A stretch of 64,000 nucleotides of DNA, taken from Tribonema minus (taxonomy: Eukaryota; Sar; Xanthophyceae; Tribonematales; Tribonemataceae). Where the stretch lies: assembly GCA_017506865.1 (NCBI GenBank), contig JAFCMP010000057.1, positions 806,001 through 870,000 on the forward strand. The letters are read 5' to 3'. The position numbers were made by a program, and so were the translations under genes. Each line of letters starts with the position of its first letter. Position 1 is the first letter of the stretch. The notes beneath the pieces were generated by a model. The model saw only the letters and a list, made by a program, of their open reading frames with translations, had not been told where the DNA came from and made no database searches. Shown here in pieces: positions 1 to 64,000 of this stretch.

Positions 1-76
1 GACTCCATGCTGCCTGCTGTCATGGTGCTTCAGTAGACACCTTCATGTGAGTGCAGCACCACCTCAAGTCGCAGTC

Positions 77-592
77 TCAGCGCAAGTTGATGGCCACTAA
101 CCTGACGCTGCCTGTAGGACCCGGGCACACCTCGGGAAAGCTGTTTGATCCATGCAGGTGCCAGTGCACGAATAAGCACCCCATCATTGTCGGCTCACCG
201 CTGCTGCCTGAGCCTGCAATTAGCGTGGTTGACGATACTCTCTCCGCCACAATAAAGTTGCCTGAGCTTGGATCGCGCTCCATCATCTGCTTTGCCAGGG
301 CCCCCTCCCAGTCTAGCCTGTAGATCTTATCTGGCTTCTTGAAGAAGGCGTCGGCCATGAATGCATCGTTGACAACGGCACTCAGGGTTTTTGCATCCGC
401 AGCAGTCGCCTCCCGTATTGCAACAGACCCATCCGCTGTCGTCCAAATCGGCTGTTGTTGAGGTCCAGTTCGAACAGTGTCGCCACTCATGCCGCCCATC
501 ACAGTTGCCGCAGCTTCCCCATCGCAGATGTCGTGACCCCGTCGGTCGGTCAGGGCGGCAGTTCTCAGCTGTGCCTCAGCCTCGGCGTTCAT
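77..592 (-). CDS. GNAT-family N-acetyltransferase, 5' exon (partial)
   Basis: The frame opens at an ATG at 592. It gives a low-complexity leader of about 50 residues and then the usual GNAT opening, SVAIREATAADAKTLSAVV, followed by NDAFMADAFFKKP, FIVAER and GCLFVHWH. In this family these form strand 1, helix 1 and the strands before the acetyl-CoA loop. The acetyl-CoA-binding R/Q-x-x-G-x-G/A segment is absent. It must lie on a further exon, because a good donor (GTTAGT, complement of 96-101) ends the exon at 102; the remaining 25 bp of the frame are then intronic. The family transfers acetyl groups to amines, and the substrate cannot be read from the sequence. The rest of the gene runs off the left edge. 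The GNAT call rests on motif recognition; the exon end is inference. Confidence 0.6.
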   Translation of the reverse strand: MNAEAEAQLRTAALTDRRGHDICDGEAAATVMGGMSGDTVRTGPQQQPIWTTADGSVAIREATAADAKTLSAVVNDAFMADAFFKKPDKIYRLDWEGALAKQMMERDPSSGNFIVAERVSSTTLIAGSGSSGEPTMMGCLFVHWHLHGSNSFPEVCPGPTGSVRLVAINLR

Positions 593-1299
593 GGACGCAC
601 TCAGGGTCTCTCTCGACTACACCTAAACAGCAGCCGGGCGTGCTGTCAGCCCGGAGGTGAGTGAGGTTGATACTGGTTTGCAGGCTGTTGACGAATTCGT
701 GCTCGCCATTCCGCTACCCCACCGCCAAGCAAGAGCGGTAAAATTGTCGAGGTCTCCACAACTGCTACTATGGACGCCCTGGCAGGGCCTCTTTTTGAGT
801 CGATGATTGTAAGCTGACCTCATGGCGCCCTTCTCCTCCGCGCCTGCGCCTGCTGCAGGCCTGCAACAGCTGCCGTATCTGCCGCACCTGATTGAACACC
901 AAATGGCTGTTGGTGGATTGCTGTGATAGGTGGAGCAGTTGCACGGCGGCTGTGCCAGCCAGCGGACAGGACGGAGTGCGGAAGATTGATGTTTGCCTCG
1001 TATCAGTGAGTGCCATCGAGCGGTGCTGATATGCTTCTGTGTTTCGCGTATGCGCCAAGGCGCCAATCAAATTTTAAATCGTGCAAGGACAGCGCAGATG
1101 ACGTGCTAGGCTGCGTGAGGCTGGCTGGTGCATTCTGCTTGGGCTACGCCGGATTTGCCCAAATGAGAATGGGAGGAGGTCGGTATTCAAAAGACCTGCA
1201 ACTGATTTCTCAGTAACCTTCGCAGTGCTCTCGACTTGATGTTTGACACCACCTGCCCATGGCTGCCTGGTGAATTCTGCTGCTTTCTGCTGCCACCAG
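593..1299. other. Intergenic or 5' region between the GNAT and MAP kinase genes
   Basis: No convincing gene is visible. The first exon of the MAP kinase should lie here, because its frame upstream of 1300 has no ATG before a stop at 1271. One candidate is the ATG at 770 followed by a GTAAGC donor at 809 (13 codons). Its phase does not match an acceptor at 1299, so I do not assign it. Confidence 0.4.
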
Positions 1300-6408
<5,109 letters not shown>

Positions 6409-6797
6409 CGATGCGTCTCTGCCGATGGTTGCCGGGGGCAATGCCGCCCACGCTTTGGCACGCTGCGCGCGGCACCGCCACTGGCGTACCCGCTGCGGCG
6501 CGCAGCAGCAGCTCAGCTGCATGAGCGGCACTGCTGTGAACAGTGTGTTTTCTGCGCGCCCAAATTCGGGCTCTGTGGACTTGTCAGCAGGTGCCATTTG
6601 CACATTCCCATGTGTACGTCAGGGTGCGGAGCAGGGCGCACTGCGCCAGCTTAGGTAGGCATAGACAGCTAGTGTGGCGTGTGGCATGACAGTGACACTC
6701 TGTGTGCGCAGGCTCATTGCGTGATGCCATTGTGCGAGCAAGACAGAACGATGACTGTGGCATGACGATCTTCATGTCGATCACGCTGCAACGACGC

Positions 6798-6803
6798 AAT
6801 AAA
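6798..6803 (+). promoter_or_regulatory. AATAAA polyadenylation signal, MAP kinase gene
   Basis: A canonical AATAAA lies 390 bp after the MAP kinase stop, on the coding strand, and is followed by a GT-rich stretch. It probably defines the 3' end of that transcript. Confidence 0.5.
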
Positions 6804-7682
6804 TGTGTGCTTGTGACCTGACTTGGAGAGTTCTAGTGGTGCATTGCATCCATCAATTTCAGCTCTTGTGCGCCTCCCACATGGGCAGTCCTTTGCTACA
6901 GGCACTGGCAGCGTGATAACGTGCTCGATTGCTGCCCAGTTCCCATCACCGCGGTGGCCAGAGAGTTTGCGTGTGTGGTGGCGCAAATGGCCATTGCAAC
7001 TTTCCTGCACTTGGCTGTTGATTGTATGCTGGCAGTAAGGCGCCGTGTGCAAAGGCACCTCGCATTGCCTGCTTGCACCAGTCTTGCATCAATATTTCAA
7101 TACTGTAGCACGTTGTGTGTCAGGCCCTGCGTATGGTACTGACACTCGCAATGCGCATCAGCTACACTGTGCTCAAGCATTGTACTAGGACCTGCGTGTC
7201 ACCACACATACGGGCTCCTGTCCACCATTGCACTGGTGCCGCCATCACTTTGGATGCGAGGGAACGCGATCATTCAGTGCTGCGCGGCAATCAGCTGGTG
7301 TTCCAGCGCACCATGGGTGTCATCAGTGACGACTTCAGTATGCATTGAAAGCGGGAAGCAGGCAAGCCGGGCCAATCACGCAGCGCACACAGATGGCATC
7401 ATACAATGGACACTGTCACATGTATACATGCACACTAGCTCACGACGGCCGCGCCACAGCTGCAGCACCGATCAACATCTGTAACGGCAAAGGCCGAACT
7501 ATGAGTGCCTTGAAGCCAGAGAGGCTGCACATTCGGTGGCACACCACTGCAAGGCCAGTTTGCCAGATTTGTACAGCCACCTCTGCAGCGGTCGCGAGTG
7601 CGCCGTGCGCCGCTGCCGCCCGTGCATACGCAGCGGCAGTGCGCTGCGCTCCCCGCGCCTGCGGCACGCGGGCACTGTATCC
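6804..7682. other. Convergent intergenic region
   Basis: This stretch separates the 3' ends of the MAP kinase gene (+) and the monooxygenase gene (-). I see no exon, RNA gene or transposon remnant. The open frames here are short and lack splice-bounded coding character. Confidence 0.4.
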
Positions 7683-7718
7683 AGCGGGCGCTACTACTGC
7701 CGCTGCTGCCGCTACTGC

Positions 7719-7767
<49 letters not shown>

Positions 7768-7775
7768 ACTACTAC

Positions 7776-7862
<87 letters not shown>

Positions 7863-7936
7863 GAATCCTGCTGCTGCTGCCGCTGCCGCGACTACCGCTG
7901 CTGCTGCTGCTGCTGCTGCGAATCCTGCTGCCGCTG
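7683..7936. repeat. Long interrupted (CTG)n/(CAG)n tract
   Basis: Triplet array interrupted by CTACTACTACC, GCGAATCC and CCGCGACTACC. The longest pure run, just before 7861, has about 28 CTG units. On the minus strand it is CAG, read as Gln at the end of the monooxygenase. A TAG at 7892-7894 stops that frame after seven Gln, so most of the tract is 3' untranslated. The other frames give poly-Ala, Ser, Leu or Cys and are not believable genes. Confidence 0.9.
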
Positions 7937-10900
7937 TGCCGCCGCAGCGCCGGGGCCGCGCGCCTTCCGCAGCGCCGCCGCGAGCGCCGCCGCCAGCTCG
8001 TCGCGCGCCGCCTGAGGCTCATCAGCGCTCAGCAACGCGGCGACGTAGCCGTCCGGCCGCACCAGCACCGCCCTGGCGCCAGCGCGCGCGAGAGCCGTGC
8101 GCAGCGCTCCGCCACTGTCCTGAGCACTGATGACGTTGAGGTCCGGCAGCGCCAGCTCCGACAGCAGCGCGCAGGGCACCGGCGGCGCGGCCGCCGCTGC
8201 TGCTGCTGGTGCTGCTGCCGATGAAGCCACCGCGCACAGCGCCACGGAGCCCTGGAGTGGCGAAACGCGCGTCTCGTCAGAAGTGACGTGTGTGACCCTG
8301 CGTGACGGGCTGGTGAGGTGACCCGGGCATTGGGCGCTTGTGCATGCACGTGGGTAGAATCTGACTGCAGACTTTGCAAAGCATTCTTTGTGAAAGGAAG
8401 ACCGTACCTGGTGGCCACATGTCTATGTTCACTTTTGGACGTTGACCTTGGGATGTGCGGGTATAAGTAGGGGTACAGTACTGACGCATGCTCTAGGCTC
8501 CCCCTCCAGCGCACGGGCAAACCGCAACAACACGTTCAGTGGAGCCTGTACGCACTTCTCATCAATTCTTGCTCAGGGCGCCAAAAACCCCAGATGTTTC
8601 ATCGGCAAGCTTGCTGTACAAGAACCTACACGCACCTCGTAATAACATATCTCAACAGGCACTGGCGATCACTTCAACTTGAAGTACACACGCACCTCCG
8701 CCGTCCCGCTGTGCGCGTGCGCCCCCTCCAGCACCCCCTTCCAGCCCTGCGTGCCCCCCCCTCCCGCGTCCCCGAGAGCAATCAACGCAAACGGCGCAGC
8801 GCGCGGCGGCGCACCCGCAGCGCTGAACGGCCCGCACGCCACCTGCGCCGCCAGGTCCACCGTGGAAAATGCGCGCCCGCCGCCGCCGCCGGCTGCTACT
8901 GTCAACGCAAAGTGCGGCATGCGCGCTCCGACGGCAATGTCCGTGAGACCCGGGTTGCGCGCTGCTGCCGCTGCCGCCGCCGCTGTGCCATCGGCAGCGG
9001 CGGCGGCGGCGGCGGAGGAGGCGGCGGAGGCATAGACGTAGCCAATGTCCTGGCGCGGAAAGTGCAGCGGCAGGCCGGCGCCGGAGGCCAGGACGACGCG
9101 CACCGCCGAGGCCAAGGCCTCCCCGTGGGGGTGCCCGGGCTCCTCTAGACAGCTGCGCGCGCGGGGGGGGGGGGGGGGGGGAGATTGATGCAGTGAGTCG
9201 TGACGGGTTTTTTTAAAACGGGGGCCGGTCAGATGGGGCTCAGTCTCATTCGAGCTGCTTTGAGATATGGCAGGGTGCGGCGGGGCTAGGGTCAGCGTGG
9301 GTGCTGCGCTGGCAGCATGGCGGCGGATGTGATGAGAAGTGAAGATACCGTGCGTCAAGCAGGACTTGGATTTCTTGAGTCGTGACTTCGCTCTGAGTCG
9401 TGAGTCGTGGCCCGGGTGGATCTTGATGTTACGGTATTGGGACGCACGCTACACCCACATCGCGCGTCTCCTGCTGCCTGCTGCTGCCAGATCGTCCTAG
9501 AAAGCGCGCGCTGCTTGCGCCGCGCCGCCGCATGTGTACCGTGTCTCTTCACTGCCGGTGCCCGCAAACGGCGAATCTGCGCGCGCCTGACGACGCAGAC
9601 GGGCGCCGGCCACCGTGCTGTGCACAGACGCACAAGCTCACACAATACTTCAAATAAGAACTTGAAGTGTACTGCCGCTGAGCGCTTGCCTCAGATGCCG
9701 CCGGCCGACGGCCATGGCCGCCTTGCCCGCCGCCCACGCCGCAGAGGACCCCGGATGGTCGGGTGACGCGCCGAGCAGCCGCGCCAGGGCTGCGGGCGCG
9801 TCCGGGTCAATGCCCAGCGCCTCCGCCACCTGCACAGCGAGAGCCATGGGCGCCGCAACTGGTCAGCAGCGCTTAACGAGCTCATTCATAAAGTTGGAGT
9901 TTAAGTTTAAGATGAAGTTGAAGATGGGCGGACAGCGCCCTCATGCGCAGCGTGTGTGGCCCATGGGCGCCGCAACTGGTCAGCAGCGCTCAGAGGTTGC
10001 CAATTTGAAGTTGTTGTTCAAGGTGATGTTGAAGCTGGACGTGAAGTTTGGGGTGATCGTCCTTTGGCGGATACACGCGCCCTAACAGCCGCACAATCGA
10101 TGTGGTTTGGAGGCACCATGCTGCTGAGTTGAGTTGAAGTTGAAGTCAAAATTGAAGATGATTGTCTCACGGCAGACACTGGGGCGCCTCATCAGCCGCA
10201 CATGCAATGTGGCTTGAGCCACAGCACGGGGGGGGGGGAGTCAGAATACGTACGCACCCCCAGGGCAACGCTGGTGCTCGGGCCCGCATTGCGGGGGGGT
10301 CAAAGTTGATCGAGCAGCGCTTCGGTTCGCGGCAGTGCTCTTGCCTTGGCGGCAACACGTACACGTAGCCTAGGGCAAGAACTAGGGCTATGAAGGCAGG
10401 CTCCCTGTCTCGCAACACAGGCAGCCATGCCTCGCGGGGTGTGTGCATGTGGGCTTTAAAGTTCAAACGTTGTGCAGCGCTCAGTCGAACGCTCAGTTGA
10501 CGCTGCAAGCCAAACGCACCGCTGACCTGACGGCATGAAGCAGTGCGGCATGGCCGCAATATCTGCAACCTTCGCATGCATTCTCAGCGGACCGATCGCG
10601 GTCAACCAGCGCAGATGTCTGTGGGTTTTGTGGGCCCTTCAAGCAGCGGAGAAGCGACCCGTGAGAAGGGGGCGTTGCAGAATTGCGCACACCGCAGCTG
10701 ATGCCCTCATACGAACCGCTACGCAGGCAGCATGTACTGCTGAAGTGGGCACATTCACTGCTGGCGACTGTGCACACGGTTGCGCCGTGCGCTCGTGGGT
10801 GTACTTGTGGCGTCCGCCTGTGAGTACACACATCCACTGCAAGCGTACACGTATACTCTCGAGCCGTACGCTGCGGCCGTCGCAAGCTCCGCGGCTGCGT

Positions 10901-13900
10901 ACAATCCATGCATCATCCGCTCTCACCGCCACACGACTATTGGGAATCATGAACACGTGCATGCAGCTTTGGTACCCTCCAGCAGCAACGTCTGCCGAAC
11001 TGCCCGTTTATTTAAGAGAGTGCATAACTCACCCGCAGGCTTCGACGCAGATTGAGCACTGACACAGCCGCGGTGCTGGCGGCGCACGGCCGCCGCTCGC
11101 TGCTGTACGTGCTGAGCAGCGCTGCGTCGGCGCGACCCTGCACCACCTCTGCAAGCTTCCACGCCAGATTGTGCGCGTCCTGGGTTGGGGGTAGGGATAG
11201 GGTGTGGGTGACGCGTAATATAATCGCTGGACTTCAGTGTATTGTAGTGACCTCCGGTGGGCTGTGCGCTGCAGGTGAGGTGCGGGCAAAGTGGTGATGC
11301 GCAAGCCCAGCCAACTCCGTGTCTGACGCCGCTGACGTGTATGCATACGCAGTGTCTTGATGCCAGGGGGCAGGTGGCTCGTGTCGCGTGTCCATCATGA
11401 TATGTGACCCGTACTGTTCGTCAGGGCCTGAACGCCTTTCCAGAAAGACGTTGTCAAGTATTCTGTCCGTGCAGTGCAGTGAGTGCCACTTGAAAGTTTC
11501 AACCAGCTGCCCCCCCCACCCCCCCCCCTCGTGCCTGCCCTTTGCAACTTCAAGGCAGACACATCTCATCCTGAGTGACGTTCCTTCATATCATGAGTAC
11601 GTTGTTGAACACTGCACCACTGTTGACACAAGGAGACTGCATCCGGCACCAAACTACGTGTGCCTGCGCACGCGTGCGCTGCGCGGTGACGACCAATGAC
11701 GGTGACCCATGGACCAACAAAATCTATTCATTTTATGGTGCTCTCTTCAACAGGGCGCGCGCAGCATCCGATTAGACTTGGCCCGTGCGTTGTCTCATCA
11801 ACACAAACGGTTGATTCCGCAACCAAATACACGGTCACAAGTTGCATGTGTTGTTGACAACATGGCGGACGGTGTGGCTGCCCGAACGCCAGATGCAGCA
11901 GTGGCTAACCCTAACTTTGACCCTAACCGTGACCCTAGCCGTAAACCTCAATCTGAACCTGAGGCATGTGATCCATGTGTGCTGCAATGCATACTTTGCC
12001 GAGCCCAGCACGGCAGTCAGAGCCACGCTTGCTCAGCGTCGGCCTTGTGCAGGACAGCTGAGCCATGATCGCACTACTAACCCTAATCCTAACCCTAAAA
12101 CGTAACCTGACCCTAACCCTATCTCGTCGCCCCGCAAGCAGCGCTCGTGGGTAGTACATGGCGGGCATCAGCACTGGTTTGCGCTTTCCAGGGAGTAATC
12201 GAGACAGCACACCACCAGAGACCCTCACCCGCCGTTTGCATGGCCAAAATACAGGTGCTGCGCGCATGCACGGCAGTGACCCCTCGGCTGCAAGTACAGA
12301 TGCGCAGTACCTGTGGTCATGCGCCAGTGTGCAGCCTAAGACAGGTGGCGGGTGAGTACAGCAGTGGATTCACAGCTGTACGCGTGTACCTGTATGCCCG
12401 CGTTCATGCCGAAGCCCCCAGAGGGGGGGAACTGGTGTGCCGCGTCGCCTGCCAGGAATACGCGCGGAACGGGCTGATAGCTGCGCGCTACCTGCGAGGA
12501 GCACCAGAAGCACACATTGTGGTAGCACAAATGCCCATGTATTTGGCGGGCCCTGTGACTCTGAGCTCTTGCTGCTGCTGCCGACCGGTTTCGCAACTGC
12601 GGATGGGGCACGCGAGCAAATCAGATTGCGCAACAACGTGTCTTGAAGTGAAGGGAGATGAGTGCGGTGACGGTGCCCAACGCCCCGCTACGTGCAGAAG
12701 AAGCGGTGATCATTTATGAGCTGTTGGGGTTGGGGTCAAGTAGGATGAGGGCTAGCGTTAGGGTTAGAAAGCCCGCGCACACAAATGGTTGCAACATGCT
12801 GGCTGCCTTCACGAGTCTGGCAATCTGCTGGTGTGCTCATAGGCAGCCTGTCTCTATAAGAGATTTGTGTGCCATGGAAGTGTGGGTTCTTTGTGAAGTT
12901 GCAGCACAACATCTTGACCGCGAGCCGATTGGAAGTCGCTGCTAAGCCCAACCCTAACCCTGACCCTAAACCTAACCCAAACCCTAGCACCACACTGCGC
13001 CCGCGCATGATGGTCGCGCCAAACGCGGCACCATCACACCACGTCACTAATAACCACGCGTCGAGACCGATGACCACGACGCATTCACACGATTATCGAA
13101 AAGTGCGGTGTTTTTCTGCAACGTAGAGGGTAGGCACGTAGATGAACACCTGTGCACCCATCGTCCACGGCCGCCCCGTAAAGTGGTATCATTTCATGTA
13201 AAGTATGATTTTATGTCATGTACGAGGTAGAGGGTAGGTAAGTATGAGCACCTGTGCGCCCATCGTCCATGGCCGCGCCGTGACGAGCTGTATGTGCGGC
13301 GCCTTTGCGCTGCCGGCCTGTACACCCAGCGCGTATCGCACCGTTTCTAGGGCTTTCTCCGGGGTGAACATCTGTGGCGCAGCGGATCGGTGAGAGGGAC
13401 TTAAGATGAGGCTAGGGCAAGGGTTAGCTCAAGACGCGACAGGGGCTGTGTGATATGCGTGTATGTAGCGCCTGCGTGGTGTTGCAGGTGTCACGGGCAT
13501 CAGTACATACGTAAGTAGTTTAGAACTTGCGCCTCTCGATGCTGGCGGAATGTCGAATCACAAGAATGATAGCGGTCGCGTACGAAATGGCAAGCACAAC
13601 ACGCAGCCTGACCAGGTGCGCCGCCGACGGCTCAACACAAGAACAGTCTCACTCACGTCGCTACTGCGTCGTATAAATACGCTTTGTACTGTATAATGTC
13701 CCACGCACTCACCTCCGTTTCAAATGATGGGAACAAAAGCGTGGGACATGCTCCCCGCGCATCGCCATCGCACAACGTTAGGGTGAGGATTAGGGTTAGC
13801 CGCGCGTACCTCCCCCCAGACCCTGCCCTAGCGACCCTAACTCAACTTCCGAGCTCAGTGTGTGTCCCCCCTACCTCCTTCATTTCGAACGGCGGGAAGA

Positions 13901-16900
13901 AGGGGACGTGGCATGCGTACTCCCCCCTCTCCACGTCATGCGTCGCGTGACCCTACCCCCTGCTGCTAACCCCGATCTCAGTTCTGGATAACCCTGGCCC
14001 TGATCCAAAACGCAAGCCCCGTCGCGACGATCGTTAGTGACTCACCTCCTTCCTCTCGAACGGCGGGAAGAAGGGGACGTGGCACGCGTACTCCCCCCTC
14101 TCCACGTCGTGCGCCACCATCACGCACACCACCTCCGGCCGGTACACAAAGTACAGCATGCCCGGCCGCCGCCCCTCGCGCTTCAGCCAGTCGCCGAGAT
14201 CTGGCGACGTGAAATGGATGTTGACCATGGAGCCGAGGCCCGCTTGACCGAGGATCTGGCCTGGGCCTGCAAGAGGTGGAAGTTGGCGCGTAGCTGATGA
14301 ATACATGGGGCGGATTTCCGGTGCGCTGACAAAAATGAGCAGCACTGACAAGCACAGGATGTTGACCACGGAGTCAAGGCCTGCTTGACTGAGGATCTGG
14401 CCCGGGCCTGCAAGTGGCGGAAGTTGGCGCGTATCTGATTGGTGCATAGGGTTTAGTACCGGTATGCTGGCAGGAAATGAGCAGCACTGACAAGCACGAG
14501 GATGTTCACCATTGAGCCATGATGACAGGCTTCGTTCGGCCGCCGACAGGCTGCCAGCATTATATATCATTAGTACGCTGACAGCTAATAGGGTGAAAGT
14601 TTGCTTGTTTCTCCGCGACTGCATCGCCATGTATGCGCTACAGCGAGCGTTGTTACAGTTAATGGTACTTCTATGACATTGCAGGAGATGAGCTACATAT
14701 GTGGAATGTTACAACTCGCCGCGACTGGTCGCTTCCCAGAACTCATTGTCACACATAGCACACAACACGTTTCTCAATGCTGATGCCGTAGACTCATCAC
14801 ATTTCTCGCAAGCGTGCCAGTGGGTACTGCGCACCATGCCGCCCAGACTGTGCCCATGGCAGCCACTAAGAAATGAAATTACTGGTGCTCGCACCCGCCC
14901 GCATGCGAGCATTGCGCCGCTGCGAGGGCGCGCGCGCCATCGCCGCTGTGGCCAGCTCTAATGCACACAGTGCGGTCGGAACCTCGGACGCATGCCAAGG
15001 GTTGGCGTCAGGATTACGTCATGTATTGCTAAGCACGCGCTGCAGCAGCAACTCGGCGCCGCACCCTCTCGCGACCCATCACGCGGAGGCACAGCAGGAT
15101 TACTGGTCTGACGTGCGGCGCCAGCTTCTCAGTGCTTCTCCCTTACACATTCATAGCACGCGTATTGTACTCGTGGCACTCCGGGCCAGTTTTTCTACCA
15201 GTGATACCAGTGCTTTTCCCTTACACGCCTTCTTCACTGCACGCGTAGTATACTCGTGGGATACTCAGCGCAAGCGCAGAGACGCACCGCCGGGGCCCCC
15301 GCCGCACGCGGTGCGCACGCTGCTGTGCGCGCCGTCTGCTGCTACCAGGTAGTCGCATAGCACCACCTCGCGCGCCCCCGTCGCCGCGTCCGCCACCGTC
15401 ACCGCAGGGCCCTGAGCACTGCTGCTGCGCGCCGCCTCCACGCTCGTCACGCGCTGGCCCATGCGCACTGCGTCTGCGCGCGCACGCGGAGCAGGGGGGG
15501 GACGGGGGAGGGGGGGGGGGGGGGGGGGCAGAGGGGGGGAGAGAGTGCGAGTTGGAATTGGGTGTGTATCTGTGCCAGTGGTTGGTTCAAAGCAGACTTC
15601 CAAGGATATGACATTCGAAAACAATCAAATTCCATGAAAATGTCACCGGCACACGCGATTGTAGTAGAACTGCCACTTGACATGGTGCTGAGATGGACTT
15701 CAAAGTACAAATGATAATGTGTTGGGTACTGCCATGCATATATATACATACCCTCAGGTTCTGCGCCCATCCTCTTGGCAGACTCCCGCGCCTCCTCCAG
15801 CAGAATAGGCAGCAGGCGGTTTTGTGACAGATGACACACTGCCGACGGCGTCAAGCCCTTGTACGGATCTGTGCAGGGTACATGATGACAGTCGCGGCGC
15901 GCGGTTGAAGATGGCATATATACATGCACACTGTTTGAACAGTGTGTACAGCTGTGTAGACTATGAGATGGCGAGTGTATGCCATTTGCATTTCTTCGTG
16001 CTGCGAATTCAGCGGCTGTGAGCATTGCTCGTGCAGCCATGCAGACATAGAACCGACACAGACTGAGCAGCACCGGACGAATGCAAAATATGAAATGCTC
16101 GGAAACTCAGATAAGATACCATATGAGCACTGACGACGCAGGCGATGAGGACTCGCAATAGTCTCTGTTTGTGCGTCACAGGCAGCGCATGGTGTTTGCA
16201 GCTGTTTGCATAGCACTGTGGGGCAATGCTCAGAAATTGACGGCAGTGCTGATCGGTGTGGGGGAGCAGCAGGATTCAGGCTTCATTGTTCGCAGTGCAT
16301 GTAGACAATCGCATGGGCTTACCATTCTTGAAGTTGTCAACGCGCGCCAGCTCTCGCCCGAGCACCGATGAGCAGACCACGAAATCACTAAAAAAACAAG
16401 GGAACAAGTAAGAGGCGGCATGAGCTTGAAAACACCATCAGTGCCATGCCCTCGCAATGGAGACGATGGCTGGTTGTGCGGGTGATGGTTTACCGTCCGT
16501 TTACCAGCAGGGGTGCTGTTCAAATGCTGCTCGACCAGCAGGAGCATTAAGTTTTGTATGTCAGCGGCCACATCAGTTGCGTGCAGCACATCAAATTGAC
16601 ACTAAAAACATGCCGCATCTTTGCAACTTCAAGTACTTGGTGCAGGAACTTCTGTGAGAAATTGACATCCGCCTGACTCACTCACAGCCGAATCTGGCTC
16701 AACATTATATGCCAGTTATGGATCCTGCCTCACCTCCACTGCGCTTTGGGAGGAGACGCTGCAAACACGCTCTTGTCCAAGCCTCCCAGGCAGTGTCTGA
16801 ATATCTCCATGCTCCTGAGGTTGATGAAGTGAGCCTGCGGGTGATCACTAAGATCCTGCTCCTTCTCCAGCAGCACGCTCTGCACGCCAGCCCGCGACAG

Positions 16901-17026
16901 CAGTGCGCTTAGAGTAAGCCCAGTGGGACCTGCTCCGCAGATGACCACCGGGATCCGCCTGCTCATGGTCATGTGTCGCCGTGACGAGACCCCCCCTTTC
17001 AAAACGCGTGCTAGCCTGCGCTGCAT
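7892..17026 (-). CDS. FAD-dependent aromatic-ring monooxygenase (phenol 2-monooxygenase/UbiH-like)
   Basis: Exons in coding order: 17026-16734, 16387-16323, 15868-15752, 15473-15288, 14266-14046, 13371-13252, 12491-12390, 11179-11033, one unresolved, 9858-9690, 9152-8696 and 8251-7892. Phases match at all other joins. Landmarks are the N-terminal FAD-binding GAGPTG (residues 31-36), HFINLRSMEIFR, the FAD motif YLVAADGAHSSVR, RPWTMGAQ, the second nucleotide-binding motif VFLAGDAAHQFPPSGGFGMN, DAHNLAWKLA with YSSERRP, and a C-terminal thioredoxin-like fold ending AVLVRPDGYVAA. The family hydroxylates phenolic or quinone-type substrates with NAD(P)H and O2; the substrate here is unknown. The protein exceeds 745 residues, long for the family because of Ala/Gln-rich inserts. 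The intron after 9690 has a GC donor. Several exon ends are tandemly duplicated (see repeats). Confidence 0.9.
9841..9995 (-). repeat. Duplicated exon start in the monooxygenase gene
   Basis: The block at 9845-9875, which holds the acceptor and first codons of exon 9858-9690, recurs at 9961-9992, about 116 bp upstream in transcript sense. Both copies share CATGGGCGCCGCAACTGG. Only the 9858 copy continues into an open exon. Confidence 0.7.
11890..12988 (+). repeat. Interstitial telomere-like CCCTAA clusters
   Basis: Degenerate CCCTAA/CCCTGA runs occur at about 11897-11945, 12077-12122 and 12947-12987, inside monooxygenase introns. Comparable clusters are at 13777-13799, 31519-31592, 36702-36730, 38582-38620, 41086-41225 and 63137-63168. 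The unit is TTAGGG with frequent single-base variants, and orientation varies. Confidence 0.7.
13126..13300 (-). repeat. Duplicated exon end encoding RPWTMGAQ plus splice donor
   Basis: Exon 13371-13252 ends RPWTMGAQ followed by GTGCTC. About 100 bp downstream in the transcript a second copy again encodes RPWTMGAQ followed by GTGTTC. The flanking TAGAGGGTAGG is also shared. The second copy lacks the preceding 30 codons. Confidence 0.75.
13700..14110 (-). repeat. Three graded copies of a monooxygenase exon end
   Basis: Exon 14266-14046 ends with HVPFFPPFERKE plus a GTGAGT donor. A second copy at about 13876-13935 encodes HVPFFPPFEMKE plus GTAGGG. A third, more diverged copy at 13690-13760 encodes LLFPSFETE plus GTGAGT. 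Divergence grows with distance from the real exon. Confidence 0.75.
14218..14520 (-). repeat. Tandem copies of the acceptor side of exon 14266-14046
   Basis: The segment with the polypyrimidine stretch, AG acceptor and codons GPGQILGQAG at 14218-14300 is repeated at 14359-14435, and in part at 14500-14520. The period is about 140 bp. The second copy still has a usable AG acceptor. Confidence 0.75.
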
Positions 17027-17263
17027 CTAACCTTTGGCAGATGAACAAACAAGGTGTAGTGGTGACCGTCCGCGTTTGAAAGCTCTTGCGTTATTTGCTG
17101 GAGTGAGCTAATCTGCAGCACCTGCCTCTGCCAGCCCTACTAACTGCGCAAGGCGCGGATCGGATTCAGGTTGAAGTTCAAACGTAACCGTTGAAGTTCG
17201 CTTGACTTGTGCGGCATCGATGCATGTAGCGGCACCGATGGGCCAGTAGCGCATGCGAGCCAG
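17027..17263. promoter_or_regulatory. Head-to-head (bidirectional) promoter region
   Basis: Only 237 bp separate the ATG of the monooxygenase (17026, minus) from the ATG of the large IQ/WW gene (17264, plus). Both 5' untranslated regions and both core promoters must fit here or overlap the neighbouring exons. I see no TATA box in a convincing position on either strand. Confidence 0.6.
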
Positions 17264-18556
17264 ATGGCCGCCACTGAGCAGCTCGGGTGGGGGGAGGAGC
17301 TGCACCAGCTTCAGGTACACGCTCCATCAAGCAATGCCTGATGAAATGCAAACCGCGTCATCATCTCGGCGCGCAGCATTCTCAGCAGTGCAGCACAGTC
17401 ATGCCGAAATGCGTTGTGCCTTCTGCTCGTCACACTGCAGGTGGAGACTGCGAAGCTACTGCACGCCATACGGGCAAAATCACCAGCTGTAGACGCACTG
17501 CAATCGCCTGGGCGAGGCACCGGCGCGCACTCATTCAGCGCTAAGAAAAGCGGCTGGAGGGAGAGGAGCAGTGCGGGAAAGAAGCGGCTACACAGCCCAG
17601 CGCGGCAGAAACAAGCTTTCTCCGAAAATATCACAAAGGAGCTACTGCAGTCAAAGAAAGTTCCACTGCACGATGACTGGGCTGCAGGTACATGTACTTG
17701 CGCGCTGGCCCGCTGCAGTGCATTACCTTGTTGACACAGTATCCCAGGGGCTGCATGGAAGCGCGATGTGGCAAAAGCTGCGCAGCCGTGCATTATAAGA
17801 CGTTGTCCTGCCGCTTTACTGTTTGGCTCAAAAATTGTCCTAGCACCGGAGTGGCACCGTCTGCCGCCACAAAGTAGCAGGCACCCACACCCCATCTAAA
17901 AAACAAGAGCTCACCAATGCTCATGACCATTGCCGATCGTGTGGTGCAGGCACTGCGGCCGGTGGAGACTCGGGGAATGCTGTGCAAATTCTGGAGTTTG
18001 AAAGCAAGGAGGCGAGGATGCGCGCATTAGGGGATGGCAATGACTTTGTGCCGGGGCCCAGGACAACGCTGGTAGAGCTGCAGGTGTGTAGGTCGATGTT
18101 GCGGAAAGTGCTCATGCTTTTGTCCCCTACCCATGGCAGGTGACAGGTACGGCATACTCTGCACGTTGTCGACATGTGTCGCGTTGCAGCAGCCGACAGG
18201 CGCATGGCTCAGAGCCAGTGTGCTGAAGTTGCTGAGTGCGAATTGGGGTCACCTGGCCCACCGTATTGACATTGAGGCCCAGGCAAGGTCTGCTTATGGG
18301 TCCTCCTATCCATTAAGTGGAATTGCCGCTCATGCTCTCTGTGCACTCTGTGCACGACGTGGGCATCGTGCGCCGCTGTTGGCAATCTGCCGCCATGGCT
18401 TACGCGCATGTCCTTGTTGCCATAGGACAGGCGACAAGCTCCAGCGCATTCATGGCCGCGCCGCTGCGAGTTGGCGGCATGCATATCACCTGCCCCTTGG
18501 CAGTGGCACATATGGCAAACACGCGGAGGCTCATGGGCCTGCGGACAGGATGCTGG

Positions 18557-18594
<38 letters not shown>

Positions 18595-20340
18595 CTGCTG
18601 CCGCCCCCGCGCCGAAGGAGAGACGCGCGCAAAAGGAGCGATGCAGCCGCAGCGAAGCAGAATCACACGCAAAAAGAGCGACGGTGGCGCAAGTGCCATC
18701 GCATCTCTCCGCACGCACTGCACGGCGAGCAGTCGCGGCGGCACCTCGTGTGTCAGCATGAACTGACCCTTCGAATGACATAACGGTCGCGACACGCAGC
18801 AGCTCCGCACCATCGCATTGGGTCACTCCGCGTGGCCTCCGCTGCTCTCGCCGCCTGGCGCCACTCGTGCACAGAGACGCGGCGGCGCAAACTCAACTCC
18901 GAGCGCCAACTCAACTGCTCTGGCCGCCCGGCGCCGCCCGCGTGGAGGCCAAAACTCAACTCTTAGTGCCAACTTCAACTTTTGTTCATTATGTGCCAGC
19001 TTCAATTCTCAACTTCAAACGCTCGCGCACAGGCGGAGCGCGCGCGGCTCGTGGCCATGGAGGACGCGCAGCGGCGTGCGGCGCGCGCGGCGGCGCAGTC
19101 GGCGGCGGAGCGGCGCGCGCGGCGGCAGTGGCTCGCGCGCGACGAGGCGGCGGCGGCGCTGCAGCGCGTGTACAGGGGGCACCTCGGCCGGCGGCGCGCG
19201 GCCATCATGAGGGAGGTGCGCCGGGGGGGGTTAGGGGGTGCTTTCAGGGTCAGCGCAGGGTTAGGACAAGGGAGAATGCTCTCACCCCGAGGACATATGT
19301 GCGGAAAACCCCTGGCTCTCAGGATTGGGGTCATTAAGAACCCAAACCCCAACCTAGAGTCTTCATGCGGTGACGGCAGATGTGGAAATGTGAGGCGTCA
19401 TGCGGTGACGGTGGAGCTGGATGGGGTGTGCATTTGCGTGTCGCTGGGGCAGCTGCACGCGAGGTGATGCGCGGTGACTGCAGGCGCCGCCGTGGGCAGC
19501 AGCTGTTGACGTCGTGAGCTTTGCGTGCGGGCGCGTGCGCCGTGTGGGTGAGAAGGACGGTGTGCGGCCTGACAACGGCGGTAACTGGTGAAGCTTTATC
19601 AAAAGGCTTTGAAGTACTCACTTTTGACGGAACCGGTCGGTGCTGCATGCCCCTCGCGCTGCAGACGCACCACTGAGTACGGTGCTGCGGCACCTGCCTT
19701 GACAGCCCGGACGAATTTCTCGCAGCGCCGCCCGTGTGGTGCGGACGCGGCGCCTTACAGCGTACTTGTAACAGCACTGCCAACCTGTTGAATTCTGCCC
19801 GCGCTGTTCGGCAGCGCCTGTCAATCTTGCGCCCGCTGACACCATCACTGCAACCTCTCAGAAGGAGTCGCCGTGCTTGCCGCGAGTAGATTACTCCAAG
19901 TGCCAGATCGACGTCGCGAGCGCGGAGTGGCTCGAGGTCTGCGACGGCGCCACCAACATCAATGCAAATTAACTCGATGCTGAACAATGGTGAAACAAGA
20001 TCGTCACACTGCTGCTGCATTTCCCCCTCTCCACTACCCCCTCGTACACCTGCACCCCACCCCCCCCCTATCGACTCTGCCATCGCGCGCACAGAGAACG
20101 CCATGCACAGCGCTGCCGCCAGAGCGCAGCATGTTGTATACCTTGCATTTGACCCTCATCCCGTGACGCTGCCCGCGCGCCCGCTGCCAGACGCGCCGCC
20201 TGCTCGATGCTGCGAGTGCAGAGTGGCTGGAAGTTCGCGACGGCGCAACCGGCGACACGTGGTACTACAACCCTGCCACCGCGCAGTCGCAGTGGGAGGC
20301 GCCAGCGGCGCTGGCGGGCCGCGCGCCGTCGCCCGACAGG
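17264..20340 (+). CDS. IQ/WW gene, part 1: N-terminus, IQ motif, WW domain 1
   Basis: Exons: 17264-17314, 17441-17687, 17950-18083, 19033-19215 and 20191-20340. The first encodes MAATEQLGWGEELHQLQ. Exon 3 ends LVELQ and joins in phase to AERARLVAMEDAQ, a charged, probably helical stretch rich in Arg and Ala. This ends in an IQ motif (ALQRVYRGHLGRRR) for calmodulin or myosin-type light chains. Exon 20191-20340 carries WW domain 1: EWLEVRDGATGDTWYYN, then SQWEAP, with the aromatic pair and both Trp visible. The exon could instead run to 20398 in phase 1, adding about 19 residues and requiring another exon before 21998. Ending at 20340 keeps phase 0 and joins directly to exon 21998. Confidence 0.82.
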
Positions 20341-23300
20341 GTGCGCGCGCTGCCGGCGATACGCTCCGCGGCGCCGTCGCCGCTACGCAGCGCTGCAGGT
20401 GTGTGTGTGCAGTCAATAGCGCATGTGCGAGGTGCGCTTGGCGGCGGTTGCGGGCGCTGTATTATTTCCGGCGAGTGCGTCGCCGGCAGATGCTGCTGGC
20501 GCGCGTCGTAGCCGCTGCACAGGGCTGCACGGACACGTACCGTATGTGTGGGATGCGCTGCAAGGCAGCAGCAGACTGGGCGGTTGACGCGTGCGCCGAT
20601 GCTGCTGCGGAGTCGTTGTGTGGTGCGGCGATGGCGCCTCACAATTCGGCGCGTTGTGGCGCACAGCTCATGATCTCGCCGCAAATGTGCATTGTACCTG
20701 TACGGGCTCGCACTTCAAAGTACAGCGTACGTACTCTTCACTACCGGTGCACCTTTGCATGTGCTGTCGCATTACGCAATCCTCCAGGACTTCTGACCAT
20801 GTGCCCACTAGATGCACGTTGATCACGCCATAACGATTTAAATGGCAATCCTTATGTGATGCGTGAACAGGGCCGGAGACCTCGCCCCCGCCAACACGGA
20901 CAACGGAGGCAGTGCTCAACGGCGAACAGTCCGGTGGGAACAGGATGGGGACACGGCCACAATTTGCATTTGGCGTTGTCGCTGAAGAGCAGAGCCAAGT
21001 GAGCCAAGGTTTCTTGTTGCATGTTAAAGGCGCCACTCTCACAGATTTGTTGCCCAGACGAAGATACAGCAGATATTGATGTCTGTTTAGTTCAACATCA
21101 GCCTCATCAACGAGACGTCAGCATCAAACTTGATTACTGTGGGTATGAATATGAGGCTCCCCAGCGACCATTGTGGTTGAGTGCATTGTGGTCAAGTGCA
21201 GCATGGCACAACCACTGCATAGTGTTGCCAGACATGCTGGCCAAACTTACAAAAGTCGTGCTGCGTCAATGTGCTGTGTAGCAGGGGATCATGATTTCAT
21301 GTAAAACTAACCGTAACCCTGACTGTAGAGGGTCACGCACACCCCAGCAAACCATATACTTGAAGTGTATACTGATGTACATAATGATGTACAGTTTGCA
21401 TGTTTCTGTGCCATTATGCCGCATGCAAGTGCTGCGCAGCAACTTGGTGTATACACAAGAGGGCTGCTGCATTTACCTCTGAACTCTCTCACTCGCCATC
21501 AGACGTTTCAGCAGCTTACTCCGAAACTTCAACAGTATGCACAAATGTGTACACGTTGATGACCTTTGCCATCGGACTGCCCAATTCAAAGCACACTTTT
21601 TATACATATGTGTTTATAATGTCTCGGTGGCGATAGATTAGTTGTCCACTGCATGTCAATGCACTGGGTATGGCAAACACACGCGCTGCGGCCGACCATG
21701 CGTACATGCAGGGCAAACATCGCCTGCAGCCATTCACTCATGAAGAAGCCCAGAAGCTACCGTGCAACATGCCAACATCTATGGGTCGGTGGCTCAAATC
21801 CGCCTCATGACAACAATTCAGAATGGTTGTTGGTTTGTATTCAAAACATAAACTTCTGATAAGATAATACACTGTGCACAAGGCATGTATAATTGTACCA
21901 ACCCATCAGCGCACGCTGCAAACCAATATACCCTGCCCCCCTAATCCCCCCAGAACATACTGCATACCAACATACCCTGTCCCCCTAAATCCCCCAGGAC
22001 ATGCTGCCAGCGCTCAACAAGCAGGGCCAGCGGCGCCCCGCCACCAGCGCCGAGGGCGTGACGTGGGCACGCGCCAATGGTGGTTCACCGGACACGGCTA
22101 GGCGGCGAGCTCTGCGCCTCGTCAGCAATCAGGAGGACAGGTGAGTCACTTGAAGTGGACGCGCCTCAGAAGTAGCTCACTTCCGAGCAGAGGGGCAGCA
22201 GGTGTGTGGAGTAGAATGTTACATGTTTGCGCGGAGAGACGTGGGCGCAATGGCGGCTCGCCGGGCACGGCCAAGCGACGAGCGCTGCGCCTGGTCAGCA
22301 ATCGGGAGGACAGGTGCATCACTCTTGAAGTTTGCGCTGAGAGAAACTCAGGGAGGCAGCAGCGTAGGGCCGTCAGTTGAAGTTTTGTTTGGCACGGGTG
22401 GCCGGGCACGGCCAGGCGGCGAGCGATACGCCTCGTCAGCGACCAGGAGGACAGGTGCGTCACTGTTGAAGTTCCGAGTGCAGGGGAAGCGGGCGTGTGG
22501 AGGAGATTGTGATGTGTTTGCACGGAGCGAGACTTGGGGGGGTGGCAGCGTAGGGCCGTCACTTGAAGTTTTGTTTGGCACGGGTTGCCAGGCACGGCCA
22601 GGCGACGAGCGCTGCGCCTCGTCAGCAACCAGGAGGACAGGTGCGTCACTGTTGAAGTTCTGAGCGCAGGGAAGCGGGCGTATGGAGTTGACTGTGACAT
22701 GTTTGCATGCAGAAACGTGGTCGCGTGCGAATGGCGGGTCACCGCGCACGGCCAGGCGGCGAGCGCTGCGCCTGATCAGCAACCAGGAGGACAGGTGGTC
22801 TTAAAGTTCTGAGCGTAGGGAAAGCGGGCGTGTGGAGTAGAGTGTGACGTGTTTGCACGGAGAGAGACTTGGGGAGGCGGCAGCGTAGGGCCGTCACTTG
22901 AAGTTTTGTTTGGCGCAGGCCAACAGCATCGGGCACGCAGCTGCGGCAGAGCCTTGGTGTCTGGGTCTTGTCCAGTTCCAGATCTGAACGTTGATGTACG
23001 CCCCCCTATTCTCCGCATGCCATCGCTCCGTATGGGTTCAATGCTGCGGACGGACGACGCACTGCGGTTTCGAGCACGTCTGGTGCATTCACAGTCAAGT
23101 GTTGCACCAACTCGCCTGTCACCGTATGATCTGCGCTTACGCACGTGCGCCTCGCTCACAGCAGGTCCGTGCTGTTCTGACACGGAGCGGCGGATGAAAA
23201 TGCTACAGCTGATGACAGCGTGGCTGCCAAAAGTGCCGCCACTGAGTACATACATGCTTCGTTCGCAGCCATGCGACCATCAACAGCCAACAAAGCAAAA

Positions 23301-26300
23301 ACTCAAATACAGTGGCACCTCATCTTTGTGTTGCCAGCTCCGATGCCGAGGAAAGCAGAGGCGCCAAGTCGGACTGCGCTTCCGTGGACCGTTCCCTGGG
23401 AAGCTTCTTTCTGCCCAACGGCGCGCCGAACCTGCGCCTGCGCCGAACCGTGCAGGAGGCGCTGCGGGGCCACAAGGTACGTAGGTATGAGGCAACCGTG
23501 GATGCGCGCTGGCGGTGCCGCTGCGTCACCAGGCGTGCCGGCGCGCGTGCGCAGCGCTGCATGCTCTCATATTATCTTTTACTTCATCTCCATTAACGTG
23601 GAACAAAGTTGTATACACTTGCTCTAACCCCTGGTCCTAGCCCTAATAACGACACAAACAATAACACGTAGGTATGAGGCGACTGCGGATGCGTGCCGAT
23701 GGTGCCCCTGCTTCACCAGCGCTGCAGTCTGGTGCTGAGCATCCGCACCGGGTCACTGCTGTTGCTGGAGCCATGGAAGGCATGTTGACGTGAGCAGAAG
23801 CTGAATATGTGTGTGGAGCCCAGGCGTCAGCTGTGACAGAACCATCGGCGTGCTTGCATGTGGACAGCAGCAGCATGCTCTCGCATTGACATGGAACAAG
23901 TAATTATGTTCCAAATTTCATAATCTAGCCCTCACCCCTGATCCTAGCCCTAATTAATGCCCACGTTAATTTCAAGTGTGTGCGTGTCAATGGCTCAGCA
24001 GCTCGCCAGACACGGCGACAGGTGGAGCGGCGCGCGTGCTGAGCACTGACTCGGTAGGCGTGCACCTGTGACGCTCCCATGTTTTGGTGTCACAGATTGC
24101 GTGCGCAAACGTCTGTTGCACGACGCTCTCAGCGCGTCTACATTGTGTGCCACGTCTCAGCGCATTGGCTCATACGCACGCATGCACGCGCGGTGCTCGC
24201 CTTCTGCGTGCCGCGCGCTGAAAAAACGGCTCAGAGCAGCGTCGCTGGCTGTGGCGCAGTAGACCGCGATCCTTCAAGGCGCGATTGCACTTTCCACTGC
24301 CGCTTTTTCTGTTGTGTGCGGCCGACCGACGAGCGCTGCCATGCCCTTTATTCCGCAGTTCGACTCAGTGAGCACCCTACTGGCAGCGTACGCGGCACGT
24401 CACCTCGGGCCAGAAACGCTGCACTCCGCCGAAGACGACGGTGTCAACGCTCAACATCACGGCTCCCGGCGCCGCCGCCGCCACCGCCGCCGCCACGGCA
24501 GCAGCGACCCCGCGGCGACAGGTCACCATGCGCAGCGCCCGGTGACAGCGCTCACGCCTGGGGCCGCGCCGCCGACGCTGTTTCCGGTGTCCGCGGACGC
24601 GCCGCACCCCATGGTGGCCGTCATGGCGCCGGCGCACACCGCAGGTGCAGCGTCACCTGTTGAAGTTTTGCAGTGGCAGCACGCCTAGCTCGTGTGCTAG
24701 TCTTTGACGGCGTGTCAGCATAATGTAGGACAGTGGCAGGTTTGCGGTGGAAGCTGCCGTTGTGAGCTGAGAGTGGTTTTGGGAGTGTGGTGCACAGCCC
24801 TTGCTTCCAGCAGAATAAGCCTGCAATCTGGTCTGGGGGCGAGCGTGCGCACGCGCCCTGGCCAATATTGAAGTTTAATGTCACCGCCTCACGCTCTGGC
24901 GGCCGCGCTCACGACACACCTTCGCGCACGCACCCGCACCGTCAACATGCAATTTCAACAGGCGGTTCTCCCGCCTGACACGCACACTTTCTCGCGCTCT
25001 TGCGCACCGTCCCTTCACTTACGCGTATACCCTACGCCCTTGCTACCTACCCTCGCATGCTACCTACCCGTTGCAGGGGCGCCCGCGGCGGCGCGGCGCG
25101 TGCAGACGGCCGCCGCCGGCAGCACGCGAGCGTGGGAGAGCGGGCGCGCGCGCACCGCGGGCCTCGCCACCCGCGACGTCACCACTCCGGGCTTCGCGCT
25201 GCCGCCGCCGCCAGCGGCAGCCGGCGGCGCTGCCGGCAGCAACGGCGGCGGCAGCGGCGGCGGCGCAGAAGCGTCGACGCAGGAGGTAGCAACGCCGGCG
25301 CCGGCAGCGGCGGCGGCGGGCGCCAAGCCGCAGGTGTGCTTCAACTGCTGGAGCGCTGGCAAGTCGGGCGGGTGCGCGCTGCACGCGGCGCGCGGCGGCA
25401 GCGGCGGCGGCGGCGGCGCGGCGCGCGCGTCGGAGAGCGCGTTCATGTGCCGCAACTGGGACCTTGGCGCGCTGCGGCGGCGGCACAGGGCGGAAGAGCT
25501 GTACGAGGTGAGCACTGCTCAAGAGTTGCTTTTGTTGTGTGGGGTTGGGATAGACGGGTGTGTTGAGGGTGAAGCTGTGTTTACGAGGCTCTCCTGCGCC
25601 ATGTAGTCGCGCCTACGCTAACCAAGACCTGGTGCTCATACTTGCGGCAGCTCTGCAGTCACCGCTGAATGCGGGCTGGCCGTGTGCGTGTGCTCACATT
25701 GTCCTTGCCTCAGTATTGTGCTAGCTTGATGCTGAATTAGGTCCTCACTTTGTCGAGAGACAACGCGTCGAGGTTATGCCATCCGCCTGCTGCCGCTGCG
25801 GCTCAATGCACTACTGCACCGAGAGTCTGACGCTGGCCCTTTGCGAAATGTGCTGAGCTCTGGCCACTGACCTTTGGACGCAACATTGTCTCATTGAATT
25901 GCGCGCCCCCCGCGCTGCTGTTTCCAGATCTTCAAGCAGGAGGCGTGCAGCTTGAAGTTCGATCCCGTGAAGCGGGGGCTCGTCGCGCGACAGGAGCCGC
26001 GCCACCCCATCTACCGCCTGCTGCAGCGCCTCGTGGAGGGCGGCAACTTCACCATGCGGCGCCGCCTGCACACGCGCAACTGGCTGCGCGGCTTCTGCGA
26101 GCTGATCCGCGCCGACAGGATCACCAGGTACGTGCATGTATGGTGGCAACTCCAACTTTGGTGTCAACTTCAACTCACAGCAGAGGCTCGCGCTGTGATG
26201 TATTTGATGGTTGGGATGGTATGTAGCAAGTTCATCGCACTGCGCTGGGCATTGCTGCCACTGAGCATTGCCGCTGCTGTTGCTGCCACTGCTGCTGTCG

Positions 26301-29300
26301 GCGCCGTAAACTAGAGCCCTGTGCCCCCGTCTTCGCATGGGCTGTGCATACACACAGCTTGCCCAGCCACACTTGTTTCAACCTTCACTCGCACACCACG
26401 ATGTGTCACGCCCTTCGCAGGGCCAAGGACGGCGGCGGCATCCGCGTGCGCAGCGCGCCGCCGCTGAGCACTGCCGCCGCCGCTGCTGCCGACGCCGCCG
26501 CCGCAACGCGTGGCAAGATGCTGCGGCTGCGCGACACCATGCAGAACGCGCATGCGCTGACGCGGTATGCGCGGGGGCCGGCGCTCGCGCTGCGGCCCGC
26601 GGCGCCCGTGACGGGAACGACGCTGGAGGAGCTGCGCGGCATCGCTCAGGTATGGCTTACGCATCAGTGCTCAGCACGAGGAGCTGTGTGGCATCGCTCG
26701 GGTACGGCGTATGCGTCAGCACTCAGCATGAGGAGCTGTGCGGCATCGCTCAGTTGTGCAGCTTGCGTGTCAGCGCTCAGCACAAGGAGCTGCGCGGCAT
26801 TGCTCAAATACGGCATACGCATCAGCGCTCAGCACGAGGAGCTGCGCTGCATTGCTCAGATACGGCATACGCGTCAGCGCTCAGCATGAGCACCTGTCAT
26901 TGCGGCGGCAGCCATGCTTTAGGTGGGGTTTTGAGCAGACTTTCAGGTAGCGGCGCACAGCGGACGAGACTTCACGGCAGCGACGACGTATGTGTCAGTG
27001 CTCAGCCTGAGCACTGCCACCACGTGGTTGCTGACGGGTTTGTGTGGAGTACGGGGGGGGAAGGGGGGTGCGACGGTTGCTGCATGCGTGCGCGGGGCGT
27101 CTTGGTGGTAGCGCGGCGGGCGGAGGCGCAGCAACGGCGCGAGAGCGCAGATAAATGGCACTGGTGCCAGCTGCGTGCACCGCGCCAACTGTCACGTGCA
27201 TTGGCATTGAGCCTCTTGGTCGTACGCGTGGCAACTTGACGTGTCGTGCGACCGCCATGTGCAGGCACATGTGCTTTGATGCGGCCTGCTTCATGCAAGA
27301 AGTTTGCCGGCCTGCTGCGGCGCATTGCAATCGTGCATTGCTAAGCAGTGCGGTGGTCTGGCACACGCCCCGACATATGTGCTGGCGGCAAACTTGCTTC
27401 TGTGTGCCGCTGCCGATTCCCTGCCCCACGCCGGACACTTATGCACCAATGTAGTGCTTCAAGCTGGCAGGCGCGCAGCTCAAATGAGGCCTGCGAAATG
27501 TGCGTCCGTGCAGGCCGCTCGCTGCAGCGCGACGACATGAGCGCATTCGCACTGTGCTACTTTTGTACGATAATCCGCATCTTCACTCGCCACTGCGCTG
27601 TTCGCCGCCCCCTGTGCGCAGATCCTGGTGACGCTAGAGGACGGCCGTCGCCTGATAGTGGCGGGCCCCATGCCAGTGCCGGTGGCGCTGTACGACCCTC
27701 GCGAGTACCCCCTGCCAGCCCCCATCACGCTGCCGCTGGCGGACGTGCCCGGCGTTCAGCCAAAGGTGAGCATCACCTCGAAATGCTGGCGGGGAGGGGG
27801 GGAGGGGGGGGGGGGGGGTACACTGGTGGAGTGCATGTGTACTCGTGAATGTACTCGCTTCCTCATGAACATGCGCTGGCTGGCTAGGTTGGGTGTGGCT
27901 GATTCTGACCCATACCCTAGAAGGACTCCAACGCAGACCCTGAGTGTACGCCTGATGTGCTGCGCCCGCATCCTGAACACTATGTGCGTCTGCTCGTCTT
28001 TAGCGGGGCCGGCCTTCACACTGCCATCTTTGTTGAGATGTGGTGGCAAAATTGTTGGAGCCGCGATGACGTGGCAGCACTGGCGGTGCGCCAGCGAAAC
28101 CCGAACACGCCTCACCGAATCTGCAACGTTCGGCCACACTCCCTGTCGCGTCGTGACTCGCCCAGTACTGTCACTGTGCAACAACGACTGCCATATTCCA
28201 CAAGAATCGCCCAAGCATCACAACCCTCATCACTGCCTGAAAATCCTGGGCAGGGTACCGGGGCTGAAGAGGCGGGGTTCTGCCCCCCCGCCACCACCGT
28301 CAAATTTGCGACACTCAGCCGCAAGCCGGAGCCCGGCAACCTGGCGGTTGGCGGCTTGTCTGCGCAGATGGTGGTGTCCTTGCAGGTGCGCACTGTATGC
28401 CGGTGTAGGTGCGCAGTGTATGCATGTGTAGGGTGGGTAGGCAGATGGGTCCAGCTAGTACGTGGGGATGTATGTGTGGGGGTATATATGAAAGTGAATC
28501 AAAAGATCGTAGAGCTCTAGGTGACAAGGGATGGTTAGCCGCAAGTGCCTTCCACCAATAACCGCGGTCGCCGCTGCTGCAGCAACTGGCCACGAGTCAA
28601 ACAGTACCACCATATCCACTTGGTCAAAAAGACTTCTGTGTGCAAGCTTTTAGCATTCGAGGTATGGGTGTTCAGTATTGGAAAGGTCTCATGTGTTCGG
28701 TGGGCCAGCTCCAGCCGGCAGCCCAACACAGAGGTTCAGCAGCTAGTGACAGCACTCTTGAATGCGCTTAGCGCAGAAGGCGAAGAGCGGGTTTTGAACC
28801 AATCCATGTGGCGACATGGAGGCTCCAGGTTGTTAAGCGCGAGCTATCCGTAGCGTTGTCATTTCCTCACCTATGGGCAGTAGCGTAGCGTAGCATATAT
28901 GGCATGTATGTACATATGTATGTATGATGGTGGTTGGGTATGTAGGTAGCTTCTTGGTGGGTATGAAGGTACGCATTGGGCAGGTATGCATGCAGGCGCC
29001 TTCACGAGCTCGCGCGCTGCTGCCGGCAGGTGGCTACCTGCAAGGTTTCATGAGGCACTACGGTACACGCGCAGTTCGCAGTACCGGTGCAGGCGCGTCA
29101 GCTGCACTGCTACGTGCGATGCGCAGAAACGCACATCCACTGCGCGGAGGCGCAAGCCGGTGTGGTGTGCACCCATGAACGGCAGCGATATGCCTGGTGA
29201 TTGCAAGATGCGGCATGAAAGGGCACCTTGTTGAGTGCGGGAGGTGTGCGGCGGCTACAAGAAAAATGCCACCCGCTTGCTGCTGCACTCGCGCATGAAT

Positions 29301-32300
29301 GTCTGCGAAGCAACTGATATCGTGGGGTCCAGTTTGGCCGTGTTGAAGTACAATGTAGAGGGTGGCGGGTAGCGTGTCAGCGCAGCATTCCCCATTCACA
29401 TCTGTTTTCAGTGGTGAGAACTGACCTTGCAGCGCGCACCGACGATGCGTGCTTGCATGCCCTTGCCTGTCGCACAATGTTCAGCTCACTACGATGTAGC
29501 CACCTCAAGACAAGAAGGCACCACATCCCTCGCTTTACCAACACCCATACTGCAACCTGCAAAGCGCTGAGCCATGCCATGTTTCCTGACATATCCCAGA
29601 TCACAACGGCGATTCCGCCGCAATACGGCGGCTTCACCGTCGCCCATAAAGCTTCCGTCGCCCCCGTTCCGAGGCCGGAAATGGGGGGCACAGGGGGGAC
29701 GTCCCCCGTCGCCCCCTTGCCCGACCCCCCTCCCCCCGTCAGTCGACCTCTTCGGCACGCCATGAACAAGAGAAGAGCGCCCGCTATTACCCTGCTGGCT
29801 AGGGCAGATGGTCCGGAGGAAGGGGATTTCCGGCACGCAAGGTGCGTGGAGAGTCACCAGCAACTTCAAATGTGATGGTGAAGGCTAAAATTGTGGGGTG
29901 CTGGCCCGTGTGAGGCATGCGCGTTCGTTGCCGACATAGCAAAATGCATGCCATTGGTGTCGCACAGCCGCGGCTTCTGCTTGCACCAGCGCTCAGCATC
30001 ACTTTCTCTACACATTAGATGTATCACATGTGCCCGATTCTATATGTTTGGGCACGGTGGCAGCCAGCCAAACGCAGCAACTACAAAGCTCTGCTCACAC
30101 TCATCAAGCCCATCTACCCTTTACCGCGACACACGCACGCCAGCCGTCTCCCATCCCCTCCAACCTCTCGCTTCCGCACCATCTCAGGGGCCGCAACCGG
30201 CCGCACCAGACGGGCGAAGACCTCAGTCACGGCTTCCGCACGGCAGTTTCGGTGCCCGTATTTCCGCCCGCGGCGCACCTTGATGCGCGCTGCTTCACGC
30301 CCAGTGCGGACGTGGCCACTGCAAATCAGTGCTCAGCGAACAGGACCATCACGTCGCGCGTGGACCGTACGTACCCCTTCTGCGAGCCCAGGTGAGTGGG
30401 GGTGGGGAGGCTGCGTGTGGTAGGGGGGACGGGGGGAGAGGGGGGGGAGGGAGGGGGGGGGGTTAAGTTCCATGCCTGTGGCTTCGCTGTGGACGTGCCA
30501 GGGACAATGCGTTCAGGGCGGGGTTGAGGTTAAATACAGGGGTCGTGGCCACCCCCCGCTATAGCTCTGAGCTTGACTGTCGCACAATTGCGATGCAATA
30601 GTGACAACTTGAGGTAGACTGGCAGATGTGAAGAAGCAGATGCAATGATTGTGGCGAACACTGAGATTAGGTGTTTGCGCTATTTTCATGCACCAGTTTT
30701 GTACGTTTGCCCTGCGACCCCCAATTTGTGATGGCTTGCAGAAGTACAACTAGGTGATGCATCTAGGAGTGGTCGTGGATGCGTGTTGCGATACTTCAAC
30801 CTTCACAGTGACTTGTTAAGGCACAGGGTGTATGGACAATCTGGTAACAAGCTTGACAAATATGGGCGTATTTGCGCCCAAAGCGGAAACCAAGAGGGTA
30901 CAATCTGTTATATCTGACTGCTGCTTGAGAAGCTGGCCACGCCCCAATCGTCGTTTAGCATTGAGCATGACGTTGAGATTCTTACCCCTGGGCCCCCATG
31001 CCACCCGTGCCCGGCGCCTCTTGCAGCAACCGCTGCAACACCACCTTGGACTTCTACCATCTGCTGCTGACAGCAGACTGCAGCCCCAACCTGGCCCAGG
31101 CCTTCATCAACCTTGGTCACCAGGCAAGCGACAGAGCGCGTGGGTTGTGCTAATAAGGCAATAGTCGAAGCACAAATATATTGTAGTTCGGGATCATGTT
31201 CTCGATGTTCAGAGTACCATGCCTAGCACACAAGTACAATTTCCTGAACCATCAGGTACTGAATGAACGAGCCGTGCTGCACTTCTGCACTTCTGTCATG
31301 TGCTCACACCTGTCAATGCGCCACCATGCTTGCTGAAATGTCCAGGAATCCGGTGAGTTTATGCGCGCCAGCGACCCTACCAAGCCCATGGGGCAGTGCA
31401 TTAGCACCGTCTACAGGAGCTGGGCCTTCCAGCAGAGACAGGTGCGCTGCTGGGTCTCCTGCAGATGTCAGGCGCTCAAGTAGTGCTTCAAGGTCACGGA
31501 ATGTGGGTGTTGTCGCGGTAGGGTTAGAATTAGGGCTGAAGTTAGGGTTAGGGTGTTGGTTAGGGTTAGTGTTAGTATTAGGGTTCAGGGTCAGCAGCAA
31601 AGTCCCTGACGACCGGCGCATGCTAGGAATGTTTGCCAAGCTGCAATGCGCGCAGCCAGGGTGTGTCGGACAGCCAAGCCTGAGGTACGATGGACTGCAC
31701 AGGGTCAGACGAGCGCAGTTGCACAGGGGTGTTAATCAGCTTGGCCGGCTGTGCTGACTGACGGCTGAGTGCGGAAACAGCATTTCCTGCTGGAGGCTTT
31801 TCTCCCTGGAGAGATGCTTATGCTCCGCGTGCGTTGAAAACGCCATTTAATGTGCCCCTTGGCCGGTGCTTTTGACAATTTTGTGTCTGTAGGCTCTCTT
31901 GGGCTGGGGTTAGTTTAGGGTTAGTGCGCCAGTTGGATCTCGCCTAAAATCAGTTTCTCACATCATTGCTCCGGGTATATGTGCTTCAGAAGTATGTAAG
32001 TCTAGTTTGTATGCCGTGTAAAGAATGCATACCAGATGATTACAACACAGAAATTGCGGACTGATTTTTTTGTTTATACAGTGCATTGCAAGAGGCGTGG
32101 CATAGCCCATGCTGAAACGACACTGTGTGTGCATTACTGAACCCCCCTCCCCCCTGCCAACCCACACACTGCAACACAAGTGATGCTGCACCACTGTGCG
32201 CTGCTCTGAATACGCGCACAAAGTACGCCCCACACCCAGCGCAACCCTCTCTGCATCCCGTACCACACGCTGACTGCCAAGACCCCCTTGTGCCCCCCCC

Positions 32301-35300
32301 CCCCACACACACCACCCCCCATCCCTATCTTGCACTTATCGTGTGGCGCAGTCCGTAGAGGAGTACCGTACGGATGACGGCGTGCCGTACTGGTTTGACC
32401 GCCGCACCGGCGAGACCTTCTGGGAGCGACCGCTGGCGGACGAAGAGAAGGTCTCCGTCAAGGCCGGCGGCACCATACTGGTGAGAGATATGCCGCCTCG
32501 GTGCTGCCATCTGTTCACTGGTACCGTGCGCCATGTCCAATGACTGTGGTAAGATGCACGTGGTAAACGCGGACGAAGAGAAGGTCTCCGTCAAGGCTGA
32601 CGGCACCATACTGGTGAGAGATATGCCGTCTGAGCGCTGCCATTTGTTCTCACTTGTACCCTGCGCGATGTCCAGTGACTGTGGTCAGATGCACGTGGTA
32701 AACTCGGACGAAGAGAAGGTCTCCGTCAAGGCCGGCGGCACCATACTCGTAAGCAATCATATGCCGCCTCGGCGCTGCCATCTGTTCACTTGTACCCTGC
32801 GCGGTGGTCCGATGACTGCGGTTGGATGCGTGTCGCGGCACAGCGCGCTCGCGCCGTATGAAACCGCTTGTCACATCATGTTCTCCATTTGGCGCTCTTC
32901 GACTTCGTGGTGAACGGGGATGAGGAGAAGGTCTAAGTCAGGGCCGGCGGTGCCATACTGGTGAGCAATGCCACCTTTGGCTTGCTGAGCGGTGCCACCG
33001 CTTCAACTGGCTGGATGGGCAAGTGTGCGCTGCCGTCTAGGTAGCAGTTGCAGCGCTCGCGATGAGGTATGCAGTTGGCGGTGCATTACGTCCGCAGCGT
33101 GAACGCCGCTCAGCCTTGTGCATGTTGGGCGGAGTTTGTGAAGGTTTTGCCTGCGCCTTGTCACACGCCACATGATCATGCAGTAATGATACTTTTGCAG
33201 CAGTTGCCATCTGATGCACTGCAGAGTTACCACCAGGGGCGGGGTCCAACTGTGTAACGTGAACCTGCGCCGAGCAGTGTCAAACTCGCCCGCACCAGCA
33301 TTCTCGAGCTACCAAACTTAATCTGATGTTATGGATAGAATTACGACGGAAAATGCTGCAATGATCAACAGCTTGGTATTAAAAGGGCACTGCGCCAGCA
33401 CCTGTGAGCTACTACTTGGTCTGACGTACCGGATAGGATAACAGAAAGGGCTCGGGCAAGGGTCACATTAAATCAGCATTTCGTAGCGATGCAGTGAGCA
33501 ACGACTCAGCACCTAAAGCCACGTTACGACTCCACGGAGACGCAGCGCCAGGCTCCGCCGCACACGACCGCAACGCCGCAACGGCGGTACGACCGCCAAC
33601 GTGTTGAGCACAATGACGGAAAGGTACGCACAGGAGGGCCGAAGTGCTCAGTAAAGCGACTGAAAACCATGTAATCTTGCTCAATGGCTCCATGTCCTGC
33701 AACCCCCCCCCCCAATACGAAGCGCCAGACACAATCACTCCCCCCCCCCCACACACACACACACGTGCGCTCGCAATATCATCAGGACGGGCGCGGCGAA
33801 GCGCCGGACACCACCGCGACGCTGTGATGGCGCGTTCAGACTGTAGTGCTGAGCAAATCGACACACAAATTGTGCAATGCTTAACGGCTTGATGTCCTGC
33901 CCCTTCCCCCATTGCGTTTTTTGTCAGGATGGGCGCGGCGAAGCGCCGGACACCACCGCTCACGGCCGCGATGCTGCAACGGCACGCTACGACCAAGCCG
34001 ACGTGCGGCGGCTCATGGGCCTTAAGCACGAGACGCTGGAGGACCTGAGCGAGAGGAGAAAAAAGGTGCTCTGTCCATGCATGAGTTGCAGGATGGGGTG
34101 TATCGAGTGCGTGTTGGTAGTTGTGGTAGCTGTTTTTGCATCGAGGCGCGCTATGGCAGCGTGCGGGTATTTGAAGATGACAAATGCGTTAACGTGTTGT
34201 TCACTGCTTGTAGGATGAGCACAGTTGCTTCGTGCTCTTGGGAGTGTGTGATAGGAAGGTTATTGGCAGGCACCTCAATGTGGACATAAGGCATGGGGAC
34301 TCGGCAGTTCGCCGTTTACGTGATGTATGGCTGCAGTAGAAGTAGCAGACAGAACTCTTCAGATGCACATCTTGCAGGTCATCAGTGCAACTTGCTTCGT
34401 ATTATACTTCAAGTTGGCGCTGAGAGTCTTGGCAAAAGTCCAAAGCAAAGGTCCACAAGCATACAAGACGTGAAATCAGACCACATGCTTTGAAGAATCT
34501 CACATGAAATGCACAAGCTCATGCAGACAACGTCACCGCTGCGCAGGCGGGGAGAGTCACCAGCAACACATGCTGCGGCGCAACCACTGACTCTCACACG
34601 TGCTCTGCACACCGCATCGAGCAGGTCGTCACGCAGGCACGGTGGGCCCGCAACCAGGGTCTGCTGCCGCCGACGCACCCCAACGCCAGCGCACTCGACA
34701 CGCCGGGCGCTGCGCTGGGTCCGCCTGCCGTGGACAGTGCTCATCAGGTCAGTGGAAGATGCGCAGCTGAAGCTGACGCCAGCGAGAACTCTGCTGTGCA
34801 GTTGACGATGAGGCCACTGGCCATGGCCGCTGGGTGTATGCACAGTCGTTGTCCGAGCTCGAAGAGTGAAGCGCATCGGCGGCGGCCGGTTGTTTTGCTT
34901 TCTTGAGGGCCAGGGTTACCTGCCTGGAAGTCGAGTCATCGTACTTTTGTACACGCTCGGGTTGCCGTATGCACTTCAGTAGGCGGCTGTGTAAGTCGCG
35001 CGCTGGCGTAGAGTTGGGGCAAGTGGGATTGCACAGTTCGCCCCGTGATGGCGGTCACATTTTGCTGTTTAGCTGCCCTGTGCCCCTCGTGCTCAATCAC
35101 ATGTAGAGCGCTTCAAGAACTTAAACTTTGCCCGTAAGGAAGGCATAACACCTAGCACCATGATCTGTCTTGACAAGCAACGGCATCAGACCTGACTTCC
35201 CCCTAGCAAAAGCAAAAGCGTGCGTGCCCTTTCGAGGTGACGCCGCGCTGGGGCTGCGTACTACAGAACGGCAAGCAGCCTTGGCGTTGAACATCTATTG

Positions 35301-36317
35301 TAATTCAACAGTTAATTGGAACTTATCGCTGGCTTTGCAACAAGTCTGGCTGCTGCGCCGCCACATCATGCAGCCGCGCTCAGCAATCACCACATACGTA
35401 ACTGCCGCGCAGGCGTCGCGCGGCGCGCAGCGCGAGAGCGCCGGCGGCCGCGTGCATATGCCGCCGCTTGACATCGATGGTGATGATGACAGCGACGGCG
35501 GCGGCGGCGGCGCGCTGCAGCGCGACAGGCACATTGGTGACCGCATTCCGCCAATAGGCGACGGCACACCACGCGAGCTAAGGTGAGGTGACAGATGATG
35601 TTAATTAGAGCTGGAACATTATCTGCTGTAATTGCATACGTTACCAGATGAGCTTTATGTCCTGTCATCGACCAGCGCGTATTTGCTGCGTTTTCACCCG
35701 GGCTGCGCATGCAACCCTCTGCCGCCCCTGCTCGGTGAAGTCAAAGACATCATGCGGCGCGCTGGCTATGCCCACCTCATGCGTACCATGCAACATCCCT
35801 CACGACACTGACCCGTGACGCAAGACCGCTCAATATGGGCCACCTTCTGAAAATCTCTGCCGAGTTACACATGACAAGCAAAGTGCTCGTGATTGTGATG
35901 TATCGTGTACGGACAGCTTCTGCCCGCTTTCACAACACAATTCAGAGGCTCAGGCAGTGGGCGCCTTGCTGATGCTCATCTCCGCACCTGGCCCTGTACC
36001 CCAATCACCCAGGTCAAGTCACAGTCACCCCCTTTCACCCCTGGCCAGAGCTTCACAACACCCCCTGCTGCTCGCTGCCACCTAATTCGTCCCTGCAGGG
36101 AGCTCTCCGAGTCGGAGCCGCGGCATGCGCGCGCCGGCAGCAGACCCGCCACATGCCAGTCTCACACTGACGGCAGCGGCGGCGGCGGCGGCAGCAGCAG
36201 ACCTTCCACGCAGCAGCGCTCATCTCGGTCCGGCAGCAGGCCGGCATCGCGCGCGCAGCCGCTGCTGCCCGCCAGGGCGTCCGCGGTGGTGTCGACCATC
36301 GCGGCGGCGCTGGCGGC

Positions 36318-36351
<34 letters not shown>

Positions 36352-39300
36352 GGCGGTTCCGCCAATGCGGAGGACCTCATCAGGTGCCAGAGAGTGCTTG
36401 TTTGTGGGATGGGGGCTTTAGGGGTAGAGGAGCAGGTTGCCCTTGCCGTTGCCCTGATGCTTGTGTGTCCTAACTACGTTTTTCAAACGAGGACAGAGGT
36501 AGGGCCGTGGTCATAAGTGAAGGCTCAGCTATCCCGGGATACTGGTGACCGTTGCAGCGTACTATCACGGGATCAGGGTTCATGTGTGATGCACGAATAG
36601 CTTTCATGCATTCATACAGCCGCACTGAAGAGCGAGCACCTGTCAGTTGCTGGTCCGAAGACAGCAGTTTACCTGGCTGTGCGCAACTGCCCTAACTCCA
36701 GCCCAAACCCTAACCCTCACCCTAATCCTGCCCCCGCTCATGGCGGCTTGCGCAAAGCCAGCTCGCATTGGATGGCGCGCGTAGTCACATCATGACTCAA
36801 GTGAGAGAGACCAAAACGTCCGGCCAGACTGTACCACAGGCCACCGCTCGTGATCCTGCTGCGCCTGTTTGAGCAAATGCTGCTGTGGCATTCACGCCTC
36901 GCGCCATTGCTGCACGCCGCGTCATCGCATGCATGGCATGCAAGGCACAGAGTTGATCTGCTGCAGTCAGCTCCCTTTCGCGGGATGGACGGTTGTCGCA
37001 GCAGCCATATGCCGCCTGCGTCCCCACCCCGTCTGCTTCTGAGCACTGACGTGGCTTGCTAAGCCACGCCGCGCTCACTCTACCAACCTTACCCCTCACC
37101 TCACATGCCAATCTGAGTCCCAAGTAGCCCTAGTCCTGACCCTAAGCCACCTGTGCACTACCCCACGCGCACCCGCAGATTGCTGCTGCGGCTGCTGCTT
37201 ATTTCTGACATTCACCCTGACATTGTCCGTGGCACTTACCCCTAGCCTGACTCTAACACCATTTGCAACCCCGACCCTGTCAACTGACCAGGCTGGGGCT
37301 GGGCCTCGGGATGGCCCTGAAAGAGGAGGGCTTCTTGGATGACAACGAGAGTGACGAGCGCCACTTGCCACACACGCCAGAGCGACGACGACATAGCGCA
37401 CACGCTGATGACCGAGGCTTGAAGGTAGAGGAAGTTGGCCCTATAGACGAGTACATCAATGATGCAGCTGATGAAATAACTCCGAGAGTGCTTTTACACG
37501 AGCCGTGTACATCATTGCCTTTGATGAGCTCCAGACTCAAGGGGCGGAGGGTGTTAGACCTTTCCTCGTGTGCTTCGATTGTTCGGGGCGTACAAATGCA
37601 GTTCAGAACGTATGTTTGAGCCATATCATCACGTTCAATATGTACGCTGTACAGTAGGTGGTCACAAGTTCAGTTTTGCGGTGGTCAGTTTTTAAGTACG
37701 ACACTGCATATGCGAAGGTGCCGTCTTGGGCACCGAGACATACACAGGCCCAGGCTCTGTGCGAAGGATGCTCACAGGCGGAAAAAGATGGGGTTCGTGC
37801 ATAAAATTGATGGCTGCCATCAATGTAATAGCAGGCAGCACTGGACTGTTGCCAAGAGGTGCCAGCAGCCAATGTATTGAACCAATTGATGAGCACTTGA
37901 ACGCTCTCAAGCAGCCGCTTCTCCCCCCCCCCCCCCCCCCACACACACACACCACTCTCACCCTGTTGCTGTACATCATATGCCACGATGGTACTGTAGG
38001 GCCGTCCGATTCATGCATCGAGTCTGTAATGAGCTACGCACGCGCTAATAAGCACCATTTTGTCACTGTCACTGAGACATGCTCGCTGAGCACTTCGCAG
38101 AGGCTCAGAGACGCACGCAGCACCTGCCTCCACAAGCAGCGAGTGCAAATACACGTCATTCAACGACCTCTCTTCTCACAACTGCCTGACACCTTGCTAC
38201 GCTGCGCGGCTTGCTCACTTGCAGGCGGGGGACACCCTGGATCCGTATGAAGCTGCGTTGGGAGCCGTGAGCACCCTGGGGGCACCCCGCCCCCCTCCCC
38301 CTGCGCCCCCGGGCCAGCAGCCGATCGGGTATGGCCAGGCAGTGCCCAACGACTCCAGTGAAGACCGACTCGTCCTGGACCACTCTGCGGAGCAGGTATG
38401 CATGCATGTAGGTACATGGTGTATACCACATGTATGTTCACAGCAGACGCGTTTGCTGTGGCAGCGCTCGGAGAGCTCTATTGGGGGCTTCGAATAAAAG
38501 TCAAGTCTTCAAGTACAATACTGCAGTGTAACAATGTGCACGCCATGCGCAGCTCGCAGGCAGCGCAGAGATCCTCTTAGGTAAGGGTGAGGGTTATCCC
38601 TAACCCTAGTCCTAGCCCAAAATCAGACCGCCGCCACAAGTCGCAGTGCATGTGCTTGGTGGCGGCTAGGCGCAGGCTTTACCCAAGGGAATAACCAAAT
38701 TGTTTTCGAATCCGGCTAGCAGCACCCACATGCGCATCAATGTTCAATGCTTCAGGTGCCGGAACCTGAATGCCCGTGAGTGCTCTGCAGAAACCACAGT
38801 GCCTACGTCGCTCCCCTCTCACACCCATAATTGAGAGCTGGTGCCTGGGGCAAGGGTTCGATGCGAGGCGCAGGCATGGGTGAGGCTAGGGTTTGTGGTC
38901 ATTCTCATCACCGCTCAGCATAATCATCCGCCCATCAACGCCCCTGCAAACACCGCGCCACAGGCACAGCGCGAGGTGCTCGCCACCACAAAGCATCAGT
39001 AACAGGTGCAGCAAGCGGGTCATGAGTGTCAGGGCCCGAACACGCCCGGTCTGCACGCTGCAACACCACATTGCCAGCACCGTGACCCTTCTCACACCCA
39101 ATCCCTCAGATTTAGGGTTGGCAATCATCAGCTCAGGGGTACTGCAAGGGTTGCTGGGGCCATCAGCGCTCAACGCCACCTATATCTAATATCATACCAA
39201 TCAACATCAACTGCCGCACCATGCATTCGCGCGCCGCAGGCCCAGCGCGAGGCGCTCGCGACCCTTCCCACACCCGATTTTTAGATTTAGGGCTGGCAGT

Positions 39301-42160
39301 CATCAGCTCAGGGGCACGGCTGAGGTTACGGTAACGATTGTCGGCGCCATCAACGCTCAACACCATCAACTGCCCATCACAACTCCGCAAATCTCAGGCC
39401 CAACGAGAGGCGCTTGCCACCCAGAGCGGCGCGCTGCAGACGTCCCAGGCCTTCCGCGGCCTCGTGGTCGTCGGCAGCAGGGGCGACCCCGCTGTCGACG
39501 CCGGCAGCACTGCTCAGCAGGAAGACAACGGCTCGGCAGAGGAGGCGGAGGTTGCCCTCTCGGCGCCGCCAGATGAGGATGACGGCCAGGCAGCAGCTAT
39601 GGAAGAGGAACTGGATCCCAGGTGAAGTTGAAGTTCAAGTTGACGCACCCTGCTGCGGAAGCGCGTGATGGGTGTACCGTCTCCCCCCCGAGGCAGTGTG
39701 TCCCTTGCGGTGCAGCGAGAGGGGAAGCGGCACGTAATACGCCTATGTACGGTATCTGATTTCTGCTGCCACACATGGAGCATGCAGGTGCAGCCAGCAA
39801 AGCCACTTGTCAATGCTCTGCACACAAAGAAAAGTGTGCATTTCTGCAGGTGAAGATCAGAGTTTGCATGGGGGGGGGGGGGGGGGCGGGGCACACGGAC
39901 ATTGTTGTCGTTTTGGCCTCAGGCATAGGATGCCCCTGCATTAATGATGCATTACCATGATGCTGCACACACCAAGTGTGCTGCACGCAACTCACCACCC
40001 ACATGTATGTACTCTGGAGGTACACGGGGAATCGTCACAAGAGCACACAAGCATCGAACCACGCTGCGACCATGTATAGATTACGGTGGCGAGCTTCATG
40101 CCAATTATCCGGATTGTGCTTTGCGCCCACAGCGACAACTTACATTGAGTGCTGTAAACTTCATTGACTGTCGGCTTGCGTTGACCGCTTCCATATGTTG
40201 AACTTTGTGCCCCTGCAACAGGCGCAAAGTGCAGCTGCAGACGCCCGTTGTGGCCTACCCCGAGGCCCTCTGGAACCACGAGTACCTCATGCACCCTGCT
40301 GCTGGCGAAGGCGTCAGCTGGAGCAAGGCCAGGGGGCACTCCGCCGGGGCAAGCGGGGGGGCGAAACCCCTCATCCGTCGCTCACGAGAGGCAAGCCTTT
40401 CAAACCGCCCAGAGCTACATGAAGCAACGTGGCAGTCATAATATCCACAGTAGCCTCTTGCAGGACTGCCGTGCTTGCTCCATCAGCGCGCATGCTGATG
40501 CACCCGACTGGCAACATACAGTGCCATGGTGTTTTTCTGCAGCCAGGGCCGCCAGGTTGGAACAGGCGCGCAGCACGTTTTAGGCAGCAACAAGGAAGCC
40601 ATCACCGAAGTGCGTGCAGCTCAGACTGTGTGCCGAAGCATGCAGCAGCGCCATATACACAACATGGAACGCCATAGACACAACTGTGGAACTCCAAGTG
40701 CGCCACCACAAGAGTCGTAGTCAAAACGACTCTTGTTTGAAGTGCTGCAAGACCTGTAGCCTGCGTCAACGGCAAACGGTCAATGGCCGTAACCGCTGTG
40801 TCCAAGTGAGCGCAGCTCTGCAAGCGCCCCTCGGTGACACGCCATAATGAACGCTGGCAACCGCTGCAACAGAGCTCGTGTGCGTCTGTGTGTGCCCTAC
40901 TTCCAAGGTCCTTGCTTCCATCGATGAATGAGTCACAAGCCCTGCGCATTAACAGCGACACGCTCTCATTATTCCGCGCCGCTGCAGCCGCTGCCGGAGG
41001 GATTCCTCAAGGCCATCGCGCACACGCACGTCGCCACACAGACGGCCGACTACCTGCCGTCCGTGCCCAACCTCCCGCAAGCCAGGTCAGGGTTAGTGTG
41101 TAGCTAGGGTCAGAGTTCGGGTAAGGTTAGGGTACGGCTGAGTCCCAACCTCCCCCAAGCCAGGTCAGGATTGGGATGGACCAGGCTTAGCGTTAGGGTT
41201 AGGGAAAGGGCTAGGGTTAGGGTACAGCTGAGCCTGGTGCGCATCTCCCCGTGGAAGCTGCTGATTTGTTTTGCGGCAGCGCTGACTCTCACAACGGTGC
41301 ATGCAGCGGCTGCTGCTGCCGCGCGTTGCTCCACGCCGCGGCTCGCGCCCGTTGCGCTGTAGTGGCGCGCTCAGTGCCTGTAAGGCCGCCACGTGCAACA
41401 CATAGGGTTCTGCAGATGACCTGAGGAATTGCAGGTGACGATGCTGCTTCTTCTTCGGTGCAGGTTGCGATGGCTCGTGCCAGGCTGTACGTGCAAGGTC
41501 AGCTCCGGTGCTGAGCATCTCATGACAGTAGTTGGGTATGCTGGTATAGGTACATGTGGGGGCAGCTGTGGAGCGCTGCTGCTTGCGCCTGCTCGTAGCG
41601 GGGAGTTGCGACCACAGCTGATGCTTGCGTAGGTGAAGGCACACAATGTTGTGGGACGCTCACACAAGTTGCTTGGCAGAACCCACTCTACCGAAGTAAA
41701 GTTGCACCAGCGGCATGCCACAGCATAAAGTACAAAAATGGAACCTCCTTTGCCCGCCTAGAGGCTGCACATTGAACAGAGAGCCAGTGGCACATCAGAT
41801 TGCTGTCAGGCGCACTGACATGGTCAAATGATGCCTCGTTCATCTCAATTCATGAAAACGGGTCAAAAAGTATGTTGCGAAGGCATGCGCGGGCAGCTAC
41901 ATTGTCTCGGCACCGTTGGTCGCATCTCAAGAAAGCCAGTTCGAACGCCATGGTGTAACGGCATGCATGCGCAGCATCATTGCATAGGCGCCCCTCGTTG
42001 CTTCTCATGTCTGCTTTTCTGCGCCTGCATCGCGCTGTGCAGACCCGTCGGCCGTGTCAAGTCGCGCTCTGCCGCCGCAGACTGGATGGCCGTCGGCTTT
42101 GATCCGTGGAGCGCGGGCAGGCAAGACAGTGCTCAGCAGCCCATGGTGCCGTTGTCGTGA
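17264..42160 (+). CDS. Very large IQ/WW-domain protein, about 27 exons (whole gene)
   Basis: This is one gene of nearly 25 kb. It starts at ATG 17264 (context CCAGATGG) and ends at TGA 42158-42160, with AATAAA 99 bp later. Identified exons sum to about 4.6 kb, or over 1,500 residues. The order is a short N-terminal helix-rich region, an Arg/Ala-rich coiled segment with an IQ motif, WW domain 1, a Gly/Ala linker, a Cys-rich motif, a conserved-looking central region, WW domain 2, and a long low-complexity C-terminal region. Donor and acceptor phases agree at all but two places (about 22.9-23.3 kb and 28.4-30.2 kb), where an exon is probably missing. IQ motifs bind calmodulin and WW domains bind Pro-rich ligands, so a scaffold or cytoskeletal role is possible. 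I do not recognise the protein. Four entries below give the parts. Confidence 0.8.
18554..18602 (+). repeat. Short (CTG)n tract in an intron
   Basis: About 16 CTG units with one GTG interruption lie inside the 18084-19032 intron of the IQ/WW gene. The overlapping poly-Ala and poly-Cys frames are not supported as exons, since exons 17950-18083 and 19033-19215 join in phase without them. Confidence 0.8.
19876..20240 (+). repeat. Partial upstream copy of the WW exon start
   Basis: At about 19904-19955 the intron contains a diverged copy of the start of exon 20191-20340: an AG acceptor followed by codons reading VASAEWLEVCDGAT. The real exon reads AASAEWLEVRDGAT. The copy stops before the second half of the WW domain and has no donor, so it is a dead duplicate. 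Confidence 0.75.
21896..22010 (+). repeat. Duplicated acceptor region before exon 21998
   Basis: The pyrimidine tract, CCCCCCAG acceptor and next bases at about 21918-21962 are repeated about 45 bp later as the functional acceptor at 21991-21997. Both copies share ATACCCTG...CCCCCTAA...CCCCCAG and then GAACAT or GGACATGCTG. Confidence 0.7.
21998..28385 (+). CDS. IQ/WW gene, part 2: linker, Cys-rich motif and central region
   Basis: Exons: 21998-22140, 23338-23476, 24359-24644, 25077-25507, 25928-26127, 26421-26649, 27622-27765 and 28254-28385. A short exon near 22919 may lie between the first two, since the phases require one. Exon 25077-25507 is Gly/Ala-rich and contains CFNCWSAGKSGGCALH, about 35 residues of Gly linker, and then CRNWDLGALRRRHRAEELYE. 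The spacing CxxC-x8-C-xx-H plus CRNW looks like a small metal-binding or structural Cys motif. Exon 25928-26127 continues in phase with IFKQEACSLKFDPVKRG and HPIYRLLQRLVEGG. Exon 27622-27765 (ILVTLEDGRRLIV) looks like beta strands. I recall similar Cys/IQ/WW arrangements in oomycete and apicomplexan hypothetical proteins but cannot verify this. Confidence 0.8.
22060..22915 (+). repeat. Five tandem copies of an exon end with its splice donor
   Basis: The last part of exon 21998-22140 (encoding TARRRALRLVSNQEDR, then GTGAGT) is followed by four further copies, ending near 22315, 22456, 22638 and 22796. Units run about 140-185 bp. Each repeats the exon end, GGAGGACAG and most keep GTGxxTCA, and the following intron with the word ACTTGAAGT. 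The copies differ by substitutions, indicating an old array. Splicing from any of several donors would add or drop about 20 codons or shift frame. Confidence 0.85.
23470..23960 (+). repeat. Duplicated donor-proximal intron segment
   Basis: After exon 23338-23476, the segment starting ACGTAGGTATGAGGC recurs near 23668. The later motif, lowercase text 'tggaacaa' followed by 'cctagccctaa', recurs near 23595-23645 and 23890-23955. This implies a roughly 190-300 bp tandem duplication that begins at the exon edge. Confidence 0.6.
26626..26887 (+). repeat. 52-bp minisatellite seeded by an exon end
   Basis: Exon 26421-26649 ends LEELRGIAQ plus GTATGG. The 52-bp stretch covering these codons, the donor and the next 28 bp is repeated to give five units of 52-54 bp (GAGGAGCTGCGCGGCAT... 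...CAGCGCTCAGCA). Units 2-5 lie in the intron. The donor position reads GTA, TTG, ATA and ATA in the later units, so most have lost GT. Confidence 0.85.
30188..32480 (+). CDS. IQ/WW gene, part 3: conserved central region and WW domain 2
   Basis: Exons: 30188-30391, 31027-31123, 31346-31441 and 32352-32480. The first reads DLSHGFRTAVSVPVFPP, then ARCFTPSADVATANQC and RVDRTYPFCEP. It joins in phase to NRCNTTLDFYHLLLTADC, PNLAQAFINLGHQ, and then ESGEFMRASDPTKPMGQC. These read like a globular domain with several Cys, but I cannot name it. Exon 32352-32480 carries WW domain 2: EEYRTDDGVPYWFDRRTGET, then FWERP. The intron after 31123 starts with GC (CAG|GCAAGC). The start of exon 30188 needs a phase-2 predecessor. 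A possible extra exon at 28995-29158 (GYLQGFMRHYG) would satisfy that but is unproven. Confidence 0.75.
32438..32962 (+). repeat. Four copies of an exon end after WW domain 2
   Basis: The end of exon 32352-32480 (DEEKVSVKAGGTIL plus GTGAGA) is repeated at about 32568-32617, 32705-32755 and 32919-32967. The donors read GTGAGA, GTAAGC and GTGAGC. Spacing is about 130, 137 and 215 bp. The fourth copy has a stop in the homologous frame (GTCTAA). The intervening intron sequence (ATATGCCG...CATTTGTTC...CCTGCGC) is duplicated as well. Confidence 0.85.
33550..33985 (+). repeat. Three copies of an exon start before 33928
   Basis: The acceptor and first codons of exon 33928-34065 (TCAG|GATGGGCGCGGCGAAGC) have an upstream copy at 33782-33826 with its own CATCAG acceptor and with the same preceding GCTTAACGGCTT/GCTCAATGGCTC and ATGTCCTGC context. 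A third partial copy at 33555-33602 matches the codons for HGRDAATARYDQADV. Confidence 0.75.
33928..42160 (+). CDS. IQ/WW gene, part 4: long C-terminal region
   Basis: Exons: 33928-34065, 34625-34747, 35413-35582, 36099-36383, 37292-37424, 38225-38395, 39398-39621, 40222-40390, 40988-41085 and 42043-42160. All joins are in phase (phase 2 at 35582, 36383, 39621 and 41085, the rest phase 0). Sequence is mostly low complexity. It has a Gly/Ser-rich segment (36099-36383), an acidic and Arg/His segment (EEGFLDDNESDERHLP), a Pro-rich run (GAPRPPPPAPPG) that could itself be a WW ligand, and an acidic stretch (APPDEDDGQAAAMEEELDP). A more ordered piece reads RRKVQLQTPVVAYPEALWNH. The intron after 40390 uses a GC donor (GAG|GCAAGC). 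The terminal exon ends QQPMVPLS and a TGA. The function is unknown; it may be an intrinsically disordered tail. Confidence 0.78.
38950..39412 (+). repeat. Three copies of an exon start before 39398
   Basis: The acceptor and first codons of exon 39398-39621 (CAG|GCCCAACGAGAGGCGCT) have earlier copies at about 38962 (CAGGCACAGCGCGAGGTGCT) and 39238 (CAGGCCCAGCGCGAGGCGCT). The upstream intron context, including TCATCAGCTCAGGGG and CCATCAACGCTCAAC, is also repeated. All three copies keep an AG acceptor. Confidence 0.75.
41069..41180 (+). repeat. Two copies of an exon end (VPNLPQAR)
   Basis: Exon 40988-41085 ends with codons for VPNLPQAR and GTCAGG. A second copy at about 41142-41165 reads CCCAACCTCCCCCAAGCCAG followed by GTCAGG, 74 bp later. 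The spacer is telomere-like (GTTAGGG)-type sequence. Confidence 0.75.
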
Positions 42161-42380
42161 CACAGCATTAGACTACCATTTTAACTCGCTGATGCATATA
42201 GGTGGACAGTGGGGCATGCCTGTGTCTGCAGAAGAAGCGTAAACGTCTAAGACAGACAAATAAACCAGTGCTCAGCAGCCTCTCAATGCCATTGCTCTCA
42301 TGGGGCGTGATCAGGGCGACAAACACGCTCATGGGTCGAAGGGGGGGGCACGCCTGAATCTGCAGGAGAAGCATAAGTGC
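42124..42380 (+). repeat. Duplicated terminal exon end of the IQ/WW gene
   Basis: The last codons and stop (42127-42160) and the following 80 bp match 42266-42378. Shared words include CAGTGCTCAGCAGCC, GCCGTTGTC versus GCCATTGCTC, and CTGCAGRAGAAGC near 42229 and 42361. The polyadenylation signal sits between the two copies. Confidence 0.65.
42259..42264 (+). promoter_or_regulatory. AATAAA polyadenylation signal, IQ/WW gene
   Basis: AATAAA lies 99 bp after the TGA of the terminal exon, on the coding strand. It supports 42160 as the true end of the gene. Confidence 0.6.
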
Positions 42381-42846
42381 CAGAGACGTGGATACGTGTT
42401 CTTGCGGTGCGCTTCAAAGCACGCCGAGAAGCTGGCGCATGTATGCACGGCAAGCACGGCACCGACACAATGTAACTCTCGCAGCAATACTCCTTTGTTA
42501 CCACCGTGTACAAGGCGCGCTTTGTTACCAAGGTCTGCACCAATGGTGCTTTGCCTGCTTGACTCTTGTCATCTTGTGGAAGCACTGATACTGCTGGCTT
42601 TGATTCCTTGTGCTGCTTGAGGCGACCCCGTTCAACACACCCAGTTAATGCACTTCAAGAGTATGCCGCACCATTGAAGGGATGGGTCTGATGCTAGCCG
42701 TACTGCAACAAAACCAGAACCACATGCGCACGTGCGCCGCAGGTAGGACATGAGAAGGCAGCTGGCTGGTTATATGCGTTACCATGCCTGCATGCAGACA
42801 CTGTCCAGGCGCGCAGACACCGCCCGCTCCCTGCAAAGACTCTGAA
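42381..42846. other. Intergenic region before the ankyrin gene
   Basis: No gene is recognised. It must hold the 5' end of the ankyrin gene. An ATG at 42682 with a donor at 42743 is possible as an upstream exon, but its phase does not fit, so I start the gene at 42847. Confidence 0.4.
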
Positions 42847-45170
42847 ATGGCAGCCATGTGTGTAGTGCCTTCTTTCACAAAGCACTTTGTTAAAATGCAC
42901 GTGCCAAGTTCTGCTTCAGATGAGTTTGAAGTGCTGACCCGTATCCGCAATGCCTCCCTATCTTCCTATTTGCTCAGGGAGCCCCTGAGCGCTGAATTCA
43001 TCTCATCGCTCGCCATCAAGGCCAGCGATCTAGTCGGCGACGAGGGCGCGCTGGTGCCGCAGGTACGTATGTCGTCGTGATACTCAACATACCCCGGGCT
43101 GCACTTGTGAATGAGCTGGCAAGCCCGCCTGACGCCGCGCAATGCTTGCGCCCGTCACACTGGCGAGCTGAACTTTCAACACTTTGAAGTAGGCTGTTTC
43201 GCAAGTCATCTCATGCCAGGATGAGTGTTGTTTCGAGCCCCATAGCAGATGCCAGGCACCACCGAGTGCAGCTGCGCTCGTGGTCACGTCTGGCAGACGA
43301 CAACCGTGCGCATCGCACCGAACCTTTGCATCAGCGACGTCCGCACGCGCCAGCGCGCATGCGCACCTCAGTCATCAAAACAATATGCCACAAGTCGCAC
43401 AACAGAGCAGCGACGATGACCACAGCGGTGCTCACTTTCCGTGCCACAACGAGTCCTCTCGTCTCATGTTTTCCACTTCGCTGGCTTCATCTCTCCTGAC
43501 GTCGTTGTGCAGGCGGCCGGATTGTCAGCCGCCGGCAGCTACGCAGAGTCCAAGGACGAGACCGGCCACCAGGAGCTGGCGGTGCAGGCTGCGGAGGACT
43601 CCAAGCTGGCGCAAGACTTCAGGATGCTCTGCAGCTGGGCGAGGTGCGTTTGTTTGTGTGCCACATGCGTACACGCATCCCGTGCCACGTAGCTCCTGTA
43701 GAGAGGGGAGGCCCCTGCTTGAAAAGGGGGCGCGTTCAGTGGTCGGGAGCAATGTCGCCTGTGTGCCTTTTGGCTTTTCATTCCGTGCCCGCCGAGCATG
43801 GTTTAACCTATTTGATCAACTACAGTACTTCAGTCTCACACATCGGCGGAGTGCCCCGCTTTTGCAGGGACTGTGTGCCGGGGTTTGCTTTCAGACTTGC
43901 TATCTTGCAAACGCAGGCACTGAGGATACCCGCGGCCGTCAAGGATGCATGCAATGTTTGTACCTCAGTATAAAAAAAGATGCAGTGGCTAATGGCGCGC
44001 AGGCAAGGCGAGCGACGCGTCCGTTGCCTGCCATTTAGTCAACCTCATCACTGCTGCGCTAGATCCAACACCTTATTGATGCAATGCCGCCGTTTGCCGT
44101 GCTGCAGGCATGGGAGGTTTGCGGATGTGGACAACGCCATGTCTCAGAGCGACTGGGTCATGCCAATTGACTACCAGAACGAGACCGGACAGGCAAGTCT
44201 TACCTGTACATAGTGCAACCCGAGATGAATGTGCAGCGTCCAAGTAGAGGAGCACAGCTGCTGTCGCGTTTGTGCGCCTGTGTTCCCTGCGTTAGCCTCA
44301 CTGGACGACCACACCAACAGTAGTTTTTTTTTGCAAGCATACTAAAGATCCTCTGGTCTGCCTTAAGTTGTCCAACACGAGACCGCACAGGCAAGCGCTA
44401 ATCATAGTGTAAATTGGGGTGAATGTGCAGCAGGCATATTGTAGATGCCGTTGTGAAGTTGTCACCGCCGCAAGACAGCCAAGTGGCTGCACTGTGCCCA
44501 AGATGCCACTTGCCAGGTTTGTGCAAAGGATCTGGACACCAACAAATGACCTGATTAATGCAAAGGTCATGCTGATAGCATCAGGTGTAGCCTGGCAGTA
44601 TGTGTCCAGAAGCTTGACCTGTGAACTCTTGCTGCAGCGGCTGCGGGTGACACAATGTTGCAGCGACTTGCATAGTTGGTCACGAGGCAGTACTACACTT
44701 GAAACATTATACTTGCGAAATCTATGATTTCACCAGCACCTCAAAACAGAACACATGATAACAGCAGCTGCCAAATTGACTGCCTTTACCATAGCTGATG
44801 CCTCGACACCACAATGCTTGGGGTTTGCATGCTACATACCCCCCCACAGATGCTGAGCCATGCTGCTGTCACCACATAGCACTGAACACGCCCCTGTTCC
44901 CGTAACTTCACTTCTCGCGTCGCGCAGACGCTCCTCCACGTCGCGGCGCAGAACGGCAACAAGCGCATCGCCAAGCTGTGCCTGCGGCGTGGCGCCAACA
45001 TCAACGTCCAGAACTTCAACGGCCAGACGCCGCTGCACTACGCGTTCGGCTACGGCTTCGAGTCGCTGGGCCAGTACCTCATCAGCAAGGGCGCGCGCGA
45101 CGATGTCCTCAACAAGGACGGCCTGACGTGCTACGAGGGGCTGAGCGCAGAGGAGCTGAGCAAGCTGTGA
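42847..45170 (+). CDS. Small ankyrin-repeat protein
   Basis: Exons: 42847-43062, 43513-43643, 44108-44192 and 44928-45170, in phase throughout and giving 224 residues. The frame is also open back to an ATG at 42784, which would add 21 residues. The N-terminal half has no recognisable domain (EPLSAEFISSLAIKASDLVG). It contains the segment SWARHGRFADVDNAM, a degenerate first ankyrin repeat. The C-terminal half has clear ankyrin repeats: GQTLLHVAAQNGNKRIAKLC, NGQTPLHYAFGYGFESLGQY and then a capping repeat with KDGLTCYEGLS. Ankyrin repeats bind other proteins; the partner is unknown. The intron after 44192 has a GC donor (CAG|GCAAGT). Ends of exons 3 and 4 are duplicated downstream. The stop is TGA at 45168. 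Confidence 0.85.
44170..44425 (+). repeat. Duplicated exon end retaining a GC donor
   Basis: The end of exon 44108-44192 (ACGAGACCGGACAG|GCAAGT) has a copy about 195 bp later at 44378-44392 (ACGAGACCGCACAG followed by GCAAGC). The following intron words, TACATAGTG/AATCATAGTG and GATGAATGTGCAGC/GGTGAATGTGCAGC, are also duplicated. The non-canonical donor is kept in both. Confidence 0.75.
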
Positions 45171-45400
45171 TGACGCGCGCTGGCAGTTACAGTGCTGGCG
45201 GTTACGACACTGACAGGTTTACGCGCGCGCGACAACGTCCCCAACAAGGACGGCCGGACGTGCCACGAGGAGCTGAGCAAGCTGTGACAAGCGCCAGCAG
45301 TTGCAGCGCTGGCACTTACAGCGCTGACAGTTACACACGTCATGGGCTGAGCGCTAAGGCGCTGAGCACGCTGTGACGCACGCAGGCAGTTACAGCGCCG
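45120..45400 (+). repeat. Tandem copies of the ankyrin terminal exon end and stop codon
   Basis: The terminal sequence AACAAGGACGGCC...GAGGAGCTGAGCAAGCTGTGA (45110-45170) recurs at 45239-45287, with the stop kept. A shorter remnant lies near 45345-45376 (GCTGAGCACGCTGTGA). The spacers share the lowercase words 'ggcagttaca' and 'ttacgcgcgcgcgac'. Confidence 0.7.
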
Positions 45401-48400
45401 GCACCTATGCACACACGACAAAAGGCGTGCACAGAGCCCACGACGGCAGCGCTGAGGGTCTGTTGTGGATTCGCAGCCCATTTGGCGCTTCGTCACGTGA
45501 GGTCACGGTGGTTCACATCACATGCTATGTGGCACTGCTGTTGTCAGGGCTGGGCAATAAGTTTATGTAGCGATCCGCCGCACGCAAGAAGGCAGTGTCA
45601 AAATGCGGCTGCTGCTGCACAGCGGCTGCACAGCGGCCACTGCTTGGTGCAGATGCGCAGGTGTCGATATCCCCCGCATAGTCCACAGCTATGTTTTTGT
45701 CGATAATTAACGTGTATCAGATCACACAATGCAGTTTCACGACCGTTGGCTGTCTTCATGCTTGTTGTCGTCAATGCGCGACCAATGATGATGTCTCAAA
45801 AGGCGTGCTGCGGCATTGCCAAGCACACGGCAGCTTCGTTTTGAGATACCTTGTTGGACCAAATGATGTACTTGTATGTTTTGTGTGCTTGCCACTGCGG
45901 GTAGGTGCGATGGCTTGTGCACTTGACGCATTCAAAGCTCTGGACGCGCACGTATGCTGGCATCATTCGAACTCATGTACTTGAAGTACTTTGAAGAATC
46001 AGGAGGCCAGTGATCATGACAATGTGCTGTGTCACAAACGCGAGGCAGAGTCGTGAGCACGAGAAGGAGATTTGATCATGTCAACTGATACTGTGTCCTG
46101 TTTGCACCTTGATGAAGCACTGCGCGTCAGTAGCCTGTGGCACCAGCATATGCTTGCTGCTTCACAAATTGCAACATCAGTATTCGAGTCGTCGATGAAG
46201 AAGTATGGCATTCTGATGCCACTCACGCAATGCAACAGACAGGAGTCTGCAATGTGCACACGCACAGTCACGCGTCCCCATTTTGCGCGTATGTGACTTA
46301 CTGTAGGTAGCAATGCAGGCAGGCACAGCCAATTGCTTCTGTACGAAGGAAGGATCGTGCAGCAGCAGCGGCAGCTGTTATCACAGCAGATGACAGCAGC
46401 CACACAAAAACCAACAGCTACCAGAGCTGCAGATACTTGAGTTCACACACATGAACCACTTTTCATGAATTAATCACACGAATGAATCACTTTGCTGCAA
46501 ACGCCTGCTGCGCGCCAGAGGAGGCGCAGACAGCCGCCAGGCGTGTGCAAAGCACCGCTTTAGGAGAGACATGCACACACACACATTAACCATATGCCCC
46601 CCCCCCCCCCCACTCGTTACTGGGGGTAACAAGAGCTGTTGACTGAGAGCCCCCCCCCCCCGCGTAACTGGGGGTAACAAACGCTGTTGACTGAGCACTG
46701 CGGGCACCACCACAGGGAGCGCGGCTAGGAAAGGCGACAGGCAGAGCAAGGCGTGCCTGGCAGTGCACGCCGCTGCCTGTCGTCACATGGAGGAAGTAAC
46801 GGTACGACCAGCGCTGCTCTTAAATCTTACGAAGTACGGGATGGACACACATCGCCGGGAGCCGTTGACAGTCTTGATTGCCGCTGTGTCGTGAAGTCAT
46901 GGTCTGCAGCAGCACGCAGCGCAGCGGCATGGCACGAAAGCCAGCAGGGTCAGCGAGGATGGCTTCGAAGTCAGCTGCGGGAACATGGTGAGTTATTGCG
47001 AGCACCTTCGGCTGCAGACATGCACGATACGGTTGGAGTTGCCTGTAGGTTCACAAGTACACGGCTATGCACGATTGAACCGCTCTGAGCGCACGAAGAC
47101 AATGTTGACCTGGAGCATCAGGACTGCCACTGGTGCAAGTACAGCATAGCACCATTGCACCGCTGCACCGCAGGGACTACAAGATCAACATCAAGGGAAT
47201 GCATGGCCAGAGCTGAGGAACCTACCGCGCAAAGTATATACTTCCAATATACCATCCCCCACACCATCTGTGATCTCCCTCAGACCGAACGACCGACTCT
47301 GCACGAGGTGAATGCGTTATTCACAACAATACATTCAGTGCGAACTCAGAAGCAGATGAGATGACTTGCAGCCACAGAGAAGGGGGGGCTCACTACAACT
47401 GAGCATCACCGTTGTGCATGAAGTGGCTTCATATCAGCACACAGAGGTAAGCTCACAATCAAGGGGGGAGAGAGGTGGTAGATGACTTCACATTGCTCTG
47501 CTGCAGAAGTTATTTGTAAGCGTGGTTTCGATCAATGTAGGCGTCAGCGTGATGTCTGAGACACTCCACAATACTTCTGAATCAGAAGTATGACACAAGT
47601 GGTGCTATATACTACGTTCGTGCCACATACACCTGCATTACGTTGTCTATTACGTTCAAGCAGCATACACCTGCATTACGTTGACACACCAATACCGCGT
47701 GACCACGAGGCTTTTGGTGGCTTGCAGTCAATGGGTGCTCATGAGGCTGAGACTACCCTGTTGCTATCAACTGGTTTGACAAAACGCGTTGTACTTGAAG
47801 TGTACGTGTAGCTGTCGACTGTGTGGTAACGAGAATCCAGGGGAGCTGAGACAGGTTGGACCACTTCAAGTCTTAGAGCTTGACATGTGACAATCAGTAA
47901 CATGGTACACTGCAAACAGTTGCCTCTCTTTTCAGCGGCGTGCAAGCATTGCCATGCAGCCTTGGCTGGCAACGGTGAGAAGGTGCACAAAGATCTAAAA
48001 AGAAAGTTGGCTTGCCGTTTAAATGTGCACGAGAAACTTCAAGTAGGTCTTAACACTTGCCACTCATCCACGGCAATACTTCAAGAGCTTCCCATTCATC
48101 CATGGCATTTGTGCATGCCGACAATGGCTGATTCCTATCTAAGTAGAACATCGCGTACAGACCGCGATGCAGCGGCACCGTGAGTCTTTGCTCGTGTGCC
48201 CTGCCATGGCCTTCAGTTGGTCAAACATTTACAAATACATGAAATACAATTCGCACCTGAAGTCGTATTACACTAGGAAGCAAAAAGAAGGGGGCGCCCT
48301 TACTCCCTGAAGTTACATCCTGCTGCATGCCTCACTACGTACTTGTGTGCACGGTGAACTTCGGAGGTTGCTCTCTTGCTGTCCATGATCCGTGCATGTC

Positions 48401-48687
48401 GCTGATGCCTACAAGGTCAACCCGCACTTCAACAGTGCGCTGGTGCTCAATGCAGGCCGCTGCTCTACAAGAGGGGTCGATCGTGAGCGCTGCGCCATCA
48501 GCTGCAACGGAGTCTACCTATTCCGCATGCATGTCAACCTCACCAACACCCTTTCGCACATCAACAGAGCGGGCCACAGGCCCAGCAACCAGTGACTGCA
48601 TGCCCACCTTGTTGTCCCCCGTAGTGGAGCGCCCCAAACACCCCCAGCCCCCCCCCCCTCTCCAAATCATGTACTTCAAGAAGTACT
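45401..48687. other. Gene-poor stretch with homopolymer runs and small repeats
   Basis: I see no gene I can support. A minus-strand segment around 46990-46900 (ADFEAILADPAGFRAMPL) has coding character and a CCGCAG acceptor but no clear partner exons. A plus-strand segment at 48398-48453 (VADAYKVNPHFNSALVLNA) is similar. Small tandem duplications occur at 46597-46690, where a poly-C run and GTAACTGGGGGTAACAA unit are each present twice. Another is at 47612-47680, where ACACCTGCATTACGTTG is present twice. Confidence 0.35.
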
Positions 48688-50081
48688 TCAAGAAGTACTG
48701 AAAGTGGTTCCCGCTCCTTCCGCAGCTTCCCCCTCGCTCGCGCGCTTCGATGCCAGGAACCGCCGCCGCGGCGTCAGCGTCTTCACGAGGTGCTGCTGCA
48801 GGCGGTACAGGTGCCAGGGCGAGGGCGGCTGCGTGCGCGCACAGAGAGCGGATGCGACACAGTTGAGCGCTGTGACGACGGTGATTGCTGAGCAATGTGC
48901 AGCGCGCTGAGCGCTGCCGACATACGGCAACAGCAGGGTCACACAGTTGCTCCTGCGACTGCATCTGTCAGCGAGGCGCGGCGTGCGCTGCGGCAGCACG
49001 TGCCACCGGCTGCACGGCGCTACATCCGCGGCGCCTGCTGCGCGTGTACTTCAAGTACGCCTGTCACGCCGTGCTCCACTTCAAGAGTCTCCCGCATGCG
49101 CGTGGTGCGCGCTCACCTGTGTTGGCGGCGGCGCGTCTGCAGAGTCCGGCCCCGTACCGATCGCGAGTGGCGGCCGAGCGCGGCTCCTGGCTCCCGCTGT
49201 AGCGTCCTTCACCGCGTGCATAGGAGCCGTTTCCAGGCCCTTGGCCGAGGGCATCGCGCCGTGGACGGGGGTGGCGGGCGGGAGCGTCACGTCTATCCGC
49301 AGGGGGATCATAGTTGAAGATATGATGCCGTAGCCCTCCATCCTCTCCTTCTTAGCGAACTTGACGCGCTCGCGCATGTAGATGGCGCGGAACGTGCTGG
49401 GGTCCCTGACGAACCCCGTGTCCTCCCCGGTGGCGTCGATGTACGTGACGTGCAGGTCGTCGACGTGCAGGCCGCGCAGGTCCGGGATGATGTCGGGGAT
49501 GGACTGGTACAGCTGCTCGATGTCCGCTCTGGTCATGTTCTCGCAGTGCTTGAGCCACACCTTGCCCTGGTATCCCACCTGCGGCGGGAAAAGAGCGATT
49601 GGGCGGTGAAGTAGCCACACTCCGCCACTGAGGCTGGCATTGCAAGGTGATCAGTTTTAGACAGCAGAAGCCTGAGCAAAGACAGCGTAGTGCAGGTTGC
49701 TCTCTCTCGTCGTTTGCCGCCGATGCGTCCCTGCGAGGTGTGCGTGGGATTCACTCCGCAAGGAAGCAATTCTGGAATGCACCATAATGCTGGCACACGT
49801 CCGCTTAGCTGCCGCACCACAATACTTCAAGCCAAATCTAGACTTCATCGAGATGAGGCTACGCTGCTACGGAGGCAGCCCCCGATGAGTACTGGGAATA
49901 ACCCCGGTCCCCAATCAATTCTGAAGCAAGACTCGCGTCAGCCACAAGCCTCGTTAACACCACGTGCTGCATCGACTACATGTACCTTTCTGCTATCAGG
50001 AGAGCAGCACTGAGCCTTGCCATATGTTCCTACCTTGAGAAAGACTGCGTAAGTGTATGTTGCGGAGCTAGAAGGCGCCAT
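48688..50081 (-). CDS. Unrecognised protein, possibly PB1-like
   Basis: Exons: 50081-50034 (start MAPSSSATYTYAVFLK), 49578-49117 in phase 0, and a terminal exon ending near 48688 whose acceptor I could not fix. Exon 2 reads VGYQGKVWLKHCENMTRADI, then LYQSIPDIIPDLRGLHVDDL, HVTYIDATGEDTGFVRDPST and FRAIYMRERVKFAKKER. A basic residue in an early strand followed by an acidic YIDATGEDTGF turn is reminiscent of a PB1 (OPCA) fold, which mediates dimerisation. This is inference and weak. The remainder of exon 2 is Ala/Pro-rich. The last exon probably includes WHLYRLQQHLVKTLTPRRRF and ends at TAG/TGA near 48690; another frame through the same stretch is also open. Confidence 0.55.
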
Positions 50082-51060
50082 GACTGTGGATGCCGATGAG
50101 ACGCAAGACCGCGTCGAAGCTGGTTCCACGAAGTGTGCTGGCGGCTTCATAATCTATCTCCGTTCTTTCACGGTAGCTGCCCTGGTATCTGTACCCACTA
50201 ACGCGAGGAGCAGCCTAGGTGTTCTTCAGTTTGTCGGTCAATTTTTCTTCGCAGCATTGAACTTCAGAGGACTTGAAAGTTGATGTGCCGTACCCCTGCT
50301 GGTCAGAAGGGGGAGCTTAGCCCTAACCCTCATTATAAGCAACATGTACGCCAGTACAGTGGCTAATGCTGCTGCATCATGTGGCATACACACATCAGTG
50401 AAACTTGCCTGCAGTGCGAACCCCAGGTTCTGTGTATGCTAAGCGAGACTACATCCAGCGACAACTGAGGCCAGCACCACGTGACGCTCGTTCACAATGG
50501 AAAACACAGCCCAAGCAGGCCGCGACTGAGGTCTATTTACAGCTTGTGACTACCGAAGTAGCGCTTGTGTGCAGGCAATTCCAAGAAATCAATTGGACAA
50601 CCTTCGAAAAACCCGCGTTTTCGCCCCCAAAACCCCCTCCCCCCCTATGCACAGGCCATTGCCTGCTGCGCTGCAATTGTTACAACAGAGGGCTCTTTCA
50701 GCGGTGCTCGTGGAATCTTGCAGCGAATCGCCGCTGAGACCGCACAAGTACTTTGTGCTCTGTACCACTACTTGCATGATGAAAAAACTCCTGTAAGAAC
50801 TGGAGCGGAGTGGTTAGGGAACGTGTGCATGTCGCCACGCTTCATACACGCCATTGCCGCGACGCATCACGACGCCATCGCAGTTGCCCTGCCTCGATGA
50901 CGCGCCGCGTCGTCAAACTTCAACTGTGACGCGCGTGGGCATGAGGACCCCACAGCACCGCCCAGGATAACGACAGCCGCTGAACCTCCCGAAGCATAAA
51001 GACAGCATGGGGGCACATGGCAAGCTGCGATGCGCCAGTCGCACAGCCGCTTCTCCGCCT
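50082..51060. other. Intergenic region
   Basis: It lies between the start of the PB1-like gene and the stop of the nucleoredoxin gene, both on the minus strand. No exon with splice-bounded coding character was found. It should hold the nucleoredoxin 3' end and the promoter of the PB1-like gene. Confidence 0.4.
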
Positions 51061-52379
51061 TCAGGACAGCTGCTTCCTAGTGAGGCCGCGCTTTCCGTCG
51101 TTAAAGGCGCCGACGAACGCGGCGAGCGTCTCCGGTGTGACCTCGCTGGCGTCGCTCACGTAGTACGCGCCGCGGTCCTGACACAAGCGCGGCACATTGA
51201 GCAATGCGTACCGTGTTGAGGTCTGCATCGAGGTATTGAGTATGGAGTGTCAAGTACGCAGCGTACCAGCGAGTGCCCTCCTTGCGGTGCGCCTGGGCGA
51301 TGCAATTGACAAATTAGTGTACGCCGGTGTGTGTGCGACCTCGAGGCGCTAAGGGTGCCAGCCCAGCGTGCAGATGTACATGTATGTGCATGCCACTCTG
51401 CCATGCAAGGTTAAAAGCAAGCCAGAACTGCAGCAAAACTCAGATAGCACTGCGGAATCTGCCAGAACAGGAGGGGCATACAGCCGTGCCTTGTGTGAAT
51501 TGTCTGCACGAGCTGCCTGTGCGAGAGCAACCTGGATGCATGCGCGCCCGCATAGTGTCGCAGTCACGTCCATGAAGTGGAGGTGACCGCTACATTGAAG
51601 AGTGCCAACGCGGCGCTGCACATAACTGTACGACGCGGCACAGCCATCCCAGGCAGCATGCATTGCTCTTCGCAACGACAAGGATGTCAGCACACCCTCT
51701 GCAGCTACGTGCTGGCATACTACTGGCAAAGGTGATGTGTATACGCAGCTCGATATCGCACACCGCCCATCACGCCTGGCTTCACACATCAACCTGCACG
51801 AATGCAAACCAGGATGAGAGGTTGATTAACCTGTCCACGCTTCTGCTGGGCATTGCTGCCAAGCCAAAGCTGTCAAGCGCCTCAGCCGCACATAATCTGC
51901 CAGTGCCGCTCTGACTACGCACAACTACCGCAACATACCAGTACGCAGATACACACACATGCGTGTGACGCCGAGCAGCGCTGCTACTTCAACTCCCCCG
52001 CGTGCTCACCGGAAGGTCCAGAATGAGCATCTGCGCGCCGGCGTCCGCAGACGCCGCCCCCAGCCCGCACATGGTCCGCACGCGCTGCACCACCCCCCCC
52101 GACCCCGCTGCGTAGAACCACAGCTGCACGCCGCCGCCGCCGCCGCCGCCGCCCTTGCTGAGCGCTGCCGCTGCCTCCGCCGCGGGCCGCAGCGCGCCGT
52201 CGATCGCCTCGCGCTGCTCGATGTCATCGCAGCCCTCGAGGAACGCCACGAGCGCCGGCGCGTCGTTGATGGTGAGGCCGTTGCACTCTGTCGTCATCTC
52301 CAGGTTGGAGAGCGGCTGCGGCGGCCACGGGAAGGCGGCGCCTGCGCGCGCGGCAGCGGCAGCGGCGGCGGTGGCGGCA

Positions 52380-52425
<46 letters not shown>

Positions 52426-54214
52426 GGGGACGTCGAGGTGAGGGTGTTGCGTGTTGTGTCCGCGGTGCGGCGTCAATGCAGGGGGGCCGCAATGGCGCGC
52501 CTGTGGGTGCGTCATACGCCTGCAGACGGACCATCACATTCTCAACTCATGCCAAAACTGAGTATCACTGAGAAAATGACTGACTTCCGTCCTGCAGGCA
52601 GCACTACACGATCATGCTTGCAGGGAAACAATTTCAGAGGGTCGACGGAATCAGGGAGAGAGGCACAGGTGAAAGCAGACGATGACAGCACTGGCCCTAT
52701 TCACCGTAAGCATGAGACACCTAAAACAATGGTGCGGACCCTTGCTGCAAGCACCCACTACTTGGTGACCCAGACATTCACTTTGAACTGCGTTTCAAAT
52801 GCGTGTGTGTAGTCGGGAAGAGCACTTCGTATACGGGCTTTCAACTGCAACAACCCAGAACTTCAACATACCGGTGGGGTCCTCCATGGCAGCGCCCCGC
52901 GCCCCCGCGTTGACCACGGTGCCGTCCGGCGCGACGGTGATGAGTGAAGGGATGCCGGTGACGCGAAAGCGTGTCGACAGGGCCGTCTTCTCATCGCGCT
53001 TGGCGTACGGCAGCGACAGCCACGGCATCGTGGCTCTGCACGGCGAATATGGCAGCGAGCACCAAAACGTGTCATTTTGCGCTGCCCCGCGATCGCTGCC
53101 ACTGCTTTAGAAGGGTGTTGAGCAATGCATTCACAGAGCGACCAAGGGGCCTCATGTGCGTGGAATGCATAGAGTCACTGCTTTGCGCGCCAAGCCGCGG
53201 CTGTCCGCGGGTCCCAGGTACACGTCAATGAGGGCCCCGCGCTGGCAGCCGAGCTCAGTGCTGAACTCTGCTGAGAAATGGGGTAGTAGCACTTTAAAAT
53301 TCAACGATGCTGGATGATCAGCGTGAGCGATTGACCTCTGACTGACGCACAATGGGCGTTTTGTTACTGGAGCGTTGCGGCTCAGGAAGTCCAGCTTCAG
53401 CTCCAAATGAGCATGTGATGCTTGAAGGCAAGGCTCTACGGTTTGCCTCAACGATCAGATCAGGCACCAAATAGGCTTGCAAATAGAGATCATGCAGTGG
53501 AAACTTATTACATAGCGCTGCGAGTGAAATGTCAAAACACGACTTTTGACCAGTGTTTGAGAGTACTGCTCTGCATGTATGATGGTAATGAATGCACGTG
53601 ATGGGCACCTGTATTCGTCAAACTGCGCTTCGCTCCTGTCCGATGACAGAAATATGAACTCAAAGTCGTCCCGGCCAGCCGCTCGCATTGCCTCATACAC
53701 CTTCACAAGGGCGGGGGTGAACATCCGGCATGGAGGGCACCAATGTGCGCTGCAGGGAACACGAGACAGCACACAAGACACAACACGAGACACAGCAACC
53801 GTTACTTATGTCCAAGTACATCTGGCAGATGCTGACAACGAGAAAGTCTTTTGTAGCTGACCCTAGCATTGGTACATCACACAATGCCACAGCACAACCA
53901 GCAAACGCATATACCAAGCCTTCAGGTGCCCCGTGGAAATGTTTGATGTTCTACGACGAGCTTGCGTGCTTTGGCTGTCGCTATAGCGTGTCACGGTCCT
54001 GCAGTTGCGATGCGTGGAACAATACACCGGCAAAGATCAAGTTGGTGCCACTTGCATACGAGTGCTGCTGCCGGATCATTCCATGTGCTCGTTTGCATTA
54101 CCTGAAGTATAGAGCGAGGGATTTTCCTGCGAGGCTGCTAATCGGCACCGTGTTGCCCTTGGGCCCCACCAGATCTCCAGTGCCCAGCATCGCCAAAATG
54201 TCGTTTGACGCCAT
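51061..54214 (-). CDS. NXN: Nucleoredoxin (thioredoxin-fold oxidoreductase), complete
   Basis: Five exons: 54214-54102, 53749-53609, 53035-52872, 52341-52010 and 51177-51061. Every phase matches and they give 288 residues. The start MASNDILAML leads to SSLAGKSLALYFSAHWCPPC, with the redox motif WCPPC at residues 41-45, then RMFTPALVKVYEAM, FIFLSSDRSEAQFDEYRATM, PWLSLPY and RVTGIPSLITVAPDGTVV with the cis-Pro of the thioredoxin fold. A second thioredoxin-like half (QLWFYAAGSGG, DRGAYYVSDASEVTPE) has no CxxC. Nucleoredoxins reduce disulfides in signalling proteins in cytosol and nucleus. A Gly run of eight residues (GGC repeats) sits in the second half. A (GGC)n/CAG-rich intron precedes exon 4. 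The start is 106 bp from the 3' end of the tRNA gene on the same strand. Confidence 0.93.
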
Positions 54215-54307
54215 AGTGTCTCGCTCAATGGAGAGCCGAGGAGGCCAAAAACTGTGGATCTTCTGTGAGGATCTTCTGAGTGCACACGTGTCCAAAACAA
54301 CGAGGCG

Positions 54308-54312
54308 AAAAA
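54308..54312 (-). terminator. RNA polymerase III T-tract terminator
   Basis: A run of five T on the minus strand starts eight bases after the tRNA discriminator base, with an earlier TTTC. This is a typical Pol III stop. Confidence 0.6.
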
Positions 54313-54319
54313 GAAAGCT

Positions 54320-54390
54320 TGACTTGGCCGGGAATCGAACCCGGGTCGAATGCATGGCAAGCATCCATTCTACCATTGAACCACCAAGCC
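54320..54390 (-). tRNA. tRNA-Gly, anticodon GCC
   Basis: A 71-nt cloverleaf. The acceptor stem GGCTTGG pairs with CCAAGTC and has discriminator A. The A box is TGGTTCAATGG, the anticodon stem is GATGC/GCATT, the loop is TTGCCAT, which gives GCC, and the T arm is CCGGGTTCGATTCCCGG with a perfect B box. There is no intron, and CCA is not encoded. It matches the layout of eukaryotic tRNA-Gly(GCC) (variable region minimal, 71 nt). It is flanked upstream by a tail-like segment of the SINE family described below, so it could be the parent gene or a recently retroposed copy. Confidence 0.95.
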
Positions 54391-54397
54391 TTTACTT

Positions 54398-54452
54398 GTG
54401 CTCAGAGTGGGGATGATGAGTGTCTGACCCACATAGACAGACAAAAAAACTT
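54398..54452 (-). mobile_element. SINE tail-like segment just upstream of tRNA-Gly
   Basis: On the minus strand, GTCTATGTGGGTCAGACACTC and GAGCACAAGTAAA resemble the 3' part of the full SINE copies (TCTGCATATGCGGGTCAGA, GAGCAGGAATAAAC). It directly precedes the tRNA head, as in a head-to-tail SINE dimer. Confidence 0.5.
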
Positions 54453-54587
54453 GTTCTGTATATACGATGTTTTACTCAGCGATTGCCCTCCCAACCCGCA
54501 ATACCTCCAGTTGCTCTCCAGCCTCTGTGCTTGGCAGTAGTGAGCACTCAGGTGATGCTGGTCACGCACGTGAACAATAATTGAAAT

Positions 54588-54725
54588 GGCTTGGTGGTTC
54601 AGTAATCATGCTGGTAGCCTAAGGTGTGCCAAGGTGGGCGGTTGGGGATCCATGAGTCTGCATATGCGGGTCAGATATACTCGGCAGCACGCACTTTTTG
54701 AGCAGGAATAAACTTTTTATTCTCG
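54588..54725 (+). mobile_element. tRNA-Gly-derived SINE, copy A
   Basis: The element starts GGCTTGGTGGTTCAGTAATC, matching the first 15 nt of tRNA-Gly (GGCTTGGTGGTTCAA), and keeps an A-box-like start. The body is shared with copy B: CATGCTGGTAGCC, GCCAAGGTGGG, GTTGGGG, GAGTCTGCATATGCGGGTCA, and an AATAAACTTTTTATTC tail. The anticodon and T arms are not preserved. Length is about 138 bp. Confidence 0.75.
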
Positions 54726-54898
54726 GATGTTTATTCTCGCGTGCGTGTTGTGCAGTACTTGGCTTCCGCGGCTCCGAAAGAGCTGGTATGCAGCGGCGCA
54801 GCAAATAAAATGGTCAACAGAGTCGCCTTGAAAGAAGGGTACAGTTCAAATCATGGTCAATATGCTGACGAGGCACGGTCATCAACTGCCAAGTAATA
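54726..54898. other. Short intergenic stretch with AATAAA on both strands
   Basis: It contains AATAAA on the plus strand near 54803 and, in the adjoining SINE tail, AATAAA on the minus strand. The latter could end the minus-strand gene that stops at 54899. No coding sequence is seen. Confidence 0.4.
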
Positions 54899-56105
54899 CT
54901 ACTCGAAAACGTTGCCCCGACCCACAACAAAGTATGTGTGGCACCTCTGTTTACAAGTTCTTGCAGAGAGTGCAGTGGTCTTGTTAGATTGTGACAATTT
55001 CCCACATGCATCTATGTCCGACTGCGCACTACTGCAGCAATGCCACATGCAGGCCATCAACACGACACAGCCCTCGCCATCTTGCATACCAACTCTGCGG
55101 AATCCGATGCAGACACCAACTACAATTCTGGTGAAGCAGTGCTCGTGCTGGTGAAGTGCATGCATGACCAGGCAATGGCAATTGCAACAGCTGTCGCAGG
55201 GAGAGGCACGGTTGGATTTGCACCTCATAATTCGTGATGCAAGAGTGAATTCTGTTGTGACTGACCGCCGCTGCACTCTAAACCAGGTCCTACACTCCCG
55301 GGCCCGCCTCGCCACCCGCCGCCAGTCTGATCTCCAGGCCGCCCGCAACAAGGTACTCGGCGCTGGACGCAACCGGAAAGCGGCCGTGAGCCCCCCCAAC
55401 CACACGCTGACCAGGACCACGAAGCACACGTTGATCGCCGCGCGCCCCCCCTCATTGCCGGGGATGCTCACTCGCATCCACGGCCTGCTCCCCCCGCAGC
55501 ACCGCCCGTGCAGAACCAACACTTGCGCCAGCTCGATCTCCTCATAGTCGCCATCGATCAACTCGAAGAAGATGCCGTCGAGGGCGCAGTGGTCAATGAG
55601 CAACGCCGCCAGCAGCCGGCGGACGTTGACAACCACCAAGCGGCTCGCCAGTGCATTGACGTTGCCGCAGACCTCTTGCGGCAGCGCCACCAGCAGCTGC
55701 CCCTCGTGGTCGTACATGGCCCTGGCCTGCTGCATGCCGGTGTGATTGGGCTGCACCGATGCGCATATCTGCTGCGCCTGAGTCTCAGCGGCCTCCCGCG
55801 CGCGCGCGACGTCCGCCGCTGGGCGCCGCTGCAGGTACAGGATACCCCTGAGGCGTAAGGAGATGCGCTGGCCCGCAGCCACGACATACGCCGCCGCGAG
55901 GCATGGCCGGCGCCGCGGTGACGCAGGCTGCTGGTGCCCCCATAGCCATAGTACGAGCCGATGGCCTGCTCACTGCTTACCTCCAGGTCGCGCTCCGCCA
56001 CAACGCTGAGGACGTTGGCGTTGCCGGCGAAGGCAGCCAGCAACGCCTCATCAGCGTTGTCGTCACCCTCCTCGCCCTCCTCCGTGATTGCCGCTGCAGC
56101 GGCCA
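54899..56105 (-). CDS. Unrecognised protein with one membrane segment
   Basis: A minus-strand frame from an ATG at 55882 runs 327 residues. It has a charged first 70 residues, then RLVVVNVRRLLAALLIDHC, FELIDGDYEEIELAQVLVLH and a hydrophobic stretch INVCFVVLVSVWLGGLTAAF (about residues 150-169) suited to span a membrane. An exon in a different frame lies just upstream (about 56093-55910; AFAGNANVLSVVAERDLEV, EQAIGSYYGYGG) and probably joins it, but I found no phase-consistent intron, so a frameshift is possible. The Cys-rich end beyond about residue 260 may be read-through into non-coding DNA. A SINE occupies the region immediately 5'. I do not recognise the family. Confidence 0.45.
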
Positions 56106-56110
56106 AAGAA

Positions 56111-56255
56111 AAAACTTTTTTATTCGTGCTTAGAGGCGTGATGTTGAGTATCTGACCTGCATATGCAGACTCAAGCACCCCCAACCCACCTTGGCTTCCT
56201 ACAAACGTGGATCCACACCTAGTAGCTGCCAGCATGATCACTGAGCCACCAAGCC
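56111..56255 (-). mobile_element. tRNA-Gly-derived SINE, copy B
   Basis: Minus strand: GGCTTGGTGGCTCAGTGATC, CATGCTGGCAGC, GCCAAGGTGGGTTGGGG, GAGTCTGCATATGCAGGTCA, then AATAAAAAAGTTTTTTC. Head, body and tail align with copy A in the opposite orientation elsewhere. An open frame starting at 56322 runs through it and is an artefact. Confidence 0.75.
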
Positions 56256-56261
56256 CATGTC

Positions 56262-56378
56262 CTCTTTCGAGTACGTTTTTATCACCCGACAAACCTCCGT
56301 GTAAAGACTCGGACACCCCCAAGGACCATGTGAGTCACACACCAACAAGGCGTAGCTACTCACTTGACCCACCAAGCC
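56262..56378 (-). mobile_element. tRNA-Gly-derived SINE, copy C (diverged, tandem with B)
   Basis: Minus strand: GGCTTGGTGGGTCAAGTGAG head, CTTGGGGGTGTCCGAGTCTT body, GGGTGATAAAAACG tail. It ends within seven bases of the head of copy B, forming a head-to-tail dimer. Confidence 0.6.
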
Positions 56379-56394
56379 CACATTTTCTTTTTGG

Positions 56395-56450
56395 TACACA
56401 CCTGTTTTACTTCCTGAGGTCTGCACACCCCAAAAAACTGCACAAACCAG
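56395..56450 (-). mobile_element. SINE fragment, copy D (3' part)
   Basis: Minus strand TTTTGGGGTGTGCAGACCTC and GAAGTAAAACAGG resemble the body and tail of copy C. It immediately precedes C in the same orientation, suggesting a third unit of a tandem array. Confidence 0.4.
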
Positions 56451-56898
56451 GCACATCAGTGCTCAGCAGGACAACATCGACTGTGCTGGTGGGCTGTGAG
56501 TTGTCATGAGGCCAATGTGCATGGCATGCATCGACAGCTCCTAATGTGCATTGTCACTTGCGATGCATCTTGCTACGCACTTTGGGACTCATGCATGCTC
56601 AGCTACATGCGGCACAGCAGCCAGCCGGCTCTGGATATAACAAACATGCAGTGTGCAGGCATCACACGGATACAAGGGGCAAGCACCACGCACTGCAGAG
56701 AGAGCTCGCAAGTAGGTTACCTTGCTGACTCAGACGCGCTGAAGGTTTGCATGCACATTTACGAACTTGCTCATAATTCCCGCCTTGACGTACAAGTCTA
56801 CTCCTGCCCTGCAAAGGACTGTCACTGAAGCACTGTCTGAATGATGCCAGGCATGTTTACTGTACACTGCACCTGCTGTGACTGCACACGCCACTGCC
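56451..56898. other. Intergenic region
   Basis: No supported gene or RNA. It lies between the SINE array and the 3' end of the broken ankyrin gene. Confidence 0.4.
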
Positions 56899-57898
56899 TC
56901 ACCGCCCTGGGCAGCCATTGGCGCGCGCCCACTGCAGCACATCGAGGTGCCCGTTAGCGGTAGCTCTGCGGCACGTCTCCACGTCCCACGGACACCCGTT
57001 GCGCTTTAGCCACTGCAGTACCTCGAGATGTCCGCCGCCGGCAGCAGTGGCGCATGACCAGCTGTCCCAGGGGCATCTGTTGGCATGCAGCCACTGGAGC
57101 ACCTCCAGCTGCCCGCTGCTTGCAGCTCTGCTGCACGCCCAACTATTACACGGACAGCCACTTGCTCGCGCCCATTGCAACATCACAAGGTCCCCGTTGA
57201 ATGCGGCGTAGCCGCACACCAGCCAATTCCATGGACAGCCATTCTGCCGCGCCCACTGCAACACCGCCATGTGTCCTCCCCCTGCGGCTTTGCTGCCGGT
57301 CTCCTCTTACCAGGCACAGCCGTTGGCACGCGCCCACTGCAGCACCGTAAGGTGCCCATGGCGTGCAGCGCTGCTGCAGGTATCGCTGTGCCAACGGCAC
57401 CCGTTCTGTCGCAGGTACTGCAGCAAGGGCAGATGTCCGCCTTCGGCAGCTAGCGATGCGTGCTTCGCTGATAACGGCAGCTTGCAGAGGGTACGTAGCA
57501 GGCGCAGTTCTGGCAGGTTGCCGCAGCATATGCACGCCTTCAAGGCCACCGCCGGCAATAGGCCATTCTGCAATGCCCAATGAAGAAGGCTAGTGCTGGC
57601 GACAGCATCGTCCCTAAAGTACCCCAGCATATTTTGTAAGAGTAGTATGCAGTAGGCCTGTGCACCTTCTCGGCCGCAGTGCGGAAAGTAACGCACGTGC
57701 TCCTGACCATGAGCGAGGAGGCAGGAAAGCTACGACGTGTTCGGCGAGCGCAGGAATGAGCATGGGGTGCTCTGCCGCCTCCTTCCTCCTCATGGCCCTG
57801 CTCTGCGGCATCCTGTTGATCTTGGTCGATGCGGAGGCAGCAACGATTAGCGCTGATGCTGCTTTGACATCGACGTGCTCGTGTGTCGGTCGTGTCAC
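56899..57898 (-). pseudogene. F-box-like/ankyrin-repeat gene with an in-frame stop
   Basis: On the minus strand an F-box-like start (MLIPALAEHVVAFLPPRSW, about 57760-57700) is followed, after a frame change, by at least eight ankyrin units of the WxxxNGCPWD type. Examples are HLPLLQYLRQNGCRWHSDTC, HLTVLQWARANGCAW and DLVMLQWARASGCPCNSWAC. The unit after NGCAW reads TGG-TAA-GAG-GAG-ACC where W-D-E-E-T is expected. TAA at 57307-57309 therefore replaces an Asp codon, and the reading frame continues intact on both sides. Such genes mediate protein recruitment to SCF ubiquitin ligases when functional. The frame change near 57650 plus the stop suggests a pseudogene. A 29-nt GTAAGA...GCAG intron is conceivable but would shift the frame. 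Confidence 0.75.
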
Positions 57899-58025
57899 TC
57901 AACACAAGGCCACAACTTCAACTGGTACTTCAAGCTTGAAGTGAAGTTCGCCACTCATACGTAGTAAGCAACCTAAGCGGATTGCTGCCGCCGCATGAAA
58001 GCTGTTCCGTTAGCGCTGTCCCAAC

Positions 58026-58274
58026 ATGCAGCCCAAGGTACAGGCGGTCGTCAACTCACAGCTTGGCGCCCTGAAGCAGCTGGATGCTGACGTCTTCGAG
58101 TACGTCGGGAGCATGCTGGCGGATGTGGAGAGCCACGATTGCGATGAGGAGACTCTGCAGGAGGCAGTGGAGACTCTGCAGGAGGCAGTGGATCCAATCC
58201 TGCTGAGCAGTGGCATGTTGCAAGGAAAAAGTGTGGCTGAGGCGAAGATCAGCGAGCTGGCTGAAACACCACGG
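58026..58274 (+). CDS. ABCF3/GCN20-like N-terminal exon
   Basis: ATG 58026 opens MQPKVQAVVNSQLGALKQLD, then ADVFEYVGSMLADVESHDCD. The next part has a duplicated ETLQEAV and ends AEAKISELAE. The pattern (short helix, hydrophobic D-x-x-V-F-x-Y-V, acidic loop, helices) resembles the N-terminal domain of ABCF3/GCN20, a translation-associated ABC-F ATPase. A donor (CGG|GTGATG) at 58275 would end the exon in phase 0; otherwise the frame runs to a stop at 58436. No ABC ATPase exons (Walker A or LSGGQ) follow in this window, so the rest is missing, moved, or this is a stand-alone fragment. Confidence 0.5.
58151..58192 (+). repeat. 21-bp in-frame tandem duplication
   Basis: GACTCTGCAGGAGGCAGTGG plus A occurs twice without mismatch, giving ETLQEAVETLQEAV in the ABCF3-like exon. 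Exact identity indicates a recent event. Confidence 0.85.
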
Positions 58275-58813
58275 GTGATGCTGGGCGTTGGCGAATGGTG
58301 GATCCAAGGGCCTGTAAGCATGCACAATTTGACTATGTATCGTACACGGTTTATTCGCAATGTCATGGTACGCCCACTTTGGAACACGAGTCAGGGCATA
58401 TTGTCGGCTTCGAGGCATCCAAGAAGGCTTTCATGAAAATTGCGTACCTCATTTATTGCGACGAGCAGAGATGAATAGGCTCATGCGCAAGAGCACATGT
58501 CATGGCAACTGCGGCCGCTAACGTGTTTTTGCAGCACCGCCAGGCGGGAAGAAGTGGCGGGTAATGCATGTGGCTGCAGCACAGCCTGCAGCAGTCAGCA
58601 GCGGTACTGCTCTACATGCGAGGGCGTCACTGTCACACCAGCGCAGAGCACAAAGAGCACTGCTACACTGCGCAGGCTTTTGTCAGCGCCCCACGCGGCT
58701 GCGTGTGAAGTTGCCATGCATGCGAGCTGGGCATTCCGGATTTGGTGATGGTCATTGTTGTAAGCGTGGTGGAATGTATCGCGCAGCCCTGCTGGTCCAG
58801 AAGCACAGCTCCG

Positions 58814-59206
58814 TGCTCGCACTTGCCAGCAAGTGCAAAAAAGACGGGACGTCTTCTGAGCCACTGCTTCTTTGGGGAGCCGTGCATCGCCGCGACAGCA
58901 GCACCGCCAGCAGCAGCAGCATCACCAGCAGCAGCAGGCTCAGCACGCAGCGCCGTCGCGAGCGTCGTGCTGGTGGGGGGGGGTGCTGCGCTGCGCAGCG
59001 CTGGGACCTCGTCATCGTGGTTGACGTCGTGGCCCGCTACCTGTGCGGCTTCGGCCTCTATTTAGACCCAGATGACCAGGACCTGGACTGGATGGGCACC
59101 ACCGGGACTTAAGCAGCGATGCCATGGTGTTGGACTTCGCAGAAGTGGTGGCTCGGATGACCTGCCGAGCTCTTCATACTTGCTGGCAAGTGTGAGTGCG
59201 GACCCC
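58814..59206. repeat. Inverted duplication of about 85 bp
   Basis: Plus-strand 58814-58895 and minus-strand 59206-59120 are homologous. Both contain CACTTGCCAGCAAGT and then TCxGAGCCACxxCTTCT. The encoded peptides agree too: LALASKCKKDGTSSEPLLL on plus, LTLASKYEELGRSSEPPLL on minus. The arms are separated by about 225 bp. Confidence 0.7.
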
Positions 59207-59432
59207 CCTGCGCACCGCTCCCTGCCAATGCTGACGGGTGCTGCTGCAATAGACGCCCTTTCCCGACGACACTGCCTCAAGTACGCTGACAAGGCGCAGT
59301 TGGTGCTGCCGCCCGCGCTGCTGCTGCCGCTGCCGCTGCCGCCAATGAGCTTGCCCGCGGGAATGCGCTCGAACTCTCTGACGCGCGCTGACACCATGCC
59401 GCTGGACACAGGCCGCGTGGCAGCGCTGCTCA
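59143..59432 (-). CDS. Possible exon of an unrecognised gene
   Basis: A GC-rich open stretch with an AG acceptor near 59433 reads ATRPVSSGMVSARVREFERI, PAGKLIGGSGSGSSSAGGST, then AYLRQCRRERASIAAAPVS and ALTLASKYEELGRSSEPPLL. Codon content and splice-like borders suggest coding, but no partner exon is identified. Its 3' part is the minus arm of the inverted duplication. No function is proposed. Confidence 0.3.
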
Positions 59433-59583
59433 GCACGGCCGCTGCGTGTACGCTGCATTTCGGTGACTTTGACTTGAAGTTAGACTCAGCGCACGGGCGT
59501 GCGGCGCGTGCGGTGTTGCATACCATGCACACGAGCAGGCCTAGGCGTAGCTGATGAGCGATGTCTACTACCGACTGCTTCAA

Positions 59584-61246
59584 CTGGGGAGGGGGGGGGG
59601 CACAGTGCTCAAATCATCTTTGAAGCGCATTCATGCGTGGTCAGCGCAGCACTGAGTGCAAGTGATTCTTAGATCATTGCATGTTCAACCAGTTAGCACA
59701 GGGGGTGGGTTCACTGCACGCTTTGAAACACCGTACTGCATGCGACCGTCTGGTTCCATTGCTGGTGATGCTGCTCTTTGTAGCTGAGCGGGGGTCGGCA
59801 TCATCAATGGGCCTCTCTCTAACCTACATGTAGCATCAGGCAGCCTTCAATTGGGCGCTTTAGGGGCACGTTCTCTAAGCGCGGGCGTAACAGCAAGGTG
59901 CCACACTTCTACGTTACACACTTAAATACAAGCCTGGTGGTTCTTGACATGCATATGTCCTGTCCACTGCTGGACATTTGCGGAGGCGATATGCACGTCA
60001 TGTTGTGCTCCTGGAACTGCATGCTTGCAAGGTGTGCTCGCAGAGTAGCATGCAAAGCATGCCGTGTGGCGTTCAAGAAAGCGGCGAGCTACCATGACCT
60101 CACCTTTGCGCCTTGTCACCCATCCCACACGGTCCATTTCGATACCATGCCAACGTCCTCACCCAGATGGCTCAAGTGATGAACCAGCACCAAGTGGCAC
60201 CACCAAGCTGCAGCTGAGTGAGTGCAACCCATGTAGTTCAAAGTATGCGATATATGCCCTGGTGCTGACAGACGACACTGGCAGTGTGCATTTTTGTGAT
60301 TATAGTAGCACATGGTACTTGAATTGTAGCAACCGATGTAAACATACATGAAGCAAGCAGCTGATTGCATGTATGCAGGCAACTTCAACAAGTCATGCAC
60401 TTCAAGTAACATTCCGCAAGCCAGGCCAGACGAAGCACATGTCAGATGCAGCAGCATGGTGGAGCAAAGACACAGGGCAGACAAGCACATGTTTGAACCT
60501 GACACAATGGAAGTGTTCATTTACAGCGCGCGATTGCCAGGTATCGTGCCTCGCAGACACAGCAACCGTGAATACTGCTTGTAAACAACGTTCGAATCCA
60601 ACATCGGGCTACAAACGCCTCTTTTGCCTCACATAAAAAACACAAGGCTGGCGACATTACATCGCCGCCACACTCGCGCGCTAGCATCATCAACAACGAA
60701 GCCGATTCCCCCATCATTCTGTCCTCTCCGTCCACAAGGCACGGCCACAAAGAAGGCAGGGCCGGGGACTCGAGTCTAAACGACACCGTGCCCGCATGCA
60801 GCAGTGGCGCGGAACGACGTGCGCTCAGATACATCGCAGTGAATACTTGGTGGTGGCGCCGTGTTGTATACCCTAGATACCCCCCTCGTGCGACACAAGA
60901 ACATCAGCGCCTGCCATCTGGAGCAGGAGCCTTGTGTCTGTGAGCAGCAGAGCCTTGCGGCTGATGCTGGGAGCAGGCTACTCCGTCTCGAAAATGGCCA
61001 CCCGGGCGCTTGTGGCGACAGCCGGGGAGGGCGGACGAAGCAGGAGCTGAGCGGGGACCTTGACCCTGCACAGCGGAGGTCAAAGGGGGGGTGCCATGAG
61101 CTTTTGCCAGTCATTTCCCTTGTCAACAACTGCATCTGGTCACTGTTGATGGCCTTGCGCGTCAAATGTCAATGAAGAAAGGAAATGCCGTTTTGTGAAC
61201 TGACGGGGTATGTACGATGTATGTGCATGACACATACTATACCTAC
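59584..61246. other. Gene-poor region
   Basis: No exon, RNA gene or transposon could be supported. It may hold 3' sequences of the TBC-domain gene on the minus strand. Open frames on both strands around 60.8-61.1 kb lack recognisable motifs. Confidence 0.35.
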
Positions 61247-63667
61247 CTGCTGCTCGCATTCGACGATGACGACCGGCGATGCAGTGCATGAGTAGCACTT
61301 GACAAAGGCCTGTTTCTGATGAGAAAAGAGTGACTCGTAGGGAGGGCCCCCATGCACACGCACTCACGCTGGCACAAATTTATACACTGTCAACACACTC
61401 CCTGCTTCATGCGTTCTGCACACTTTGTTCAATTGCAGCTCATAATACACTCCACAGACATCAGAACAATTGCATCCTCCCGCACTTCAAGCTGCTACGA
61501 AGTGGTGGTATAGACAAACTATCAAGGGCATCGCGTTCTACTCACCCCAGCTCGCTGCGCACGCACGCCTCCATGCCCATCAGCTGCTCAGAAGACGGAA
61601 GCTGCAGCTGCTGAGCAATGGGAAGATTGCGCGCTGCTGACACGCCGTCGTCGTGCGGAAACGTTCTAAGAAAGTTGAAGATGCCGTCGATGTCAAGCTG
61701 CAGCAGGGAGGCCTCGTTCGCCTTGAAAGCGCAAGACCTGCGGACCAGATGGCAGCGAGCGCAATGCAAGCGTTGTTTAGTACACTTGTGTGATAGACAA
61801 GCGGGCTGGGAAAGCAAGGTTCGCCTGCTTCCATTACGAGCCGCCACTTTGCGGTTCAGCAGTAGCATAATGGCAGCATTCAGCTGGGGCTTCACTTGTG
61901 ACCGCCCGGGCAAGCCACACCTCTGGACAACCGACATCGAGGTCAATGGTAAGCTGTTTCACTTGAAGCAGAGAAAGGAAACTTCAAAGCTTCAAGCTTC
62001 ACTGCAGTGCCCAGAGGTTGATTGCAGCAGGGCGGCAACACACAAACGGTGCGTATCTTCATCGATGTCTGTGCTCTATTTCCTGATCCACGCGCCCAGA
62101 GTCAAACTCAACTCTGTTTGAGGCAGAGGCACGTCAACCTCAACCATTTGCATGCAGCAAGCGCAGCAGCGCTCACCCACACAGATCATTACTGCGATGA
62201 TGTCGCCTGTCACCATCACTTGAACCCTAAGATGTGAACCCTTAGCGTGGAGTGTCAACATCAACAATGACACATGACGGGGCAGCGCTCACCTGTGCGC
62301 AGGAACACCGTAATGTCGCCGGTGACCATCCACCAGTCAAACAGCCGCGCGTGCAGCTCGTACGGCAGCGGCAGGTGTGTCAGCATGGAGGAGAACCAGC
62401 CGAAGAAGACGCCCTCGAGATCCACGCCGTGCTTCTGGAAGTGCGCTGACAGCGCGGGCAGCTGGTCGGCGATGAGCCGCTGCAGCACGCCTCCGAGGAC
62501 ATTAATGCCCTGTGTCTCCATCTCATATACCTGAAGGACCGAGGGACAGAAAATGGCAATGTGTCACTCACTCTGTCCTCGCATGCGCACTCGTCACCGA
62601 CCGGTAGGGTATGTGAAGCAAATTGAATGCTGCAAAGCTGCGTAGCATCAAGTTGTGCCGTAGCATGCGTGATGCGTGTGCTTAGTGCTTGCACTGATGC
62701 TGTGCAGACCGGCGCGCATGCGTCAGGAGACGACAAGTGTCAGTGGGTGAGCGTGCGCGCGTTCATGTGTGCACGAATGACAGAACAATAGACACACTTT
62801 AAGTCGGAGATGAAAGCCGCATGTTGTGATGTGTCATCATCAACATTTCATCATGCTCATGTGAACGACACATGTTTGTGGCCACATTGTCTCACCTCAT
62901 CAAGCCGGTATGCCGTGAAAAAGTTTAGTGTACAGGTTTGAAGACGGCGCGCCCCATCTTGGGTGGAGCGCTGCTGTTGCCATCCCCCGGAACCCCCGCC
63001 CACAGGTTGGGCTTGTCTTGGGTCTGCTGCTCCTCCACTGCGAGCAATTCATGACAGTGGTCGATGATGCAGGTCAGCTGGTCGTGCTCGTGAAGCTAGT
63101 ATGCAGTGGCACTTGCAGTGAGAGCTGAAGTTAATTACCCCAACCCTATTCCTAACCCTTACCCTTCATCCTGACATACCACTGAGCGATGTTGTGATAG
63201 GCCCGCTGCACCTCCGCCTGTCACTTTGTACAGTCCGCTCACGTACTTATGCATGCATGGTGTAAAGTGCATCTCGTAGCCGACCCAACAGAAACAGTTT
63301 ACCTGCAAGAGAGGGTGGGGGTCAGCAGCACTCAGGCTGTGTTGCTTGAATTGCGATGCCCCCCGTCCGCACCTGACAAGGAAGCCAAAATGTATACACG
63401 CAAGTCCTCTCGAAAGAGCTCAACGCAGGTGCCAAGTACATACTTCATGCACTGAGTACTGACGGCAAAAACCAACTTCAACAGCAATGACTCACATGCG
63501 CCCGGCGCGTGCTCGCAGTAGACGCGCATCAGCAGCGCGGCGATCCTGTCCTGTCCCTGGTAGGAGGGCACGGGGAGCGCGACGCCGGCGCTGGCGCAGA
63601 GAACGTTCTCGAGGCACGCGCGGCGCACGTCGACGGGTACGCCAAGGCGGTCCCATGCCGCATTCGA
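61247..63667 (-). CDS. TBC-domain Rab GTPase-activating protein (partial model)
   Basis: Exons in coding order: 63667-63496 (AWDRLGVPVDVRRACLENVL, then SYQGQDRIAALLM, matching TBC motif B YCQGMNxIAA), 63302-63243 (CFCWVGYEMHFTPCM, matching EEDxFWxLVxLxxxYFTPxM), about 63105-62927 (LTCIIDHCHELLAVEE) and 62530-62293. The last reads INVLGGVLQRLIADQLPALS, then VDLEGVFFGWFSSMLTHLPL and LFDWWMVTGDITVFLR, matching the WFxxxFxxxLP / RxxDxxxxxG block. After these come 61737-61546 (FKANEASLLQLDIDGIFNFL) and possibly 61315-61247. The order fits a TBC domain, which stimulates GTP hydrolysis by Rab proteins in membrane traffic. The family's catalytic Arg motif (IxxDxxR) is not seen and may lie upstream, beyond the right edge. 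Not all phases match, so small exons are missing. Confidence 0.7.
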
Positions 63668-64000
63668 CTGCAATGTGGGCACAAGAGACGATGGTGAGCA
63701 CTTGTCAAAGTGCGCTCTTGATGTAGTGCGGGAGTCGTGACAGCCCCTCAGGACTGCTGTAAGGTTAAAGTTCAAGTATAAAACGTCAGTGTGAACGGCA
63801 CGCTGCTAATGAAGGGAGGTCAACTTGTGAAGAACCGCGCGCGCTTGAACGCACTTTTATACCCTGCAGTATGCACAACCGCCGTGAATCAGGCCATGCC
63901 AAATTCCCAAGCGCACTGCATACGAAACAGTACATGGTGTGGCGGCCTGCAGAATGTACAGCGTCTGGGACGCACATGGAGGCGACGTTCACCTGAACCG
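63668..64000. other. Right edge: probable intron and upstream part of the TBC gene
   Basis: A minus-strand acceptor-like TCAG followed by GTGAACGTCGCCTCCATGTG near 63990 could open another exon, but too little is visible to assign it. Confidence 0.3.

What the first reader, a model, noticed from the sequence alone, without database searches (positions are those of the whole stretch)
9841..45400. Pervasive tandem duplication of exon ends together with their splice sites
At least fifteen exon borders in three unrelated genes (monooxygenase, IQ/WW gene, ankyrin gene) carry one to four extra copies of the exon edge, its donor or acceptor, and adjoining intron. Examples start at 9.85, 13.15, 13.7, 14.2, 19.9, 21.9, 22.1, 23.5, 26.6, 32.4, 33.6, 39.0, 41.07, 42.13, 44.18 and 45.1 kb. 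Both donor and acceptor sides are affected, and stop-codon ends too. Copies decay with distance from the real exon. A repeated mechanism that targets exon-intron borders is implied, and it would continually create alternative splice sites and pseudo-exons. I know of no named system that does this.
Basis: partly seen in the sequence, partly recalled or inferred. Interest (0 to 1): 0.9.

Follow-up and report, generated by a model that had tools for sequence, protein, structure and literature searches.

The report
Duplicated exon edges in alga introns
The genes of the yellow-green alga Tribonema minus are strewn with short side-by-side DNA duplications, many of which copy an exon's edge and its splice site into the neighbouring intron; the pattern is real and widespread, but it looks like a common duplication process filtered by selection rather than a machine aimed at splice sites.

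Summary
Of 71 splice borders placed in the window, 12 have an exon-edge copy in the adjoining intron, as does one of two stop-codon ends. It is not a local oddity: in 20 random 10-kb pieces of the same genome, 94 of 324 predicted exon edges have such a copy.

Best-supported explanation: recurrent tandem duplication of mostly 80-200 bp units inside genes. Units inside exons are purged; units in introns or across borders survive; exon halves stay recognisable longer because the real exon is constrained. Copies drift as neutral sequence would (mismatch 6.4/6.3/13.7% by codon position), and the two published proteins skip them.

Targeting of borders is not established. Duplications also fill introns. 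A border excess of about two-fold in ancestral coordinates (95% CI 1.2-3.0) becomes 1.5-1.8 with intervals spanning 1 in the youngest events. Surprising leftovers: almost no such duplications in predicted intergenic DNA of random loci (1 of 2211 points), and some gene regions have none at borders.

The parts
9654..16972 (-). FAD-binding monooxygenase gene (T. minus P0001), host of the repeats near 9.85, 13.15, 13.9 and 14.4 kb
   Evidence: protein spliced with HMM exons matches P0001 at 96% over 100%; PF01494 E 8.7e-61; exons by tblastn
17264..45170 (+).
   Evidence: Pfam WW and Ank
9844..9990 (-). 30-bp perfect repeat (9844-9873 and 9961-9990) in the intron next to the acceptor at 9829; exon edge not included
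13123..13281 (-). Copy of the donor edge of exon 13252-13374 (30 bp exon + 25 bp intron, 86%, offset 104)
13873..14113 (-). Copy of the donor edge of exon 14046-14266 (68 bp exon + 2 bp intron, 94%, offset 171)
14216..14519 (-). Copy of the acceptor edge of exon 14046-14266 (offset 141)
19890..20230 (+). Weak copy of the start of the WW exon (real start 20191), 16 aa at 81%
21916..22007 (+). 44-bp unit x 2.1 reaching the acceptor at 21998
22061..22938 (+). Real donor edge (22140) plus four copies ending at 22313, 22454, 22640, 22794, each followed by GT
23479..23719 (+). Intron next to the donor 23476 repeated once (54 bp, offset 187); no exon included
26626..26890 (+). Donor edge (26649) in an array of 52-bp units, about 5 copies
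32436..32976 (+). Donor edge (32480) plus three copies (offsets 133, 268, 480)
   Evidence: only itself found in the genome
33782..33959 (+). Copy of acceptor edge of exon 33928-34065 (32 bp exon + 4 bp intron, 97%, offset 142)
38954..39422 (+). Two copies of the acceptor edge of exon 39396-39622 (offsets 158 and 434), weak
41066..41232 (+). Weak copy of donor edge 41085 (offset 78)
45091..45407 (+). Two copies of the stop-codon end (real stop at 45168-45170)

Best explanation
Genes of Tribonema minus suffer frequent local tandem duplications of mostly 80-200 bp units (median about 130 bp). SHOWN in the sampled DNA: they are local, occur within introns and across exon borders, are rare in exon interiors and in predicted intergenic DNA, and form arrays of several copies in some gene regions while others have none at borders. 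SHOWN: exon-edge copies differ from the real edge as expected for one free-drifting copy and one constrained exon. INFERRED: the survival pattern is a filter. A unit inside an exon breaks the protein; a unit in an intron, or one running from an exon edge into the intron or past the stop codon, leaves one intact edge that can still be used. Because the real exon is constrained, a border-spanning copy diverges at roughly half the rate of an intron-intron copy and stays recognisable longer, so exon edges stand out. INFERRED, weaker: once a border copy exists, its preserved similarity helps further unequal exchange or slippage, which would explain the multi-copy arrays. NOT SHOWN: the molecular lesion; fill-in and end joining of paired nicks, replication slippage or transcription-linked damage are candidates.
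For: Local only: intron and edge 40-mers score >=20 against their own flanks at rates of 0.085-0.223 by position, but 0.000 against flanks of other loci (n 222-256 per position); a search with 32436-32980 returned only itself. Neutral copies: mismatch by codon position 90/1408, 88/1406, 191/1397 over 103 copies; 5 stop codons; N/S 1.14 against 2.60 for random mutation. Half-rate divergence: 22 alignments spanning both parts, exon mismatch 0.103, intron 0.182, exon lower in 16 of 22; border events at intron identity >=0.80, exon 0.919, intron 0.847. Border coverage 0.083 against introns 0.087-0.112 at 30-500 bp and exon middles 0.007; predicted intergenic 1 of 2211 points in random loci. Copies lie on the intron side in 43 of 50 border cases. 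The two annotated proteins skip the copies. Arrays over-dispersed: P(>=2 copies | >=1) 0.55 against 0.22-0.36 for Poisson.
Against: A roughly two-fold border excess remains (1.98, CI 1.22-3.01). Event coverage of introns falls from 0.107-0.112 at 60-300 bp to 0.043 at 500-800 bp and 0.035 beyond, so density is not flat over all loci. Near-identical exon-edge copies (>=32 of 40) outnumber near-identical intron copies 6.6-fold (CI 4.4-10.9). Neutral simulation gives about 1.6-2.4 at every threshold with indel rates like those in the alignments, and 3-10 if introns are assumed to change faster, but again flat across thresholds, unlike the observed rise from 1.7 to 6.6; the rise fits only if very young events are rare, as the event list suggests (7 at intron identity >=0.90, 21 at >=0.85, 56 at >=0.80). 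35 of 102 exon-edge copies, including 12 of the 31 with exon identity >=0.95, do not beat all controls in the adjoining intron, which needs extra intron rearrangement. Gap events are about six-fold rarer in exon parts than intron parts (0.0049 against 0.0320 per bp) where two-fold is expected. Borders in random loci rest on my own gene-finding HMM, without RNA.
Confidence: 0.68

Rival explanations
1. A process tied to exon borders (splicing, RNA polymerase pausing, R-loops or nucleosome edges at exon ends) makes tandem duplications there preferentially.
For: Border:intron event ratio about 2 in ancestral coordinates; window ratio 2.8 (6 events, 5 at a border); excess of near-identical edge copies; high-identity blocks stop within 12 bp past the splice site at 19 of 41 edges; event coverage lower beyond 500 bp from exons.
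Against: Introns within 500 bp are covered as often as borders, and in copy-rich loci local copies stay dense to 1500 bp; ratio not distinguishable from 1 in the youngest events; a stop-codon end behaves alike; shifted borders scored 2.3-2.7 in the test that first suggested targeting.
Confidence: 0.2
2. The copies are functional: alternative or decoy exons kept by selection.
For: Exon-edge parts are better conserved than adjoining intron, also between two copies; most copies keep GT/GC or AG; the HMM calls several as in-frame mini-exons.
Against: Codon-position pattern is that of a neutral copy; in long copy-copy alignments the exon part is not much better kept (15.6% against 19.5% mismatch over 186 and 149 columns); GT/GC is lost in 13 of 53 donor copies; the two annotated proteins skip the copies.
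Confidence: 0.07
3. Mobile introns or transposons (introners, target-site duplications) leave the repeats.
For: The last ~130 bp of the 22-kb array have diverged matches at 16 of the 19 other places found in the genome.
Against: No cross-locus similarity of intron or edge 40-mers at score >=20 in the sample; 32436-32980 found only itself; repeats contain gene-specific exon sequence.
Confidence: 0.03
4. Assembly artefact.
For: None seen; raw reads not available.
Against: Copies differ by many substitutions with a codon-position signature, and the pattern recurs in random contigs.
Confidence: 0.02

Closest known systems
[quoted passage not shown] potato RdRp case of Ma et al. 2016, PMC4974935, of which I saw passages)
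   Same: A tandem duplication carries splice signals and flanking exon; the potato case duplicates an intron-exon structure, and the paper also notes an 83-bp tandem duplication within an intron.
   Different: Known as single cases that make a new intron in the protein's path. Here the copies sit inside existing introns, the annotated proteins skip them, and they occur at a sizeable share of sampled borders.
Tandem duplications from end joining of breaks with overhangs / paired nicks (Schimmel et al. 2017, PMC5730883, passages seen; Schiml 2016 cited there, not read)
   Same: Makes short direct tandem duplications; repeated rounds give multiple copies.
   Different: Shown with designed nicks 46 nt apart in HPRT; no lesion is identified here, and units here are mostly 80-200 bp.
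Introners (Gozashti et al. 2022, PMC9860276; start of abstract in the listing and a term search without a hit for Tribonema)
   Same: Genome-scale reshaping of introns and splice sites.
   Different: Introners are dispersed families; these copies are local and gene-specific.
Tandem exon duplication / mutually exclusive exons (recalled)
   Same: Exon sequence repeated next to itself in a gene.
   Different: Mostly exon edges are copied, with neutral drift rather than coding constraint.

Membership tests
[quoted passage not shown]
   in the window; in random loci
[quoted passage not shown]
   P0121 and P0001 use the real edges and the copies lie inside existing introns; tested on these two gene models only, no RNA reads
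Introner family | Many similar copies dispersed over unrelated genes | tested here: not met
   0.000 cross-locus matches at score >=20; 32436-32980 found only itself; but the end of 22061-22940 is dispersed
Mutually exclusive / cassette tandem exons | Copies conserved as coding sequence | tested here: not met
   codon-position mismatches 6.4/6.3/13.7% and 5 stop codons over 103 copies
Mutually exclusive / cassette tandem exons | Copies spliced into messages | not testable with these tools
   no RNA reads
Paired-nick end-joining tandem duplications | Junctions with little or no microhomology | not tested
   few events young enough to place junctions (7 at intron identity >=0.90)
   ratio 1.01 (0.64-1.68) by present-day points; 1.98 (1.22-3.01) by ancestral units, 1.55 (0.49-3.63) in younger events

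The most novel reading that the evidence does not exclude
In Tribonema minus a transcription- or splicing-linked process makes roughly 130-bp tandem duplications inside transcribed introns and at exon borders of certain genes, about twice as often across a splice border as within an intron. It leaves intergenic DNA almost untouched and continually supplies duplicate splice sites and pseudo-exons.
Probability: 0.2. Interest if true: 0.8.

Novelty: new variant of a known kind. Interest (0 to 1): 0.5.

Why it matters
In several of the sampled gene regions a large fraction of exon edges carry spare copies with usable-looking splice sites. That makes this alga a natural test bed for how new exons, new introns and alternative splice sites arise without transposons, and for whether transcription or splicing shapes where duplications form. 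The near-confinement to genes and the on/off difference between gene regions are open questions that long-read DNA and RNA could settle.

Tried and rejected
Border targeting by shift and placement tests: (borders in duplicated DNA; pseudo-exons inflated it), then. Without restriction by distance, searches counted 27-42 border events at intron identity >=0.75-0.80 against 9-14 expected; one search gave similar excesses with stricter rules. In one search the real borders scored 3.2 times expectation at >=0.80, but borders moved outward by 150, 250 and 400 bp scored 4.0, 2.7 and 2.3, so the excess is not border-specific as it stands; an intron point can lie in either copy, which inflates the shifted control. 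Searches count it two ways and differ by a factor of two; both are reported.

Selection on copies: suggested by exon parts outliving intron parts; set aside because of the codon-position pattern and the half-rate expectation, though gap rates and the share without intron similarity fit imperfectly. Exon-only copying with ends at splice sites: kept within the first rival, since 67 of 102 copies do show intron similarity. Simulations: see evidence against.

Dropped rows: the eight WD40 loci L001-L008 served for HMM training but not for the tests; exons under 25, 40, 50 or 60 bp, depending on the call, were left out; pseudo-exons were collapsed (260 to 191, a rule that over-merged and seems to have lost the L012 exon 6982-7180; 313 to 283); low-complexity and telomere-like segments were skipped; overlapping events were reduced to one. 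'Active' loci were chosen after seeing their copies.

Literature: nine searches showed no paper describing this in Tribonema; one search listed 20 of 39 papers and all 9. The species' genome paper was not among those listed. A term search in the Ectocarpus transposon paper PMC12477816 (12 of 27 places shown) gave nothing on it; it says tandem repeats there are spread rather evenly.

Full report
WHAT IT IS IN. The window is C57:806001-870000 of a 158-Mb, 554-contig genome. Splicing the minus-strand exons at 9.7-17.0 kb gives a protein 96% identical over its length to a Tribonema minus FAD-binding protein on a contig of 1503033 bases, which is the length of C57. Tribonema minus is a yellow-green alga, Xanthophyceae.

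CHECK OF THE OBSERVATION. With 71 splice borders placed by hand (66 of them in the annotated proteins or P0002), 12 have an exon-edge copy at score >=16 (7 at >=20), and one of two stop-codon ends has two. Both donor and acceptor sides are affected. Decay with distance is not seen. The annotated protein goes from the real edge at 22140 to 23338 and from 32480 to 33928, passing over the copies.

IS IT GENOME-WIDE. I drew 120 random positions and obtained 20 of them, later 6 more. A small hidden Markov gene finder, seeded with exons read in the window and trained on the window and L001-L028, found 356 exons, acceptor consensus GCAG|G, and 67 GC donors among 342. It missed some real exons (compare), so borders in random loci are predictions. 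Of 324 exon edges in the 20 random loci, 94 have an outward copy; in the window 14 of 129; reversed-sequence null 4 of 453. In the six held-out loci with the model frozen the edge rates are 0.098 and 0.131 at >=20 against 0.07-0.08 in nearby intron, and 0.082 and 0.049 against 0.017-0.018 at >=32. Copies are local: no match at >=20 to flanks of other loci.

HOW COPIES AGE. Over 103 copies, mismatches to the real edge are 6.4, 6.3 and 13.7% at codon positions 1, 2 and 3. That is the signature of one free-drifting copy and one constrained exon. In 22 alignments that span the border, the exon part differs by 0.103 and the intron part by 0.182. This roughly half-rate divergence makes exon edges visible for longer. 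It does not explain everything: 35 of 102 edge copies do not beat all controls in the adjoining intron, high-identity blocks end within 12 bp of the splice site at 19 of 41 edges, and near-identical edge copies are 6.6 times as common as near-identical intron copies, where constant-birth decay predicts about 2, or a higher but threshold-independent figure if introns change faster. A shortage of very young events, seen in the event list, closes much of that gap.

IS THE BORDER TARGETED. In copy-rich loci local-copy density is 0.15-0.27 from 0 to 1500 bp into introns. My first event tests gave about three-fold border enrichment, but borders shifted 250-400 bp into introns gave 2.3-2.7 in the same test. 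Counting present-day points over all random loci at intron identity >=0.80, border coverage is 0.083, intron coverage 0.087-0.112 at 30-500 bp, 0.043 at 500-800 bp and 0.035 beyond; border to intron 200-800 bp is 1.01 (0.64-1.68). That count is generous to introns, because an intron point may lie in either copy and a real border in only one. Counting each ancestral unit once and applying the same completeness rule to intron columns, the ratio is 2.01 (1.34-2.81) at >=0.75, 1.98 (1.22-3.01) at >=0.80, 1.55 (0.49-3.63) at >=0.85 and 1.83 (0.45-5.01) at >=0.88. So a mild excess is possible; strong targeting is not shown.

WHERE DUPLICATIONS ARE MISSING. Exon middles are covered 0.007 of the time and predicted intergenic points 1 of 2211 in random loci (996 of them from one locus, L010). 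By 40-mers at >=20 the random intergenic figure is 2 of 495, both in L010. The window is an exception: 5 of 86 intergenic 40-mers and 14 of 389 points at identity >=0.75, 0 of 389 at >=0.80; some of these probably lie just past the stop codon, where one search shows the highest rates. The first gap is expected from selection. The second is not, and hints at a link to transcription, but it rests on predicted labels. Loci differ: L025, L026, L029 and L030 have no copies in border segments, while L011, L017 and L027 have them in more than half. GC content does not explain this (Spearman 0.21, p 0.30).

ARRAYS. In ten copy-rich loci, 66 of 171 real edges have a copy, and 55% of those have two or more, against 22-36% expected from Poisson. 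Either rates differ strongly among edges or an existing copy promotes more. Units have a median of 126-132 bp.

WHAT IT RESEMBLES. Tandem genomic duplication across an intron-exon junction is known from single genes as a route to new introns (PMC4974935, passages). End joining of breaks with overhangs makes tandem duplications in mouse cells, and the paper links the same to findings in Arabidopsis and human cells (PMC5730883, passages). Introners are dispersed and do not fit (PMC9860276, start of abstract and term search). Here the kind is known, but the density, the near-restriction to genes and the repeated involvement of exon edges appear new; none of my nine literature searches listed a description.

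VERDICT. Real, widespread and worth recording; the mechanism most likely an unselective tandem duplication process acting in genes plus a selection filter; splice-border targeting possible, on this evidence only as a mild bias.

Noticed in passing
window 14046-14266 and 13873-13942: P0002, a near-identical transcript-derived protein from an unnamed eukprot source, ends ...FETKEVGGHSEV, reading past the donor here; its intron start resembles the T. minus copy (gtagggggg) rather than the T. minus real edge (gtgagtcac). It may show the unduplicated ancestral edge.
   Followed up: partly
window 15753-15869: An exon (PYKGLTP...AEPE) present in P0002 but missing from the annotated T. minus protein P0001.
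   Followed up: partly
G000 sample, predicted donors: About one in five predicted introns starts with GC (67 of 342), and acceptors have a strong GCAG|G consensus.
   Followed up: no
window 22811-22940: The last ~130 bp of the 22-kb array match 16 of the 19 other genome places found, at 73-92% identity, so a dispersed repeat lies there.
   Followed up: no
window 12942-12986 and 31519-31591: Degenerate telomere-like tandem tracts (CTAACC, TAGGGT units) within the two genes' introns.
   Followed up: no
window 56905-57451: Minus-strand open frame with coding repeats, ankyrin-like by eye, a different thing from the exon-edge copies.
   Followed up: no
window 54320-54390: tRNA gene on the minus strand.
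   Followed up: no
L018:3423-4523: Six acceptors in a row, five of them copies, each with AG and about 50 bp of exon start.
   Followed up: partly
L012:6706-7664: Both edges of one predicted exon, WD-repeat-like by eye, copied independently into the two flanking introns, two copies each.
   Followed up: yes
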